Shown here: positions 1 to 64,000 of the stretch, piece after piece
Numbering within the stretch: the stretch's first letter is position 1
How the letters are laid out: each line of letters starts with the position of its first letter
NCBI RefSeq assembly: GCF_019744875.1
Contig: NZ_JAIETU010000006.1
Span: 310,001-374,000 of the forward strand
Direction: 5' to 3'
DNA: 64,000 nt
Origin: Hyphomicrobium sp.
GTDB taxonomy: Bacteria; Pseudomonadota; Alphaproteobacteria; Rhizobiales; Hyphomicrobiaceae
Notes under the pieces: model-generated
Seen by the model: the letters and a program-made list of their open reading frames with translations, nothing else
Told to the model about the DNA's origin: nothing
Database searches by the model: none
Program-made: the position numbers and the translations under genes

Positions 1-371
1 AGAAGGGCATCCGACTGGTCGAACGAGAGCGACAACTGGTAGCCGGCCGACCAGCCGGGCACGATTTGCGCTTGGCCGCCGAACGTGATGCGCGAGGCGA
101 GATCCGGCGCCTGGCCGTTCACGTAGGTGTTGGATTCGTGGCCGTCATCCCACGAGAAGATTTGCTGGCTGACCCAACCCGTCATCGACAGCGAGACCTT
201 GCGGTTCCCCTTCCGCGCAGTCGTGGCTTCGAGTTCTGCAATGCGCTCCTCGAGATCGGCGCAGCAATCGCCGCCGAGGTCTGCCGCCATCGCGTCCGCG
301 CTCACCAGTGCTGCACCGGCCATGCCGAGCAGTGCTGCGCGAGCGAGACTATACTTGTTTCCCCCAACCAT
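1..371 (-). CDS. Porin, N-terminal part (truncated by window edge)
   Basis: Outer-membrane general porin of the alphaproteobacterial type, read leftwards from an ATG at 371; the rest lies outside the window. Residues 1-29 form a signal peptide ending AMA before ADLGGDCC. A short acidic helix (DLEERIAELEA) follows, as in rhizobial and Hyphomicrobium porins where it helps trimerise the barrel. The first barrel strands come next (VSLSMTGWVSQQ, then the WDDG turn and ITFGGQAQI). About 123 residues are visible. The conserved DLGGDCC start and WDDG motif make the family assignment good. Only the substrate range is unknown. The gene is divergent from the Rieske/PQQ pair. Confidence 0.85.
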   Translation of the reverse strand, partial: MVGGNKYSLARAALLGMAGAALVSADAMAADLGGDCCADLEERIAELEATTARKGNRKVSLSMTGWVSQQIFSWDDGHESNTYVNGQAPDLASRITFGGQAQIVPGWSAGYQLSLSFDQSDAL

Positions 372-965
372 TGTTCGTGTGCTCCTTGCTTCTTGCGCGC
401 CCATCGACGCTCGTTTTTAGAAGACGCTCACCTTGTGAAATCGGGGTGAGAGCAAGGCGTGTGCCAGTTACTTCGCGCGATGCGGCGCGGCGCAACGTCG
501 GCGGCGCGCTCGAAAGCGACCGCGAATAAAAAATGACGGCTGCTGAAGAATTTACGGAGCCCCTCGCGATGCTCGGGGAAGTTCTCCCGGCGTGTCTTTG
601 CGAGCAAAGCGTGGCCATCACGCAACAAGCGATCGGGTTGCGAGCGGCAGGACTACGTCTGACGATACGCGCGCCCCGTAACGGCTGTGACACCGCGTGC
701 GACACCTGATGTAACGCAGGCACAGCGACATAACGCGCATCGTGATGCGCAGACCCCCACAGTGCATTGGGTCACGAAAACACTGCCTCCGAAAACACCC
801 CGAATTTGCACGTGTTATCGCGTGTTTGCGCGCGTGTTTCGTACGTCCGTTGGGCGCGTACGCGAGGCTGGCATGAATCATGCTGTTTGCCCCCCAACGT
901 CGTTGCGGTGTTGCCATCGAGTAGCCGGCACGCTGCGTGCGACGACAATGAAACTGGGGAGGAAC
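372..965. promoter_or_regulatory. Divergent intergenic region, porin / Rieske gene
   Basis: A 594-base gap without a convincing gene. It must hold the promoters for the porin (leftward) and the Rieske gene (rightward). The right half is rich in short repeats of a GCGTGTTT-like word around 817-845. A Shine-Dalgarno stretch GGGGAGG at 957-963 directly precedes the Rieske start. I recognise no specific regulator site. Confidence 0.4.
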
Positions 966-1586
966 ATGTCGAACAATACGGAGATTGGCCCGCTGGCCAA
1001 CCCAGAGAGCATGGATGCCAGCCAAGTCGGCCGGCGCGAGTTCATGCAAGGCTTCGCCGTCTGCGGCTGCGTTGCTGCATCGACCGCTCTGCTGTGCCCG
1101 TCGGCGGCGAGCGCGGAAGGCGCGCGCACATCGAAGCTTCAGCCTGGAGACACATTCGCCTTCATGAGCGGCGACAAGGAAGGACAGCTCGTCCGTCCTG
1201 AGGATGTGAAGGTCGGTGAGGCCCCGCTGCTCGTCTATCCGAGAGATCCGGCCTCGGAGAAAGTTTTGGCCTCGCGGGCCAACCTGCTCATGCTGAAGCG
1301 GGTCGACGTCAAGGATCTCGATCCATCGACGGCCCCGCATGCGGCCGACGGAATTGTCGCCTACTCGGCGGTTTGCACGCACGAGGGCTGCCCCATCTCC
1401 GGCGAACACGAGAATCCGCGCTTTGCCACGTGCAACTGCCACGGCTCGACCTTCGATCTCTCGAACAACGGGAAGGTGGTGCTGGGGCCCGCGACGCGCA
1501 GGCTTGCCATGCTGCCGGTTACCATCACCGATGGCTCACTGGTGGTGTCAGGAAAACTGAACGGCCCGATCGGGCCGCCAGTCTAG
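966..1586 (+). CDS. Tat-exported Rieske [2Fe-2S] protein
   Basis: A 206-residue periplasmic electron carrier. The N-terminus carries a twin-arginine signal (GRREFMQGF, residues 22-30), followed by a Cys- and Ala-rich hydrophobic stretch ending near residue 50. The Rieske cluster ligands are C137/H139 in CTHEGC and C156/H159 in CNCHGS. C142 and C158 would form the extra disulfide seen in bc1-type and arsenite-oxidase small-subunit (AioB) Rieske proteins, which usually means a high-potential cluster. The ATG at 966 is chosen because GGGGAGG sits just upstream; an earlier in-frame Met at 687 lacks both a ribosome site and signal logic. The gene lies 63 bases before a PQQ dehydrogenase and is probably co-transcribed, so a role as its electron partner is inferred. 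An AioB-like role is the alternative, but no AioA is present. Confidence 0.85.
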   Translation: MSNNTEIGPLANPESMDASQVGRREFMQGFAVCGCVAASTALLCPSAASAEGARTSKLQPGDTFAFMSGDKEGQLVRPEDVKVGEAPLLVYPRDPASEKVLASRANLLMLKRVDVKDLDPSTAPHAADGIVAYSAVCTHEGCPISGEHENPRFATCNCHGSTFDLSNNGKVVLGPATRRLAMLPVTITDGSLVVSGKLNGPIGPPV

Positions 1587-1649
1587 CGAGCGCATCAACA
1601 GCGCCTCGCTCAATAGAAGCTCACAAAAATGGTTGGGAGGATTCCTACG

Positions 1650-3374
1650 ATGAAACTCAGACTATCCGTCGCAGCGCTCGCTTTGATCGCCGCGACTTCG
1701 GTGCAGGCGGGCGACTACAAGCCCGTCACCGAGTCGCGCCTTCAAAATCCCGAGCCTGAGAACTGGTTGCTGACGAAGGGCAACTACGCAGGCTGGAGCT
1801 ACAGCCCACTCGATCAGATCACGCCTGCCAATGCTGCAAAGCTGAAGCCTGTCTGGTCTGCTGCCACTGGCGTGACCTCGGGCCATGAGGCTCCGGCGAT
1901 CGTCAACGGCGACTACATGTTCGTGGCAACGGCGCACAACAACGTGATCGCCTATGACTCCAAGACCGGACGGTTCCTCTGGCGCTATGTTCGCGAGACG
2001 CCCGAAGGCCTGGGTGCATTGCACCGGACCAATCGCGGCGTGGCTCTTTGGGGCGACAAGGTCTACGTCGGCAGCATCGACTGCATGCTGACGGCGCTCG
2101 ATGCCAAGACTGGCAAGATGATCTGGGAAGCGACCGTTTGCGACTGGGAGAAGGAAAGCGCCTACATCACGTCCGCTCCGCTCGCAGTGAAGGGCAAGAT
2201 CATCATCGGTCCGTCCGGCGGTGAGTTCGGCGTGCGCGGTTTCATCAAGGCGTTCGACGCCGAGACCGGCAAGCTGGCATGGACCCGCTATTCCGTCCCC
2301 GCTCCCGGCGAAGCCGGCTCTGAAACCTGGCCGCAGGACGGGCAGTGGAAGGACGCCTGGAAGAACGGCGGCGGCACCATGTGGATGCCCGGCAACTACG
2401 ACGTCAAGAATGACGTCATCTACTGGGGCGTGGGCAACGGCGCACCGTGGCTCGGCGATCAGCGTCCGGGCGACAACCTCTATCTCGCGTCCGTCGTCTC
2501 GCTCAACCCTGACAACGGCGAACTCGTCGGTCACTTCCAGTACCACTGGAACGACTCGTGGGATTGGGCCGGCATGAACGCGCCGACGCTTGTCGACTTC
2601 AACAAGAACGGCAAGCAGGTTCCGGGCCTGATCAGCGCGCAGCGCAACGGTGTGCTGTACTGGCTCGAGCGCGATGCGAAGGGTGGCATCAAGTTCGACA
2701 AGGGCGTGAAGTACGTCAAGAACAACGTCTTCACGAGCATTGACGAAAAGACGGGCCGCCCGACCTACAACGAGGCTCACAAGCCCGGCACCGGCAAGAC
2801 GGCGACCTACTGCCCGAGCCTTTGGGGCGGCAAGGACTGGCCTTATGAGGCTTACAGCCCGAAGACGGGACGGCTGTACGTTCCCTTCAACGACAACCAC
2901 TGCATGACGCTGACCGGCATGGTTCAGCCGATCCTTCCGGGTCAGTGGTCCGCTGGCGTGGACATCAAGCGTCTCGACCTCAAGGTTGACGACAACTTCA
3001 AGTACGTCGGCGGTCTCCAGGCCTGGAGCGTGGACGAGCGCAACGAAGTCTGGCGCCAGATCTACGCGCATTCGTGGAACTTCGGTTCGATCCTGGCGAC
3101 GGGCGGCGGCGTGATGTTCGTCGGCGGCACCAACGATCGCATGTTCCGCGCTTACGATGAAGAGAACGGCAAGCTGCTGTGGGAGTTCCCGACGCCGTCG
3201 GGCATCATCTCGCCGCCGAGCGCCTTCTCGATCGACGGCAAGCAGTACATCGCCGTGGTCTCGGGTTACGGCGTCGACGCGCAGTGGATCCAGAGCAAGA
3301 TGCACGAGCAGGCCGGTTGGGAGAAGTCTGTTCCCGAGGGCGGTTCGGTCTGGGTCTTCGCACTCGGCGACTAA
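1650..3374 (+). CDS. PQQ-dependent alcohol dehydrogenase, atypical (no vicinal Cys)
   Basis: A 574-residue periplasmic quinoprotein of the methanol/ethanol dehydrogenase family with a Sec signal peptide (residues 1-20, cut after VQA). Expected metal ligands are E192 in GGEFG and N263 in GNGAPW; the catalytic base D305 is in WDWAG. The residue two after that Asp is Ala (A307), as in calcium-type MxaF/ExaA enzymes, not the Asp of lanthanide XoxF. The adjacent-cysteine pair that caps PQQ in most relatives (MCCDTVNRG in the xoxF of this window) is replaced by ALHRTNRG, so the eight-membered disulfide ring is absent. The ATG at 1650 has GGGAGG nine bases upstream; an ATG at 1629 would overlap that site. 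It follows the Rieske gene and no cytochrome c gene is adjacent. Substrate unknown. Confidence 0.88.
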   Translation: MKLRLSVAALALIAATSVQAGDYKPVTESRLQNPEPENWLLTKGNYAGWSYSPLDQITPANAAKLKPVWSAATGVTSGHEAPAIVNGDYMFVATAHNNVIAYDSKTGRFLWRYVRETPEGLGALHRTNRGVALWGDKVYVGSIDCMLTALDAKTGKMIWEATVCDWEKESAYITSAPLAVKGKIIIGPSGGEFGVRGFIKAFDAETGKLAWTRYSVPAPGEAGSETWPQDGQWKDAWKNGGGTMWMPGNYDVKNDVIYWGVGNGAPWLGDQRPGDNLYLASVVSLNPDNGELVGHFQYHWNDSWDWAGMNAPTLVDFNKNGKQVPGLISAQRNGVLYWLERDAKGGIKFDKGVKYVKNNVFTSIDEKTGRPTYNEAHKPGTGKTATYCPSLWGGKDWPYEAYSPKTGRLYVPFNDNHCMTLTGMVQPILPGQWSAGVDIKRLDLKVDDNFKYVGGLQAWSVDERNEVWRQIYAHSWNFGSILATGGGVMFVGGTNDRMFRAYDEENGKLLWEFPTPSGIISPPSAFSIDGKQYIAVVSGYGVDAQWIQSKMHEQAGWEKSVPEGGSVWVFALGD

Positions 3375-3392
3375 TCTCTGCTGAAACACGAC

Positions 3393-3429
3393 GAGGCGTC
3401 TCTCTCGCTCTCAAAGAGAGTGACGCCTC
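3393..3429 (+). terminator. Hairpin after PQQ dehydrogenase (first of two)
   Basis: An eight-base perfect stem (GAGGCGTC/GACGCCTC) extends inwards through CTCTC/GAGAG with one mismatch. It lies 19 bases after the PQQ dehydrogenase stop and is followed by AAAA rather than a T-run. It may act with the next hairpin. Confidence 0.55.
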
Positions 3430-3445
3430 CAAAAGTGATTGTTTT

Positions 3446-3482
3446 GCCGCCCTCCGCCTAGGTGGTGGAGGGCGGCATTTTT
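3446..3482 (+). terminator. Rho-independent terminator between PQQ dehydrogenase and aceE
   Basis: A ten-base perfect GC-rich stem (GCCGCCCTCC/GGAGGGCGGC, 3446-3455 and 3467-3476) with an 11-base loop is followed by ATTTTT. This is the cleanest intrinsic terminator in the left part and separates the PQQ unit from the pyruvate dehydrogenase operon. It also argues against an aceE start at 3462. Confidence 0.8.
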
Positions 3483-3545
3483 ACGGGCCGTCGCGACTTT
3501 TGCGGCCCGGCTCGGGGGCGGCGCCAACAATGGAGATCCGCGATC

Positions 3546-6224
<2,679 letters not shown>

Positions 6225-6252
6225 GCAAGCAGCACAGGCACGGAAGACAAGC

Positions 6253-7521
6253 ATGTCCCTGATCGAAGTGAAGGTTCCGGCCATCGGCGATTATGCCGAT
6301 GTGCCGATCGTCGAAATATTGGTGAAAGCCGGTGACAGCGTGCGCGCGGAGGATCCGCTCATCACGCTCGAATCCGACAAGGCGACGATGGAAGTGCCGG
6401 CGCCCGTCGCGGGCACGGTCGCGGAAATCGTGGTCGGCGTGGGCGACAAGGTGAGCGAGGGCAGCATCATCCTCAAGCTCCACGCGGATGGAGCCGGTGC
6501 GGCGCCCGCGGACAAGACGCCGCGACCTGGGCCGTCTGCGACCGAGCCGGTGGCACCTGCGTCTGCTCCTCCGCCTGCGGAAGCCTCGGAGAGCGCTGGT
6601 GGCAACACGCTGCCGGTGCCGGCCGATTTCGGGGACGTCTATGCAAGTCCCTCGGTGCGCCGCCTCGCGCGCGAGCTCGACATCGATCTCAGCGCGATCA
6701 AGGGCACCGGCCACAAAGGCCGCATTACCAAAGAGGACGTGAAGGCTACCCTGGGCAAGGCTTCGGGAGGCGTGAGTACGGCGCGCGCCATCCCGGAGAT
6801 ACCGCTCCAGGATTTCTCGAAGTTCGGCCCCACGACCGTGAAACCGCTTTCGCGGCTGAAGCGGCTCTCGGGCCCTCATCTGCACCGCGCGTGGCTCAAC
6901 ATCCCGCACGTCACCCATACGGATGAAGCTGACATCACAGAGCTCGAAGCCTATCGCAAGCAGCTCGACAGCGACGCGCGCGAAAAGGGATACCGCGTGA
7001 CGATGCTGTCATTCCTGCTCATGGCGAGCGCGGTGGCGCTCAAGCAGTATCCGGAATTCAACGCGTCCCTGTCGCCAGAGGGCGATGCGCTGGTGTTGAA
7101 GCACTACTACTCGATCGGCGTGGCGGTGGACACGCCCGATGGGCTTGTTGTTCCGGTCGTGAAGGATGTCGATCGCAAGCGGATTCTCGAACTCAGCCAG
7201 GAACTCGCCACGCTTTCGGGACGGATGCGCGAAGGCAAGATCGCGCCAGCCGACATCCAGGGCGCAAGCTTCACGATTTCGAGCCTGGGCGGCATCGGTG
7301 GCACAAGCTTCACTCCGATCGTCAACAGCCCCGAGGTGGCCATTCTCGGCGTCGTGCGTGCTGCGATGCGCCCGATGTGGGATGGGCAGGCGTTCGTCCC
7401 GAGGCTCATGCTGCCGTTGTGCCTGTCCTATGACCATCGCGTCATAGATGGCGCATTGGCCGCCCGTTTCACGCGCCGTCTCGCCGAGATCCTCGGCGAC
7501 GTCCGCCAGCTCGTTCTCTAG
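6253..7521 (+). CDS. aceF: Pyruvate dehydrogenase E2, dihydrolipoamide acetyltransferase
   Basis: A 422-residue core of the pyruvate dehydrogenase complex that transfers the acetyl group from lipoamide to CoA. Domains in order: one lipoyl domain (about 2-75) with the lipoylated Lys43 in ESDKATM; a Pro/Ala linker (about 80-125); a peripheral-subunit-binding domain (about 128-166, YASPSVRRLARE); and the catalytic domain (about 190-422) with H395 and D399 in DHRVIDG. A single lipoyl domain is at the low end, since enterobacterial AceF has three. It is paired with a homodimeric E1 and followed 23 bases later by lpdA, so this is E2p rather than an oxoglutarate E2. Confidence 0.95.
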   Translation: MSLIEVKVPAIGDYADVPIVEILVKAGDSVRAEDPLITLESDKATMEVPAPVAGTVAEIVVGVGDKVSEGSIILKLHADGAGAAPADKTPRPGPSATEPVAPASAPPPAEASESAGGNTLPVPADFGDVYASPSVRRLARELDIDLSAIKGTGHKGRITKEDVKATLGKASGGVSTARAIPEIPLQDFSKFGPTTVKPLSRLKRLSGPHLHRAWLNIPHVTHTDEADITELEAYRKQLDSDAREKGYRVTMLSFLLMASAVALKQYPEFNASLSPEGDALVLKHYYSIGVAVDTPDGLVVPVVKDVDRKRILELSQELATLSGRMREGKIAPADIQGASFTISSLGGIGGTSFTPIVNSPEVAILGVVRAAMRPMWDGQAFVPRLMLPLCLSYDHRVIDGALAARFTRRLAEILGDVRQLVL

Positions 7522-7544
7522 AAGGCTCAGGAGCCATCCTCCGA

Positions 7545-8969
7545 ATGGAAGCGGAACTCGTTGTTCTTGGTGCTGGGCCGGGCGGTTACACGGCCGCATT
7601 CCGGGCGGCTGACCTCGGTAAGAAGGTCGTTCTCGTGGAGCGAGCGCCCGTTCTCGGCGGCGTGTGTCTCAACGTCGGGTGCATTCCGTCGAAAGCGCTG
7701 CTGCACGCCGCGAAGGTGCTCGAGGAAGCGCATGAGATGGTTCCGGCCGGGCTCGGCTTCTCGCGGCCGCCGATCGATCTCGACAAGCTGCGCCAGTGGA
7801 AGGAGGGTGTCGTTGGCCGTCTCACTGGCGGGCTCACGAAGCTTGCGCAGATGCGTGGCGTTACGGTCGTGCAGGGCACGGGGCGCTTCGTCTCGCCGTC
7901 CGAGATGGAGGTCTCCGACGAGCGGGGAGGCGTGACGCGGCTGGCCTTCGGGCAGGCCATCATCGCTGCGGGCTCGGAGCCGGCGACGCTGCCGTTCGTT
8001 CCGCGGGGAAGCGCACGTGTGATCGATTCCACGGGTGCACTCGAGATCGAGAGCGTTCCCGAGCGGCTTCTGGTTCTTGGCGGCGGCATCATCGGCCTCG
8101 AAATGGCGACCGTCTACCATGCGCTCGGGAGCAAGGTGACTGTGGTCGAAATCCAGAACCAGATCATTCCCGGCGCCGACGTCGATATCGTGGCGCCGCT
8201 GCTCAAGCGCATCAAAGCGCGCTATGAAGCCATCAAGCTCGCGACAAAGGTGACGAGCATCGAGGAGCGCCCGGACGGTCTCATGGTCGGCATGGAGGGT
8301 GCCGCGGGAGCCGAGACGCAACTGTTCGACAAGGTTCTCGTCGCGGTCGGACGCGCCCCGAATGGGCGACAGTTGAATCTGGAGGCTGCCGGCGTGCGCG
8401 TCGATGAACGCGGCTTCGTGCCGGTGGACCGTCAGATGCGCACGAACGTCCGGCAGATTTTCGCGATCGGCGACATCGTCGGGCAGCCCATGCTGGCGCA
8501 CAAGGCCGTTCACGAAGGCAAGGTCGCCGCCGAGGTGGCCGCGGGACTTCATTCGGCGTTCGACGCGCACGTCATCCCCTCGGTTGCCTACACGGATCCG
8601 GAAGTTGCGTGGGTCGGCCTGACGGAGGCCGAAGCCGTCGCAAAGGGCGTGGCGTTCGGCAAGGGCGTGTTCCCGTGGGCGGCCTCGGGCCGCTCGCTCT
8701 CGCTCGGGCGCGACGAAGGCGTGACAAAAATCATCTTCGACAAGGAGACGAAGCGCATTCTGGGGTGCGGGATCGTCGGTCCGAACGCCGGAGATCTCAT
8801 CGCCGAAGCTGCACTCGCCATCGAGATGGGAGCCGACGCTGCCGACATCGGCGCGACGATCCATCCTCATCCGACGCTCTCCGAGACGATCGGGCTCGCG
8901 GCCGAGATGTTCGAGGGAACGATCACCGACCTGATGCCGCGGCCGCCGGCTCGTAGTGCGCGCGGCTAG
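7545..8969 (+). CDS. lpdA: Dihydrolipoamide dehydrogenase (E3)
   Basis: A 474-residue FAD-dependent disulfide reductase that reoxidises E2 dihydrolipoamide with NAD+. It shows the FAD dinucleotide-binding motif GAGPGGYTAA (9-18), the redox-active pair C41/C46 in GGVCLNVGCIPSK, and the NAD-binding GGGIIGLEMA. The C-terminal catalytic HPHPTLSE supplies the His-Glu pair from the partner subunit. The start ATG at 7545 has an AGGAG-like site upstream. It is the last gene of the aceEF-lpdA operon. Because it sits in the operon it is probably dedicated to pyruvate dehydrogenase, but it may also serve other lipoyl complexes. Confidence 0.96.
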   Translation: MEAELVVLGAGPGGYTAAFRAADLGKKVVLVERAPVLGGVCLNVGCIPSKALLHAAKVLEEAHEMVPAGLGFSRPPIDLDKLRQWKEGVVGRLTGGLTKLAQMRGVTVVQGTGRFVSPSEMEVSDERGGVTRLAFGQAIIAAGSEPATLPFVPRGSARVIDSTGALEIESVPERLLVLGGGIIGLEMATVYHALGSKVTVVEIQNQIIPGADVDIVAPLLKRIKARYEAIKLATKVTSIEERPDGLMVGMEGAAGAETQLFDKVLVAVGRAPNGRQLNLEAAGVRVDERGFVPVDRQMRTNVRQIFAIGDIVGQPMLAHKAVHEGKVAAEVAAGLHSAFDAHVIPSVAYTDPEVAWVGLTEAEAVAKGVAFGKGVFPWAASGRSLSLGRDEGVTKIIFDKETKRILGCGIVGPNAGDLIAEAALAIEMGADAADIGATIHPHPTLSETIGLAAEMFEGTITDLMPRPPARSARG

Positions 8970-8971
8970 GA

Positions 8972-9024
8972 GCGAACCCATCGCGCCGGAACGTCACGCA
9001 GGGTTCGCCCTTCCGTAGCTTTTT
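8972..9024 (+). terminator. Possible terminator after lpdA
   Basis: An eight-base perfect inverted repeat GCGAACCC/GGGTTCGC (8972-8979 and 9001-9008) starts two bases after the lpdA stop. The loop is long (21 bases). A TTTTT run occurs at 9020-9024, about 11 bases after the stem, so the geometry is imperfect. Confidence 0.4.
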
Positions 9025-9201
9025 ATAATCAGCACCGAGAATGTCTGATGTCGCACCACGTCCTGCTTTCCGGCAGGGCGACGGCAGATTATGTCCGTTG
9101 ACCTATTATTTTGGGCGGGGCGAGGTCTCAAAAAGTCCGGCGAAGGCTCCTCGCGGTTGGGTATTTTTTACTCTTGATCGCTACTGTTCGACCGTCTTTC
9201 G

Positions 9202-10248
9202 ATGCGAATTTTACAGATCTTCCCGATTGGATACACATTGCTGGACTCTGCTTTTTTTCCTCAGAATGAAGTCGAGCGCTTGGATGCGCTCGTTGCCTGC
9301 CGGCTCATGGATACCGAACAGGACGAACGCTTCGATCGGATTGCGAAGCTCGCAAAGCGGATTTACGGAGCCGAGCTCGCGTATATCGCGTTCATCGACG
9401 CAGGCTTTCAGTGGCTGAAGTCCACGACCCGCGACGCCATTCCCAAGGTCATGCCGCGCGAGTGCGCGATCTGCAACTATGTGGTCGCGAGCGGTGAACC
9501 CGTGGTGATCGGCAACGTACATACCGATCCGCGTCTCGAAGGAAACCCCATTCTCGACCTCATCACGCATCGCTTTTATGCCGGTGTGCCGCTGATCGCA
9601 GGCTCCGATCTTGTGATCGGCTCGCTCTGCGTCCTTGGCGATGAGGAGCGCGATCCGGCGAGCTTCGACCTGGAGCCGCTGCAGGAGCTTGCGGCCATCG
9701 CCATGGATGAGGTGTCATTCTGGCAGACCATTCAGGAACTCAAGCGGAAGTCGGAGATCGATGCGCTGACGGGTGTTTCCAATCGCCGCCATTTCGATGA
9801 TGCGCTCGAGCGGGCGACGCGGCGCGCGCATCGCACCGGCCATCCGGTCTCTCTGCTGCTGATCGATCTCGATCATTTCAAAGGTTTGAACGATCTCGCG
9901 GGCCACAGGGCCGGAGATGAGGCCCTTCGCCGTCTTGGCGCGCTGCTGGCCAGTGCCGTTTCGCGCCCTGACGATGTGGTTGCTCGCTACGGCGGAGACG
10001 AGTTCGCGATCCTGTTGCCCGACACCACGCTCGATGGCGCCCATCGCGTGGGGGAAGGCATCCGCAAGAAGCTGCTAAACGAGAAGATCCCGCATCCGAC
10101 GCGTCAGATGGTGACCATCAGCAGCGGCGTTGCGTGCCACGTCGGTTCGGCCATGAATTCCGAGCTGCTCGTCAGCCACGCAGACCAGGCGCTCTATTCC
10201 GCCAAGCGCGCTGGACGCAATGCCGTGTTCCAGGGCGTGTACGCCTAG
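9202..10248 (+). CDS. GAF-GGDEF diguanylate cyclase
   Basis: A 348-residue predicted soluble enzyme making cyclic di-GMP from two GTP. A GAF sensor domain (about 28-165) starts at ERLDALVACRLMDTEQDERF. The GGDEF domain (about 180-345) has an intact active site YGGDEF (GGDEF at 264-268). The product-inhibition I-site RxxD (R255 to D258, RPDD) sits five residues before it, so feedback control is likely. A stop at 9175 limits how far upstream the start can be. No clear ribosome site precedes 9202, so the first few residues are uncertain. It is a single gene between the pyruvate dehydrogenase operon and the convergent siderophore block. c-di-GMP commonly controls exopolysaccharide, so a link with the EPS locus 13 kb away is possible but unproven. 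Confidence 0.9.
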   Translation: MRILQIFPIGYTLLDSAFFPQNEVERLDALVACRLMDTEQDERFDRIAKLAKRIYGAELAYIAFIDAGFQWLKSTTRDAIPKVMPRECAICNYVVASGEPVVIGNVHTDPRLEGNPILDLITHRFYAGVPLIAGSDLVIGSLCVLGDEERDPASFDLEPLQELAAIAMDEVSFWQTIQELKRKSEIDALTGVSNRRHFDDALERATRRAHRTGHPVSLLLIDLDHFKGLNDLAGHRAGDEALRRLGALLASAVSRPDDVVARYGGDEFAILLPDTTLDGAHRVGEGIRKKLLNEKIPHPTRQMVTISSGVACHVGSAMNSELLVSHADQALYSAKRAGRNAVFQGVYA

Positions 10249-10301
10249 ACGCTGCAGCACTCGCACGAGGCTTGCGAGGGGGCCGCAACCGCGCGCGGTC
10301 G

Positions 10302-11060
10302 CTAGCGGTAGAACAGGCCGATCCTGCGCCCGTCGAGCTCATGGATCGGAATGTCGATTTCGAAGATTTCGCGAAGCACGCCGGTTTGCATGATCTCGTC
10401 TGGCGTGCCGTGCGTGATCACCGCGCCCTCTCGCATCGCCACGATGCGATCGGAGTAGTGCGAGGCGAAGTTGATGTCGTGGAGGACGAGGACGAAGCTC
10501 TTGTCGAGTTCGTCCGCGATCTTGCGAATGAGCTTCATCGTCTCGGCTGCATGCCGCATGTCGAGGCTGTTCAGCGGTTCGTCCATCAGCAAGTAGTCGG
10601 TGTCCTGAGATAGGACCATGGCGACGAACGCACGCTGGCGCTGCCCGCCCGACATTTCGTCGATGAAGCGATCGCTCAGATCTTCAAGGCCGAGATAGCG
10701 GATCGCCTCGTCGACGCGCTGCGCGTCCTCGGTCGAGAGGCGGCCTTTGGAATGCGGGAAGCGCCCGAACTCGACCAGCTCGCGCACCGTGAGGCGCGCC
10801 GTCATGTGGTTGTCCTGCCGCAGGATCGACAGGCGTCTGGCGAGAACGTCGCCTGGGGCCGTCGCCACATCGAGTTCGTCGACGTGCACGGATCCGGACG
10901 TTGGAGGAAGCAGCCGGCTCAGAAGGGCAAGCAACGTCGATTTTCCCGCGCCGTTGGGGCCGATCACGGACGTGATGCCGCCACGCGGAATGTCGAGCGA
11001 GACGTCGTCCACGACGCGCTTGGCTCCGTATGCCTTGGTGAGATTGCGCGCGGCGATCAT
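10302..11060 (-). CDS. Iron-siderophore ABC transporter ATPase
   Basis: A 252-residue ATP-binding subunit of a FecE/VctC-type importer. It has Walker A GPNGAGKST, signature SGGQRQRAF, Walker B YLLMDEP and the H-loop VLVLHDINFASHY, which is typical of the iron-chelate family. The open frame continues far upstream, but the ATG at 11060 gives the normal family length and overlaps the upstream permease stop by four bases (ATGA). That overlap signals translational coupling. Last gene of a four-gene minus-strand operon. Confidence 0.93.
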   Translation of the reverse strand: MIAARNLTKAYGAKRVVDDVSLDIPRGGITSVIGPNGAGKSTLLALLSRLLPPTSGSVHVDELDVATAPGDVLARRLSILRQDNHMTARLTVRELVEFGRFPHSKGRLSTEDAQRVDEAIRYLGLEDLSDRFIDEMSGGQRQRAFVAMVLSQDTDYLLMDEPLNSLDMRHAAETMKLIRKIADELDKSFVLVLHDINFASHYSDRIVAMREGAVITHGTPDEIMQTGVLREIFEIDIPIHELDGRRIGLFYR

Positions 11061-12031
11061 CGGGATGCACTCCGAAGGACCATGAGAATGAAGGCGATGC
11101 CGCCTGCGAACTCGATGACGATGCTGAGGGCGGTGTCGAAGGCGAACAGGCGTTCCAGGACCAGTTGGCCGCCAATAAGCAGCAGCATGCCCGTGAGCGT
11201 CGCCAGGGGCAGCAGGACCGCGTGCTTCTCGCTGGCGCTGATCCGGTACGTGATGCTCGCGACCAGCAATCCGAAGAACATCGTCGGGCCGACCAGCGCC
11301 GTGGACACCGACACGAGTGTGGCGACGATGATCAGGACCTGAAACACGGTTTTCCTGTAGTCGACGCCGAGGGCGATGGCGCTCTCGCGGCCGAGATGCA
11401 ACACGTCGAACGTGCGCAGCTTGGATGCACCGTAGGCCGACACCGCGAGCACGGCCAGGGCGGCAATCGCGAGGACGCTGGTGTCGACGGTATTGAAGTT
11501 GGCGAACAGCCGATCCTGCAGGATGACGAACTCGTTCGGGGCCATGACGCGATGCAGAAGGCTCGACAGGCTGTTGAACAGCACGCCGAGCACCAGCCCG
11601 ACGAGGGCGACGAGATGCAGGCTTTGCGAGCGGCCTGAAAACAGCCACGCGTAGACGGCGGCGGAAAACCCGATCATCACCGTCACCTGCGCCAGGAACA
11701 GCGCGGAGTGCGGCAAAGCGGCCGTAGCACTGCTGCCGAGCGCGAACATGATCGTCGTCTGGATCAGGACATAGAGAGCGTCCAGCCCCATGATGGACGG
11801 CGTGAGAATGCGGTTCGTCGTGATGGTCTGAAACAGGATGGTGGAGACGGAGACTGCGTAGGCGACGAGCGCCATTGCGGCGAGCTTGGTGCCGCGAAAC
11901 GGCAGCACGAAGCTCCACGATCCCTTGGCGCCGAGCGTCATGAAGCCGATAGCCGCGAGCACCACCAGCGCGGACATTGCGAGAAGGAGCAAGGGCGCGC
12001 GGCGCCGCGTCGGATCAGGTGAGGCGGTCAT
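11057..12031 (-). CDS. Iron-siderophore ABC transporter permease (second)
   Basis: A 324-residue FecCD-family inner-membrane permease with eight or more hydrophobic segments. It resembles VctG/FatC-type proteins that pair with a second, non-identical permease. Characteristic stretches are ALVGPTMFFGLLVASITYR, where the coupling helix contacts the ATPase, and HLGRESAIALGVDYRK. It overlaps the neighbouring permease by 17 bases and the ATPase by four. The substrate is probably a catecholate or carboxylate ferric siderophore, judged from the family of the binding protein. Confidence 0.9.
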   Translation of the reverse strand: MTASPDPTRRRAPLLLLAMSALVVLAAIGFMTLGAKGSWSFVLPFRGTKLAAMALVAYAVSVSTILFQTITTNRILTPSIMGLDALYVLIQTTIMFALGSSATAALPHSALFLAQVTVMIGFSAAVYAWLFSGRSQSLHLVALVGLVLGVLFNSLSSLLHRVMAPNEFVILQDRLFANFNTVDTSVLAIAALAVLAVSAYGASKLRTFDVLHLGRESAIALGVDYRKTVFQVLIIVATLVSVSTALVGPTMFFGLLVASITYRISASEKHAVLLPLATLTGMLLLIGGQLVLERLFAFDTALSIVIEFAGGIAFILMVLRSASR

Positions 12032-12998
12032 GTTTGCGCAACAGCAAATAGAGGAACAGCCCGCTCGCGATGACGCCGAGCATCGTGCCGACCGGGATTT
12101 CGTAGGGCGCGTTCAGGATGCGGCCGGCGATGTCGCAGGCCAGGACCAGACCCGCCCCCAAGAGGGCCACCCAAGGCAGAGTGCGGCGGACGTTGTCGCC
12201 CATCGTGAGACTGACGAGGTTTGGAACGACCAGGCCGAGAAACGGGATCATGCCGGCGGTGACGATCACGACGGCCGTCGAGACGGAGACGATGATCAGG
12301 CCGAGTGTCAGGACGCTGCGGTACCTGAGGCCGAGGTTGGTCGAAATATTCTCGCCCAGTCCGGCGACGGTGAAGCGATCCGCGTAGACGTATGCCAGCA
12401 GCGTCATGCCGAGCGAGAGCCACAGCAACTCGTAGCGACCCCGCAGGATCATCGAAAAGTCGCCGTTGCTCCAGGACGCGAGCGATTGCATGAGGTCGTA
12501 GCGGTAGGCCAGGAAGCTTGCGGCCGCATTGATGACGCCGCCGAGCAGGATGCCGACCAGTGGCACGACGAGAGTGGACTGCAGGGGGACATCGCGCAGC
12601 ATCCGCATGAAGAACGCCGTGGTGAGAAATGCGAACGCGGCGGCGGCGGCGAGGCGGGCGGGGATGGATGCCTCCGGAAAGAGGAGCAGGACGATCAGAA
12701 AGCCCAGTTTGGCGGCTTCGGCCGTGCCGACCGTCGACGGCTCGGCAAAGCGATTGCGGACGAGCATCTGAAGGATGGATCCGGATGTCGCCATGGCGGC
12801 GCCAGCCAGGACGAGCGCGATGGTGCGCGGCAGGCGGCTTTCGATGAGGACCTGGACCTGCTCGTCGTTCCAGCCCGATCGCCACAGCTCACCGATCGAC
12901 ATGTCGGTCACGCCGACGAAGACGCTCCAGATGGCCAGGGCCGCCACAACGAGGACGCCGAGGGCGAAATGGGGCAGCACGGGGCAGGATTTCGCCAT
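12015..12998 (-). CDS. Iron-siderophore ABC transporter permease (first)
   Basis: A 327-residue FecCD-family permease of the VctD/FatD type. It has the family motif LPRTIALVLAGAAMATSG near residue 55, and GMIPFLGLVVPNLVSL for the coupling region. Its start codon abuts the stop of the upstream binding-protein gene with no gap. It should form a heterodimeric channel with the next permease. Confidence 0.92.
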   Translation of the reverse strand: MAKSCPVLPHFALGVLVVAALAIWSVFVGVTDMSIGELWRSGWNDEQVQVLIESRLPRTIALVLAGAAMATSGSILQMLVRNRFAEPSTVGTAEAAKLGFLIVLLLFPEASIPARLAAAAAFAFLTTAFFMRMLRDVPLQSTLVVPLVGILLGGVINAAASFLAYRYDLMQSLASWSNGDFSMILRGRYELLWLSLGMTLLAYVYADRFTVAGLGENISTNLGLRYRSVLTLGLIIVSVSTAVVIVTAGMIPFLGLVVPNLVSLTMGDNVRRTLPWVALLGAGLVLACDIAGRILNAPYEIPVGTMLGVIASGLFLYLLLRKHDRLT

Positions 12999-13952
12999 CT
13001 AGGGCTTGGCGCCGAGCGCGCCGGCGATCTGCATGGCGTTGTCCCGGAGAGAGACGAGGCCGCCGCCGATGAGGTACCAGCGCGTTGAATCGAGATAGAC
13101 GATCTGCTTTTTCTTCCACGCGGTCGTCCGCGCGACGAGCGCGTTGTCGAGCAGTTGTGCGGCGTGCTGCCCGCTCTGTCCGATGGCCGCGTCCCGGTCG
13201 ACGACGAACAGCCAATCCGGATTGGCCTTGAGGATCAGCTCGAACGACACGCCCTGGCCGTGGATCGCCGTGTCCAGCGTCGCGACGGCCGGGATCACGC
13301 CGAATTCGCTGTGCAGCGCGCCGAACCGCGATTGGGGGCCGTAGGCACTCAGGCGGCCGCCGGTGCTGAGGAGAATGAGGCCGCGGCCGGCGTCGCGCGC
13401 CTTGTCGCGCGCCGACTGGGCGGCGGCTTCGACCCCACCGATGGCGGTTTCGATCTCGGCCTCTTTGCCGAATATCTTGCCGAGCGTTCTGGCGTTGCGG
13501 AAGGAGCTCTCTAGAAACGCACCGTCGTCCGTCGTCAGGTCGATGGTCGGCGCGATGCGCGACAGCTCGCGGTACTTCGGCGACGAGCGCGCGGCGACGA
13601 TGATGAGGTCCGGTTGCGCGGCATTGATCGTCTCGTAGTCTGGTTCGAAGAGCGATCCGATCTTGAGGTACTTCGCGTCCCGGTACTTGGACAGGTGCTC
13701 TGGAATGTGCGTGCCGATGACGCCTGCCACCTCGACGCCGATGGCGTCGAGGGTTTCGAGGCTAGCGAGGTCGAGCGTGAAAACCTTCCGGGGCCTCTCA
13801 GGCAGGACAGTCTCGCCCTGCGCGTGGGTGACGACGATCGGCTCGGCGCGGGAGAGGGCGGGCTGAACGATCAGGCAGACGGCGAGCGCGAGGCAAGCGG
13901 CGATCCCTTGGCCGGGCGTGGTGCGTGTGGCGGCGGGATTGCGAGGGCGCAC
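12999..13952 (-). CDS. Siderophore-binding periplasmic protein (YclQ/CeuE/FatB type)
   Basis: A 317-residue class III solute-binding protein. The N-terminus has a hydrophobic signal segment (about 15-37) ending SRAEP. I see no clear lipobox Cys, so it is probably soluble rather than a lipoprotein. The family pattern RPRKVFTLDLASLETLDAIGV and the phrase PDLIIVAARSSPKY match binding proteins for petrobactin- or enterobactin-like ferric catecholates. The start is GTG at 13952 with AAAGGA upstream. First gene of the four-gene import operon; the ligand itself is not determinable here. Confidence 0.9.
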   Translation of the reverse strand: MRPRNPAATRTTPGQGIAACLALAVCLIVQPALSRAEPIVVTHAQGETVLPERPRKVFTLDLASLETLDAIGVEVAGVIGTHIPEHLSKYRDAKYLKIGSLFEPDYETINAAQPDLIIVAARSSPKYRELSRIAPTIDLTTDDGAFLESSFRNARTLGKIFGKEAEIETAIGGVEAAAQSARDKARDAGRGLILLSTGGRLSAYGPQSRFGALHSEFGVIPAVATLDTAIHGQGVSFELILKANPDWLFVVDRDAAIGQSGQHAAQLLDNALVARTTAWKKKQIVYLDSTRWYLIGGGLVSLRDNAMQIAGALGAKP

Positions 13953-14157
13953 GCGTTGTCCTTTGCTCCGGTTGATTGCGCTGGCGGCGGCGCGCGGCTG
14001 GTGCGTGGCAACTTATAAACTGGACAATGAGAGTCAAGGTTGTGGCGGAATAGTCGATCGGGAATGTAGTAGTGCCCGTTTCGCCGGTTCATGGGGACGC
14101 GCGGCGGTGTTGTTGTCTATCAGGGCTCAAGAAAATTGTGGCACCGGGAGAGGCCAG

Positions 14158-14448
14158 ATGCACGTCGCTGAAGCTCAGGTTAGGTCGGAGCGCGCCAGCC
14201 GCTACCTCGTACAGCTTTGCAAGCATTTCTCGCATAAGACGCCTGCGGACTACGATCAGGTGCGCGGTCAGGTCGATTTCCAGCCAGGCTTGTGCGTGAT
14301 GCACGCCGCAGGCGACCAGTTGACGCTCCGCTGCGAAGCGTCGAGCGAGCTCGATCTTCACCGGGTCAAGGACATCGTGGCCGGTCACCTCGTTCGCTTC
14401 GCGGCGCAAGAGGAGCTTGCGGTGATCTGGAGCGATGGCGCCAAGTAG
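14158..14448 (+). CDS. DUF2218 family protein
   Basis: A 96-residue small cytoplasmic protein matching the DUF2218 pattern: an N-terminal ARA-like Ser/Arg segment, then LCKHFSHKTP, and a C-terminal domain ending RFAAQEELAVIW. The function is unknown. In many proteobacteria it is encoded beside siderophore uptake or siderophore-interacting ferric reductase genes, as here. The ATG at 14158 is chosen over a longer frame from 13918 because GGGAGAGG lies just upstream and the family is about 95 residues long. Divergent from the import operon. Confidence 0.85.
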   Translation: MHVAEAQVRSERASRYLVQLCKHFSHKTPADYDQVRGQVDFQPGLCVMHAAGDQLTLRCEASSELDLHRVKDIVAGHLVRFAAQEELAVIWSDGAK

Positions 14449-14566
14449 CGAGGTGAATGACGCGCTTGCGCGTTACCGTGTAGAGGCATTACAGGTCTGG
14501 CGACGATCCTGACAGTCCCATCGCGCCCGCGGCGCGCCCAAGCAGCGTTCGGACAAGCCTTCTGCC

Positions 14567-16303
14567 ATGACGGAAACCCGACCGCTTCTCGCTCGCTTCT
14601 TCTCCTATTACCGGCCCTACAAGGCCTTGTTCATTCTGGATTTTGGCTGCGCGGTTGCGGCCGGATTGCTTCAGCTTAGCTTTCCGCTGGCGGTCAAATA
14701 CTTTGTCGACGAGCTGCTTCCGGGCCAGAACTGGGGGCTGCTGCTGGCGTGCGCGGCGGCTCTTCTCGCCGTCTACGTGGCGAATGCCGGGCTGATGGCC
14801 ATCGTGACGTACTGGGGGCATGCGCTGGGTGTCGGCATCGAAACCGACATGCGCGCCGAGGCTTTCGATCACCTCCAGAAGTTGTCGTTCCGCTTCTACG
14901 ACAATGCGCAGACGGGGCAACTGATCACACACGTGACGAAGGATCTGGAGGAGGTCGGCGAGATCGCCCACCACGGCCCGGAAGACCTGTTCATCGCCGT
15001 GATGACATTTATCGGCGCCTTTCTGATGATGTTCACGGTGCATTGGAAACTGGCGCTGATCAGCGCCGCCATCGTGCCGTTCATGGCGTGGCTGACGGCG
15101 CGCTACGGTTCGCGCATGACGCAGAATTGGGAGAAGCTGTTCCGGCAAGTCGGAAACTTCAACACGCGCATCGGCGAGAGCGTTGGCGGGATCCGCGTCG
15201 TCAAGGCGTTCGGCAACGAGGATCACGAGCGCCGGCTGTTTGCACGCGACAATGAGGGCTACAAGAAAACCAAGCTCGACGCTTATGCCTACATGGCCGC
15301 GAGTGTGACGCTGAGCTATCTCGGCACGCGGCTCGTGCAGCTGATCGTGATGGTGGCGGGCGCCTGGTTCGTCCTCTCGGGTGAATTGAGCTACGGCGGC
15401 CTGATCGGGTTCATCCTGCTGATCGACGTGTTCGTGCGCCCCATCGACAAGATCACCTCGGTTCTCGAAAGCTACCCGAAGGGGATTGCGGGGTTCCGCC
15501 GCTATACGCGGCTGCTGGACACGGTGCCGGACATCGCGGACAAGCCGGGCGCCGCCATCGCGGGCCGCTTCAAGGGCGAGATCGTCTTCAAGGACGTGAG
15601 CTTCAGCTACTCCGGCGATCGCACGATCATATCGGGTCTCAACCTTACGATCGAAGCGGGCGCGACCGTGGCGCTCGTCGGGCCGTCTGGCGCGGGCAAG
15701 ACGACGATCTGCTCTCTGCTGCCGCGGTTCTATGAAATCGATGCCGGGGCGATCACAATCGACGGTGTCGATATCCGCGACGTGACGCAAGCCTCACTCA
15801 GGGCCCAGATCGGCATCGTGCAGCAGGATGTGTTCCTGTTCGGCGGGTCGATCCGCGACAACATCCTCTATGGAAATCTGGAAGCGACGGACGCCGAAGT
15901 GACCGAAGCGGTTCGGCGCGCCAAGCTCGACGCGCTGGTGGCGGACCTGCCGCTCGGGCTCGATACCATCGTCGGCGAGCGCGGCATCAAGCTGTCCGGC
16001 GAGCAGAAGCAACGCGTTGCCATCGCCCGCATATTTCTCAAGAATCCGCCCATTCTCATTCTCGACGAGGCGACGTCGGCGCTCGATACGGTCACGGAAT
16101 CCGCGATCCAGCAGTCGCTTGCGGAACTGGCGACGGGCCGCACCTCCTTGATCATCGCGCACCGGCTGGCGACCATCCAGCATGCGGACCGGATCGTGGT
16201 CGTCGATGAAACGGGAATTGTCGAGCAGGGCAGCCCCCGGAGCCTTCTCGAGGCCCGCGGAGCCTATGCACGCCTGCACGGAAGCCAGTTTTCGGACCGG
16301 TGA
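14567..16303 (+). CDS. ABC exporter, fused permease-ATPase
   Basis: A 578-residue MsbA-like half transporter: six-helix membrane domain (about 20-315) and nucleotide-binding domain (about 340-570). Walker A is GPSGAGKTT (about 372), the Q-loop IVQQDVFLFGGS, Walker B ILILDEATSALD and the H-loop IIAHRLAT. The signature is LSGEQ (476-480) instead of LSGGQ, an acidic change at the fourth position. It lies between siderophore import genes, so siderophore or lipid export is a reasonable guess, but it could also carry an unrelated substrate. A functional transporter would be a homodimer. Confidence 0.88.
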   Translation: MTETRPLLARFFSYYRPYKALFILDFGCAVAAGLLQLSFPLAVKYFVDELLPGQNWGLLLACAAALLAVYVANAGLMAIVTYWGHALGVGIETDMRAEAFDHLQKLSFRFYDNAQTGQLITHVTKDLEEVGEIAHHGPEDLFIAVMTFIGAFLMMFTVHWKLALISAAIVPFMAWLTARYGSRMTQNWEKLFRQVGNFNTRIGESVGGIRVVKAFGNEDHERRLFARDNEGYKKTKLDAYAYMAASVTLSYLGTRLVQLIVMVAGAWFVLSGELSYGGLIGFILLIDVFVRPIDKITSVLESYPKGIAGFRRYTRLLDTVPDIADKPGAAIAGRFKGEIVFKDVSFSYSGDRTIISGLNLTIEAGATVALVGPSGAGKTTICSLLPRFYEIDAGAITIDGVDIRDVTQASLRAQIGIVQQDVFLFGGSIRDNILYGNLEATDAEVTEAVRRAKLDALVADLPLGLDTIVGERGIKLSGEQKQRVAIARIFLKNPPILILDEATSALDTVTESAIQQSLAELATGRTSLIIAHRLATIQHADRIVVVDETGIVEQGSPRSLLEARGAYARLHGSQFSDR

Positions 16304-16392
16304 CGGCTTGAGTGTACGATGGCCCGTGGGCAAACTGTCGCCCGGCTGCCGGGCCGGAGCGCCACAAGTGTTTGATCCAAGTGGCTTTCTGT

Positions 16393-16410
16393 TGTAATAT
16401 GTACTGTAAT
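16393..16410 (+). repeat. Direct repeat TGTAAT x2 upstream of rpiR-type gene
   Basis: TGTAAT occurs at 16393-16398 and 16405-16410, a 12-base period, in a locally AT-rich stretch 37 bases before the regulator start. It could be part of the promoter or an autoregulatory site. There is no independent support. Confidence 0.3.
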
Positions 16411-16446
16411 CGTCAACAATGTAGCAGTGATGAAGGCGGCGCTGAC

Positions 16447-17313
16447 ATGTCGGCCGTAGGCAAGCCCCACGATAAGCTGAGCGACCGCATTCGCGTCCGC
16501 GGGCGCGAGATGTCGCCGTCGCTCGCGCGCGTGCTCGCGTACATCGATACGCACCGCCATGAGGTCATGACGCAGTCGGCCATGGAACTCGCGGCCGCGA
16601 TCGGGACGTCGGACGCGACCGTGGTGCGGGCGGTTCAGGCGGCAGGCTTCCATGGGCTGCGGGAGCTGCGGCAAGCGCTGGCCACGGCTCTCGGGTCCGG
16701 CCAGACGCCGATCGATACGCTGACGCGCACGTTCGCCTCCATCAAGGAGCGTTCGGCGAGCGCTGTCGACCAGGTGTTCGACGACCATCGCGAAACGTTC
16801 GCGGCACTTCAGACCGAAGAGGCGCGCGCGCGCATACTGGAGGCGATCCAGTGTCTCTCGCCGGCAAACCGCGTGGGTGTGTTCGGCGGCGGCGCAACGG
16901 CGTTTCTTGGGCGATATCTTGCGCTTTGCCTCAACCAGATCGGCCGGCCGACGGCCGTGTTCGACGGCTACATGGCGCCGCTTCCGGAGCAGCTTCTGGA
17001 CATGGGCGATGTCGACGCCGTCATCATGCTCGCGTTCGGAGGGCCCTATAAAGAAGCGCTGTCGACGATCGCCGAGGCGCGGCGCTTCCGGGTGCCGATC
17101 GTGCTGATCACCAACTCCAAGGAGCAGGCCCTGACGCGCCACGCGACGGTCGTCGTGCCGGTCACGTGCAGCCTGTCGGGCCGCGCCATCATCCACGGCG
17201 CGACGCTGGTCTGTCTCGAAGCCATCATTCTCGGCATGGTGACGGACAGCCAGCCCAAGACGATGTCCACCCTCGAGCGGCTGGGGGCGCTTCGCCGGTC
17301 CGTCTACAAGTAG
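16447..17313 (+). CDS. RpiR/MurR family transcriptional regulator
   Basis: A 288-residue DNA-binding regulator with an N-terminal HTH_6 domain (about 10-85; helix phrase SAMELAAAIGTSDATVVRAVQ) and a C-terminal SIS sugar-phosphate-binding domain (about 125-260; VGVFGGGATAFL and PIVLITNS). The ATG at 16447 has a GAAGG site upstream and gives the normal family length. It sits directly before the TonB receptor. RpiR members beside siderophore receptors are common in Hyphomicrobiales genomes, so local control of iron-chelate uptake is inferred. The effector is unknown. Confidence 0.88.
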   Translation: MSAVGKPHDKLSDRIRVRGREMSPSLARVLAYIDTHRHEVMTQSAMELAAAIGTSDATVVRAVQAAGFHGLRELRQALATALGSGQTPIDTLTRTFASIKERSASAVDQVFDDHRETFAALQTEEARARILEAIQCLSPANRVGVFGGGATAFLGRYLALCLNQIGRPTAVFDGYMAPLPEQLLDMGDVDAVIMLAFGGPYKEALSTIAEARRFRVPIVLITNSKEQALTRHATVVVPVTCSLSGRAIIHGATLVCLEAIILGMVTDSQPKTMSTLERLGALRRSVYK

Positions 17314-17527
17314 CGGACGTGTCTATTTTGCATCGGGCGGGACTTTTCAACGAAGCCGCTCACGAATTTATTTACTACTACAGTCAGCAATCAAAATCTG
17401 CTCCCGCACTAGCCAGCCAGTGACCGACCAGCAGGTCGGCGCGAGCCAGCCCGGGCTTTTGGGCTGGAGCGCCCGCAGCTGCATCTGTGGGCGCTTCGGT
17501 GCCCGCTCGACTTTGGGGGATGATTTT

Positions 17528-19612
17528 ATGCGTGACGTCAGTAAGGCCGCTGCTCGATCGACAAGGTTGGTTGCGAGCGCGGTGGTTTCGTGCGGACTGA
17601 GCTGTGGTGCAGCGTTCGCGCAAGAGAGCGCGGCGGAACCGGCCGCCGAGCTGCCGCCGCTGCAGGTGACGGCAAAGCAAGGCAAAAAGAAGAAGGCCGC
17701 CGTTGCCAAACCGGCGGCGGTCAGCGCGCCTGCGGAAGCTGCGCCCGCGCCGGTGCAGCCTGTCGAGGGCACAAAGGTGTCGGGTGAGCCGCGGATCGGC
17801 ACGAACACGACCAACATCACGTCCCAGGATCTCGCACGCATCAATGCGACCGACGTCCAGGACGTGTTCTCGGGCCAGCCCGGCATCATCGTCGGCAGCT
17901 CGATCCCCATGTCGCAGAAGGTCTACGTCAACGGCATCGAGGAGACGAACCTCGCGGTCACGGTGGACGGGGCGACCCAGAACAACAAAGTGTTTCACCA
18001 CAGCGCGACGAACTTCGTGGATCCGTCGCTGTTGAAGGCGGTGCGCGTCGATGCAGGCGTTGCGCCGGCCGATGCCGGGTTCGGCGCTCTCGCGGGCTCC
18101 ATCGCCTACGAGACAAAGGATGTCGGCGATCTTCTCGACCGCGACGGCTTCGGCGGCTTCTCGAAAAACCAGTTCAACACCAACGGCGATGTGTTCACCA
18201 ACAACATTGCGGCCTACGGCATGTCGAAGGGGTTCGAGATTCTCGGCTCCTTCAACATCGGTCGCGGCAACGAGTTCGAAGCCGGCGACGGAAGCATGGT
18301 TCCGGGAACGGAAACGCACTTCGAGAGCGGTCTCGGCAAACTCGCCTATCAGGCGCCGAGCGGCGACAGGTTTGAGGTGAGCCATGATTTCCTCAGCGAC
18401 GACGCCTTGCGGCCCTACCGCGCCAATTTCGTCTACAACGTCGGGCTCGAGCCGGTGGTCGTGCCCTACGACATCAACCGGCAGACGACGGTCTTCAACT
18501 ACAGCGATGCAACTCCGCAGGGGTGGTGGGATCCGAAGATCGTTCTCGCTCACAGCAAGACGAGCGTCGACAAGCCATTTGTCCATCCGCGCCGCCCGAA
18601 CTTCATCACGCCTATTTACGGCGATGCTGAATCGTTCAACGGCAAGTTCGAGAACAAGTTCTCATTCGCCAACGGCAACGTCATTGCGGGTGTCGATTTC
18701 GTAGACAGCGAAACCGCCATCGCCTTCGATCTCGAATCTTACCGGGAGAAGAGCACCGTGGTGGGCGGGTATGCGCAGGCCAGGCTGGAGCCTGTGAAGG
18801 GAACCCGCGTCTCGTTCGGCGGGCGCTCCGACCACCAGGAGTTCACCGGCATCGACCAGACGAAATGGAACGACAGTGGCCTGAGCGGCAACGTCTCGGC
18901 CGAGCAGGATCTGTTCGGGCGCTTCCTGACCGCGAAAGCAGGCTACTCGCATATCTGGGCGGGCGTCGCACTGGAAGAAGCCTATACGGTCGACGTGATG
19001 ACCTATAACGGCAACCTTGCAGCCGCGATTGCCGACAACTACACGGCGGGGCTGGTGGCGCGTTACGGCGGCTGGACCTTCGACGGCACGGTTTTCCGAA
19101 CGGAAATCGCGGACGCACGCGTCAAGGCGCTTCTGCACGACGTTGAAACCGAGGGCTTTGAACTCGGGGCGCGCTACGATTGGAGCGCCGGCTTCCTTCG
19201 GGTTGCCTACGCGAACATCGATGCTTCGATCGACGGCAAGCCGGCCGATGCCTACAACGGCTACTACCTGACCACGCCGGTGGGCGAACGGATCACGATC
19301 ACGGGCGTTCATACGTTCGTGGGCACGGGGTTCACCGTCGGCGCGGATGCGGTCATCGCTCCGTCCTACGATCGCGTTGCGGCGGGCAGCGGGCCCCTTC
19401 CGGCTTACGAGGTGTTCAACGCGTTCGTGGAGTACAAGCCTCAGGTTCCGTTCGATCTGACGCTGCGTCTCGACGTTCGCAACATTCTCGACGAGATGTA
19501 CGCCGACCGGGCAAGCTACGGGCAGGAGTGGCTCAACGATCCGCTCGATCCGACCGTGCCGCTGTTCGAGCCGGGCCGGTCGTTCCTGCTGACGGCAACG
19601 TCCAAGTTCTGA
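17528..19612 (+). CDS. TonB-dependent outer-membrane receptor
   Basis: A 694-residue gated barrel for ferric chelate uptake. The signal peptide spans about residues 1-31 (ending AAFA-QES). A TonB-box-like ELPPLQVTA follows, then a Lys/Ala/Pro-rich linker. The plug domain (about 90-215) contains KVYVNGIEETN and VDGATQNN, and a 22-strand barrel ends in the outer-membrane C-terminal Phe (SKF). The ATG at 17528 is preferred because it begins the signal peptide and follows GGGGGA; an upstream in-frame GTG at 17420 would add 36 residues with no signal character. The plug pattern resembles the heme/siderophore class, so the exact ligand is open. Probably partners the ABC importer at 10.3-14 kb. Confidence 0.9.
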   Translation: MRDVSKAAARSTRLVASAVVSCGLSCGAAFAQESAAEPAAELPPLQVTAKQGKKKKAAVAKPAAVSAPAEAAPAPVQPVEGTKVSGEPRIGTNTTNITSQDLARINATDVQDVFSGQPGIIVGSSIPMSQKVYVNGIEETNLAVTVDGATQNNKVFHHSATNFVDPSLLKAVRVDAGVAPADAGFGALAGSIAYETKDVGDLLDRDGFGGFSKNQFNTNGDVFTNNIAAYGMSKGFEILGSFNIGRGNEFEAGDGSMVPGTETHFESGLGKLAYQAPSGDRFEVSHDFLSDDALRPYRANFVYNVGLEPVVVPYDINRQTTVFNYSDATPQGWWDPKIVLAHSKTSVDKPFVHPRRPNFITPIYGDAESFNGKFENKFSFANGNVIAGVDFVDSETAIAFDLESYREKSTVVGGYAQARLEPVKGTRVSFGGRSDHQEFTGIDQTKWNDSGLSGNVSAEQDLFGRFLTAKAGYSHIWAGVALEEAYTVDVMTYNGNLAAAIADNYTAGLVARYGGWTFDGTVFRTEIADARVKALLHDVETEGFELGARYDWSAGFLRVAYANIDASIDGKPADAYNGYYLTTPVGERITITGVHTFVGTGFTVGADAVIAPSYDRVAAGSGPLPAYEVFNAFVEYKPQVPFDLTLRLDVRNILDEMYADRASYGQEWLNDPLDPTVPLFEPGRSFLLTATSKF

Positions 19613-19621
19613 TCAAGCTCT

Positions 19622-19654
19622 CCGGCGAGGCGCGCGCTTCGCTCGTCTCGCCGG
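19622..19654 (+). other. Hairpin after the TonB receptor gene
   Basis: Perfect eight-base inverted repeat CCGGCGAG/CTCGCCGG with a 17-base loop, ten bases after the stop. No T-run follows, so it is at best a weak or factor-assisted terminator. The remaining sequence to 19862 shows nothing I recognise. Confidence 0.35.
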
Positions 19655-19862
19655 GGGCAGTCGATGCCTCCGGCGGTGCGCGCGGGCGGCTGTTCGTGAT
19701 GCCCTGCATCTGTGTCCTCGGCATCGCGGTTTAGCGGTGTCGAAGGCAGGATGCCGGGTAGTTTTGGGGTGGTCAGTCGAGTCAGCGCTGCCAGCCTTCC
19801 CTCCACTCAATTGTGCCGGCGGAGCGCATCGCGTTTGGGTGACGCCTCCACGCGAGCGGAGC

Positions 19863-20780
19863 TTACTTGGGAGTGGAGGAGCGCGTTGCCAATGGTCTCT
19901 GACGCGCGGAGAGATGATCCAGGAATGCATTGCCGATGCGACTGCCGGTGCGATTCCTGTGGCGCAAGGCATGGAACTCGCGCTCGGGTAACTTAAACGG
20001 GACGTGATGCAGGAGCCCCGCTTCGATCGCGGCGGCGGCGACGGATGCTGAAATCGCGGTCACGCCGAGGCCGGCCTCGACAGCCGCGCGGACTGCCTCA
20101 TTGGAAGGCAGCTCCATCACCACGCGCAGGTCTTTTGCGGCAATTCCGAGTTCCCGCATCGCGCCCTCGAACGCCGACCGCGTGCCCGATCCACGCTCAC
20201 GCAGTACCCAGTCTGCATCGGTCAGGGTGCGAACGGAGGGCTTTCCGCGCGCCGCCCAAGCGTGGTTGGTCGAGGCGACCAGGACCAACTGATCGCGGGC
20301 GACGAAAATGTTTTCGAGCGTCTCGTTCTCGACCTTGCCTTCCACGAAGCCGAGCTCCGCGAGCCCCGTTTCCATGGCCTCGGCGACCTGGGCCGTATTG
20401 CCGATCGTCAGGCGTATCTCGATGCGGGGATGGGCGCGCCGGAAGCTGACCAGATGCCTTGGGAGCCAGTAGCCGGCGATGGTCTGGCTGGCGTGCACGG
20501 CAAGCGTTCCGCGTTCGAGCTGGCCGAACTCGTTCAAAGTCAGCTCGGCGTGCTCGACTTGCGCCAGGATGTTTCGCGCTTCGATCAGGAACGTCCTGCC
20601 CGCTTCCGTCAGCTCGATCCGCCGTCCGATGCGGTCGAACAGCTTCGTATCGTAGCGGGCTTCGAGCGCCGCGATGGCGTGGCTGGCCGCCGATTGCGCG
20701 AGGTTCAGGGCGTTGGCCGCCTGCGTGACATGCTGCCGCTCGGCGACGGCCACAAAAATCCGGAGTTGCTCCAGCGTCAT
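19863..20780 (-). CDS. LysR-type transcriptional regulator
   Basis: A 305-residue regulator: winged helix-turn-helix (1-60; TLEQLRIFVAVAERQHVTQAA) and a periplasmic-binding-like effector domain (about 90-300; LAVHASQTIAGYWLP and LRERGSGTRSAFE). The RERGSGTR motif is shared with CysB/CbbR-like members that sense small anions or metabolites. It is divergent from two small ORFs and a TDT exporter, the usual LysR arrangement in which it regulates its neighbour. Two inverted repeats lie in the shared promoter. Confidence 0.92.
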   Translation of the reverse strand: MTLEQLRIFVAVAERQHVTQAANALNLAQSAASHAIAALEARYDTKLFDRIGRRIELTEAGRTFLIEARNILAQVEHAELTLNEFGQLERGTLAVHASQTIAGYWLPRHLVSFRRAHPRIEIRLTIGNTAQVAEAMETGLAELGFVEGKVENETLENIFVARDQLVLVASTNHAWAARGKPSVRTLTDADWVLRERGSGTRSAFEGAMRELGIAAKDLRVVMELPSNEAVRAAVEAGLGVTAISASVAAAAIEAGLLHHVPFKLPEREFHALRHRNRTGSRIGNAFLDHLSARQRPLATRSSTPK

Positions 20781-20820
20781 GTCCGGCCCGTTCTCTGGTT
20801 TGCCCCATAAATCTGTAAAT

Positions 20821-20850
20821 TAGATCGTATCTATGAATCCAATCTATTGG
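20821..20850. promoter_or_regulatory. Twin inverted repeats, likely LysR operator
   Basis: TAGAT-CGT-ATCTA (20821-20833) and CCAAT-CT-ATTGG (20839-20850) are both perfect dyads centred about 17 bases apart. They lie 41 bases upstream of the LysR start and about 67 bases upstream of the first rightward ORF. LysR proteins typically bind two such sites in a divergent promoter. The AT-rich setting contrasts with the flanking coding sequence. Confidence 0.6.
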
Positions 20851-20916
20851 AACAATGAACCGGCGGCAACTACCTAAGCTGTGCAGAGACAATTTCTTGC
20901 ATCAACGGAGGCAGAC

Positions 20917-21081
20917 ATGACCGCTCTCTTGCGTCGTTTCGATCGCCGGATTCAAACGCATAAAGTCGTGCCCCGGCGGGCAACGCTCAAGCTGATCGAG
21001 AGCCGCGCTGCTCCGGCTGCGCAGCCCGATACCAGCATTCATCCTCTTGCCGTCGCGGTCCCACTCGGGTGCGTGGCGTGA
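20917..21081 (+). CDS. Small basic hypothetical protein
   Basis: A 54-residue ORF with an Arg-rich start (LLRRFDRRIQTHKVVPRR) and a Pro/Ala/Val tail. The support is a good ribosome site, GGAGG at 20906-20910, spaced correctly from the ATG at 20917, and its position as first gene of the LysR-divergent unit. No family is recognised. It could be a leader ORF or a short regulatory peptide for the downstream exporter. Confidence 0.45.
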   Translation: MTALLRRFDRRIQTHKVVPRRATLKLIESRAAPAAQPDTSIHPLAVAVPLGCVA

Positions 21082-21090
21082 TTTATTGTC

Positions 21091-21375
21091 GTGAGCTGGG
21101 CGGCCTTCGGCGGCGGAGAAACGTCGCTGGCGCTTGCCGTCGTCACCTTGATCCTGACGGTGTTTGCCGGGCTTCTGACCGGAGGCGCTGCCTACGGGCG
21201 CAATATCACCTGGGCGCGCATTCGAGGCCAAGGTTTTCGCGCCTTTCTCGAAAGGGATGCCGAGATCGCGACGGGGTGTTTGAGCGGCAAGCAGGCTCTC
21301 CTGCAAATTTCATTGATGCCCGTTGTGCTCGCGCTGGGAGCGACCGCGATTGCGTTCATCGCCGTCACGACGTGA
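21091..21375 (+). CDS. Small two-helix membrane protein
   Basis: A 94-residue predicted membrane protein starting at GTG 21091, nine bases after the previous ORF. There are two hydrophobic segments (about 10-32, LALAVVTLILTVFAGLL; about 70-92, SLMPVVLALGATAIAFIA) flanking a charged loop with FLERDAEIATG. It lies 25 bases before the TDT exporter and is probably co-transcribed. The start codon has no strong ribosome site, so translation may be coupled. Function unknown; an accessory subunit of the exporter is a guess. Confidence 0.5.
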   Translation: MSWAAFGGGETSLALAVVTLILTVFAGLLTGGAAYGRNITWARIRGQGFRAFLERDAEIATGCLSGKQALLQISLMPVVLALGATAIAFIAVTT

Positions 21376-21400
21376 TGCGATGCCTGAAGGAGATTGTGCA

Positions 21401-22570
21401 ATGAGCGACGTTCCGATGCAGACGGCGCCGATGTTTGAAATTCAGACCAGTGTTCTTCGGAGGATCGTGCGAAACTTTACGCCGAACTGGTTCACCGTGA
21501 CCATGGGCACCGGCGCGCTGGCGCTCGTGCTGAACCAGTACCCGGTTTCGGTTCCGCATCTTCGTGACGTCGCGGCCGGCCTTTGGCTGCTGAATATCGC
21601 GTTCTTCGCGCTGTTCAGCCTGCTCTACATCGCGCGCTGGATCTTTTTCTTCCACGAGGCGAAGAGAATTTTTCAGCATCCCGTCATGTCGATGTTCTTC
21701 GGTGCGATCCCGATGGGCCTCGCCACGATCGTCAATGGTTTTCTCGTCTTCGGTCCGGACATGATCGGCGACACGGCGATTGCGATCGCGCACGGCCTTT
21801 GGTGGGTGGACGCTGCGATGGCGGTGGTCTGCGGGGTTGCCATCCCGTACTTCATGTTCACGCGCCAGGAGCACTCGATCGACAAGCTCACGGCAGTGTG
21901 GCTGCTGCCAATCGTTGCCTGCGAGGTTGCGGCCGCGAGCGCGGGTCTGCTGGCGCCGCATCTGTCGGCCTCGGAAGGATTTCTGGTTCTCGTCCTCGGC
22001 TACGTGCTTTGGGCGTGCTCCGTTCCGCTTGCGATGAGCATTCTCGTGCTTCTGTTTCTCCGCCTCACGGTTCACAAGCTGCCGGATCGAGACATGGGCG
22101 CTTCCGCCTGGCTCGCGTTGGGGCCGATCGGGACCGGTGCGCTCGCGCTGCTTCTGCTCGGGAACGATGCGCCCGGCATTTTCGCCGCGAACAATCTTGC
22201 GAGCGTTGGCGATGTGGCTCTCGGCCTCGGCGTGATCGGCGGCATCGTGTTCTGGGGTTATGGCGCCTGGTGGCTCGCGCTCGCGGTTCTGAAGACGCTC
22301 CGGTACATGCGCCAGGGGCTTCCGTTCAATCTCGGCTGGTGGGGGTTTACGTTCCCGCTTGCCGTCTACACGCTGGCGACGCTCGCACTCGCTCGTGTCA
22401 CGCGGCTTGAGCTCTTCGCGGTGGTGGGGGCGGTACTGACGGTCTGTCTGGCCATCTTCTGGATGGTTGTCGTGACGCGGACGCTTCTCGGAGCATGGCG
22501 AACGACGCTCTTCGTGTCGCCCTGTCTCAAGGGGCTGCCGGAGGAGCGCTTCGAGGCGGACGCGGTTTGA
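21401..22570 (+). CDS. TDT family exporter (sulfite/tellurite/C4-dicarboxylate type)
   Basis: A 389-residue integral membrane protein with about ten hydrophobic helices, of the TehA/Ssu1 family. Family marks are FTPNWFTVTMGTGALALVL near the N-terminus, MFFGAIPMGLATIVNG and the final helix region LFAVVGAVLTVCLAIFWMV. The ATG at 21401 has GAAGGAG upstream and begins at the expected point. Divergent LysR control is typical of sulfite-exporting members, so sulfite efflux is the favoured role; tellurite or dicarboxylate transport cannot be excluded. Confidence 0.85.
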   Translation: MSDVPMQTAPMFEIQTSVLRRIVRNFTPNWFTVTMGTGALALVLNQYPVSVPHLRDVAAGLWLLNIAFFALFSLLYIARWIFFFHEAKRIFQHPVMSMFFGAIPMGLATIVNGFLVFGPDMIGDTAIAIAHGLWWVDAAMAVVCGVAIPYFMFTRQEHSIDKLTAVWLLPIVACEVAAASAGLLAPHLSASEGFLVLVLGYVLWACSVPLAMSILVLLFLRLTVHKLPDRDMGASAWLALGPIGTGALALLLLGNDAPGIFAANNLASVGDVALGLGVIGGIVFWGYGAWWLALAVLKTLRYMRQGLPFNLGWWGFTFPLAVYTLATLALARVTRLELFAVVGAVLTVCLAIFWMVVVTRTLLGAWRTTLFVSPCLKGLPEERFEADAV

Positions 22571-22661
22571 ACGGAAAGACTACAGCGGCGGCTCTGTCAA
22601 AAACGGCATGCCGGCGCCTTTCTGTTTCTCGATTTGCCCTTCGGCGCTTGCGCCACGCCTC

Positions 22662-22683
22662 CCCCGCCGGACGCCCGGCGGGG
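22662..22683. other. GC-rich hairpin downstream of the TDT exporter
   Basis: Perfect nine-base stem CCCCGCCGG/CCGGCGGGG with a four-base ACGC loop, 91 bases after the exporter stop. No T-run follows on the plus strand. The rest of 22571-22854 holds no gene I can support. The hairpin may end transcription or protect the mRNA end. Confidence 0.45.
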
Positions 22684-22854
22684 ACTGGCCATGGCTTTTA
22701 GAGCAACATTTCGGGCTGCAAGCGCGCTCTTGCGGATTCTACTTCTAGTGGAGGTCACTTTCTTTTATCGCTAACGAAATTCACTGGTATTCAACGCGCA
22801 AGAATGTCTGTAAATCTCGCACGGCAAAGCGGACCTTGCAGGAAAGAATGCGAA

Positions 22855-23163
22855 ATGAAAGCCAGCGAACTAGCCCAAATGAGCCTCAAGGACTTGCGCT
22901 CTCTGAGAGAGAGGCTGGACGACGCAATTGCCGCGCGTGAGCAGCAGGACAGGGCCGAAGTTAAGGCGAAACTCGCAGACCTGGCTTCGAAGGCCGGTTT
23001 CAGCGTGGGAGAGCTTTTTGGCACCGCTCGCGGTGGGAAACGCGGTGCGTCGCCGGTTAAGTTCCGCAATCCGAAAGATCCTACGCAGACGTGGACGGGG
23101 CGTGGACGGAAGCCGAATTGGCTGAGCGAAGCCGGCGGTGACATCGAGCGGTTTCGCGTTTAG
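22855..23163 (+). CDS. H-NS family nucleoid-associated protein
   Basis: A 102-residue protein with an N-terminal coiled-coil oligomerisation region (about 1-45; LKDLRSLRERLDDAIAAREQ) and the C-terminal H-NS DNA-binding motif. That motif is FRNPKDPTQTWTGRGRKPNW (about 74-93), with the RGRKP minor-groove AT-hook-like core. The ATG at 22855 has AGGAAAG upstream; a longer frame from 22804 is unnecessary. H-NS proteins coat AT-rich or acquired DNA and often repress surface polysaccharide genes. Its position at the edge of the EPS/NRPS-PKS locus is suggestive of that, but this is inference. Confidence 0.9.
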   Translation: MKASELAQMSLKDLRSLRERLDDAIAAREQQDRAEVKAKLADLASKAGFSVGELFGTARGGKRGASPVKFRNPKDPTQTWTGRGRKPNWLSEAGGDIERFRV

Positions 23164-23328
23164 CAATCGGGCGGTGCAGGCGGGCTTCGGTCTCGCCCAT
23201 TTCGCATTGTCTGAATTTCTGTCGCAGCGGTGAAATCGCTGTTTTTCTCGCGGCGCCGCGCGGTAAATGCAACCTCCGCTCATGTCGTGAGAATAAGCGT
23301 CGTTCTATGCCAATGGCGCTACCCGGTC

Positions 23329-24327
23329 TCACTTGTATTCGATAAGCCGGCCTTTGCGACCCATGAGCCGAGTGAGCGCAAACTTGGTGATGCCCGCAAA
23401 TTCCGCGAATTTGCCGGCCACGACCGAGACGGCAAACGGAATAGCGCCTTTGCCCATTTTTGCGCGCCGATAGGCAATTCGGGCGATCTGCGCGGGATAA
23501 ACCAGCGCAACGGCGGCGATCGGCGGATAGATCATAGCGCCGAGGACGATGAGCGCCGGCAGCATGCCGCCCCAAAGGATCGCGCTCGACAGCTCGCGTC
23601 GTTTCAGTTTGTCCGGGCCGTTGCCGTGCAGCTCAGCGAGGGCGGCATACGCGTAGCCGCAGCGCTTGGACCGGCGCCACCATTGCGTCCAGTGCAGGAT
23701 GTTTGCGTCGTGGCGCGTCATTGGGGCGTCGAGCCGCCAGATTTTCCAACCTGCGCCGCGCAGGCGCGCGCACAGCTCCGGTTCCTCTCCGGCGATCATG
23801 TGCTCCGCGAAGCCGCCCACTTGCTGGAAAGCTGAGATGCGGGCCAGAAAGTCCCCACCGCATTCGCGCGCTTCGCCAATGGGCGTGTCCCACTCCATGT
23901 CGCAGAGCGCATTGTAGATGGAGCGCTCCGGGAACTTCTCGCGACGGCGCCCGCAAACGATCGCGACCTCGGGATGGGCAACGAGAAACGCGGTGGCGGT
24001 TGCAAGCCAGCGCTCATCGAGATCGCAGTCGCCGTCCATGAACTGGACGAAGTCGGCGGTCGTGCCGCGCTGCAAGGCAACCGAGACGCCGAGATTGCGT
24101 GCGCGGGCGGCCGAGAACGGTTTGTCCATATCCAGCGCGGCGACAATCGCGCCGGCCCGTTCGGCAGCCTGCACGCTGTTGTCGGTCGAGCCCGAGTCGA
24201 CATAGACGACTGTATTGGCGTCCGGGTGCACCGAGTTCAGAGCGCTGACGAGGCGCGCGCCCTCATTGCGGCCAATGACGACAATGAAGGCTTGCGATGT
24301 GCTGCCTGCTTGCGAACCCGTGCTCAC
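23329..24327 (-). CDS. Glycosyltransferase family 2
   Basis: A 332-residue inverting glycosyltransferase of the GT-A fold: nucleotide-sugar motif VVIGRNEGARL near residue 16, VYVDSGSTDNS (about 41-51), DxD-like MDGDCDLDERW and a later GEEPELCARLR acceptor motif. Two hydrophobic segments near the C-terminus (about 250-290) suggest membrane attachment. The start is GTG at 24327, overlapping the Wzx stop by four bases, so the two are translationally coupled. Sugar and linkage are unknown. Confidence 0.88.
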   Translation of the reverse strand: MSTGSQAGSTSQAFIVVIGRNEGARLVSALNSVHPDANTVVYVDSGSTDNSVQAAERAGAIVAALDMDKPFSAARARNLGVSVALQRGTTADFVQFMDGDCDLDERWLATATAFLVAHPEVAIVCGRRREKFPERSIYNALCDMEWDTPIGEARECGGDFLARISAFQQVGGFAEHMIAGEEPELCARLRGAGWKIWRLDAPMTRHDANILHWTQWWRRSKRCGYAYAALAELHGNGPDKLKRRELSSAILWGGMLPALIVLGAMIYPPIAAVALVYPAQIARIAYRRAKMGKGAIPFAVSVVAGKFAEFAGITKFALTRLMGRKGRLIEYK

Positions 24328-25715
24328 CCGGCGCTCCCGAGGATCGTCCAGAGCTTCTCGATGGGGATGGCATCAAATGCGGTGCCGCCGCCCATTTCGT
24401 AGCGGATTGCAGACATGACGACGATCAACGCAATGAAGATCACTGTGGCGGCTGCGTCCTGCCTCAGGAACGACACGTGCTCGCGCCGTTGCCCGACGGC
24501 AAGCGTAGTGTAGCGGGTGAGGTCGCTGAAGGCGATGACGAGAATCGCGCCGATGAGGCCCGCGGTGTTGAACGCAAGCGGAAGCACTGCGAGGTAGAAC
24601 GCGAGCTTAAGTCCGTTGCCGATGACATTGTAGAACGGCTTGCCAAATCCGAGCAGCGTGTACTCGTTCGTGGAGCAGAGGATGCTGACCCAGCCGCCGA
24701 GCAACAGCAACGTCAGCATCCACGACGCCTCGTGGTAGCGCGCGTCATAGATGAATGTGAAAGCGATGTCGGAAATCGTGATGCCGAACGCCATGGCTGC
24801 GGCAATGGCGATCAGGAGCTTGTAGCGCATCGGCGAGAGGCGTTCGGTGATCTCCTCGCCTTCGCGGTGTCGCGCCGACGAGACGATGGGGAAGATGACC
24901 GAATAGCCGATGCGGGCAGCCAGGAACGTGGGCAGGTCCGCGAGGGCGCGCGCGAGGCCATAGACACCCACGATCGCCAAAGGAGCTACCTTGCCGAGAT
25001 AGAGACGGTCGAAGCTTGCGCACAGGAACGCGAGCATCGACGACAGGAAAATCCATCGCCCGAACGTCACGACCTCGATGGCGATCGCCTTCGAGAACAT
25101 GAACTGGTTCTTGTAGTCGGTGATGATGTAGCTCAGGGCTGCGCGAATAACCTGCGCGATGAGCAGCGAAATCAGCAGGGATTCGATTGTGGGGCTGATG
25201 AAAGCGGCCGCGACGACGATGATGGCGCCGATGACGTCGTTGGCAAGATCGAAGAGGTTCAGGCGCGCGAGGGCGAGATTGCGGTGGAGCAGAAAAATGG
25301 ATGTCGAGGCAAACCCTGTGACCAGCAGCGTGGCGGCGCTGATCTCGATTGCCGAGGCGGGGAGATCATAGAGCCGCCCTAGAGGCGCTGCGCAGAGGAA
25401 GAGGATCACGCCGAGCGCCACGCCGCGCAACATCTGCATGACCCAAACAGTGTTGTAGAAAAGAGGCTCGCCGCCCTTCTTGTTGTTGATAACGTTTTGC
25501 GCAAAACCGACGTCGGAGCTGAGCTCAATACCTTGCCGAATGGTATTGACGATGAGCAGCATTCCAAGCAGTTGCGGGTTAAGCAGTCGCGAGAGAATGA
25601 CGTTCGAGCCGAAGCGTACGATGACCGAAAGGGCGTATGTTCCCGTCGTCCACACGACACCGTGGAGGGCCTGCCGGGTGGAGTTCAACGTCACGCCCTC
25701 GCTGTTATTTACCAA
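24324..25715 (-). CDS. Wzx-type polysaccharide flippase
   Basis: A 463-residue membrane protein with 12-14 hydrophobic helices, of the MOP/Wzx superfamily. It would flip undecaprenyl-diphosphate-linked repeat units to the periplasm. N-terminal ALHGVVWTTGTYALSVIVRFG and LSRLLNPQLLGMLLIVNT are typical of the family. The start is uncertain: 25715 is TTG without a ribosome site, while TTG at 25688 has GCGAGGG well placed upstream and may be the real one. Four-base overlap with the downstream GT2. Pairs with the Wzy-like protein at 41.1 kb. Confidence 0.88.
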   Translation of the reverse strand: MVNNSEGVTLNSTRQALHGVVWTTGTYALSVIVRFGSNVILSRLLNPQLLGMLLIVNTIRQGIELSSDVGFAQNVINNKKGGEPLFYNTVWVMQMLRGVALGVILFLCAAPLGRLYDLPASAIEISAATLLVTGFASTSIFLLHRNLALARLNLFDLANDVIGAIIVVAAAFISPTIESLLISLLIAQVIRAALSYIITDYKNQFMFSKAIAIEVVTFGRWIFLSSMLAFLCASFDRLYLGKVAPLAIVGVYGLARALADLPTFLAARIGYSVIFPIVSSARHREGEEITERLSPMRYKLLIAIAAAMAFGITISDIAFTFIYDARYHEASWMLTLLLLGGWVSILCSTNEYTLLGFGKPFYNVIGNGLKLAFYLAVLPLAFNTAGLIGAILVIAFSDLTRYTTLAVGQRREHVSFLRQDAAATVIFIALIVVMSAIRYEMGGGTAFDAIPIEKLWTILGSAG

Positions 25716-26140
25716 TAGTCATGTTTGATCCATGCCGGCTCGGGTATGGCGCTATCAGGGTCGTACTTCGAGCGATTATCCGAAGTATGACTAATGATGC
25801 GAACGTTCGAGACTGGCGTGGAGATTTCGACGGAAAATGCGTTTGTCCGGCGTCGTGGTCTGAAATGAAAGCTGGGGCAATTGGCCGGCACCGCAACCGG
25901 TCTTGGGACCTTCTCGATAGCAAATGAACCTGCGACTTCATAGGACGCAATTGGGTTCGTTTCGTCGCGCCGGGCACCCCAAGCCGTTAGCTGCCGGTCA
26001 TGTCCGGAGGGGTTATCGAGGCGGGCTCGCGCTCGCGCCATCAATCCGTAATTTAACTCTTGCACACGGGCCTCGGCCGGCGGAGGCAAAACCGCTTCCA
26101 GCCGCACACCCGTCCATAAGGCTATGAAGCGAATTCGATC
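25716..26140. promoter_or_regulatory. Divergent intergenic region with a dyad, wzx / GT4
   Basis: A 425-base region between divergent EPS genes with no supportable ORF. It holds a seven-base perfect dyad TACTTCG-N10-CGAAGTA at 25764-25787, about 50 bases from the wzx start, which is well placed for an operator. I did not find the same dyad in the other EPS promoters that I inspected. Confidence 0.4.
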
Positions 26141-27349
26141 ATGAAAGTCGGCTACCTCCTCAACACCTATCCGATGATCACTACGACGTTCATCCGTCGG
26201 GAGATGCAAGCTCTCGAGGCGCAGGATGTCGAAGTCGTGCGCTATGGCATCCGCCCGTGGGATGGAGATCTGGTCGACGAGGCCGATCGCAGCGAGCGCG
26301 CGCGTGTGCGCTACCTTCTCAAGGGGCGGACGTCGGCTTTGATCGGTGACTTTCTCAAAGAGTGCGTCGCGAACCCGCTCGGCATGGCGCGGGCGGCCGG
26401 AACCTGGCTGCGTCTGATGCGCAACGCCGGCGGGCAGGTCGTGCGGCACTCGGCCTATCTTCTCGAGGCCGTATCGTTGAAGCGCTGGTGCGCGGACGAC
26501 GGTATCGTGCATCTACACACGCATTTTTCGACGAATGCGGCAGCCGTCGCGCTTCTGGCGAAGCGGCTTGGCGGTGCCACCTACAGCTTTACGGCGCATG
26601 GGCCCGATGAGTTCGAAGACTGGCGCGCGTCGTCCTTGGCCGAGAAGATCGGCGGAGCGCGGTTTGTGGCCGCGATCTCCGATTTCTGCCGCGTCCAGCT
26701 GGCTCGCGCGTCCGGCATGTCGGCTTGGAACAAGCTGCATGTGGTGCGCTGCGGCGTTCGTCTGAAAGACTACGACGTGGCCAGCGCGCCATTCGAGGGC
26801 AACGACGTGTTCGTGTGCGTCGGCCGGCTCTGTCTCCACAAGGCGCAGACCTTGATCGTCGAGGCTGTGAGCGAGGTTGCGCGCACGCATCCGCGGGTCA
26901 AGGTCGTCTTGATCGGCGACGGGGAAAGCCGCGGCGACGTCGAAGCGGAAATCGCGAAACGGGGGATGCAGAACCACGTCATGCTTGCCGGTTGGCAGGA
27001 CAACGTTTCGGTTCGGGAGGCGATGAGCCAGGCGCGCGCCGTTCTGCTGCCGAGTTTCGCCGAGGGATTGCCGATCGTGCTCATGGAAGCGCTGGCGCTC
27101 GGACGGCCCGTCATCACGACGTACATCGCGGGGATTCCCGAACTCGTCGACCGCGAGTGCGGTTGGATCATTCCGGCCGGATCGGTTCCCGACATCGTCC
27201 AGGCGATGACCGCAGCGCTCGATGCCACGCCGTCTCAGCTTACGGAGATGGGCAAGGTGGGACGCGGCCGGGTCGAGGCGAGCTACGATGCCTTTAAGAA
27301 CGCGGGCGTTCTTCGCGAACGGCTCGCGGAGGCGTGCGGCGGGCAATAG
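26141..27349 (+). CDS. Glycosyltransferase family 4
   Basis: A 402-residue retaining GT-B enzyme, related to colanic-acid-type WcaL/EpsD transferases. The N-terminal acceptor half starts MKVGYLLNTYPMITTTFIRREM and has HLHTHFSTNAA; the C-terminal donor half has VCVGRLCLHKAQ, VMLAGWQDNVS and the EX7E-type PSFAEGLPIVLMEALALG. Cytoplasmic face of the membrane. It stands alone on the plus strand, divergent from wzx and convergent with the GMC oxidoreductase gene. Confidence 0.9.
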   Translation: MKVGYLLNTYPMITTTFIRREMQALEAQDVEVVRYGIRPWDGDLVDEADRSERARVRYLLKGRTSALIGDFLKECVANPLGMARAAGTWLRLMRNAGGQVVRHSAYLLEAVSLKRWCADDGIVHLHTHFSTNAAAVALLAKRLGGATYSFTAHGPDEFEDWRASSLAEKIGGARFVAAISDFCRVQLARASGMSAWNKLHVVRCGVRLKDYDVASAPFEGNDVFVCVGRLCLHKAQTLIVEAVSEVARTHPRVKVVLIGDGESRGDVEAEIAKRGMQNHVMLAGWQDNVSVREAMSQARAVLLPSFAEGLPIVLMEALALGRPVITTYIAGIPELVDRECGWIIPAGSVPDIVQAMTAALDATPSQLTEMGKVGRGRVEASYDAFKNAGVLRERLAEACGGQ

Positions 27350-27394
27350 AAAGCCCGCTGCACGTGTCAGCGGATCAACTCAATTGACCTTGGC

Positions 27395-29110
27395 TCAACC
27401 GGCCGACGGCGAGGCGTGGACGACGGCTGCCGCCGGGCGGAGCTGTTCCTTGAGATGCCCGGCGAGTCGCAGCGCCAGGGCGACGATCGTCAGGGTCGGG
27501 TTCGCCTGGCTCGAGGTGGGGAACACCGCGGCTCCTGCGATGTAGAGATTGCTCAGGCCATGAACGCGGCAGTTCGGGTCGACGACGCTCGTTCGCGGGT
27601 CGTGCCCCATGCGCGCGGTGCCGATGTGGTGGCCTCCGTATGCGCCGTAGCGGGTCATGTCGTCTTCGACGGCGTCAGGATCGTAGGCAAAGGTGCCGAG
27701 CCCGCAACGCTGGATGTCGTCGGCAAGAAGGCGGACGGCGGTTTTGACGGTTTCGACGTCTTGGCGCGTGTAGCGCCAATCGAGTGAGATCTGCGGCAGG
27801 CCGAGAGCGTCAGTGTCGTTGCCGAGCGTTATGCGGCTGTCCGGATTCGGCATCTGCTCGGCGAGGAAATCGAGGCTGAACAGGTTCGATTTCAACGGCA
27901 CCACGAGCGACGGGATCTTGCGGCTGGCAAGGAAGCGGCCAGTGAGCATCTTGAACGCAAATCGCGTCGCGGCAATGGGCTCCGAGACGACATTTAGGAC
28001 GTGGTGTCCGTACTGGCGAAGCGTCACGGACCCGGCCGCGCGCGTGCGGTACTCCCAGGGAAGCAGCAGGCTACCGAGATAGACGAGCGACAGGATGGCC
28101 GCCTGATGCTCCGGGTCGGCAATGTCCGGATGATGCAGGCGCGCGACGAAGTTGCCGATCTCATGCTGTCGCTGCGGTTTGGGCTCAAGGGCGAACCGCC
28201 GCCGGCAATAGGTGGCGTCGTCGGCGACATCGTAGTCGTGCCAGACGGCCGAGTTGCGATTGATCTTGATGCGGCCGAGCGTGCCTCCGATGTGGCACAT
28301 GTAGTATTTTCCAACGAGGCCGTTTTGGTTGCCGATTCCGTTGGCGTGCACATCGCGGTTCGCCAGAAGCAGCCTCGGCACTTCGAGGCCGCCAGTTGAG
28401 AGCGCGAAAGCGCGGGCCTTTACGGTTGCGGTTTTGCCTTCGAGGTTGCGCAGGCGGACCTCGGTGATGGTGTTGCCCGTATCATCAAAGCAAAACTGGG
28501 TGGCCGTGGCGTGCAGCAGCACGCGCACGTTGGCGGCAGCCAGCGCGTCGCCGTAGCACGCGGCAAAGTTGGTCGGCTTGCTGAAGCGTTCGAGATGATC
28601 GGTCGAGAACGTCGTGCTCTCGAAGCCTTCGATCATCGGCTTCATGGGGCGATCGAACGCTTCGCCGATCGTGTAGGCGAAGGCGCCCGCTTCGCAGATC
28701 CGGTTTGCCTCGCGGTAGAACGGGAGAAGATCGTCGTAGGTCAGCGGCCAGCCGCTGTGGGGCACATAGCTTCTCTGCTCGAAATCGATCGGGTCGAAGG
28801 GCATACAGCGGCCGCCCCACAACACCGTGCTGCCGCCGAACTGGCGCCGGCGAAAGCGGTCGACGGGAGCATGCAGCTTCGGGTTTGCAACGCTGCCGGC
28901 GTACATGCGCTGCACGTCTTCTTCGTAGCGCTGGCCGCCGGACTCGACGAGCAGAACGTCCAGACCTTGATCGATGAACTGAAGCGCGAGCGAAATGCCT
29001 GCGGCGCCCGCGCCGATGATGCACAGGTCCGCTTCGAGACGCTGCCCATCCTCAAGTCCGGCCATGTCGAGGAGCACGTGTCGATACTCGCTGTTCTGGG
29101 GTCGGCACAT
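27395..29110 (-). CDS. GMC family FAD-dependent oxidoreductase
   Basis: A 571-residue flavoprotein. FAD binding is by CIIGAGAAGISLALQF (about 31-46) with VLLVESGG. The GMC active-site His pair is in GGHHIGTARMGHD near the C-terminus, followed by NLYIAGAAVFPTSSQANPTLT. GMC enzymes oxidise alcohols, sugars or alditols. Located 70 bases downstream of the polyprenyl-phosphate sugar transferase on the same strand, so oxidation of a sugar hydroxyl in the repeat unit is a reasonable inference. No signal peptide, so it is cytoplasmic. An internal ATG at 29062 is an alternative start. Confidence 0.88.
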   Translation of the reverse strand: MCRPQNSEYRHVLLDMAGLEDGQRLEADLCIIGAGAAGISLALQFIDQGLDVLLVESGGQRYEEDVQRMYAGSVANPKLHAPVDRFRRRQFGGSTVLWGGRCMPFDPIDFEQRSYVPHSGWPLTYDDLLPFYREANRICEAGAFAYTIGEAFDRPMKPMIEGFESTTFSTDHLERFSKPTNFAACYGDALAAANVRVLLHATATQFCFDDTGNTITEVRLRNLEGKTATVKARAFALSTGGLEVPRLLLANRDVHANGIGNQNGLVGKYYMCHIGGTLGRIKINRNSAVWHDYDVADDATYCRRRFALEPKPQRQHEIGNFVARLHHPDIADPEHQAAILSLVYLGSLLLPWEYRTRAAGSVTLRQYGHHVLNVVSEPIAATRFAFKMLTGRFLASRKIPSLVVPLKSNLFSLDFLAEQMPNPDSRITLGNDTDALGLPQISLDWRYTRQDVETVKTAVRLLADDIQRCGLGTFAYDPDAVEDDMTRYGAYGGHHIGTARMGHDPRTSVVDPNCRVHGLSNLYIAGAAVFPTSSQANPTLTIVALALRLAGHLKEQLRPAAAVVHASPSAG

Positions 29111-29180
29111 CGCCGCCAGGACATGCTACTGGATCTGGCGACGGAGCACATCAAGTCTGTGCCGCCGTCGCCGGAGTTGG

Positions 29181-30629
29181 CTAATACGCGCCGCGCAGAG
29201 TGGTCGTGACGGTTCGCGCCAGGATCTCGATGTCGAGCCAGATCGACCAGTTGTCGATGTAGTAGAGGTCGTACTCCATTCGCTTCTCGACGCTCTGAAG
29301 CGTCGTCGTCTCGCCGCGGCAACCGTTAACCTGTGCCCATCCGGTTATGCCCGGAAGCACGCGGCGGCGCAGAGAGAAGAGGTCGAGGCGGGCCTCGAAG
29401 CTTTCCTCGTGAACGAGCGCATGCGGCCGCGGGCCGACCAGCGACATGTCGCCGATCAGCACGTTAATGAGCTGCGGCAACTCGTCGATGCTGCTGGCGC
29501 GCAGGAAGCGTCCAACGCGCGTGACGCGGGCGTCGTGGCGAACGGCCTGGTCGACACGGTCGCCGTCTTCCGCCACGTGCATGGTCCGGAACTTGAAGAT
29601 CCGGAACACCTGATTGTTGCGGCCATATCGACGCTGCAGGAAGAACACGGGGCCGGGGCTGTCGAGCTTGATCAGAAGCGCGACAATGAGCATGAGCGGC
29701 AGGATCGTCACGAGGCCGAAGGTGGCCAGGACGACGTCGAAAATGCGCTTTTCGAGTCGGTCCGTTTCGGCCGCTGGCACGGGGCTCGCGACTTCCGCAC
29801 GGAAGCGGCCAATCGCCTTCGAGCCATGCACGGGCACGGGATAGGAGCGCGGCTCGGTGCAGAGAAGGATTTCCTGCGAATACGGCGCGAGCTGCCGGAG
29901 CGCTGCCCGGATTCGCAATTGATCGGTGGCCGGCATCGCGATGACGACCTGCTCGATCCCGCGCGTCCGCATCTGGTTTTTCAGAGCAAGAATGGCGGCC
30001 ATGTCGGTTTCGGGGTCGCCTGCTTCTCGCGTCGGCAGGCACGCGACCGTAATGGCGAGGCTGGGGGACTCTTTTTCCAGCTCGGCCTTGATCGTATCGG
30101 TGAACTCGGCGGTGCCGATGAGCGCTACGTTACGCCTTAGGCGCCCGGCCATCGTGAGAGCCCGGAGGCTTCGCTTGCAGCACCAGCGGATCAGAACGAG
30201 CGCGGTGGCGCTGAACACGAACCAGATCAGAAACCAGCCGCGAGAATAGTCTTCCGCGACCTTCGATAGGTACATGCCACCGAGGAGGGTCAGAAACGAC
30301 AGCGAGAGTGCGGTCGCAACGCGGTCAAGAGAGAGAGTCGGCCCGGTGAGCGAGCTGATGCTGTGCAGGCCGAACTGCTTGAACGCGTAATGGACAATCA
30401 GTGCGAGAATGCACGATGGGACCAAATACATGACGTGGGCCTGGGATACGCCCAGGCCGAAATCGATGTACAGAATCTTTGCTGCTCCAGCGGCAAGGAT
30501 GATTGCCGCCGAGTTCGATATCGCGAGGAGCTGTAGGCAACGTCGCTCTATAGCTGAAGAGAGCAAACGCCCCCTGCCGACTTCTAACCCAAAAATTTCA
30601 GGTGAGTCGGAAACCGCACTTCGCCACAT
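29181..30629 (-). CDS. Polyprenyl-phosphate sugar-1-phosphate transferase (WcaJ/ExoY type)
   Basis: A 482-residue initiating enzyme of exopolysaccharide synthesis that attaches the first sugar phosphate to undecaprenyl phosphate. The N-terminus has four to five membrane helices, followed by a CoA-binding-like Rossmann domain (about 145-265) and a re-entrant helix plus catalytic domain (about 290-482). Catalytic-domain motifs are KRIFDVVLATFGLV, FKFRTMHV, LRASSIDELPQL, SLVGPRP and PGITGWAQVNG. The ATG at 30629 has no clear ribosome site. The sugar is probably glucose or galactose by family, not proven. First committed step for the whole EPS locus. Confidence 0.93.
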   Translation of the reverse strand: MWRSAVSDSPEIFGLEVGRGRLLSSAIERRCLQLLAISNSAAIILAAGAAKILYIDFGLGVSQAHVMYLVPSCILALIVHYAFKQFGLHSISSLTGPTLSLDRVATALSLSFLTLLGGMYLSKVAEDYSRGWFLIWFVFSATALVLIRWCCKRSLRALTMAGRLRRNVALIGTAEFTDTIKAELEKESPSLAITVACLPTREAGDPETDMAAILALKNQMRTRGIEQVVIAMPATDQLRIRAALRQLAPYSQEILLCTEPRSYPVPVHGSKAIGRFRAEVASPVPAAETDRLEKRIFDVVLATFGLVTILPLMLIVALLIKLDSPGPVFFLQRRYGRNNQVFRIFKFRTMHVAEDGDRVDQAVRHDARVTRVGRFLRASSIDELPQLINVLIGDMSLVGPRPHALVHEESFEARLDLFSLRRRVLPGITGWAQVNGCRGETTTLQSVEKRMEYDLYYIDNWSIWLDIEILARTVTTTLRGAY

Positions 30630-30979
30630 AGTGCACTCAAAATTACGAGTAAATTAACAGTTGCTTACTATACGGCAAACGCCATGCGTTAGGAAAGCGT
30701 TAATTGTGATCAAGAGTGAGACATCGTGCCCTGATGCTTAATCGGCGATCGTCACAATTTCGCCGTGTACGGACTCATGAAGCCGCTTTCGCGACTCGTC
30801 GCGCGCGACGCTGACACGCGCGGATCCTGATGCATTCGTCATAGCGGAAGCGGTGTATGCGATCGCAGTCAGTCGCGGCGCGGGCCTGCCGGTGAGTGCG
30901 CGACGCATTCAAGACGCGTATGACGCGTGTGCGACACTTCACGAGATGCGAGATTGCGAAGACGTGCGGTCGATGATCT
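30630..30979. promoter_or_regulatory. Intergenic region upstream of the sugar transferase
   Basis: A 350-base gap. The left part (30630-30720) is AT-rich and is the likely promoter of the leftward sugar-transferase/GMC unit. The right part is GC-rich. A 60-codon stop-free frame without ATG is present but not supported as a gene. Confidence 0.35.
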
Positions 30980-31621
30980 TCAGCGAAGCACGTTATGAAG
31001 CTTCGGCCTGCGAATATGATCCGCTTTGATCAGGTCCAGCCCCGCGAGGACGCCGCCCGGATACTGGATCAGCCGGCTTCCCTCACGCAGAGATCCGAGA
31101 TCGACGCCGAGGAATCCGAGTTCGTCGATCAGCGCGGCCACGTCTGCTTTTGCGTGCTTGTCGTCGCCCGCATAAAACTGAACGCGCTTGTGTCCGTCGA
31201 GCTGCGTATGGGCCACCATCTGGTGGGGCTGAAGATAGTTGAAGGCCTTCACAATGCGCGCATCCGGCGCGAGCTGGGCGACGACCTCACTCGAGAACAG
31301 TGGATGAACCGAATGGATGAGCGGGGTTTCGACCGGATTGTTGGCGTCGATGACAATCCGGTTCTTCCAAGCGGGCAGGCCGGCGAACGCGGTGGGCAGC
31401 TTTGACCAGGGCACGGCCACCAGCACGATATCGGCGGACGCCGCTTCGTCGCGGTCGACCGGGGTGATGAGCGGCTGTAGCTCGCCGAGCGCGGACGTGA
31501 GCGACAGGGGATCGCGGCTGTTTGCGATTTTTGCCCTGATGCCGGCGCTGAAGAGAGCATGTGCGAAGGCTCGGCCAATCTTGCCAGCCCCGAGTATTCC
31601 GATGCTCATTCTCGCGCTCAT
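30980..31621 (-). CDS. NADP-binding oxidoreductase, F420-reductase-like family
   Basis: A 213-residue single-domain Rossmann protein of the COG2085 group (similar to NADPH:F420 oxidoreductase and ProC-like folds). Dinucleotide motif GILGAGKIGRAF starts near residue 8; other family phrases are ADIVLVAVPWSKL, VIDANNP and RIVKAFNYLQP. No F420 genes are visible, and many proteobacterial members do not use F420, so NADP-dependent reduction of an unknown substrate is the safe call. Same strand as the aldo/keto reductase 111 bases upstream. Confidence 0.8.
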   Translation of the reverse strand: MSARMSIGILGAGKIGRAFAHALFSAGIRAKIANSRDPLSLTSALGELQPLITPVDRDEAASADIVLVAVPWSKLPTAFAGLPAWKNRIVIDANNPVETPLIHSVHPLFSSEVVAQLAPDARIVKAFNYLQPHQMVAHTQLDGHKRVQFYAGDDKHAKADVAALIDELGFLGVDLGSLREGSRLIQYPGGVLAGLDLIKADHIRRPKLHNVLR

Positions 31622-31732
31622 TTGCTCAGTACTGCTTATAACCTACCGCAGCGATGTGACTGCGTAACTATGCGTTCGGGGTTTGCGGTTAATTGCGCCG
31701 TCGCTTGCGCTGGGCGGCCCGGCTTGCTGCTG

Positions 31733-32536
31733 CTAGACGCCTTCCGAGGACACAAGTGCGCGCAGGTTGTCAGGTTTCGTTGTCGAAACGAGGACAGTTC
31801 CGTTCGGCCGCCGGCTTAGCGCCTGGCTCAGGCGCTGGCCTGCATTCGAACCGGCTTGCCCGGCCGACCAGTACGTCTGGTCGCCGCCGCTGAGGGCGCC
31901 GTAGGTGATGTCGGGTGTGCGGGTTGCGTCCCATTCCGATTCACCGGCCTGCACGATCTCGCCGATCCCGGGGCTGGCATCGAGGGCAGAACGGACGCCC
32001 GCCCATTTGCCGGCGAGGCCGAAGCTTCGGATGAGACCGCGCGCGCGCAGGTCGATCAGTTCCGCCAGCAACGCGTCGGCTGTGCTCATCCGTTGGGCAG
32101 AGGGCTCATGTAGGAGCAGCAAGTCGATCCGGTCCGTGCCCAGACGCCGCAACGAAGCCTCGACGGACGACCGCAGTCCGTTCGCGGTGAGCGGCGGCAT
32201 CTGCTGCGACCAAACTCCGGCCCGGCGGGCGATGGATCGCGCGGCGCGCAGTGGCGTCGCAAGGGCTGGCAGAGCAGCGAACAGCGGGTCTATCGGCAAC
32301 CCGTACTTCGTCGCGATCACGATGCCGTCGCGACGGCCTTTTAGCATCAGGCCAAGCTCGGACTCGGCCAGGCCGTCGCCGTAGGAGGGCGCTGTATCGA
32401 AATGAACAATGCCAAGGTCGCGCGCGGTGGCCAGGAGGGCTTGGCGCTCGTTGCGCCCAATATAGTGCAGGCGAGAGGTACCGAACCCCAGGCGAGACGT
32501 TGTGAGGGCGCCGTTTCCGAGTTGAACAAGTCGCAT
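31733..32536 (-). CDS. Aldo/keto reductase
   Basis: A 267-residue TIM-barrel NADPH oxidoreductase. Expected catalytic residues are D47 and Y52 in FDTAPSYGDG, K77 in ATKYG and a His in LLLHEP (about 143). It is shorter than typical 300-residue members at the C-terminus. Divergent from the NRPS, separated by 350 bases that carry a tandem repeat and dyad. It may reduce an intermediate of the polyketide/peptide or a sugar aldehyde. The substrate cannot be told from sequence. Confidence 0.85.
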   Translation of the reverse strand: MRLVQLGNGALTTSRLGFGTSRLHYIGRNERQALLATARDLGIVHFDTAPSYGDGLAESELGLMLKGRRDGIVIATKYGLPIDPLFAALPALATPLRAARSIARRAGVWSQQMPPLTANGLRSSVEASLRRLGTDRIDLLLLHEPSAQRMSTADALLAELIDLRARGLIRSFGLAGKWAGVRSALDASPGIGEIVQAGESEWDATRTPDITYGALSGGDQTYWSAGQAGSNAGQRLSQALSRRPNGTVLVSTTKPDNLRALVSSEGV

Positions 32537-32886
32537 GTTTTATCCGTGCTGGATCAGGCGTGCTGGATCGGGCGATCGCGTCGCCCTTCGGCGCGATTTG
32601 CGCCTTTAGGATCAGGTCGCCCATGCATGTCACGGGCCATGCTTCTGTGTGGCGGGTCTGGCGGCGAAGCCCCTGGACGCATCACCGCGCAATAACGTTA
32701 ATGTCGGCGACTGCTCTCTTCGGACAATTCTGTACTAGGCCTTTCCAGTCATCTTAGCCATACCTAGGCAAAATTCACGGCGTGATCCCAGGGTGCCTGG
32801 ACCAAATCGGCCATGGTGCAGATATTGCTTTAGTAATTTCACATGGCGGAAGACCCGCTGTCTAGCCACAAGCGAGGGGCTTGAAG
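32537..32886. promoter_or_regulatory. Divergent promoter, aldo/keto reductase / NRPS
   Basis: A 350-base region. Next to the reductase start lies a 14-base tandem repeat, CGTGCTGGATCAGG (32545-32558) then CGTGCTGGATCGGG (32559-32572), overlapped by the dyad GGGCGA-TCGCG-TCGCCC (32570-32586). Both could bind a regulator. Towards the NRPS the sequence turns AT-rich (from about 32690) and GAGGGG at 32874-32879 is the NRPS ribosome site. Confidence 0.5.
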
Positions 32887-35800
32887 ATGCAGAGTGGCCA
32901 AATTTCTTGCGTGCTGATGGGGGACGGCTCGCTGCTGACGCAGTGTGGCAACCTGCTGCTCAACAGCGGTTCCTTCGCCATCGGGGCCGTCGTGACGGAG
33001 AACAGAGACGTCTCCGAATGGGCCGCGCAGCGTGGCCTTCCGGTGATCGCGAGTGCGGTGGCGATCCGCGACGGTCTGGCCGGCCTCTCGTTCGACTGGT
33101 TTTTCAGCATCGCCAATCTGCAGGTCGTGCCGAACCGTGTTTGGCAGGCGGCGAAGGCTGGGGCTGCCAACTTTCATGACGGCCCGCTGCCGAAGCATGC
33201 CGGTCTCAATGCGCCCGCGTGGGCGATCATGGCGGGCGACACCGACTTCGGCGTGACGTGGCATGCTCTGTCGGAGCGCATCGACGAGGGCGACATCTAT
33301 GCCCAGGAGTTCTTCTCGATCGATGCCGACGAGACGTCGCTCACGATCAATCTCAAGTGCTTTGAAGCGGGGCTTGCGTCCTTCGCAACGCTGATCGCGG
33401 GCATCTCGGCCGGAACGCTTTCCGGCGCGCGGCAGGATTTGACGGGGCGCACGTATCACGCCCGGCGCGACCGCCCTTCCGCCGGAGGCACGATCGATTT
33501 TTCCGCGCCCGTTGAGGAGATCGGACGGCTGGCGCGCGCGCTGACCTTTGGCGACGGCTACGCCAATCCGCTGAGCCTGCCGAAGCTCCTCACGGCCGCT
33601 GGCGCCTTCAACGTCGTGTCGCTCGACGTCACGGCCGAGCCGGAGCGCGTGAGCTCGGTTGCGCCTGGAACTGTGATTTCGCTGGATGGATCCACTGCGT
33701 CGATCGCAGCGGCCGACGGAGTCGTGCGCATTAGCGCGCTCAGCGGCGCATCGGGAGCGCCGGTCGACATCCGGGACGTGCTGCGTTCCGGAGACGTTTT
33801 ACCGTCGCTGGCGAGCCTCGATGCCGAGCAGCTCAACGCGGTGCTCCGAGATGTCGCCGGGCATGAGCCGTATTTTCTCAAGAGCCTTCAGAATTTCGCC
33901 GACGTCAGTTTGCCGGGGCTGGCGGACGCCGAGCCGAACTCCGCGCCTGCCTGGCAGGAGCTGGATCTCGCGTTGCCTGGTTCCGTCACGGGAACGCGCG
34001 CCGTGGCGGCGCTCGTGGCCGGGCTGTCGCGCATCAGCCAGCGCAACCGTGTCGATGTCTTCTTTGCAAACGATGCGGAGCGGCGCGTTCCGGCGGGCTA
34101 TGTGGCGGAGAGCGCGCCTCTCAGTGTGTCCATTGGGTCCGACGAGACAGTCGCGGACAGTGCTGCTGCGGTCGCCACCGAAATCGAAGCGTTGCGGCGT
34201 CGTGTGGGATACGCGGCGGACCTCGCGAACCGGTCCCCAGGACTCGGCGTTCTCCGGTCCTCGGTTGCGATCCGGCTGGCGTCCGATCTCGCGTCGGCCC
34301 AGCCGCTTGCATCGTCCGGCGTGACGTTTGCCGTTGCAACGTCTGGCCCTGGCGTTCGTGTGTTCTTTGACGCATCTCGAATGAGTGGCGCGGCGGCCCA
34401 GGAGATGGTCCGGCGGCTTGCTCTCGTGGCGCATGGTTTCCTCGACGATGCGACGCCGGTTATGCAGCTTCCATTGCTCACGCGTGAAGAGTTCGACGAG
34501 CTGATCCACGCGCGCAATACGACGGCGCGGGAGTATGACCGCATCGCGCTCATCCATACCTTGATCGAGGCGCAGGCTGCGGCCACGCCGGATGCCGTGG
34601 CGCTGGTTTGCGGCACCGAGAGCCTCACCTATCGGGAGCTCGACGCCCGGGCCAATCGGGTCGCCGACTATCTCGTGACGCTTGGTGTCGGACCGGACGT
34701 TCTGGTCGGGCTCCACCTGCAGCGGTCTTGCGATCTCGTCGTGGGCGCTCTCGCCATTCTCAAGGCGGGCGGAGCTTACGTCCCTCTCGATCCCGCCTAT
34801 CCCGCCGAGCGCATCGCCTACATGATCCAGGACAGCCGCCTGGCGACGCTGATCGTTGATGGGTCCGTGGCTCGTGAGGCGCTTCCCGGGGTGCGTCAGG
34901 TCACGATCGAACAGGCCCTTTCCGCTGCGCCGGCTGCACGTGCTTCGGTGCCGCGCGCTGAGCCGCACAATCTGGCCTACGTCATCTACACCTCGGGCTC
35001 GACCGGAAAGCCGAAGGGCGTGATGGTCGAGCACCGCAACGTCGTGAACTTCTTCTCGGGCATGGATGAGCGGATCCAGCGCCAGCCGGGCCAGCAGGGC
35101 GTGTGGCTGGCGGTCACCAGCCTGTCCTTCGACATTTCGGTTCTTGAGCTGTTCTGGACGCTTGCGCGCGGTTTCAAGGTCGTCGTGCAGTCGAAGGACC
35201 GGCATCAGACGCAAGGCAACGGCGCGGGCCTTTCCGGGCTCGCGACGAACATGGAGTTCGGGCTCTTCTATTGGGGCGACGACGATCGCCCCGGTTCGAA
35301 GAAGTACCAGCTTCTCCTCGATGGCGCGCGGTTCGCCGACGATCACGGGTTTACCTCCGTCTGGACGCCGGAGCGGCATTTCCACGCCTTCGGCGGTCCC
35401 TATCCGAACCCGGCGGTGACCGGCGCGGCGGTGGCTGCCGTCACGAAGAACGTCTCGATCCGCGCGGGCAGCTGCGTGCTGCCGCTCCATCATCCCGCGC
35501 GCGTTGCGGAAGACTGGTCGATTATCGACAACCTCAGCGATGGACGCGTGGCGCTCGCGTTTGCCTCGGGCTGGATGCCGGAAGATTTCATCCTGCGGCC
35601 GGAGAATGCGCCGCCGGCGAACAAGGCGGCGCTGTTCCGCGATGTGGAAGTCGTGCGCAAGCTCTGGCGGGGCGAAGCGGTTGGTTTCGATGCGCCGGGC
35701 GGCAAGACCGTGAACGTCACGACGCTGCCGCGGCCGGTCCAATCCGAACTGCCGGTCTGGATTACGACGGCCGGAAACCCGGAAACGTTCCGGGAAGCGG

Positions 35801-37548
35801 CGCGGCTCGGCGCGAATGTCCTCACGCATCTGCTCGGTCAATCGATCGAGGAGGTGGCCGAGAAGATCGCCGCTTATCGCGACGAGCTTCGCGTGAACGG
35901 GTTCGATCCCTCGCGCTTCAAAGTCACGATGATGCTGCATAGCCTCGTCGGCCGCGACCGCGAGGCGGTGCGGGAGCAGGCGCGCGGGCCGATGATCCGC
36001 TACCTGCGGAGCGCAGCTGCGCTGATCAAGCAGTATGCGTGGAGCTTCCCGGCGTTCAAGCGTCCGGCCAATCTGGAACGCGCGGCCGATATCGACCTGC
36101 GCAGCCTGCAGGATGACGAGATGGATGCGATCCTCGAATTCGCATTCATGCGCTACTTCGACGACAGCGGACTTTTCGGAACGGTCGAGGATGTTCAGGC
36201 CCGCGTTGTGCAGTTGAGCGCCATCGGTGTCGATGAAATTGCATGCCTTATCGATTTCGGCGTGCCGGCCGAGCTGGCGCTGGAGGCCTTGTTGCCATTG
36301 TCGGAGGTTGTCGCGGCCACCAAGGCGCGCGCCCCCGCAGTGCTCGCCAACGATGCCGCGTCGGCTCCAGCGCCCGACAGCGTTGGTGACCTGATCCGCA
36401 TTCACGGTGTCAGCCACATGCAGTGCACGCCGTCGATGGCGTTGATGCTGACCGAGAACGACGACGATCGCGCGGCTCTGCGCAATCTGGCCCACCTCTA
36501 TATCGGCGGCGAAGCCTTGCCGGGTGCGCTTGTCAAAAGTCTTCAATCGGCGACCGGCGCCAGTATCGAAAACATGTACGGGCCGACGGAAACGACGATC
36601 TGGTCCGCTACCGGCCCTGCCGCGGTTTCGGCCGGGAAAGTTCCGCTCGGGACAGCGATCGCCAACACGCAGCTCTACGTTCTCGACCGGAATTTGCAGC
36701 CTGTACCCGCCGGGTTCGAGGCGGAACTCTTCATCGGGGGCGACGGCGTCGTGCGCGGCTATCATGATCGTCCGGAGCTCACGGCGGAGCGCTTTATCGG
36801 CAATCCCTTCGTTGAGGGTGGCCGCCTCTATCGCACGGGCGACGTCGTTCGCATCGATGCGGACGGGGCCTTGCAGTTCATCGGCCGTGGCGACGAGCAG
36901 GTGAAGGTTCGCGGCCACCGCATCGAGCTTGGCGAGATCGAGGATCGCGTCGGCAGCCATCCGGGCGTCCATCAGGCCGTGGTCGTTGTGCGGGAGGATG
37001 TCGCGGGCGACGTTCGCATCTACGCCTACGTGCGCTTCAAGGCAGAGCCGGTTTCGAACGAAGATATGCGCGCATGGGTTCGCAGCTCTCTGCCGGACTT
37101 CATGATGCCGGCGCAGTTCATCGCGGTCGAGACGTTCCCGTTGACGCCGAACCTGAAGATCGATCGCAAGGCCCTGCCCAAACCCGGGCAGAGCGGGGCG
37201 GCGATCAGCGCGGCCGTCTACGAGGCCCCTACGAGCGATTTCGAGAAGCGCATCGCAGAGGTGTTCTTGCGCGTTCTCGGCGTTCCCCGGGTTGGCCTCA
37301 ATGACAATTTCTTCAGCCTTGGCGGGCATTCTCTGCTCGCAGTTCAGGCCCACCGCGAGATCAAGACCGAGATCACGGACAAGCTGACGATCGTCGATCT
37401 CTATCGCTTCCCGACTGTCGCCGGGTTGGTCAACCATCTCAGCGACGCCGATGGCGCGAGCAATCACCTTGCCAAGATTGCGTCCCGCGCATCCAGCCGG
37501 CGGAACGCGCTTGCTGGTCGCCGTGGGATCGCGCCGTCAGACGCGTGA
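32887..37548 (+). CDS. NRPS: formyltransferase - degenerate C - A(luciferase-like monooxygenase) - T
   Basis: A 1553-residue single-module synthetase of the MupA/Atu3671 monooxygenase group. Residues 1-300 resemble Met-tRNA formyltransferase with catalytic N95, H97 and D133, the same spacing as E. coli Fmt N106/H108/D144. Residues 310-535 are condensation-like, but I see no HHxxxDG. The adenylation domain starts near 555: A3 YTSGSTGKPKG, A4 SFDISVLE. It is interrupted at about 788-1145 by an FMN-type luciferase-like monooxygenase (FADDHGFTSVWTPERHFHAF, then ASGWMPEDF), and resumes with A5 NMYGPTETT, A7 YRTGD and A10 NLKIDRKAL. Specificity residues read D749 I750 L753 Q1179 Y1205 G1207 M1230 I1238 W1239 K1424, close to the glycine code. 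Carrier Ser1482 is in LGGHSL. No thioesterase. ATG 32887 follows GAGGGG. Confidence 0.92.
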   Translation: MQSGQISCVLMGDGSLLTQCGNLLLNSGSFAIGAVVTENRDVSEWAAQRGLPVIASAVAIRDGLAGLSFDWFFSIANLQVVPNRVWQAAKAGAANFHDGPLPKHAGLNAPAWAIMAGDTDFGVTWHALSERIDEGDIYAQEFFSIDADETSLTINLKCFEAGLASFATLIAGISAGTLSGARQDLTGRTYHARRDRPSAGGTIDFSAPVEEIGRLARALTFGDGYANPLSLPKLLTAAGAFNVVSLDVTAEPERVSSVAPGTVISLDGSTASIAAADGVVRISALSGASGAPVDIRDVLRSGDVLPSLASLDAEQLNAVLRDVAGHEPYFLKSLQNFADVSLPGLADAEPNSAPAWQELDLALPGSVTGTRAVAALVAGLSRISQRNRVDVFFANDAERRVPAGYVAESAPLSVSIGSDETVADSAAAVATEIEALRRRVGYAADLANRSPGLGVLRSSVAIRLASDLASAQPLASSGVTFAVATSGPGVRVFFDASRMSGAAAQEMVRRLALVAHGFLDDATPVMQLPLLTREEFDELIHARNTTAREYDRIALIHTLIEAQAAATPDAVALVCGTESLTYRELDARANRVADYLVTLGVGPDVLVGLHLQRSCDLVVGALAILKAGGAYVPLDPAYPAERIAYMIQDSRLATLIVDGSVAREALPGVRQVTIEQALSAAPAARASVPRAEPHNLAYVIYTSGSTGKPKGVMVEHRNVVNFFSGMDERIQRQPGQQGVWLAVTSLSFDISVLELFWTLARGFKVVVQSKDRHQTQGNGAGLSGLATNMEFGLFYWGDDDRPGSKKYQLLLDGARFADDHGFTSVWTPERHFHAFGGPYPNPAVTGAAVAAVTKNVSIRAGSCVLPLHHPARVAEDWSIIDNLSDGRVALAFASGWMPEDFILRPENAPPANKAALFRDVEVVRKLWRGEAVGFDAPGGKTVNVTTLPRPVQSELPVWITTAGNPETFREAARLGANVLTHLLGQSIEEVAEKIAAYRDELRVNGFDPSRFKVTMMLHSLVGRDREAVREQARGPMIRYLRSAAALIKQYAWSFPAFKRPANLERAADIDLRSLQDDEMDAILEFAFMRYFDDSGLFGTVEDVQARVVQLSAIGVDEIACLIDFGVPAELALEALLPLSEVVAATKARAPAVLANDAASAPAPDSVGDLIRIHGVSHMQCTPSMALMLTENDDDRAALRNLAHLYIGGEALPGALVKSLQSATGASIENMYGPTETTIWSATGPAAVSAGKVPLGTAIANTQLYVLDRNLQPVPAGFEAELFIGGDGVVRGYHDRPELTAERFIGNPFVEGGRLYRTGDVVRIDADGALQFIGRGDEQVKVRGHRIELGEIEDRVGSHPGVHQAVVVVREDVAGDVRIYAYVRFKAEPVSNEDMRAWVRSSLPDFMMPAQFIAVETFPLTPNLKIDRKALPKPGQSGAAISAAVYEAPTSDFEKRIAEVFLRVLGVPRVGLNDNFFSLGGHSLLAVQAHREIKTEITDKLTIVDLYRFPTVAGLVNHLSDADGASNHLAKIASRASSRRNALAGRRGIAPSDA

Positions 37549-37628
37549 CGTAAGTGAGTTCTGTTGGCGCTCGCGCGAAAGCGCGGGCGATCGTTTGCCA
37601 CCAGTAGAATGTACGACGAGGATTAAGG

Positions 37629-38276
37629 ATGTTCCGGCACGCACGACTGAAGCTCTACCAGCACTATCTGGGGCCGTATCAGGTCCGCGCTCGAAAGCTC
37701 CGCTCGGAGTGGTTCAAGACTGCGATCGGTCTCAAGCCGCACATGAAGATCATGGACCTAGGCGGAACTCCCCAGATGTGGGGTTTCATCGACATTCCGC
37801 TGGACATTACGCTTCTAAACCTCGTGCATTCCCCGACCTCTCAGGCCGAGGCCGATAGCATCCCGCGGCACAAGTTTACGTTCGTGAGCGGCGATGCGTG
37901 CAACCTCGATTTGCCGTCGAATAGCTTCGATGTGGTCTTCAGCAACAGCGTTATCGAGCACGTTGGAGATGAAACGAAGCGCGCGGCGTTTGCAGCGAAC
38001 GTGCGTCGCCTCGCCAGGAAGCACTGGGTGCAGACACCCGCGAAGTACTTCCCGATCGAAGCGCACACGGGCATGCCGTTCTGGTGGTACTATCCGGAGA
38101 GCTGGCGGCAGGGCTTCATCAAGAGCTGGCGCACGCAGTTGCCGCCCTGGACGGAAATGATCGAAGGCACCACCCTGGTGAAACGCGATGAACTCGAGCG
38201 CCTTTTCCCTGATGCGGTGATCTGGCCCGAGCGTCACTTCGGTATCGTGAAATCATACGTTTCATATCGGTCCTAG
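37629..38276 (+). CDS. Class I SAM-dependent methyltransferase
   Basis: A 215-residue Rossmann-type methyltransferase. Motif I is degenerate but recognisable (IMDLGGTPQMWGF, about 42-54). Motif II/post-I FVSGDACNLDLP and the Methyltransf_11 phrase SFDVVFSNSVIEHVGD (about 99-114) are clear. GAGGATTAAGG precedes the ATG at 37629. It is 80 bases after the NRPS and before the GH9-like gene, so probably acts on the peptide/polyketide product or on a sugar hydroxyl of the EPS; the sequence does not decide. Confidence 0.83.
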   Translation: MFRHARLKLYQHYLGPYQVRARKLRSEWFKTAIGLKPHMKIMDLGGTPQMWGFIDIPLDITLLNLVHSPTSQAEADSIPRHKFTFVSGDACNLDLPSNSFDVVFSNSVIEHVGDETKRAAFAANVRRLARKHWVQTPAKYFPIEAHTGMPFWWYYPESWRQGFIKSWRTQLPPWTEMIEGTTLVKRDELERLFPDAVIWPERHFGIVKSYVSYRS

Positions 38277-38336
38277 ACCGGGTTGCGGACGCGCGCGTCA
38301 GGATCGACAGATTGCGTGCACAGTTGGAGAGGTTCA

Positions 38337-41105
38337 GTGCGGCGGAGCGCCATCGGTAGATTTGTTGGGCTTTGCTCCGCGCTGTGTGCAATGGCATCTG
38401 TCGGTTGGGCTTCGGCCGCGACCGCGCAGACCGTGCACGAAGTCACGATCGCGACTCCCAACATGATTGCGATCGAGGTGCGTGACGCGCCGTTCGTTGC
38501 CGGGGGAATTGAGCCGCTGCCGGTTGCCAGCTCGCAGGAGCAGGGAACGTGGATCGATGTCGGCGGGCGCTGGGGGCGCGTCATCGGTCCCGGCAAAAAC
38601 CACATGCGCATTTCCGATACGCCGCCGTCGCAGTACCTCGACCGGGCGCTCGTCGATGACGCGAGCGGCTATGGGCCGATTGACGGCGCGGCGGTGAAAG
38701 CGGTCTACCGGAAGTCGACGCCGTACGATTCCGGAATCTATCGTGGCGCCCAGGGCGAGACGATGACGGGCGCGAGCCTGAAGCACTACATCTACCTCGA
38801 GCTGTCGCAGCCTCTCTCCGAGGGATCGCATGCGATCAAGTGGCCCGGCGGCGTGCTTCCGGATACGGCGTTTCAGTATTCGCAGCGTACGACGCGCGCG
38901 ATTGCCCTTCGCGCCAACCAGCATGGGCACAGGGCATCCGACGCGCGCAAAGTTGCGTTCTTGTCGCTTTGGGTTCCGGGAGGGGCAGACGAGGGCGCCG
39001 TCGATTTCCGCAAGTTCGGGCTCGACACGTTCGAAGTCTTGGATGACGCGGGCAAAGTCCGGTTCTCTTCCAAGATCACGCTTCGCATGGCACCGACCGA
39101 CCCCGAGCCCGGAAACGGACTTGGCAAGCCGCTGCTCGACTATTTGAGCGCTTCGGGGCCGTCCGTCGAGATCACGAGCCTCGATACGCTACACGCGAAC
39201 ACGGCGACCGCGCCTGGGCACAAGTTTTCCAAGGGCCAGCGCATCTGGCTGGACGGCTTCGTCGCGCGGAACAAGAAATTCAACGGCTTTGCGACGGTCG
39301 GCGCCACGACTGCCGATACGTTCGAGCTTACTGATCTGGCGGGTGGTGGTCCGAGCCGCAACTCGCCGCGGCCAACCGCCTTTCCGGCCCATACCGCAAA
39401 CCGTGCCGGGACTTACGTGTTTGAGCTCGATTACAGCGCTTGGGTCGACGCGCCGAGTGGCGCCTACCGCCTGCATGTTCCGGGCCTGGGCGTTTCGGAC
39501 CCCTTTCATGTGCGCGACGATATCTGGCTCGCCGCGGCCCAGACATCGATCGGCGGGCTCTACAATCATCGCAGTGGCGTAGCGCTGGACGGGCGCTTCG
39601 GGTTTTCGCGGCCGGCCGGGTTTCGGCCCGGGCCGGACTTTGCCGTGAAGATCTCCGCCTTGCCACTTCCCTGGACAACGAACTCCAGCCTTGGGCGCCT
39701 CGCCGCGGATGTCGGCGCGCAGGCGCCCTGGATTACGGACGAGACGGCTCCGGATAGTTACTGGGGCGGCTATATGGATGCGGGTGACTGGGATCGCCGT
39801 ATCGATCATCTCGACGTCAGCTCTCTGATGCTGGACGTGTATGAAAGTGCGCCCGCGGCCATGGCCGTGCCGCTCAAGATCCCGAAATCGAGCGAGGTGC
39901 TCGATCCAAATCTTTATGCCGAGATCGACGATCTGCCGGATGTCCTGCACGAGGCCGTGTGGTCGATCGACTTCTTCCGCCGGCTTCAGTTGCCCGACGG
40001 TAGCGTGCGGGGCGGCATCGAAAGCGGATCGCACCCGCTGCTGGGAGAGCCGAGCTTTCTCGAGCACTACACCGTTTATGCCTACGCACCCGATCCGATC
40101 TCGACCTATCGCTACGCGGCGGTTGCCGCGAAATTCGCGCACGTGCTGCAAGGTCTCGGAAAGACGCATCTTGCCGATGTCTACCGCGCGAGCGCGTTGC
40201 GTGCCTGGAACGCGGGCGCGGCCATGCGCACGACGCCGGTGGTCGAAGCGCAGGCGCGGAAGCTTGCCACCGCCAATAACGCTCTCGACAAGGCGGGCTT
40301 GGATCAGCTCGAGAAGCGCATCCAGAAAGCGACCGATGAGCATCGCGTTGCAGCTTCGGGTGCCCTCTATCGCCTCACGGGCGAAGACCAGTATCGCATC
40401 ATCTTCGAAAAGGCGTGGGCGGGCGACGTCGAGCTTTACCAGCACAATGGGGACGGCGCCTGGGAGTACTACAAGGCGGATTTCCCATCCGCGGACGGCG
40501 CGCTGAAAAAGCGCATCGGCGACGCCATCGTGGCCGCCGCGCAGACCGTTGCTCAGGCTCAGGCTGAGATGGCCTATCCGGGCATGAAGCATCCGTTTGC
40601 GCCGCTTGGGTGGGGTCAGGGGCTGGCGCCAGACTATAACCAGACGCAGATGTTCATTCGCGCCCATCAGATCACCGGCGACAAGGACCTGTTGGGGACG
40701 ATGCAGAACGCGTCCGCTCAGATCCTGGGCGCCAATCAGGTTGGGCTTAGCTTCACCACGGGGCTTGGCCTGCGGACGATCAAGCACCCGTTGCATGAAG
40801 ATCACCGCGCAATGGGCGTCACCGTCCCTGATGGCATAACCGTCTACGGATGGGCGTCGCAGTTCACAACGGCGCACGACTGGATCTTCGGCCCTTACTG
40901 GTCGCCTTTGCCGCTGTCGGGTACGAAGGAGCACGCCGAGCAACGGCGCGTCTCGCCGGATCCGTTTGCGATGCCCCTCTTTGACTATCTGATCGAGCAT
41001 CCCTTGCTGGTTATCCAGCAGGAGTACACGGTACAACAATCCATCGGCACGACCGCGGCGATGTGGCTTTATCTGCATGCGGCCGCCGGCAGAAAGAACC
41101 CGTGA
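38337..41105 (+). CDS. Secreted GH9-like protein (cellulase-type fold)
   Basis: A 922-residue exported protein: signal peptide (about 1-31), a long N-terminal beta-rich region, a cellulase-Ig-like domain ending SGAYRLHVPGLGVSDPFHV (about 370-390), then an alpha/alpha-barrel like glycoside hydrolase family 9. The GH9 nucleophile-region motif is YMDAGDWDRR and a C-terminal HPLHEDHRAMG corresponds to the conserved His/Arg segment. I do not find the usual NE(V/A) acid-Glu motif at the end, where VQQSIGTTAA stands instead, so catalysis is uncertain. GTG 38337 is chosen because GGAGAGG precedes it and the signal peptide starts there; a TTG at 38283 is upstream. It probably trims or binds the EPS in the periplasm. 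Confidence 0.78.
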   Translation: MRRSAIGRFVGLCSALCAMASVGWASAATAQTVHEVTIATPNMIAIEVRDAPFVAGGIEPLPVASSQEQGTWIDVGGRWGRVIGPGKNHMRISDTPPSQYLDRALVDDASGYGPIDGAAVKAVYRKSTPYDSGIYRGAQGETMTGASLKHYIYLELSQPLSEGSHAIKWPGGVLPDTAFQYSQRTTRAIALRANQHGHRASDARKVAFLSLWVPGGADEGAVDFRKFGLDTFEVLDDAGKVRFSSKITLRMAPTDPEPGNGLGKPLLDYLSASGPSVEITSLDTLHANTATAPGHKFSKGQRIWLDGFVARNKKFNGFATVGATTADTFELTDLAGGGPSRNSPRPTAFPAHTANRAGTYVFELDYSAWVDAPSGAYRLHVPGLGVSDPFHVRDDIWLAAAQTSIGGLYNHRSGVALDGRFGFSRPAGFRPGPDFAVKISALPLPWTTNSSLGRLAADVGAQAPWITDETAPDSYWGGYMDAGDWDRRIDHLDVSSLMLDVYESAPAAMAVPLKIPKSSEVLDPNLYAEIDDLPDVLHEAVWSIDFFRRLQLPDGSVRGGIESGSHPLLGEPSFLEHYTVYAYAPDPISTYRYAAVAAKFAHVLQGLGKTHLADVYRASALRAWNAGAAMRTTPVVEAQARKLATANNALDKAGLDQLEKRIQKATDEHRVAASGALYRLTGEDQYRIIFEKAWAGDVELYQHNGDGAWEYYKADFPSADGALKKRIGDAIVAAAQTVAQAQAEMAYPGMKHPFAPLGWGQGLAPDYNQTQMFIRAHQITGDKDLLGTMQNASAQILGANQVGLSFTTGLGLRTIKHPLHEDHRAMGVTVPDGITVYGWASQFTTAHDWIFGPYWSPLPLSGTKEHAEQRRVSPDPFAMPLFDYLIEHPLLVIQQEYTVQQSIGTTAAMWLYLHAAAGRKNP

Positions 41106-41115
41106 GTAGGATGCG

Positions 41116-42480
41116 ATGAAGTATCTCGCTCTCTGTATCGGCGTGCTTGCGCTCTGGCCGATCTACGTCGTTTTCAGATCCTACCCTTCCATGCGCAAGT
41201 ATGTCTGGGTGGCTCTCGGCGTTTTGCCGTTCCTCTCGATTGTGCTGCCCTTTCTCGATGTCGCACTGATTTCCTGGGGTGACTTCTGGACCGGCTACGT
41301 GCCTGGGCTTCAGGTCACCGCGATCGACATCATCGCGGTGTTTCTCTTCTTTTCCGTTCGGAAGAACCCCACCTTCAAGTCGCTTCACGTGCTCTTCGGG
41401 CTCAACCTCGCAGCATTGACGCTGTCCATGCTGCAGGCCGACGAGCCGCTGGCCACCGGATTTGCGGTCTGGCAGTTCGTGCGCGTGTACTTCCTCGCGG
41501 TGTTGGTTGCGAAGGCCTGTACGGATGACGCCGTCGCGTACCAGCTGCTCAAGGGGCTTTCGCTGGGCTTGGCGATCCAGTTCATTGCCGTTATCTGGCA
41601 GAAATTCGGCCAGGGCATGGTTCAGCCGACGGGCACATTCGTGCACCAGAACACGCTTGGGCTCATCACGCATCTCGTGGTGTTTCCGAATTTCGCATTG
41701 CTGCTGGCGGGGCAGCGTCAGATCCAAAGCGGTGCGTCCGTGGCGATGGGTCTTGTGATCGCCGCGTTGATCGCGTCTCGCGGTGCGCTCGGCTTCACGG
41801 GCTTTGGGTTTTCGGCGACTTACCTGCTGTCGTTCGTCCGCAAGTGGTCTAAGCGCAAAGCGCTTCTCGGGCTGGCCGGCGTGTTCGCGGTTGCGGGGCT
41901 CGTGCCGATTGCGATGTCGTCCCTGGCGACCAGGTTCGATGCGGTGCCGCTGCTCGATGAGGAGTATGACGAGCGCGCGGCGTTCAACCGTACCGCGATT
42001 GCCATTCTCGAGGCCAATCCCTTGGGGATAGGCGCGAACCACTATTCCTATGTGGGCAAGAACTACGGCTATTCGGTTCGCTCGGGCGTGGCGCCGATCG
42101 AAGGCAGCCTCAACAACATCGTCCATAACGCCTATCTGCTCGCCGCGGCCGAGACAGGTTACTTCGGCTGCTTCTCCTTCACGTTGCTCATGATCTTCCC
42201 CATCGCGGTTGCCTTCAGATACGCGTGGGGTGTGCGTGGAAATCCATCAGGCGATCTGCTGCTTGGCCTGGGCGTCGCGATGACGACGGTGTGCTTCCAT
42301 TCGCTCTTTGAATACATCGTCGTCATCAAAGAGGTGCAGTACGTGATGGCGATCGTCGTGGGCATGACGTTCGGCTTGGCCAAGCAAAGGGTGATGCGGC
42401 GCGGGCACGGTATGGTTTCGGCAGGCAGGCCCGCCGCACAGCCTCGCGCGGCAGGGGAGGCGGCCTATTCGCGCCGGTAG
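41116..42480 (+). CDS. O-antigen/EPS polymerase-ligase (Wzy_C-like)
   Basis: A 454-residue membrane protein with about 11-12 hydrophobic helices and a large periplasmic loop (about 275-340) containing NPLGIGANHYSYV and NIVHNAYLLAAAETGYFG. That loop is the Wzy/WaaL ligase hallmark with the H-N-x-Y motif. It would polymerise lipid-linked repeat units in the periplasm. It follows the GH9-like gene by ten bases with a GAGTAGGA ribosome site and ends in a 16-base convergent overlap with the SGNH-like gene. Confidence 0.85.
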   Translation: MKYLALCIGVLALWPIYVVFRSYPSMRKYVWVALGVLPFLSIVLPFLDVALISWGDFWTGYVPGLQVTAIDIIAVFLFFSVRKNPTFKSLHVLFGLNLAALTLSMLQADEPLATGFAVWQFVRVYFLAVLVAKACTDDAVAYQLLKGLSLGLAIQFIAVIWQKFGQGMVQPTGTFVHQNTLGLITHLVVFPNFALLLAGQRQIQSGASVAMGLVIAALIASRGALGFTGFGFSATYLLSFVRKWSKRKALLGLAGVFAVAGLVPIAMSSLATRFDAVPLLDEEYDERAAFNRTAIAILEANPLGIGANHYSYVGKNYGYSVRSGVAPIEGSLNNIVHNAYLLAAAETGYFGCFSFTLLMIFPIAVAFRYAWGVRGNPSGDLLLGLGVAMTTVCFHSLFEYIVVIKEVQYVMAIVVGMTFGLAKQRVMRRGHGMVSAGRPAAQPRAAGEAAYSRR

Positions 42481-43652
42481 GCCGACGCGGAGAACGGATT
42501 TTTGGGGCTGTCGCTCGCGAACAGGGCCATCCACTGGGGCGCGATTTTCAGCTTCGTGTAGAGCGCGCCAAAGTAGCCGCGTTCAGGGCGCCATTGCACC
42601 GCGCCGGCATAGTTCAGGTACGTCCACATGAAAGAGCGGCGGACATAGGCCCGGCAATCGGCAAGTGACAGGACCGGGCTGGGCGGCTGAGCTGCAAAGT
42701 CAGCGGCCGTCTGCTGCAGAGCTTTGGCCTGCTCGGGCGAGACGTCGGCGGGGTGCCAGGCGCCTTGCGGCGACTGATTGAAGGTGTAAGCGAACACGAC
42801 GAGAGCCATGTAGTAGCTGCCCAGCCGCGTGAGATGGACGTCGTCGGCAAGCAAGGTGTCGAGCGTTGCGCGCACGTCGCTCTGACTGATGCCGGGAATG
42901 CCTTCTCCTTGCGTTGCGCGTTCGATGAGGTAGGCGAGCGCCAGAGATGCGGGCAGCGACCGCATGCGGTCGTGTCTGCCTTTCGCGGCGGTTGCCTCGT
43001 TGATCCCTTCGACCACGCAACTCCAGACGGGCGCGGCCGCCCGCTCATAGGCAATCCAGTTCGCCGGATTGGACTTGTCATCCAGCGACAGCCACGGCTC
43101 GAAGAAGAACGTCACGCCATTCGGATTGCTACGGATGAAGCGATCGTGGAAATCGCGCAGGTTCTGCGCGGTGTCGTTCCATACGAGGGTGCCGAGAATG
43201 CTGTGCTGCTCGGTGATCAGCAGAACGTCGTAGGGCTGTGTGGGATGCTGCGCGGGCCGTTCGATTTCGGCCGTTGCATCGATGGGCTGGTTGGTGCGAT
43301 CGACGCCCTTCTTGCCGGTCCCGCTGCGTGCCTGGATCGTGGAGCCTTCCAGGTACTGGCGGTTCCAGGATAGTGGGATCCCGAAGCCTGCGGCGATGGC
43401 CGCAAGGTCGCTCGGCAGCGGCTCGTTGGTCAGGCTATGTCCGGAAATGAAAATGGATTGGGGCTTTTGCACCGGCTTCTGAGCTCCCGCAACGGTGTCG
43501 TCAGTATTGGCCTCGGCGAGCGAGCCGCCCGACGCGACGCAGAGCAATGTTGCGGCCAGGAAGCGAATGCTCGGGCGCGCGCACTTCGCTTCAGCGGGCT
43601 TACGCTGCGCGTGCCGGCCGGAGAAAGGCGAGCGGGGCGCGATGTTCAGCAT
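42465..43652 (-). CDS. Exported SGNH/GDSL-like protein
   Basis: A 395-residue protein with a signal-like hydrophobic segment at about 30-46 (FLAATLLCVASGGSLAEA). Near residue 70, ISGHSLTNEPL could be a divergent SGNH block I with Ser in GHSL. Near residue 275, DDVHLTRLGSYYMA resembles block V DxxH. The middle contains FFFEPWLSL. These three points support an SGNH-hydrolase fold that could add or remove acyl groups from the polysaccharide. The overall match is weak and it may simply be an uncharacterised EPS-locus protein. The gene is the last of the long minus-strand unit, eight bases after the GT4 gene. Confidence 0.6.
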   Translation of the reverse strand: MLNIAPRSPFSGRHAQRKPAEAKCARPSIRFLAATLLCVASGGSLAEANTDDTVAGAQKPVQKPQSIFISGHSLTNEPLPSDLAAIAAGFGIPLSWNRQYLEGSTIQARSGTGKKGVDRTNQPIDATAEIERPAQHPTQPYDVLLITEQHSILGTLVWNDTAQNLRDFHDRFIRSNPNGVTFFFEPWLSLDDKSNPANWIAYERAAAPVWSCVVEGINEATAAKGRHDRMRSLPASLALAYLIERATQGEGIPGISQSDVRATLDTLLADDVHLTRLGSYYMALVVFAYTFNQSPQGAWHPADVSPEQAKALQQTAADFAAQPPSPVLSLADCRAYVRRSFMWTYLNYAGAVQWRPERGYFGALYTKLKIAPQWMALFASDSPKNPFSASAYRRE

Positions 43653-43660
43653 TCACTTGC

Positions 43661-44890
43661 TCACAGGTTTTGACGGATCAGGCCGGCGCGGTGACTGTAG
43701 ACGGTTTGCTCATCGAAGCGCAGTCCGGATTGCGCGGCGGAGCCGATGAGGCGCGCCAGCGCGGGGCGATCCCGGTCGAGTGCAATGAGCTTTTCGGCGA
43801 GCGCGTCCGTCTCTCCGACGGGCACGAAGTCTCCGCCTCCGTCCTGGGATACTAGGTCTCGCGGATAGCCGCTTCCATAGCCAACGATGGGCGTGCCGCA
43901 CACCAGTGCCTCGATGAGGCAGCGCGGCGACTCCGGTGTCTTGTGGCAGAACAGAAAGACATCGGACTGCTTCATGTGGTTGAGGATCTGAGTGCGGTCC
44001 GACATGAAGCCGGGCATCTGTACGCAGTCCGTCAGGTTCAGGTCCGCGGCGGCCTTTTTCATGCCCTCGAGCAGGGGGCCGTCGCCGAGCCAGGTGGCCG
44101 TGAACTTCACGCCGGCGTCGCGGATTTTCGCCAGGACGCCGAGCCAGTCGAACGGCCCCTTCATCTCGGCCGCGCGGCCGACGTAGGAGATCCGCAAGGG
44201 ATCGCCGGCACGAACGCGCGCGATCTTGGCGTCGCGTTGGTCGGCGTCAATGAAATCCGCCTTGCTCGTGTGCGTGTCGTAAACGCAGAACGCGCGGTCG
44301 GAATAGGGCTTGTAGTGCTGGTAGCAGTCCATGCCCTGGAACAAGCCGAGGCGGCTGCGGCGTATCAGGGTCTGGTGGTATCGCTGCATGATCGGCAGCG
44401 ACAGCGTCTCCTTCGCCCGCCGCTTGAAGGGCATGGTGTCGAGCTCGGAGCGAATGACCTCGTGCTCGACGCGGTCGAGCCAGACGCCATAGGCGCGACG
44501 CTGCTTGATGGCCTCGACCGCTGCCAGCGATGCCCAGTCGCCGACGAGGCATCCGAGCGTGAAGCAGAGGTAGCGGCTGCGCGCGATTTCGGCTGCGAGA
44601 AGCGCGCGCGTGCGCTTGTACTCCGAGATGAAGCCCGGAATGTCGTAGGCGCGGGGCAGGGTGATGAGATCCAGGCGGGATGCGCATGGCAGATCGGATA
44701 TCGGGCGCCACCGCACCGTCGACAGGGCCGGTTCGTTGGCATCCTTGAGCTCAATGCCGGCGTAGGCCGTTCGCTCGAAATTCTCGCTCCATCGGATCAG
44801 GCCTTCGCAGGTCTGATCGTCGATGCACGGCTCGCCATCGATCGTCAAAATCGGAACGTGTGTTACGAGAAGGAGGCGATCTTCGATCAT
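43661..44890 (-). CDS. Glycosyltransferase family 4
   Basis: A 409-residue GT-B enzyme. The C-terminal donor domain is clear: RISYVGRAAEMKGPFDWL (about 232-249), FTATWLGDGPLLEGM, and the SPRCLIEALVCGTPIVGYGSG block where the EX7E Glu lies in LIEAL. The N-terminal half is less conserved. Part of a run of EPS genes with 37 and 8 base gaps to neighbours. Donor sugar unknown. Confidence 0.85.
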   Translation of the reverse strand: MIEDRLLLVTHVPILTIDGEPCIDDQTCEGLIRWSENFERTAYAGIELKDANEPALSTVRWRPISDLPCASRLDLITLPRAYDIPGFISEYKRTRALLAAEIARSRYLCFTLGCLVGDWASLAAVEAIKQRRAYGVWLDRVEHEVIRSELDTMPFKRRAKETLSLPIMQRYHQTLIRRSRLGLFQGMDCYQHYKPYSDRAFCVYDTHTSKADFIDADQRDAKIARVRAGDPLRISYVGRAAEMKGPFDWLGVLAKIRDAGVKFTATWLGDGPLLEGMKKAAADLNLTDCVQMPGFMSDRTQILNHMKQSDVFLFCHKTPESPRCLIEALVCGTPIVGYGSGYPRDLVSQDGGGDFVPVGETDALAEKLIALDRDRPALARLIGSAAQSGLRFDEQTVYSHRAGLIRQNL

Positions 44891-44927
44891 GTCACCTTAC
44901 TCGCGGTTGAAGCGAGGCCCGGCTGCG

Positions 44928-45989
44928 TCATGACACCTGCGTCGCGCTGTTCTGCTGCGGCTCGGCGTGCTCGCGGCGCAGCCAGACTTCGCGCTGCTCG
45001 CTGTTCAGCCGTTCGGTTGCGCGCTTCTTGCCCATCAGGAGACACGAAATCTGATAGCGCCTCAGGAAGCGGCGCAGGTCGGCATCCGGATAGCGCGGCT
45101 TGCCCTTGAACATGGAGCCGAAGTAGCCCCACAGCATGCCGGCGCCGCCGACAACATAGGGCGGACGGGTCATGCGGAAGAGGCTGCTTGCGACCATGTA
45201 CACGGGCGTCGTGCCCATGAACCACTGCCCTGCGCCGTGGCGCACGCGCCCTGTCCACCAGCTCTTGTGGCTGGAGCCCATGGGCCGCAGGTGATGGAAC
45301 TGAATGGCCTCGTCGGTCCAGCTCCGGGCGATCCATCCGTGGTAGCGGCAGATGTGGCAATCGATTGCGTCCCACGTGAGTGCGCGGATGAAGCGGCCGG
45401 TCTCTTCCCAGGCGGAGCGGCGATAGAACTTGATCATGCCGACGGAGGTTTCTTCGCCGCATGCTTCGCTCACCTTGGCGCCGCCTGGGGAAAGAAAGTA
45501 CGGAGAGCCGCTGCACGTTGCGATCCGGGGATCGGCATGCATGCGCCGGATGATTTCCTCGAAGTAGCCCGGCGGAATATCGAGATCGAGATCGAGTTTG
45601 CAGATGAACTCGAAGCTTTCCCATTCGTCCTGCGGGATCGAGTCCACACCCGCGTAGAACGCTTCCATGACGCCGGGGCCGACGCTGCGGACGCCACGGT
45701 CGTCCCGCCGGACGATGCGCAGGTATGGGAGCTGGCTGGCGTATTCCTGCAGGATTTGCGGCGTCGCGTCCGTCGAGCCGTCGTCTACGATCACCCAAAG
45801 CGCGGGCTTTACTGTCTGCGACTTGATGGACTCGAGCGTGCGGCGTGCGTAGTCGGCTTCGTCGCGGCAGGGCGTGATGAGGCAATAGCTTCCAGGGCGC
45901 ATCGCAACGGGCGCCTTATCGCCGACATGCTCGGTTTGCATTGGCTGAGATCCTGAGGACGGTTCTTTGATTTTCGCGGTGGCTTGCAT
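44928..45989 (-). CDS. Glycosyltransferase family 2
   Basis: A 353-residue GT-A transferase: LITPCRDEADYARRTLESI (about 38-56), WVIVDDGSTDATP (about 65-77), ICKLDLDLDIPPGYF as the DxD region and a downstream WDAIDCHICRYHGW segment. A longer open frame runs upstream into the asparagine synthase gene. ATG 45989 is preferred because it leaves a clean 26-base gap after that gene and gives normal length. No strong ribosome site is visible. Same operon as the neighbours. Confidence 0.87.
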   Translation of the reverse strand: MQATAKIKEPSSGSQPMQTEHVGDKAPVAMRPGSYCLITPCRDEADYARRTLESIKSQTVKPALWVIVDDGSTDATPQILQEYASQLPYLRIVRRDDRGVRSVGPGVMEAFYAGVDSIPQDEWESFEFICKLDLDLDIPPGYFEEIIRRMHADPRIATCSGSPYFLSPGGAKVSEACGEETSVGMIKFYRRSAWEETGRFIRALTWDAIDCHICRYHGWIARSWTDEAIQFHHLRPMGSSHKSWWTGRVRHGAGQWFMGTTPVYMVASSLFRMTRPPYVVGGAGMLWGYFGSMFKGKPRYPDADLRRFLRRYQISCLLMGKKRATERLNSEQREVWLRREHAEPQQNSATQVS

Positions 45990-46015
45990 GTTGGGCTCGT
46001 GCGCTCTGTTCTCGG

Positions 46016-47971
46016 CTAGTGCAGTTTGATGGCGTGGCGGTCGCACCATCTCAGAAGAACGTAAAGGGCCCACACGCGGGACCAGAACACCTTGCTGCGA
46101 CCGGATTGAAACGACTGCCAGAGATGCTCGACGGTCTCGCCGTCGAGGCCGATGTCCCGGCAGAGTTGCCGGTTGCGCATCGTGCCGTCCATCTCGGCGC
46201 CAAGGTTGCTGCGGATCCATCGATCGAACGGCATCTGGAAGCCGCTTTTCTTCCGTTCGAAGAGCGCTGGGTCCAGGCCCTCCAGTCCGATGTCGCGAAG
46301 GACCTGCTTTCGGCGCAGCGGGAAAAACCGAATGTCGTCCGGCAGGCGGGATATGACGTCGACGACTTCGGTGTCGACCAGCGGCAGGCGCGTTTCCAGC
46401 GAGACGGCCATGCTGGCCGCATCGGTGTCACGCAGGATGCGCTGCCCGAGAAAGAGCCGCTGCTCCAGATTGGCGATGGCGGCAAGCGCCGACCGGCCTT
46501 CAGACTCCTTTTCCAGCTCTTTGCGCAGCTCATTCGGCAAACCGATCGCGCCGCTTGGCTGCTCGCCGCTCTCGCCGAGGAGCGCGCTTTGGTATTCAGG
46601 GAGAAAGAGCGCATACGCGAGCTGATAGAGCTGCACCGTGTCGTCGGAGCAGGCCATCATCGACGGCAGCTTGGCCCACCGTGCCTGCGAGCCTACGGCG
46701 TCCGACTTTCGTTGCGCAACGCGGGCGATTCCGCGGGCAAGGGCGAGGCGCGCGCTCTTGGGCACGGCGCGCAACATGGACGCGATCGCTTGCAGGCGCG
46801 GCAGATCCCGAAAGGTCGTATAGCCGCCGAACAGCTCGTCGCCGCCCGCGCCGAGCAGGGCCACGGTGATGCCGGCCGAGCGCACGGCGCGGGAAATGTA
46901 GAAAGAGTTCAGGCCGTCGAACGTCGGCTGGTCCATGCTCTCCATCGCTTCGTCGAGCGTGGAGATGAAGCTTTGCTCGGTGAGCATGACTTCGCTGTGG
47001 TGCGTTCCGATGGCGCGCGCGATTTCCCTTGCGAACGGCCCCTCGTCGTACTCGCGTTCGGCAAAGGTCAGCGTGAAGGTTTCCACCCGGGTGGTGGATG
47101 CGCGCGCGGCCATGTTCGCGACCGACGAACTGTCGATGCCGCCGGACAGGAAGACACCCAGCGGCACATCGCTGGCGAGGTGCAGGGAGACGCTCTCTTG
47201 GAGAGTGCGTCGGACATCCTGGACGGTGGCTGTTTTCGGAGCATCGCGGGAGGGCGCCTTCGAGAAGGCGTGCAACGGCCCGCTGTTCCCCTTGAGGTCG
47301 AACGTGATGAGGTTGCCAGCTGGCAGCAGCTCTACGCCTTCGACGATCGTTTCGGGGCCGGGGACGAAGCCATTCCATATGAAATTGCGGGTTGCCGTGC
47401 GGCTCAGGCGCGGCGCATTCAACAGGCGCGCGGCGAGAACGGCCCGCACTTCGGATGCGAACAGGATCGACCATTCGCGGTCGGGATTTGGATCCGGGTT
47501 GCGGCAAATGTAGAGCGGCTTGATCCCGAGAGGATCGCGCGACAGGTTCAGCGTCTTGCGTGAGCCGTCCCAGTGCGCCACGGCAAACATGCCCCTCAGA
47601 GAGCTAAGTGCATCGGTGCCGTGGACGGCCAGTGCGCGGAGAAGAACTTCGGTGTCGCCGCTGCTGGAGAATGTCTGCCCTTGGTCCTGCAACCTGCTTC
47701 TGAGGTCGACGTAATTGTAGATCTCGCCATTGAAAACGAGAGTGTGCTCCGGCCGGGCGCCGTCGGTCATCGGCTGTGCTGCCGCGTTCGAGAGGTCAAG
47801 CACGGACAACCGCCGATGCGCGAGAAGCACTCCGTTGCCGTCGCCTTCCGGTGACGTCTCGAAGAACCCTTCGCCGTTCGGGCCACGATGGGCGAGCGCT
47901 GCCGACATCAGCCTGACGGCCTGCCGATTACCCTCGGTTATGCGGCCAATCAGGCCGGCGATGCCACACAC
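46016..47971 (-). CDS. asnB: Asparagine-synthase-type amidotransferase
   Basis: A 651-residue two-domain enzyme. The N-terminal class II glutaminase starts (G)CGIAGLIG with nucleophile Cys2 after Met removal and has LAHRGPNGEGF and VFNGEIYNY. The C-terminal synthetase has the PP-loop SGGIDSSSVAN, which activates a carboxylate with ATP. Both sites look intact. Start is GTG at 47971, 52 bases after the PKS. Members in EPS and natural-product loci often amidate a uronic acid or a carboxyl of a peptide/polyketide rather than make asparagine; the position between PKS and glycosyltransferases favours that. Confidence 0.9.
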   Translation of the reverse strand: MCGIAGLIGRITEGNRQAVRLMSAALAHRGPNGEGFFETSPEGDGNGVLLAHRRLSVLDLSNAAAQPMTDGARPEHTLVFNGEIYNYVDLRSRLQDQGQTFSSSGDTEVLLRALAVHGTDALSSLRGMFAVAHWDGSRKTLNLSRDPLGIKPLYICRNPDPNPDREWSILFASEVRAVLAARLLNAPRLSRTATRNFIWNGFVPGPETIVEGVELLPAGNLITFDLKGNSGPLHAFSKAPSRDAPKTATVQDVRRTLQESVSLHLASDVPLGVFLSGGIDSSSVANMAARASTTRVETFTLTFAEREYDEGPFAREIARAIGTHHSEVMLTEQSFISTLDEAMESMDQPTFDGLNSFYISRAVRSAGITVALLGAGGDELFGGYTTFRDLPRLQAIASMLRAVPKSARLALARGIARVAQRKSDAVGSQARWAKLPSMMACSDDTVQLYQLAYALFLPEYQSALLGESGEQPSGAIGLPNELRKELEKESEGRSALAAIANLEQRLFLGQRILRDTDAASMAVSLETRLPLVDTEVVDVISRLPDDIRFFPLRRKQVLRDIGLEGLDPALFERKKSGFQMPFDRWIRSNLGAEMDGTMRNRQLCRDIGLDGETVEHLWQSFQSGRSKVFWSRVWALYVLLRWCDRHAIKLH

Positions 47972-48023
47972 GTCTCGAATCCATTCGTTGTTGCGCGGGA
48001 TGCAGGCTCCGCGTGCGGTCCAC

Positions 48024-51000
48024 TCAAACCAGCATGTCCTCGGGAATCTTGACGCTCTTGTCGGTGCGGCGCTTGCGCAGTGCTTCGTTCAGATGGGCCG
48101 CGAGCAGGCGGACGTTGGGTTCGAGAACCATGGCGTCGTGGTCGCCGGAGACCTCCTTGATCGTCAGAGACGTGACGTAAGGAGACCACCCGTTGTCGGC
48201 TTTCAAAAGGTTGCGCGTGGCGTGCAGCAGGCGGCCGTCGCGCAGTTTGTAGGTGACTTCGAGCTTGGGCCGCAGCAACAGCACCGGGCCATCGTAGGGG
48301 CGCGCACGGTAGCGTCCGAGCGCGCGCCGGAAGGCCGCTTCAATCTTCTCGTTATGAAATTCTTCCGGCGCGTGCTCCGCCTGGGTGCGAGACTTTCTGA
48401 ACCTCGCCAGTTCCCATTCGATACGCCTGCGCACCCACCGCCCGACGAAGGCGCCCTTGTCGCGGCGCATGTCCTGCAGCTTGATCGTGACTTTGTCTTC
48501 GAAGGTGATCGGCGTGTCTTCCGGATACGGCGTGTCGAGCAAGACGAGCAGGTCGACGCGCTCTCCCATGCTCTTCAGAATCTGCGCCATTTCGTAGGCC
48601 ACCAATCCGCCGCCCGAAAAGCCGCTGAGGAGGTAGGGGCCGTGCGGTTGGACGGCGCGCACGTCCTTGAGATAGCTCGCGGCCATCTCCTCGAATGTCT
48701 CGTGCGGTTCCTGGTCTCCGTAGAGGCCCTGAGCCTGCAACCCGTAGACCGGGCGCTCGCGGCCGACCTGCAGCGCCAGGTGCCGCAAGTTGAGGATGTT
48801 GCCGAACATGCCCGCGCAGACGAACAGCGGCGTCGCGTGGGGATTACGCCCCGTGTGCATTTGGACGAGGTGCGTGGGATGGCTCGTCGTTTCGACGCTT
48901 GGCGCTTCGGATGCGGTTGCGGCATCCGGCTCGGCCTGGCGGGCGCCGCTGCGTTCGAGCAACTGGGCGCATTGCGCGATGGTCTGCGCGTCGAACAGCA
49001 CGGAGATCGGAAAATCGACGGAGTACGTCTTCTTGATCATGCGGAACAGCCGCACGGCGACCAGCGAATGGCCGCCAAGATCGAAGAACGAGTCGTTGAT
49101 GCCGATCTTGTCGATGCCGAGCAGCTCCGACCAGAAGCCGGCAAGCGTCTTTTCGATTTCGGTCGTCGGCGCGATAAACTCCGCCGTGATGTTGGGACGG
49201 TCGAGCCCGGACATGTTGCTCGTGGCGCGCTCGCCCGATTGTGCGGCGTTCTTCTGCAGAAGGTGCAGATCCATGGAGCTCACGACGATCTGCGGCAGGC
49301 CGGTGGCCACGGCGCGGCGAAGCGCTTCGCCGCCCTTCTCGGGGTCGATGCCTTGCTCGACCAGGGTCGCAAGCCGCGCCATTGCAGACGAAACCTCGCG
49401 CTCGGTATGGTCGCTGCCTTCGACGAGGACTGCGCCGTGCGTGTCGGTCAACGAGATCGCGCTCTCGCCGTCGGCCTTGAGGTGCTTGATCGTGAAGCCT
49501 TCGATGACCGCCACGACGTGGCCGGTCTCGTCGGTGAGCGTGACATCGAATGTCGCAAAGCCCTGGCCGAAATTTGCGTCCTTGGCGAGGGTCGCCACGC
49601 TCCAGACCGTTGCCGGCAGATCGCCGTAGAGGCGGACGGATCGATACTGGGCCGGAACCCAGAGCCCTGCGGCAGGGTCGTAGCCGGGGATCAGCTCCAT
49701 TGCATATCCGGTCGCGATGTCGAGCAGGGCCGGATGGACGGCCAGGCCGCGCGCGATATCACGCCGGAAAGCGTCATCGAGCGCCAGGCGCGCGACGGCC
49801 ACGTCCTGTCCGACGGACGTTTCGCGCAGGACTTGCCAGCGCGGTCCGAAGCGCAGGTGGCGATCCTGGGCGGCCGGCATCGCCCGTCCGCCGTCGCTCT
49901 TCATCTCGCTCTTGGTGCTCGCGACAACCATCTTGATGTCGACCGGTCGAGGGCGTTGTTCGCGTTCCCTCGACGCATTGGCCTCCGCGTGACGGAGCCA
50001 GGCGGGACCCTTCGGCGTGTTGACGAGGCTTTCGACGGCAAACCGAATTTGCTTGGCGTCGGGATTGGCGAGCACGCGGATTTTGCGCACGTCGCCGTCC
50101 GGGACATGCAGCGGCCGCAGGAACGTCAAGTCGCTGACGTGCACGGGGCCCTGGATGCCGTACTCGCGTGCGGCTTCGACGATCAGCTCGAGATAGCCGG
50201 TGCCGGGCCAGACGGCCTCGCCCGTGCGCAGCCGGTGCTCGTTCAGCAGCCAGTCCCGCGACGGGTCGGCGTGCAGCTCCAGCCAGTCGCTCGCGCCCTG
50301 GCGCGTGCGGTTTTCGAAGAGGGGTTGGGATACGGCCGTAACGGTTGCCTGCGGGGCGCCGCTTTCGGCGCTGTGCACCGCGCGGGCGGCAATGCCGACG
50401 TCACTCCACAAGCCCCAATGAATGGCCACCACCGACGTCTTGTTGTCCGTGCGGCTTTCGGCAAAGGCGTTGAGATAGGCGTTCGCGGCCACGTAGTCGA
50501 CCTGGCCGGCCGGCGCGATGTCGGTGCTCGTGGACGAGAACAGAACGAAGACGTCGAGGTTTTCGTCCTTCAAGGCTTCGTCCAGTACGATCGTGCCTAG
50601 GACTTTCGGCGCAAGCACGTCTTCAATGCCGGCCGCCGTCTTGAGCTGAATGAGGTCGTCGTTGACGATGCCGGCAGCATGCAGCACGCCGTTCACCGTG
50701 CCGAACTTCGATTTGATCGTCGCGACGGCTTCGCGCATCATTTCAGGATTGGTGATGTCCGCGCGCACATAAAGAACGTCGCCGCCGGCGTTCTCAATGT
50801 CGCGTATTGCGGAGATCGCGCGTCCGACCGGGGATTTCTTCTCGCGCGCAATGAGCTCGTCGTTCCACGTCGCCCGATCGGGAAGCTCAAGGCGGCCGAT
50901 GAGGGCGATGCGTGCCGAGAAGTTCTGCGCGAGATCGAGAGCGCAGCGGAGAGCCAGATCACCGAGGCCGCCGGTAATGAGATAAACGCCATGCTCGCGG

Positions 51001-54000
51001 AAGTGGCTGTCGCGCGGGCTCGCGGGGTCGAGCCGGACTTCGCGGTAAGCGCGAACCAGACGGCGTCCGTTGCGATAGATGATGATGTCGTTCGAGGGAT
51101 TGGCGAAGATATCCTCGAGCAGAAGGTCCGCGACCCAGTCTTTCGACCAGTCGCGAGATTGCACGTGCGCGATCTCTTTGATCGCCTGCTCCGCGCGCGC
51201 AACGAGCGCGGATGTGCGGCGCAGCGCGGCCGACGGAATGTCGATCGTGCAGACCTTTACGTTGGGCATTTCCCGCGGCAGGACCTGCACCGGACCGAGC
51301 ACGGTCGCCTTCTCGGGATAGGGGAGTCCTTCATCGCCGAGGCGCTGGGCGCCGTTGGTCAGAACCGTGATCGCAACGTTGCCTTCCACTTCGCCAAGCG
51401 CCTGGGCGAGACAGACCAGGCTGTAGAGGCCTCTCTCCTGATTGCGATGGAAGAAGCTGGAGCCGGGGCGGAAGCTCTCTTCGGCGGTCAGCAGCCAGGC
51501 GTGAATGATGCGGGTGGGGAACCTGCCGGTGGCGGCGAGATCCTTGAACAGCGCATCGTATCCTTGGCGGCCGAGCTCGGCACATAGAGTGTAACTGCCG
51601 TCCGTCCGTGCGGAGTAGGCATCGCCGTGCGTGACCGTCGTGACGAGACTACCCTTCGCACGCAGGGCGGTGACGATGCGCTCGCCGAAGCCGGTGTCGT
51701 CGAGGAAGATGAGATAGGACATTGGCCCGGCTTCCGCCGTTGCAGGCGCTTCCGGATAGGCGGGCTTCCAGACAGGCGCCCAGCCCCAGTTCGCCATGTC
51801 TTCCAGCTTGGAGGGCGTGACCTCTTCCGGCGCGGTGTCGGCAACGCGTTCGATAAAGTAGTGCTGGTGCTGGAAGGGATAGGACGGCAAGCGCACGCGG
51901 CGCGGTTCGGCGGCCTGCGACAGGCGCTCGATCGGCAGCGGCAGCCCCGTCGCCCATGCCCGCCCCAGTGCGGTGAGGAAATACAGATGGTCGTCCTCAT
52001 GCTGCTCGGCATGCGGGAGCGTGCTGAGGGTCGCGTTGGCGTCGATGCCCTGCGCCTTTGCGAGCGAGGAGAGCGTTTTTCCGGGACCAGCCTCGATGTA
52101 GAGCAACGTCTGGGACGCGGCGAGTTTGCTCATGCCCTCGGAGAAGCGTACCGTCGACCGCAACTGGCGGACCCAATACAGCGGGTCGCACGCCTCGGCG
52201 GCCGTCATCTGGTCGCCGGTGAAGTTGGAGATGATGGGGATCTGCGGGGCTGAGAGCGCGGTCTGCCTCAGGAACGCTTCGAAGCGGCCGAGGATCGGCT
52301 CCAGCATGCGCGAGTGCGCGGCGATATTGATGGGCACGCGGGTGGCTTCGATGCCGTCGGCGGCCAGCGACTCGTGGAATGCCGCGAGCTCTTTTTCCGG
52401 GCCTGAGGCGACACACAACTCGGGCGCGTTGATCACTGCCAGATCGAGGGTATCGGGGAGGCGCGCGCGCAAGCTCTCGACGTCGATTTGCACGCTCAGC
52501 ATGCCGCCGCCGGTGATCTCGTCGAAAAGCTCGCCGCGGAGCTGAACCAGGCGGACTGCCGATTGGAACGTCATGACCTGCGCGATGCAGGCGGCGGCGT
52601 ATTCGCCCATCGAGTGGCCGATGAGCGCTACGGGCTTGATGTTCCAGCTCTGCAGCAGGCGTGCGAGGGCGACCTCGATGATGAGGATGGCCGGCAACTG
52701 CAGCGATGGCTTGAGGAGTTCCTTTGCCGCTTCGTCCTTGGGGACGGAGGAGCCGAGCCAAAGCTCGCGGATGCGTTTGCCGAGCGCTTCGGGGAGATAG
52801 GACAGTCCCTCGTCGACGGTCTTGGCGAAGATGGGCTCGTGCGCGTAAAGGCTGCGCCCCATGCCGGGGTATTGGGCGCCGCCGCCGGGGAACATCAGCA
52901 CGGCGCCGCTCAGGCCTTCGATCGGCGTGTGAGTCGCGCCACGGCGCAGGTCGGGCTGGCCCAACGCCGCGATGGCGTCGTCGCGGTCGGCGACGGCCAC
53001 GACGCGGCGATGCTTGAAGACGCGCCGTCCGTTTACGAGTGTGTGCGCGACGTCTTCAATGCGCAGGTCCGGCTTTGCTGCGAGATGCTTGGCAAGCCGC
53101 TCGCAGCTCTCGTCGAGCGCCTTGCGCGAGCGCGCGCTCGTGACGAGAATCTGAGGACCGGAGGAGGCCTTTCGCGTCTCGGCGCGCGTGGGCGCCTCTT
53201 CTACGATGGCGTGCGCGTTCGTGCCGCCAACGCCCAGCGAATTGATGCCGGCGCGCCGCGGCGTGGCCGTGCGCGGCCAGGGCAGCAGCTTGTCGGCGAC
53301 GGCGAACGGGCTTGTGTCGAAATCGATTGCCGGATTGGGCGCCTCGTAACCGAGGCTCGGGGGGATTTCGTCGTTCTCGAGCGACAGCACCGCTTTGATC
53401 AGGCTGACGACGCCGGCAGCCGTGTCGAGATGGCCGATATTGGATTTTACGGAGCCGATCCGGCAGTAGCCACGCTTTTTGGTCGAGAGCTGGAAGGCCT
53501 GCGTCAGCGCGGCGACCTCGATCGGATCGCCGATGCTGGTGCCGGTGCCGTGGCATTCGACGTATTGGATCGTGTCTGCGGTCACGCCCGCGAGCGCCTG
53601 CGCCTCGACGACCGCTTCGGCCTGTCCCGTCACGCTGGGGGCGAGGTAGCTGACCTTGCCGGCGCCGTCGTTGTTTATGGCTGTCGCCCTGATCACGCCG
53701 CGGATCGGATCGCCATCGGCGAGTGCATCCTCCAGGCGCCGCAGCACGACGACACCGACGCCGCTGCCGAACACGGTGCCGGCTGCGCGATGATCGAACG
53801 CGCGGCAGTGCCCGTCCGGAGACAGGATCTCGCCTTCCTGGAACAGATAACCACGGCCATGCGGCAGTTCGATCGTGACGCCACCGGCAAGCGCCATGTC
53901 GCACTCGCCGTTGAGAAGGCTCTGGGCCGCGTAGTGGACCGCGACGAGCGACGTCGAGCACGCCGTCTGGACGTTGACGCTGGGCCCATGCAGATCAAAA

Positions 54001-54500
54001 ATGTACGACGCGCGCGTCGCGAGGAAGTCCTTGTCGTTGCCCGTGTGGCGCAGCAGGAACATGCCGACCTGATCGACAAGCTGCCGGTTGCTGCAGACGT
54101 TGAAATAGAAGTAGCTGCCCATGCCGCAGCCGGCGAAGACGCCGACAGGGCCGGTGTTGCGCTCGGGGGGACGGGTTGCGTCCTCCATCGCTTCCCATGC
54201 GCACTCCAGGAACTGGCGATGCTGCGGGTCCATGATGGCGGCGTCTTTCGGGCTGAAGCCGAAAAACTCCGCATCGAAGTCCGCCATGCCGGGCAACCGG
54301 GCGGTTCGAGGCACGTAGTTCTTGCGCCGCGAACGATCCAGAGATTCGCCGGCAGCCGCGAGCTCCTCGGGCGAGCAATCCTCGATCGACTCCTTGCCCG
54401 CACGCAAGTTGTTCCAGAACTCTTCGGCGTTCTTGGCGCCGGGCACGCGCAGTGCCAGTCCGATAATCGCGATGTCGCTGGTGTTCGACACTTGTCCCAC
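48024..54500 (-). CDS. Type I polyketide synthase KS-AT-KR-DH-ACP-TE
   Basis: A 2158-residue single-module synthase. KS (about 8-435) has C181 in TACSTS, H317 in ECHGTGT and H357 in NIGHLD. AT (about 533-830) has S630 in GHSMGEY and H729 in AAHS; the malonyl/methylmalonyl diagnostic is not clear. KR (about 1165-1380) has LITGGLGDLAL, S1323, Y1336 and N1340. DH (about 1405-1680) has H1422 in EHRLRTGEAVWPG and D1594 in HPALLD. ACP Ser1812 is in LGGHSL. TE (about 1885-2145) has S1962 in GFSGGG, D1989 and H2121. KR precedes DH, the reverse of the textbook order. The terminal thioesterase implies product release here. Start GTG 54500. Partner of the NRPS at 32.9 kb, which lacks a thioesterase. Confidence 0.95.
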   Translation of the reverse strand: MGQVSNTSDIAIIGLALRVPGAKNAEEFWNNLRAGKESIEDCSPEELAAAGESLDRSRRKNYVPRTARLPGMADFDAEFFGFSPKDAAIMDPQHRQFLECAWEAMEDATRPPERNTGPVGVFAGCGMGSYFYFNVCSNRQLVDQVGMFLLRHTGNDKDFLATRASYIFDLHGPSVNVQTACSTSLVAVHYAAQSLLNGECDMALAGGVTIELPHGRGYLFQEGEILSPDGHCRAFDHRAAGTVFGSGVGVVVLRRLEDALADGDPIRGVIRATAINNDGAGKVSYLAPSVTGQAEAVVEAQALAGVTADTIQYVECHGTGTSIGDPIEVAALTQAFQLSTKKRGYCRIGSVKSNIGHLDTAAGVVSLIKAVLSLENDEIPPSLGYEAPNPAIDFDTSPFAVADKLLPWPRTATPRRAGINSLGVGGTNAHAIVEEAPTRAETRKASSGPQILVTSARSRKALDESCERLAKHLAAKPDLRIEDVAHTLVNGRRVFKHRRVVAVADRDDAIAALGQPDLRRGATHTPIEGLSGAVLMFPGGGAQYPGMGRSLYAHEPIFAKTVDEGLSYLPEALGKRIRELWLGSSVPKDEAAKELLKPSLQLPAILIIEVALARLLQSWNIKPVALIGHSMGEYAAACIAQVMTFQSAVRLVQLRGELFDEITGGGMLSVQIDVESLRARLPDTLDLAVINAPELCVASGPEKELAAFHESLAADGIEATRVPINIAAHSRMLEPILGRFEAFLRQTALSAPQIPIISNFTGDQMTAAEACDPLYWVRQLRSTVRFSEGMSKLAASQTLLYIEAGPGKTLSSLAKAQGIDANATLSTLPHAEQHEDDHLYFLTALGRAWATGLPLPIERLSQAAEPRRVRLPSYPFQHQHYFIERVADTAPEEVTPSKLEDMANWGWAPVWKPAYPEAPATAEAGPMSYLIFLDDTGFGERIVTALRAKGSLVTTVTHGDAYSARTDGSYTLCAELGRQGYDALFKDLAATGRFPTRIIHAWLLTAEESFRPGSSFFHRNQERGLYSLVCLAQALGEVEGNVAITVLTNGAQRLGDEGLPYPEKATVLGPVQVLPREMPNVKVCTIDIPSAALRRTSALVARAEQAIKEIAHVQSRDWSKDWVADLLLEDIFANPSNDIIIYRNGRRLVRAYREVRLDPASPRDSHFREHGVYLITGGLGDLALRCALDLAQNFSARIALIGRLELPDRATWNDELIAREKKSPVGRAISAIRDIENAGGDVLYVRADITNPEMMREAVATIKSKFGTVNGVLHAAGIVNDDLIQLKTAAGIEDVLAPKVLGTIVLDEALKDENLDVFVLFSSTSTDIAPAGQVDYVAANAYLNAFAESRTDNKTSVVAIHWGLWSDVGIAARAVHSAESGAPQATVTAVSQPLFENRTRQGASDWLELHADPSRDWLLNEHRLRTGEAVWPGTGYLELIVEAAREYGIQGPVHVSDLTFLRPLHVPDGDVRKIRVLANPDAKQIRFAVESLVNTPKGPAWLRHAEANASREREQRPRPVDIKMVVASTKSEMKSDGGRAMPAAQDRHLRFGPRWQVLRETSVGQDVAVARLALDDAFRRDIARGLAVHPALLDIATGYAMELIPGYDPAAGLWVPAQYRSVRLYGDLPATVWSVATLAKDANFGQGFATFDVTLTDETGHVVAVIEGFTIKHLKADGESAISLTDTHGAVLVEGSDHTEREVSSAMARLATLVEQGIDPEKGGEALRRAVATGLPQIVVSSMDLHLLQKNAAQSGERATSNMSGLDRPNITAEFIAPTTEIEKTLAGFWSELLGIDKIGINDSFFDLGGHSLVAVRLFRMIKKTYSVDFPISVLFDAQTIAQCAQLLERSGARQAEPDAATASEAPSVETTSHPTHLVQMHTGRNPHATPLFVCAGMFGNILNLRHLALQVGRERPVYGLQAQGLYGDQEPHETFEEMAASYLKDVRAVQPHGPYLLSGFSGGGLVAYEMAQILKSMGERVDLLVLLDTPYPEDTPITFEDKVTIKLQDMRRDKGAFVGRWVRRRIEWELARFRKSRTQAEHAPEEFHNEKIEAAFRRALGRYRARPYDGPVLLLRPKLEVTYKLRDGRLLHATRNLLKADNGWSPYVTSLTIKEVSGDHDAMVLEPNVRLLAAHLNEALRKRRTDKSVKIPEDMLV

Positions 54501-54631
54501 TTCGATCGTCGCCTGCAGCAGTTTGAAATGCTATCGCCGCGCTCGATCCCACAAATACAGGTTGAAATTGACAGTTACGTTGGTGTCGGCGGTCGCGTCA
54601 GGATCACGATGGACGCGACTGCTTCAATTGG

Positions 54632-56407
54632 TTAGCGGCCGGACTTTTCTGCGGTCTTCGGTGGTGGCGTTTCATCGGCGCGTTTGCCGCCGTGCGCCTC
54701 GAGCAGAACCCTGATCGGAGGCACGGGCGTGGGCCGAGGAAACGCGAGCTGAAGCACTTTATTCGTCCATTTCTTTCCCTGCTTTGTCGCTTTTGCAGCA
54801 GGCGCGATGGCGATGGTGCGCGTCGGCGACGACGTCTTCGTGCCGTTCTGGCGCGAGGCGAACGCCGTCTGTGCTGACAGCGTCCACTTCGCCTCGGCCG
54901 CATCGACCTTGTTCAGGACAGTGCCGAGGAGGCGCTCCTGGACGGGCGCAAGCGACTTCAGGCCCACCTGGATGTCCTGGGACGAGACCTGCTCCCAGCC
55001 CACCACGAGGAAGAAGCCGTCGATGTACCGTGCCGCAGACCTGAGATCGGCATTCATGCCCAGGGTCGGAAGATCGAAGATGACGTAGTCGTAGGCCGTC
55101 GCGGCCTCATCCAGGAAGCGGCGGATGCCGTCCGTCCAGATGTTGGCGGGGTGCGCGCCGCGGTCTGCGCCGAGGGGGAGGAAATGAAGCCCCGTTCGCC
55201 GCTCGACCATCGTGAACCGATCGAGCGACTTGTCCTCGGCCAGGTAGTTGGTGAGGCCGGCGCGCTCGCCGCCGTAAAAGGCCGAGAGCGCCGGGTCGAA
55301 GGCGTCGGCATCGACGAGAAGCACGCGGTGGTTGGCGACAGCGAGGGCGAGGGCCAGATTGGTCGCGATCGTCGAGCGCCCTTCGCCCGCGAACGTCGAC
55401 GTGACGCCGATGAACCGGACCCCCTGGCCGCCGAAGCCGGCCTGACAGGCGCCAATCGCCGTGCGGATCGTGTGCCACGCGTTCGAGCCCGGCGCATCGA
55501 TGACGAACGTCTGCACGGGGCAGTCAGCGCGGAACGTGTTGCCGATGGGCCCACTTTTCGGGCGCGCGGGTGCGGTAGGCAGTTGCGGAAACTGCCCAAG
55601 GCATCTCACGCCGGTGATGGCGGCGGCATCCTCGGGCGATCTCACCCGGCCGTCCAGGAGGCGCCACATCAACGCTACGAACGCGGCGAGACACGCGCCC
55701 ACCAGTCCGGCGGCCGCGATGATCAGGATGCCGCGCACGTTGCTCTTGTGCGGAGGCGGCAGGGCTTCCGCGATGACGCGCGCCTTCGGTCCCACCTCGC
55801 GCAGCTTCTCGCGCAGCCAGCTGCTTCCGGATTGAGCGGAGTCCGAGCGTGAGGCCTGCAGTTCGGCCATGTAGGCGGTCGCGATCCCGTTGGCGACGCG
55901 CGCTGCCAAGGCGGGGTCTTTCGCCTCATAGTAAATCTGGACGACGTTGCTCTGGCCTGCGCGATCGACGCCGTATACGCGGCGCAGCGCTTCCAGGGCT
56001 TCGACCCGTTTCTGGACAGTCGACTGCGGGTTGAGCAGCCCCAAAGTGGTCAGCGCGCTGAGCGCGACCCGGTCCGACCGAATGACCTGGAGCTGTGTTT
56101 CCAAGAATGCGGGATCAGGCTGCGTCTCGACGAAGAACGCATCTTCGCGGCTGAACGTCAGGCGCAGGTTTGTGAGCTGCAACTGCGTCGACGCGAGATA
56201 GGTCGCGGGCCGCATGACGACGAAAATGGCAGCGAGCGCCATCAGAATTGTTGGGACGGCGATGATGAACCAGCGGCGCTGAAGCACAGCGTCGATCATC
56301 CAGCGAATGTCGATCTCGCCGGCTCCCGCTCCGCTGTCGTCGTTGACGCTGGCAACTTGTTCATTGCCCCTTTGCAGCATCGCCATGTGCCTCCGTGACA
56401 CACTCAT
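54632..56407 (-). CDS. Wzz-like chain-length protein with degenerate BY-kinase domain
   Basis: A 591-residue inner-membrane protein of the Wzz/ExoP type: transmembrane helices at about 47-65 and 227-248 flanking a short periplasmic region (about 70-225), then a cytoplasmic P-loop domain (about 295-510). Walker A reads AGEGRST (340-346), so the invariant Lys is Arg344; Walker A-prime LLVDADAFDPAL (363-374) is normal. The C-terminus has no Tyr cluster. It probably sets EPS chain length and contacts the export pore but may not be an active tyrosine autokinase. It starts five bases after the ExoF-type gene. Confidence 0.87.
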   Translation of the reverse strand: MSVSRRHMAMLQRGNEQVASVNDDSGAGAGEIDIRWMIDAVLQRRWFIIAVPTILMALAAIFVVMRPATYLASTQLQLTNLRLTFSREDAFFVETQPDPAFLETQLQVIRSDRVALSALTTLGLLNPQSTVQKRVEALEALRRVYGVDRAGQSNVVQIYYEAKDPALAARVANGIATAYMAELQASRSDSAQSGSSWLREKLREVGPKARVIAEALPPPHKSNVRGILIIAAAGLVGACLAAFVALMWRLLDGRVRSPEDAAAITGVRCLGQFPQLPTAPARPKSGPIGNTFRADCPVQTFVIDAPGSNAWHTIRTAIGACQAGFGGQGVRFIGVTSTFAGEGRSTIATNLALALAVANHRVLLVDADAFDPALSAFYGGERAGLTNYLAEDKSLDRFTMVERRTGLHFLPLGADRGAHPANIWTDGIRRFLDEAATAYDYVIFDLPTLGMNADLRSAARYIDGFFLVVGWEQVSSQDIQVGLKSLAPVQERLLGTVLNKVDAAEAKWTLSAQTAFASRQNGTKTSSPTRTIAIAPAAKATKQGKKWTNKVLQLAFPRPTPVPPIRVLLEAHGGKRADETPPPKTAEKSGR

Positions 56408-56412
56408 ACAGA

Positions 56413-57660
56413 TTAACGGGTTTTGACGGTGGCGGCAGGCGAATTGTCCGTCTGCTTCTTTTCTTGATTTCGTTGAATAATTTTAATTTCTTGAGGGCGA
56501 AGAACCTTGAGAATGTCGCCGGGTTCGAGTGGTGTGGTCTCCGCCGCTTTTACTTCGCGGGCTTGGCCGTTCTGCTGGCGAATGATCTCGTACGTCGGTT
56601 CGCCGTCGACGCTTTCCGAACCCAGGGAGCTCGACGATCCCAGAACGTCGTCTGCGGTCGAAATCTGTTGCTCCAATTCCTTGCGCTGGCCCTCGGTGGT
56701 CTGCAACTCCGACAAGGCCGTGCTGCGGCGCTCGTCCTTGAGCGCTTCACGCTGCATCTTGGTGTTATTCTTCTGCTGGCGAGAGCGCATGATCGCGGTC
56801 GCGATTTCCTTCTGCTCGCGTTCGATCTGCGCGAGTGCGCGCTCAATCGGAAGCAGGCGCGGCGGAAGCGCGAGTGAGCGCGCGATCAGGCCGCGCACGT
56901 CGTCGAGCTCCTTCTTGATGGACACTTCCTGCTTGCGAGAGGCCGTGATCTGGTCTTCCAGAGAGGCGATCTCGCCGTCCAGCAGCGCCATGGTATCGCC
57001 GTACGCGTTGTACTGGTGGCGGAAGTGCTCGAAGCGCGCAGTGAAGAGTGTACGCTCCTGGTCGAGAAATCCGGAAGCCGCGAGCGCGGAATCCTGCGGT
57101 TTGGGATCGAACGTTTCCGCCCCCTCCAGCTCGGCCTTCAGCCGCATTTCCTTGGCCTGAAGCGCGAGCAACTGGCTGGCGCCGATCCGCACCTGACCGC
57201 GCGCGGCGATGGCGTCGCGCTCGGTGTTCCAGCCCAAGCGATAGAGCCCGCCGGCGATGGCCACGGCATTCAGAACGAGCATGTTGGGGCGGTATTCATA
57301 TGCGCCCGGACGCTCGACGCTGCCCAGGATGTAGAAGGGCCGAAACGTCACGATGTCGACGGTCGTCTCGGGCGGATTGTCGAGCCGGGCCTTCTCCAAC
57401 AACCGCTGGGCGATGTCGAGGGCGAGCTGCGTGATGTCTTTGCCTTGCGCGGGAACGGCGCCGACAAACGGAAGGTTCAGCGATCCGTTCGCGCCGACCG
57501 TGAATTCGCCCGTAAGAATTGGCCATTCGTGCACATAGACGCGCACGCGGTCTTGCGAGCCAAGGTGATAGGGCGCGTGTTCTTCTGCCTGAACGCGAGA
57601 AGTAGTGCTGAAAGCAGCGGCCAGGAGGACAAGTAAGATGAACAATTTTGTCCGGGTCAT
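56413..57660 (-). CDS. Polysaccharide export protein (OPX, ExoF type)
   Basis: A 415-residue exported protein with signal peptide (about 1-25, ending VQA). The Poly_export domain comes first (about 30-125; YHLGSQDRVRVYVHEWPIL), then a SLBB-like repeat with VERPGAYEYRPNM. A long charged coiled-coil (about 200-345) follows, and a second export-type domain at the end (LEPGDILKVLRP). The coiled coil and lack of a lipobox Cys match rhizobial ExoF rather than Wza. It would form the periplasmic/outer-membrane conduit with the Wzz-like protein encoded five bases downstream. Confidence 0.88.
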   Translation of the reverse strand: MTRTKLFILLVLLAAAFSTTSRVQAEEHAPYHLGSQDRVRVYVHEWPILTGEFTVGANGSLNLPFVGAVPAQGKDITQLALDIAQRLLEKARLDNPPETTVDIVTFRPFYILGSVERPGAYEYRPNMLVLNAVAIAGGLYRLGWNTERDAIAARGQVRIGASQLLALQAKEMRLKAELEGAETFDPKPQDSALAASGFLDQERTLFTARFEHFRHQYNAYGDTMALLDGEIASLEDQITASRKQEVSIKKELDDVRGLIARSLALPPRLLPIERALAQIEREQKEIATAIMRSRQQKNNTKMQREALKDERRSTALSELQTTEGQRKELEQQISTADDVLGSSSSLGSESVDGEPTYEIIRQQNGQAREVKAAETTPLEPGDILKVLRPQEIKIIQRNQEKKQTDNSPAATVKTR

Positions 57661-57907
57661 GTCGCTAGTAAACCTCTACGCGGGCTGGCAAATGGTTACT
57701 GCGCGCCCTTGCTTTCACAGCAAGACCACTCAAGCACCGCGAATTTCTCTGCAAATACCGTACCCATTTTTCATTGGCCGAGGTGCCATAGTTCTGGGTT
57801 TGGTTAAAGAGCGACCGCCTTGATCGGCCGGCAGTTAAATCACTAAAAAACATCTCAGTTTCTGTCAGGCCGATGCTCAAAGTTAATGGTTTCGACGTTG
57901 ACGATAT
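57661..57907 (-). promoter_or_regulatory. Intergenic region upstream of the export gene
   Basis: 247 bases, relatively AT-rich, between wecG-like and exoF-like genes of the same strand. Long enough for a separate promoter for the exoF-wzz-PKS-asnB unit. No motif recognised. Confidence 0.35.
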
Positions 57908-58747
57908 TCAAGTTCCCGCCTCTTCATTTGCTGCGCTGCGGCGCCTGTTTCGCCAGCTTTCCCATTCGATTTCAGCGAGCAGCTTGGCGCACTTTGCGTA
58001 GCGCGGGGCGAGGCGGCGCGGTTCGCTCATTAAGCGCCATAGCCATTCCACGCCAAAGCGCCGAAACCCCTTAGGGGCGCGTGTTGCCCGGCCGGACAGG
58101 AAATCGGCGGCGGCTCCGACGCAGACGAAGCAGCATTTGAGCCCCTGGCGCTGGGCGCGGGCGGCAAAAAGTTCCTGTTTTGGTGCGCCGAGGAGCACAA
58201 AGCAGATCTTTGCGCCGGACTTGCGAATGTCCTCGATATACTGGTCGGCCAGCGCGCTCTCGACGTCGAAATTGCGCGGGGGGGCGATGCTGCCGGCGAT
58301 CACGAGACGTCCGCCGCTTGCGTCGGACAGCACCTTCTCCGTCGCAGTCAGGACTTCGGTGGAACTCCCGAACAGGAAAATGGAATGGCCGGCATCGGCC
58401 GCCGCTTTGGTTAACGGCAGCATGAGATCCGAGCCGGCCGTGAGCTGCAGGTCTTTCCAGGTCCGCCGGCCGATGTAGACGATCGGTGCGCCGTCCGCGC
58501 TCACGAAGGTCGCCTGCCGGTAGGCTTCGCGGAACTTGCTGTCGCTGCGCAGCTTGACCAGGTGGTCGAGATTCAAGGTGAAGAAGGTGCTGCCCTCGCC
58601 GCGGGCAATGGAGGCGAGGATCGAGGAAATCGACATGTCCTCGTTCGCCATATTGACGCGCCATCCGTCCACATCAGCACTCGCAGACGTCATTGCGTTT
58701 CGTTCTCTAACTGTTGCGGCCGGCCGCAAACAGCCAAGCGTATCCAT
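57908..58747 (-). CDS. WecG/TagA/CpsF family glycosyltransferase
   Basis: A 279-residue GT26-type transferase (261 if the ATG at 58693 is used). Family motifs: FFTLNLDHLVKL, FVSADGAPIVYIGR, FLFGSSTEVL, CFVLLGAPKQE and the C-terminal APKGFRRFGVEWLWRLMSEPRRL. Such enzymes add the second sugar (often ManNAcA or a related sugar) to polyprenyl-PP-linked acceptors. The caulobacter holdfast protein HfsJ belongs to this family, so a holdfast-like or free EPS role is possible. Start of the minus-strand EPS series. Confidence 0.9.
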   Translation of the reverse strand: MDTLGCLRPAATVRERNAMTSASADVDGWRVNMANEDMSISSILASIARGEGSTFFTLNLDHLVKLRSDSKFREAYRQATFVSADGAPIVYIGRRTWKDLQLTAGSDLMLPLTKAAADAGHSIFLFGSSTEVLTATEKVLSDASGGRLVIAGSIAPPRNFDVESALADQYIEDIRKSGAKICFVLLGAPKQELFAARAQRQGLKCCFVCVGAAADFLSGRATRAPKGFRRFGVEWLWRLMSEPRRLAPRYAKCAKLLAEIEWESWRNRRRSAANEEAGT

Positions 58748-58867
58748 ATGCTTAGCTGCGTAGGCTTGCGTTCCGAAGGGGATCTGCGCGCGATGGTAAA
58801 GAATGGTACTCTGCGTACAAATTGTGGCGCAATGATCCGCGGAGAGAGGCTGGTGGCGTCGCGTGGC

Positions 58868-58886
58868 CCGCGCTGTTTCAGCGCGG
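58868..58886. other. Hairpin between cation exporter and WecG-type gene
   Basis: Perfect eight-base stem CCGCGCTG/CAGCGCGG with a three-base TTT loop. On the minus strand it follows the cation diffusion facilitator stop by about 50 bases and precedes the EPS series. No T-run, so only a possible terminator. Confidence 0.4.
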
Positions 58887-58935
58887 TGGGGGGAACTCCG
58901 CGCGGCTGACGATCAGTAAGCGGATGAAACGGCCG

Positions 58936-59835
58936 TCAGTGCAGGCCGTGGTGCTCGCGGCCGGACCGGCAGTCGGCACGTTCGACCTGGAGCGTCACGT
59001 GGGTGATCTCGAAGGTATCATGCATGGCGTCGGTTACGGCGACGCGGGTTGCGTCCTGGTCCGCCCCCTCCGCGAGGACGATGTGGGCGGACATTGACGG
59101 CATGCCGCTGGTGAGGGCCCAGACATGCAGGTCGTGAATGGACGCGACGCCCGGAGTCGATGAAATCCGCGCCGTGACGCTGTCCAGATCGATCCCCTCG
59201 GGCACGCCCTCGAGAAGGATGTTGGTGGTTTCCTTGAAGAGCACCCAAGTGCGCGGTAGCACCCATACGCCGATGGCGATGGCGACGAGCGGGTCGACCC
59301 ACGTCCAGCCGGTGGCCCATATGATCAGTGCAGCGATGATCACGCCGACCGACCCCAGCATGTCGCTCCAGACCTCGAGGTAGGCGCCTTTGACGTTGAG
59401 GCTCGACGAGCGGCCGGCATCGAGGATGCGCATCGAGATCAGATTGACGACAAGGCCCAGCACCGCGATCGCCAGCATGGGCAGAGATTGGATCTCGGCG
59501 GGCTCGACGAAGCGCTGGATGCCCTCGTAGAGAATGTATCCGGCGACGACGAAGAGCAGCAGGGCGTTGACCGCAGCCGCCAGAATTTCGAAGCGCTTGT
59601 AGCCGAACGTGCGCTTGCTATCCGCTGGGCGTGCGCCGATGCGCACGGCGGCCAACGCAATGGCGAGGCCGGCCGTATCGGTCATCATGTGCGCGGCATC
59701 CGATAGGAGCGCCAGGCTCCCGGTCAGCAGCGCGCCGACGACCTCTGCAATCAAAAAGATGCCGGTGAGGGCGAGGGCTTTCGTCAGTGCCGAGGCGTTC
59801 GCGCTTCCCGCGCCGTGATCGTGTCCCGCGCCCAT
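58936..59835 (-). CDS. Cation diffusion facilitator (CzcD/ZitB-like)
   Basis: A 299-residue six-helix metal/proton antiporter with a His-bearing N-terminus (GAGHDHGAG) and a cytoplasmic C-terminal domain (HDLHVWALTSGMPSMSAHI). The transport site in helix 2 is intact: H49 and D53 in DAAHMMTD. In helix 5 the usual HxxxD is E154-x-x-x-D158 (YLEVWSDMLGS), so one zinc ligand His is replaced by Glu, which may change the preferred metal. Monocistronic or with the MOSC gene. It exports Zn2+, Co2+ or similar from the cytoplasm by family. Confidence 0.9.
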   Translation of the reverse strand: MGAGHDHGAGSANASALTKALALTGIFLIAEVVGALLTGSLALLSDAAHMMTDTAGLAIALAAVRIGARPADSKRTFGYKRFEILAAAVNALLLFVVAGYILYEGIQRFVEPAEIQSLPMLAIAVLGLVVNLISMRILDAGRSSSLNVKGAYLEVWSDMLGSVGVIIAALIIWATGWTWVDPLVAIAIGVWVLPRTWVLFKETTNILLEGVPEGIDLDSVTARISSTPGVASIHDLHVWALTSGMPSMSAHIVLAEGADQDATRVAVTDAMHDTFEITHVTLQVERADCRSGREHHGLH

Positions 59836-59927
59836 GTCCGCTCTCTACAAGTGCTTCGCCGAGGAAGGCACGCTGTCTCGCATGACCCCTTCCGTCCTGC
59901 ACTATACATCGCATTCATGGCGGGACG

Positions 59928-60617
59928 TCATTGCGGCTCGTTGAGGCGGGAGCTCCAGTCTTCGGTGGCTGCGGCCTGCACGCGGCGCGCGGCGAGCGTT
60001 CGCCAGCCGTCCGCCAGCTCCGCAATCGCGGCCATCTCGCGAAGGCCGCTATAATTGTCCTTCTCACGGTAGAGAAGCGTGATGAGCCGGGTTAGCGGCC
60101 AGGCGGGTTGCGGGCGCGCAATCAGGACGAGGTCGTCGCCCCGCGCAGCGGTTCCTTCCTCGAGCACGCGGTAGTACCAGCCCGTCCTGCCGCTGGTCTG
60201 CGTGCGGTAGGCGATGTCGTCGCGCCCGAAGCGCACATTCAGTTTCCAGCACGGCTGGCGCCCTTGGCTGACCTGAAGCACGGCCGTGCCAAAACGGACG
60301 ACATCGCCAATGTGAACCGACTGTTCCGTCCAGCCGGTGGTGGACAGGTTCTCGCCGAAAGCGCCCGGCGCGTCGAGTAACGGGTGCGCGCCGATCTCGT
60401 CGCGCCACGTGCCGTAGTGCTCTCGGGGATAGTGGTGCACGGCCTTCTCCGGGCCGCCATGATGTTTGAGATCGCCCTGCGCATCGCCGGCGAGGCCCAC
60501 GCGCGTGATCTGCCATGGACCTTCGGTCGGCGTCTTTGCGATGCCGCTCACGTGGCCTTTGGGGCCGAGCGGCTGAATGCGACCACTGAGGACCACGGGC
60601 GAAACGGCAGTAGGCAT
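59928..60617 (-). CDS. MOSC domain protein (YiiM-like)
   Basis: A 229-residue molybdenum-cofactor sulfurase C-terminal-type protein. Marks are VVLSGRIQPLGPKG at the start, KHHGGPEKAVHHYPREHY, and QGRQPCWKLNVRFG with the conserved Cys. YiiM-like proteins reduce N-hydroxylated compounds in E. coli. AGGAGAG lies just before the ATG at 60617. Lies between xoxF and the cation exporter on the same strand; no functional link is obvious. Confidence 0.88.
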   Translation of the reverse strand: MPTAVSPVVLSGRIQPLGPKGHVSGIAKTPTEGPWQITRVGLAGDAQGDLKHHGGPEKAVHHYPREHYGTWRDEIGAHPLLDAPGAFGENLSTTGWTEQSVHIGDVVRFGTAVLQVSQGRQPCWKLNVRFGRDDIAYRTQTSGRTGWYYRVLEEGTAARGDDLVLIARPQPAWPLTRLITLLYREKDNYSGLREMAAIAELADGWRTLAARRVQAAATEDWSSRLNEPQ

Positions 60618-60706
60618 GCGTCAACTCTCCTGCGCGTGAGAGAGCACCACGATCGGGCCAGGCGCGCCAGCCGCGTTCTTGACGCTGCTCCTCAACGAAA
60701 GAAGGA

Positions 60707-60725
60707 CCGGCACACGGAGTGCCGG
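60707..60725 (-). terminator. Terminator downstream of xoxF
   Basis: Perfect seven-base stem CCGGCAC/GTGCCGG with a five-base loop, 39 bases past the xoxF stop. In the minus direction it is followed by the T-rich TCCTTCTTTCGTT, consistent with an intrinsic terminator ending the xoxF message. Confidence 0.65.
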
Positions 60726-60763
60726 CCCAAGGTGCTCGCAAGCGTGTCTCTTCGGAGGAAGCG

Positions 60764-62581
60764 CTACGGCAGCGAGTAGATGGAGAGGGATCCACCGAGG
60801 TCGGTGAACTTCTTCAGGCCGGCGTAGTTGCCCACGGCGCCGAGGCCGTCGGTTGGCTTGTCGAGGCCCGCAGCCAGTCCGATACCGGCCCAGCCGCCGA
60901 CGCCCGAGTAGACGCCGATGTACTGCTTGTCCTTGTGCTCGTAGGTGAACACGTTGCCGATGACGCCGGAGGGAACGCGGTGCTTGAACAGTTCCTTGCC
61001 GTCCTTCTGATCGCGGCACTTGAGGTAACCCTCGAGCGTGCCATGGCAGAAGATGCCGCCGGCTGTCGTCAGAACGCCAGACCAGACCGAGAAGCGCTCG
61101 TCGTGGCTGAAGACGATCTCACCCTTGGCTGCATCCCAGGCGATGACGTGGCCCGTGTTGGTTTTTCCTTCCGGCGGAAACATCGAGAGCGTCGCGCCGA
61201 CGTACGGCTGGCCCGGGCTGTATGAAACCTTGAAGGGCTCATAGTCCATGCAGACGTTGTTGATCGGCACGTAGTAGAGGTTCGTCTGCGGCGAGTACGC
61301 GGCCGGCTGCATATCCTTGAAGCCGAGAGCCGCAGGGCAGATGTTCTTCGAGTTGACGTCGGGTCCGTTCAGGAACGTCGACTTCGACGCGACAACGGTG
61401 GGGCGGCCGTAGTTCGGCTTCGACTTGTCCATTTCCACGCCGGACGACCAGTTGAGGTCGGGATCGTAGGGCTTGGCGACAAGGAGTTCGCCGTTGGTGC
61501 GGTCGAGCGTATAGGCGAAGCCGTTGCGATCGAAGTGCACCAGGGTCTTGTGCGTCTTGCCGTTGATTTCGTGCTCGGCAAGGATGTTCTCGTTGACACC
61601 GTCGTAGTCCCACTCGTCGAACGGGGTCATCTGGTAGGCCCACGCGGCTACGCCGCTGTCGACGTTGCGGGCGATGATCGACATCGTCCACTTCTGGTCG
61701 ATCTGCTTGCCGTCGGGTCCTGCGCGCTGCGCGGGGTTCCACGTCGAAGGGTTGGCGCTGCCGTAGTAGACGAGGTTGAGCTCAGGATCGTAGGAGAACC
61801 AACCCCAGACCGAGCCGCCGCCGATCTTCCACTGGTCGCCGTTCCAGGTCTTGATCGAGGAGTTCTTGCCGACGGGCTTGCCGAGCGACAGCGTCTTTTC
61901 GGGATCGAAGAGGATCTGGTCATCCGTTCCTACGTTGTAGCCCCGCCATGCGCGCTTGCCGGTGGCGATGTCGTAGGCGGTGACGTGGCCCTGGATGCCG
62001 AACTCGGCGCCCGAGATACCGATGATCACCTTGTCCTTGACGACGATGGGCGCCATCGTGCCCGTCTCGCCCTTCTTGGGATCGCCGTTGACGGCCTTCC
62101 AGACTTCCTTGCCGGTCTTGGCGTCGATCGCGACGACCGTCGTATCGGCCTGGTGCAGGAACAGCTTGCCGTCTGCATAGGCGATGCCGCGGTTGACGGT
62201 ATCGCAGCACATGACGCCGATAACCGACGGATCCTGCTTGGGCTGGTACTTCCAGAGGATCTGGTTCTCGTTGTCGAGATCGAGCGCGAAGATGTTGTTC
62301 GGGAACGGCGTGTGAATATACATGATGTTGCCGATGACCAGCGGCGAGCCTTCGTGGCCGCGGAGAACACCGGTCGAGAACGTCCATGCGACCTTGAGAT
62401 CGCCGACGTTCGATGCGTTGATCTGATCGAGCTTCGAGTACCGGTGATTTGCGTAGTCACCGGTGGGGATCGCCCACTGCTTCGAGTCGCTCGTGTTCTT
62501 AATGACGTCGTCGTTAGCGAAGGCCGGCATCGCCAATGCCGACGTCATCAGTAGTGCGACCGCACATCCTGATCTGCGCAT
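60764..62581 (-). CDS. xoxF: Lanthanide-dependent methanol dehydrogenase
   Basis: A 605-residue periplasmic PQQ enzyme oxidising methanol to formaldehyde or formate. Signal peptide residues 1-22 (AMPAFA). Metal and catalytic residues are E193 in GAEFG, N277 in GSANPS, D325 and the extra D327 in WDYDGVNE. That second Asp, two after the catalytic one, is the accepted lanthanide signature; calcium MxaF has Ala there. The PQQ-capping pair C125-C126 is present (MCCDTVNRG). About six residues are inserted after N277 (around PDGKQIDQK) compared with MxaF. The ATG at 62581 has the near-perfect ribosome site AAGGAGGAA five bases upstream. No cytochrome xoxG or xoxJ is adjacent. Confidence 0.96.
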
Positions 62582-62990
62582 ATGTGTTCCTCCTTGAGAT
62601 GGTTTTTTGGCTTCGAAAGCTTGCGCTTTCGGCGGAGTGCGCGGCGCTGGGTTCGACGTGGTGTGTGCCAAGTGTTCCTGTGCCGATTACCTCTGCGCGG
62701 CAAAGATAGGGGCCGGTCGTCGCTCGGCCCTAGGACCGCTCCTGGACGATCACGTGGTGCCAGGGCGGTGCCGCGGTGTGGGCTGTCGGACCTTTGTTTT
62801 GGGCCCATCCTGGCTTCGCAACCGAGCCGATGCGGGCGAGACATCTGGCGCGGAAACGCACGTTTCACAGTCAATGGGGACGCGTGGTCCCATGATCTGG
62901 CGGCGGCGTGGCCCTATAGATTGGCCACGCGAGCGCTATATGATGGTGCCACGTCGCGCCTGACCGGTGGTGCTCGCTGGAGAAAATGCC
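62582..62990. promoter_or_regulatory. Divergent control region, xoxF / MocR-type regulator
   Basis: A 409-base intergenic region. The xoxF ribosome site is AAGGAGGAA on the minus strand at 62587-62595. A strong dyad GCGTGGCC-CTATAGATT-GGCCACGC lies at 62906-62930, 60-85 bases before the regulator start, and its AT-rich spacer could overlap a -10 element. An imperfect dyad TAGGGGCCG/CGGCCCTA lies around 62707-62732. GGAG at 62979-62982 serves the GTG start at 62991. Confidence 0.55.
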
Positions 62991-64000
62991 GTGCCCTTAC
63001 CGCTTAAACTTCATGCGGCCAGCCCGATAAGTCTGCAAACGCAGATCTTCGAACAGGTGCGCAGCATGATCCTCGAAGGGCGGCTGAGGCCGGGCGAGGC
63101 TCTGCCGTCGACGCGGACGCTGAGCGAGCAGTTCGGGATTGCGCGCAATACGACGGCGCTCGCGTACGACCGCCTGGCGGCGGAGGGATACATCGAGACG
63201 CGGCGGTCCGTGGGCACGTTCATCTCGATGCAGATCCCGGAAGGCGTTCTCTATACCGCCACGCATCGGCCCGCTTCGCCCGCGCGCAGCACGAAGCGTT
63301 CGGCGGTCAAAAGCTCTGATCCTCCTGCGCGATCGCAGGCGCTCGTCAATCCGAACCGGAAGCGGCTCGTTGCGGATTTCTGGGTCGGACGGCCCGATCC
63401 GGACTCGTTTCCGCGCAAGATCTGGGCGCAGTTGATCCATCGGCGACTGCTCGGCTCGGGATCGGCGCTGACGGAATACCGCGATCCGTCGGGTCTGCTT
63501 GAGCTTCGCGAGGCGATTGCCGAGCGCGTGCGGCCGACGCGCAATATCGTGACGAGCGCCGACGAGATCATCATTGTCGGCGGCTGCCAGGACGGCCTCA
63601 ACCTTGTGAGCCGGATGATGCTCGCAGCCGGCTCGACGGCGGTTGTCGAGACGCCCTGCTACCAGGGGGCCGCGTTTCTCTTCGAAAACTTCGGGGCCAA
63701 GATCGTGCCCGTTCCCGTCGACGAGCGCGGGCTCATTTGCGGGCGCCTGCCGGACGTGAGGAACGCGATCGCTTATGTCACGCCCTCTCACCAGTATCCG
63801 CTCGGGGTGACGCTTTCTCTCGAGCGCCGCCTGGAGCTGCTGGCCTGGGCGGCGGAAACCGATTCCTACATTCTCGAGGATGACTACGACAGCGACTTCC
63901 GATTCCACGGTGCTCCCCTCGCAGCGCTCAAGGGATTAGACCTGATGGGGCGTGTCATCTACCTCGGCACATTCTCCAAGAGCCTCGGCGCCGGGTTGCG
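62991..64000 (+). CDS. MocR/PdxR-type GntR regulator with aminotransferase domain (truncated)
   Basis: 336 codons are visible and the gene runs off the window. A GntR winged helix (about 1-80; SISLQTQIFEQVRSMILEGR, then STRTLSEQFGIARNTT) is joined by a Pro/Ser/Arg-rich linker to a fold-type I aminotransferase domain starting near 120 (ADFWVGRPDPDSFP). The PLP region ILEDDYDSDFRF and the Schiff-base Lys in TFSKSLGAG, close to the cut, are present. GTG 62991 has GGAG upstream; GTG 62970 is in frame too. Targets are unknown; it may control xoxF or genes to the right. Confidence 0.9.
   Translation, partial: MPLPLKLHAASPISLQTQIFEQVRSMILEGRLRPGEALPSTRTLSEQFGIARNTTALAYDRLAAEGYIETRRSVGTFISMQIPEGVLYTATHRPASPARSTKRSAVKSSDPPARSQALVNPNRKRLVADFWVGRPDPDSFPRKIWAQLIHRRLLGSGSALTEYRDPSGLLELREAIAERVRPTRNIVTSADEIIIVGGCQDGLNLVSRMMLAAGSTAVVETPCYQGAAFLFENFGAKIVPVPVDERGLICGRLPDVRNAIAYVTPSHQYPLGVTLSLERRLELLAWAAETDSYILEDDYDSDFRFHGAPLAALKGLDLMGRVIYLGTFSKSLGAGL

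What the first reader, a model, noticed from the sequence alone, without database searches (positions are those of the whole stretch)
23329..58747. EPS locus with an NRPS-PKS assembly line built into it
A full Wzx/Wzy exopolysaccharide set shares transcription units with a one-module NRPS and a one-module PKS. NRPS, methyltransferase, GH9-like and Wzy genes lie in series on the plus strand. ExoF, Wzz, PKS, amidotransferase, GT2, GT4 and SGNH genes lie in series on the minus strand, converging on the first with a 16-base overlap. This interleaving is stronger than mere adjacency. Inference: the assembly line makes a small acyl or amide group that is attached to the polysaccharide, or a compound exported along with it. 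I know of no described system of exactly this composition, but I could not search.
Basis: partly seen in the sequence, partly recalled or inferred. Interest (0 to 1): 0.85.

Follow-up and report, generated by a model that had tools for sequence, protein, structure and literature searches.

The report
Polysaccharide locus with built-in NRPS-PKS
A bacterial slime-polysaccharide gene cluster carries its own two-protein assembly line that probably makes a small glycine-and-malonate-derived group, and related clusters with the same combination recur in many other bacteria, so the assembly line probably decorates the polysaccharide.

Summary
The window (a Hyphomicrobium relative) holds a Wzx/Wzy-type EPS locus, 23329-58747, with one NRPS and one PKS among its genes. 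The PKS is KS-AT-KR-DH-ACP-TE. Of 80 related loci, 76 have the PKS and 70 have EPS machinery, against 1 of 20 arbitrary stretches. In Rhodobacterales the core is often one operon, PKS-GT2-NRPS-PPTase, inside EPS loci. In the window's genus the same 4 of 8 genomes have NRPS, PKS and a Wzx homologue. NRPS and PKS co-diverge (r = 0.95). Three luciferase-type NRPSs without formyltransferase that I examined sit in ordinary metabolite clusters. Against a strict link: a diverged group includes stand-alone NRPS-PKS pairs (two genomes of one genus; one Anaerolineae MAG). Best reading: the pair makes an N-formyl(hydroxy)glycyl-polyketide acyl group placed on the EPS repeat unit, perhaps by the TE. Product and attachment are inferred, not shown. 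My searches found no paper describing it. New variant of a known kind; interest 0.72.

The parts
32881..37548 (+). NRPS loading module: formyltransferase - adenylation domain (glycine-type code DILQYGMIWK) split by luciferase-like monooxygenase (TIGR04020) - PCP; no condensation domain
   Evidence: Pfam, NCBIfam, alignments
37629..38276 (+). SAM methyltransferase (Methyltransf_11); sits where many relatives have a PPTase
   Evidence: Pfam; homologues in 3 related loci by blast
38283..41105 (+). GH9-like glycoside hydrolase
   Evidence: Pfam; homologues in L011, L025, L029 and G006
41116..42480 (+). Wzy/O-antigen-ligase-type polymerase
   Evidence: PF04932
42465..43652 (-). SGNH-like protein (GHSL ... 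DxxH, hydrophobic N-terminus); homologue of the gene after PPTase in many relatives
   Evidence: (weak DUF4886)
43661..44890 (-). GT4 glycosyltransferase
   Evidence: PF00534
44928..45941 (-). GT2 glycosyltransferase (no homologue found in the other loci)
   Evidence: gene, PF00535, blast
46016..47971 (-). AsnB-like glutamine amidotransferase
   Evidence: PF00733/PF13537; TIGR03108 below cut-off
48024..54500 (-). single-module PKS: KS-AT-KR-DH-ACP-TE, catalytic residues present
   Evidence: Pfam, alignment
54632..56407 (-). Wzz chain-length protein with ATPase domain
   Evidence: PF02706/PF01656, NCBIfam
56413..57660 (-). outer-membrane polysaccharide export protein (ExoF/Wza-like)
   Evidence: PF02563/PF10531
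57908..58747 (-). WecG/TagA/CpsF glycosyltransferase
   Evidence: PF03808
23329..24327 (-). GT2 glycosyltransferase with homologues in 43 related loci
   Evidence: blast
24324..25715 (-). Wzx flippase
   Evidence: PF13440/PF01943
26141..27349 (+). GT4 glycosyltransferase with homologues in 46 related loci
   Evidence: gene, Pfam, blast
27395..29110 (-). GMC oxidoreductase
   Evidence: PF05199
29181..30629 (-). polyprenyl-phosphate sugar phosphotransferase (initiating enzyme)
   Evidence: PF02397/PF13727
30980..31621 (-). F420/NADP oxidoreductase-like; membership in the locus uncertain
   Evidence: PF03807; no homologue in related loci
31733..32536 (-). aldo/keto reductase; membership in the locus uncertain
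   Evidence: PF00248; no homologue in related loci

Best explanation
A Wzx/Wzy EPS locus with a dedicated two-protein NRPS-PKS that makes an acyl building block for the polysaccharide. SHOWN: gene content, domain order, catalytic residues present, glycine-type code, conserved linkage. INFERRED: (1) a PPTase (beside the NRPS in most relatives, outside the window in this genome) activates PCP and ACP; (2) the A domain loads glycine, the FT domain formylates it, and the luciferase-like domain hydroxylates its alpha carbon; (3) the PKS adds malonate (at least one round), and KR and DH give a short hydroxylated or unsaturated acyl chain capped by formamide; (4) the TE moves the chain onto a sugar of the lipid-linked repeat unit, as the TE of Pks13 does onto trehalose, or releases an acid that another enzyme attaches; (5) Wzx flips the acylated unit, Wzy polymerises it, and Wzz with the Poly_export protein carry it out. 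The SGNH-like protein, with a hydrophobic N-terminus, may transfer or trim acyl groups outside the inner membrane.
For: Domains. Code DILQ[MFLYC]GM[IV]W in 96 of 96 aligned NRPSs, final Lys in 94 with 2 gaps. In solanimycin a glycine-type A domain with a flavin monooxygenase insert goes with alpha-hydroxyglycine (PMC10204066, passages). Linkage: of the 80 best loci from genome contigs (580 relatives confirmed, 80 kept), PKS in 76, EPS machinery in 70, two or more kinds of it in 58, any GT in 73, PPTase in 55; 1 of 20 arbitrary 20-kb stretches has such machinery. At the same 20-kb width 47 of 80 loci have EPS machinery, 18 of 80 two or more kinds, 69 of 80 a GT. In 37 of 80 the NRPS lies directly between a GT2 and a PPTase on one strand. 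Own genus: NRPS, PKS and Wzx in the same 4 of 8 genomes, none at the thresholds used in the other 4. G006 has the same set within about 50 kb. Co-divergence NRPS-PKS r = 0.948, n = 73, 0 of 999 permutations as high. Deinococcus actinosclerus (another phylum): separate FT homologue, A-LLM-PCP and PKS in an EPS locus. Three examined luciferase-type NRPSs without FT (Nostoc, Streptomyces, Burkholderia glumae) lie in ordinary metabolite clusters. Pks13 TE ligates acyl to trehalose (PMC9900942, passages); the window TE matches Pks13 TE at 54 bits.
Against: The pair also occurs without EPS neighbours: G411 and G349 (no seed hits), one genus; L094, Anaerolineae; L020, whose plasmid's only PF13440 flippase is about 78 kb away. 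So the pair can presumably work alone. No MBOAT or AT3 acyltransferase is among the annotated genes of the window locus. The window's own GT2 beside the PKS (44928-45941) and its AsnB have no homologue in the other loci, and the GT2 23332-24327 is missing from G006 at the threshold used, so not every part is conserved. The TE is closer to an NRPS TE (66.6 bits) than to Pks13 and could simply hydrolyse. No product is known. The control is small (20 stretches, chosen at round coordinates), and the 80 loci are the closest relatives, mostly Alphaproteobacteria. In the class sample (8 genomes besides G000), 5 have plain EPS loci, G297 has Wzz, GT4 and UDP-sugar dehydrogenase neighbours, 2 have none.
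Confidence: 0.58

Rival explanations
1. The NRPS-PKS makes a free small metabolite (signal, metal binder or antibiotic) that is merely co-expressed with EPS, for example kept in the matrix or used as a biofilm signal.
For: The pair stands alone in G411, G349 and L094; the TE could hydrolyse; some loci carry an extra NRPS, such as C-A-PCP-TE in Paracoccus liaowanqingii.
Against: In the main clade the operon contains a GT2 between PKS and NRPS (37 of 80 with GT2 and PPTase directly flanking the NRPS); no dedicated small-molecule exporter was among the genes identified in the window locus; presence and absence go with a Wzx homologue within the genus.
Confidence: 0.22
2. The PKS-derived acyl group is a lipid-like primer or anchor for the polysaccharide, as I recall being proposed for RkpA/WcbR in capsule loci.
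For: Capsule clusters of rhizobia and Burkholderia hold a type I PKS, rkpA/wcbR (PMC3908369, passages).
Against: The NRPS supplies a small polar starter, and no ER domain was found in the PKS to make a saturated chain; the locus already has a Bac_transf initiating enzyme.
Confidence: 0.08
3. Hitch-hiking: EPS loci are exchange hot spots and the NRPS-PKS is carried along without functional link.
For: Loci lie on plasmids in several hosts, and EPS gene sets vary between loci.
Against: The operon order recurs across Rhodobacterales, and the linkage is seen also in Rhizobiales, a Myxococcales MAG and Deinococcus; three FT-less relatives examined are not in EPS loci.
Confidence: 0.07

Closest known systems
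Wzx/Wzy-dependent exopolysaccharide loci (ExoF/Wza, Wzz, sugar phosphotransferase)
   Same: Wzx, Wzy-type, Wzz-ATPase, Poly_export, Bac_transf, GT2, GT4 and WecG all present
   Different: Carries a dedicated NRPS and PKS, often with its own PPTase in relatives
RkpA/WcbR type I PKS in capsular polysaccharide clusters
   Same: A type I PKS inside a polysaccharide cluster (PMC3908369, passages)
   Different: Here with a formylating glycine-type NRPS and a Wzx/Wzy machinery; sequence relationship to RkpA not tested
Formylating initiation module of linear gramicidin synthetase (LgrA)
   Same: FT-A-PCP order (for LgrA recalled); FT region hits LgrA at 28 bits; closer to FT-A starters of Mycetohabitans and Sinorhizobium, 189 and 185 bits
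   Different: Luciferase-like domain inside the A domain, glycine-type code, partner PKS in an EPS locus
Glycine modules with flavin monooxygenase insert (myxothiazol, melithiazol, solanimycin)
   Same: Glycine-type A domain with luciferase-like insert; alpha-hydroxylation deduced there (PMC10204066, passages)
   Different: Those belong to metabolite clusters and extend a chain; here a loading module with formyltransferase
Pks13 of mycobacteria
   Same: PKS whose TE puts an acyl chain on a sugar (PMC9900942, passages)
   Different: Different substrates and context; similarity of TE only 54 bits
Exosortase A (XrtA/PEP-CTERM) EPS loci
   Same: AsnB-like amidotransferase and an adenylating enzyme beside EPS genes
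   Different: TIGR03108 357 bits against cut-off 817, TIGR03098 218 against 592; no exosortase among the genes identified

Membership tests
Wzx/Wzy-dependent EPS locus | flippase, Wzy polymerase, chain-length protein, outer-membrane exporter, initiating sugar phosphotransferase, GTs | tested here: met
   Pfam; main family of each above its curated cut-off
Formylating NRPS initiation module | FT with catalytic Asn/His/Asp, A and PCP, no upstream C domain | tested here: met
   catalytic residue roles recalled
MupA/Atu3671 luciferase-like NRPS domain (TIGR04020) | score above curated cut-off | tested here: met
   475.6 bits against 244.45
Myxothiazol/solanimycin-type glycine hydroxylating module | condensation domain of an elongation module | tested here: not met
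   no C domain
Myxothiazol/solanimycin-type glycine hydroxylating module | alpha-hydroxylation of the glycyl residue | not testable with these tools
   needs biochemistry; code and insert agree
RkpA/WcbR capsule PKS | orthology to RkpA/WcbR | not tested
   no RkpA sequence at hand; paper passages only
XrtA/PEP-CTERM EPS locus | exosortase and XrtA-type amidotransferase above cut-off | tested here: not met
   TIGR03108 below cut-off; no exosortase among the genes identified (no dedicated exosortase search)
Acylated polysaccharide made by NRPS-PKS | product covalently on the polymer | not testable with these tools
   needs NMR/MS

The most novel reading that the evidence does not exclude
A widespread class of bacterial exopolysaccharide whose repeat unit contains a polyketide-peptide residue made by a dedicated assembly line (N-formyl-alpha-hydroxyglycine extended by malonate) and put on the lipid-linked sugar before flipping. 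The hemiaminal or aldehyde chemistry that alpha-hydroxyglycine allows could make the polymer reactive or self-crosslinking, which would suit surface-attached bacteria.
Probability: 0.3. Interest if true: 0.88.

Novelty: new variant of a known kind. Interest (0 to 1): 0.72.

Why it matters
It would join two fields usually kept apart, assembly-line natural products and polysaccharide biosynthesis, in a common group of bacteria. PKS/NRPS clusters of such bacteria are reported from genome mining without a product (passages); if those of this kind decorate EPS, the product should be sought on the polymer and not only in the medium. The prediction is testable by two deletions and an EPS NMR in ordinary laboratory marine or soil strains.

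Tried and rejected
Considered and set aside: (a) XrtA/PEP-CTERM locus: scores below cut-offs and no exosortase identified. (b) A sugar formyltransferase fused by chance: the FT's best solved relatives are sugar formyltransferases (ArnA 67.6 bits), but it is closer to FT-A starters of ordinary NRPSs (189 and 185 bits; a different program and database), and the Deinococcus relative keeps an FT homologue as a separate gene beside A-LLM-PCP. Formylation of an amino sugar is not excluded. (c) Chance adjacency. (d) N-hydroxylation giving an N-formyl-hydroxamate, hadacidin-like (recalled), as metal binder: possible, less likely because the studied inserts of this kind are held to hydroxylate carbon. 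(e) ORFs 25709-26512, 26513-27346 and 44887-45885 as genes: taken as shadows. Led nowhere: sequence search of the SGNH family in solved structures (one hit at E 0.41); promoter/terminator scan; literature searches for the combination listed no paper that I recognised as describing it, and I opened passages of only six papers. The library is open-licence papers only.

Weak spots of my counts: annotation of flanks used phmmer seeds from the window and five annotated plasmid loci (L011-L014, L019), E 1e-6, so unrelated EPS genes are missed. The ten loci of 80 counted as without EPS machinery: L021, L024, L030, L032, L053 are contigs under 14 kb; L049 has a Wzx by Pfam; L040 has one about 300 bases beyond its end and L052 perhaps one on the same 54-kb contig (assuming contig numbers follow the record names); L082 reaches a contig end inside the PKS, and its other flank showed formate-dehydrogenase-like genes, not EPS genes; L094 truly lacks them in the fetched stretch. 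I did not correct the count for these. The control stretches were taken at round coordinates from 10 genomes, 2 each. Dropped rows: L001, L002, L003, L018 were left out of the printed comparison and, and L001, L003, L018, L021; the PKS alignment keeps 73 of 88 loci with any PKS hit (full-length only). The tree is a quick one, rooted at the midpoint for drawing.
Full report
WHAT IS THERE. The window lies in a 4.5-Mb genome of the genus of Hyphomicrobium zavarzinii: the NRPS of the same-genus genome G004 (L007) is identical in the tree to that of H. zavarzinii ATCC 27496 (L022). Between 23329 and 58747 is a Wzx/Wzy-type EPS locus. I re-called genes by codon usage and annotated them with Pfam and NCBIfam. 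Gaps inside the two series are 5 to 131 bases with the starts given in parts; co-transcription itself is inferred.

THE ASSEMBLY LINE. The NRPS (1555 aa as annotated) is formyltransferase, adenylation domain interrupted after the stretch I take as core motif A4 by a luciferase-like monooxygenase (TIGR04020, 475.6 bits, cut-off 244.45), and PCP. No condensation domain was found, so it is a loading module. Its specificity code reads D-I-L-Q-Y-G-M-I-W-K; across 96 of 96 aligned sequences it is DILQ[MFLYC]GM[IV]W, with the final Lys in 94 and gaps in 2. This is close to the glycine code that I recall (DILQLGLIWK); positions were mapped by eye. The PKS (2158 aa) is KS-AT-KR-DH-ACP-TE; the residues I take as catalytic (KS C181, H317, H357; AT S630; KR Y1336; DH H1422, D1594; TE S1962, H2121) are each kept in at least 90% of 73 full-length relatives. 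AT choice (malonyl or other) is not clear from its motif (AAHS). The DH motif has one residue more between His and Gly than the pattern I recall.

HOW CONSERVED; the NRPS at E 1e-100 is in 8 of 60 genomes, G000 itself among them; in 9 of 387 genomes drawn from the class, G000 among the nine; 48 plasmid records match, 17 over at least 80% of the query. Of these 80: PKS 76, any glycosyltransferase 73, any of Wzx/Wzy/Wzz/PGT/Poly_export/WecG 70, two or more kinds 58, PPTase 55. Of 20 arbitrary 20-kb stretches, 2 from each of 10 genomes that have the NRPS, 1 had such machinery and 1 a GT. Cut to the same 20-kb width, the test loci give 47 of 80 with EPS machinery, 18 of 80 with two or more kinds and 69 of 80 with a GT; much of that width is NRPS and PKS. 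The typical Rhodobacterales operon is PKS-GT2-NRPS-PPTase, often followed by the SGNH-like gene; a member of the SGNH family is in 33 of 97 loci, the window among them. In 37 of 80 loci the NRPS has GT2 directly before and PPTase directly after it on one strand. In the window the PPTase place is taken by a methyltransferase; the two PPTase-family hits of this genome lie outside the window, one about 15 kb past its end. The window's GT2 beside the PKS is not a detectable homologue of the conserved operon GT2.

GAIN AND LOSS AS A UNIT. In the window's genus 8 genomes are held. NRPS (E 1e-100), PKS (E 1e-150) and Wzx (E 1e-40) are all in G000, G001, G004 and G006 and in none of the other four, one of which is only 88% complete. 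The GT2 23332-24327 is in three of the four and not in G006. In G006 the SGNH, Wzz, Wzx, Poly_export, PGT, GT4, MT, GH9, Wzy, NRPS, PPTase, PKS and WecG homologues lie within about 50 kb. NRPS and PKS distances correlate at r = 0.948 (73 loci, 0 of 999 permutations reach it); NRPS against WecG, PGT, Wzx and PPTase gives 0.756, 0.677, 0.67 and 0.552 (39, 26, 46 and 64 loci). These figures do not correct for shared descent.

BEYOND ALPHAPROTEOBACTERIA. Hydrogenophaga (L036) and a Myxococcales MAG (L044) have NRPS and PKS with EPS genes. On a Deinococcus actinosclerus plasmid an A-LLM-PCP protein and a PKS sit among capsule/EPS genes, and the gene just before encodes a separate formyltransferase homologue.

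EVIDENCE AGAINST A STRICT LINK. A supported group of 8 rows apart from the other 96 (SH-aLRT 97, midpoint root) includes L094 (Anaerolineae; neighbours GlgB, ABC transporters, aldehyde dehydrogenase), G411 (neighbours zinc ABC transporter, TPP enzyme, GST, MFS), G349 (same genus as G411, no seed hits besides NRPS and PKS) and L020 (only PF13440 flippase of the plasmid about 78 kb off), but also L010, L017 and G297, which have Wzz, Wzx or other EPS genes nearby, and L091 with a Wzy-like gene. The pair can therefore exist without EPS neighbours. In the class sample, leaving out G000, 5 of 8 have full EPS loci, 1 of 8 (G297) has Wzz, GT4 and UDP-sugar dehydrogenase nearby, 2 of 8 have none.

SPECIFICITY CONTROL. 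Three NRPSs with the same luciferase-like domain and no FT match in the fetched stretch (Nostoc, Streptomyces, Burkholderia glumae) lie in NRPS/PKS clusters without annotated EPS genes. I examined only these three of the FT-less plasmid hits, besides Deinococcus. FT-A starters without a match over the luciferase domain (Mycetohabitans, Sinorhizobium) are in long NRPSs. The EPS link seems to belong to FT with A-LLM-PCP and its PKS partner.

MECHANISM. From the solanimycin paper (PMC10204066, passages read): a glycine-type A domain with a flavin monooxygenase insert is held responsible for alpha-hydroxyglycine, and in myxothiazol and melithiazol the carbinolamide is then cleaved. Applied here, the loading module would make N-formylglycyl- or N-formyl-alpha-hydroxyglycyl-PCP. 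The PKS would extend it with malonate and reduce or dehydrate it. A formamide cap suits a terminal decoration. A TE that transfers to a sugar has a precedent in Pks13 (PMC9900942, passages). The chain length (one or more rounds) and fate of the hydroxyl are unknown. The SGNH-like family, hydrophobic at its N-terminus with GHSL and DxxH motifs, has no significant solved relative by sequence.

LITERATURE. Searches listed no paper that I recognised as describing the combination. Phaeobacter inhibens T5 has a PKS (Inhi_1972) and an NRPS (Inhi_1974) two locus tags apart, listed without function in the passages I saw (PMC4062626); that these are this system is my inference. A PKS-NRPS-like hybrid cluster is mentioned in Sulfitobacter faviae (PMC10221251, passages), and a PKS and an NRPS-like cluster without known relatives in Tritonibacter mobilis (PMC11225332, passages). 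Capsule clusters with a PKS (rkpA/wcbR) are known (PMC3908369, passages), which is why I rate this a new variant and not categorically new.

VERDICT. A real, conserved and, as far as my searches go, undescribed hybrid locus. Functional coupling to EPS is well supported; covalent attachment to EPS is the best guess at about 0.58.

Noticed in passing
window 42465-43652 and 35 other ORFs in 32 further loci (e.g. L013:25321-26256): A SGNH-like protein family that Pfam recognises only weakly as DUF4886 and that has no significant solved relative by sequence, travelling with the NRPS-PKS.
   Followed up: partly
L125:9002-13057 (Paracoccus), L129:668-4546, L036:18768-24770 (Hydrogenophaga), G001:C2 near 797897 and G004:C1 near 486222: Some of these EPS loci carry a second NRPS: C-A-PCP-TE in Paracoccus liaowanqingii, and in Hydrogenophaga a two-module protein that begins with an A/DIP2-like domain. 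The acyl group may vary between strains.
   Followed up: partly
L126:12773-25558 (Deinococcus actinosclerus plasmid): Formyltransferase homologue, A-LLM-PCP and PKS as separate neighbouring genes in a capsule/EPS locus of another phylum.
   Followed up: partly
plasmid loci such as L011-L014, L019, L020, L128, L129: In several Rhodobacterales and Rhizobiales the locus is on plasmids; XrtD (VPLPA-CTERM exosortase) is annotated near it in Ruegeria conchae (L013) and Aliiroseovarius (L020).
   Followed up: no
L015:13177-19691, L047, G349:C1:888489-893000: Some copies look broken: PKS split over two overlapping ORFs in Rhizobium sp. BG6, PKS in five ORFs in a Gemmobacter MAG, one in-frame TGA in the G349 NRPS match. 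They may be sequencing errors or decay; left as they are.
   Followed up: no
window 46016-47971: The AsnB-like amidotransferase inside the PKS series has no homologue in the other loci compared; an AsnB-like hit appears near the locus in G271.
   Followed up: no
window 17567-22570 and 58936-64000: Flanks look unrelated: TonB receptor, LysR regulator, SLAC1 channel, cation efflux, MOSC, PQQ dehydrogenase and GntR/aminotransferase genes.
   Followed up: no
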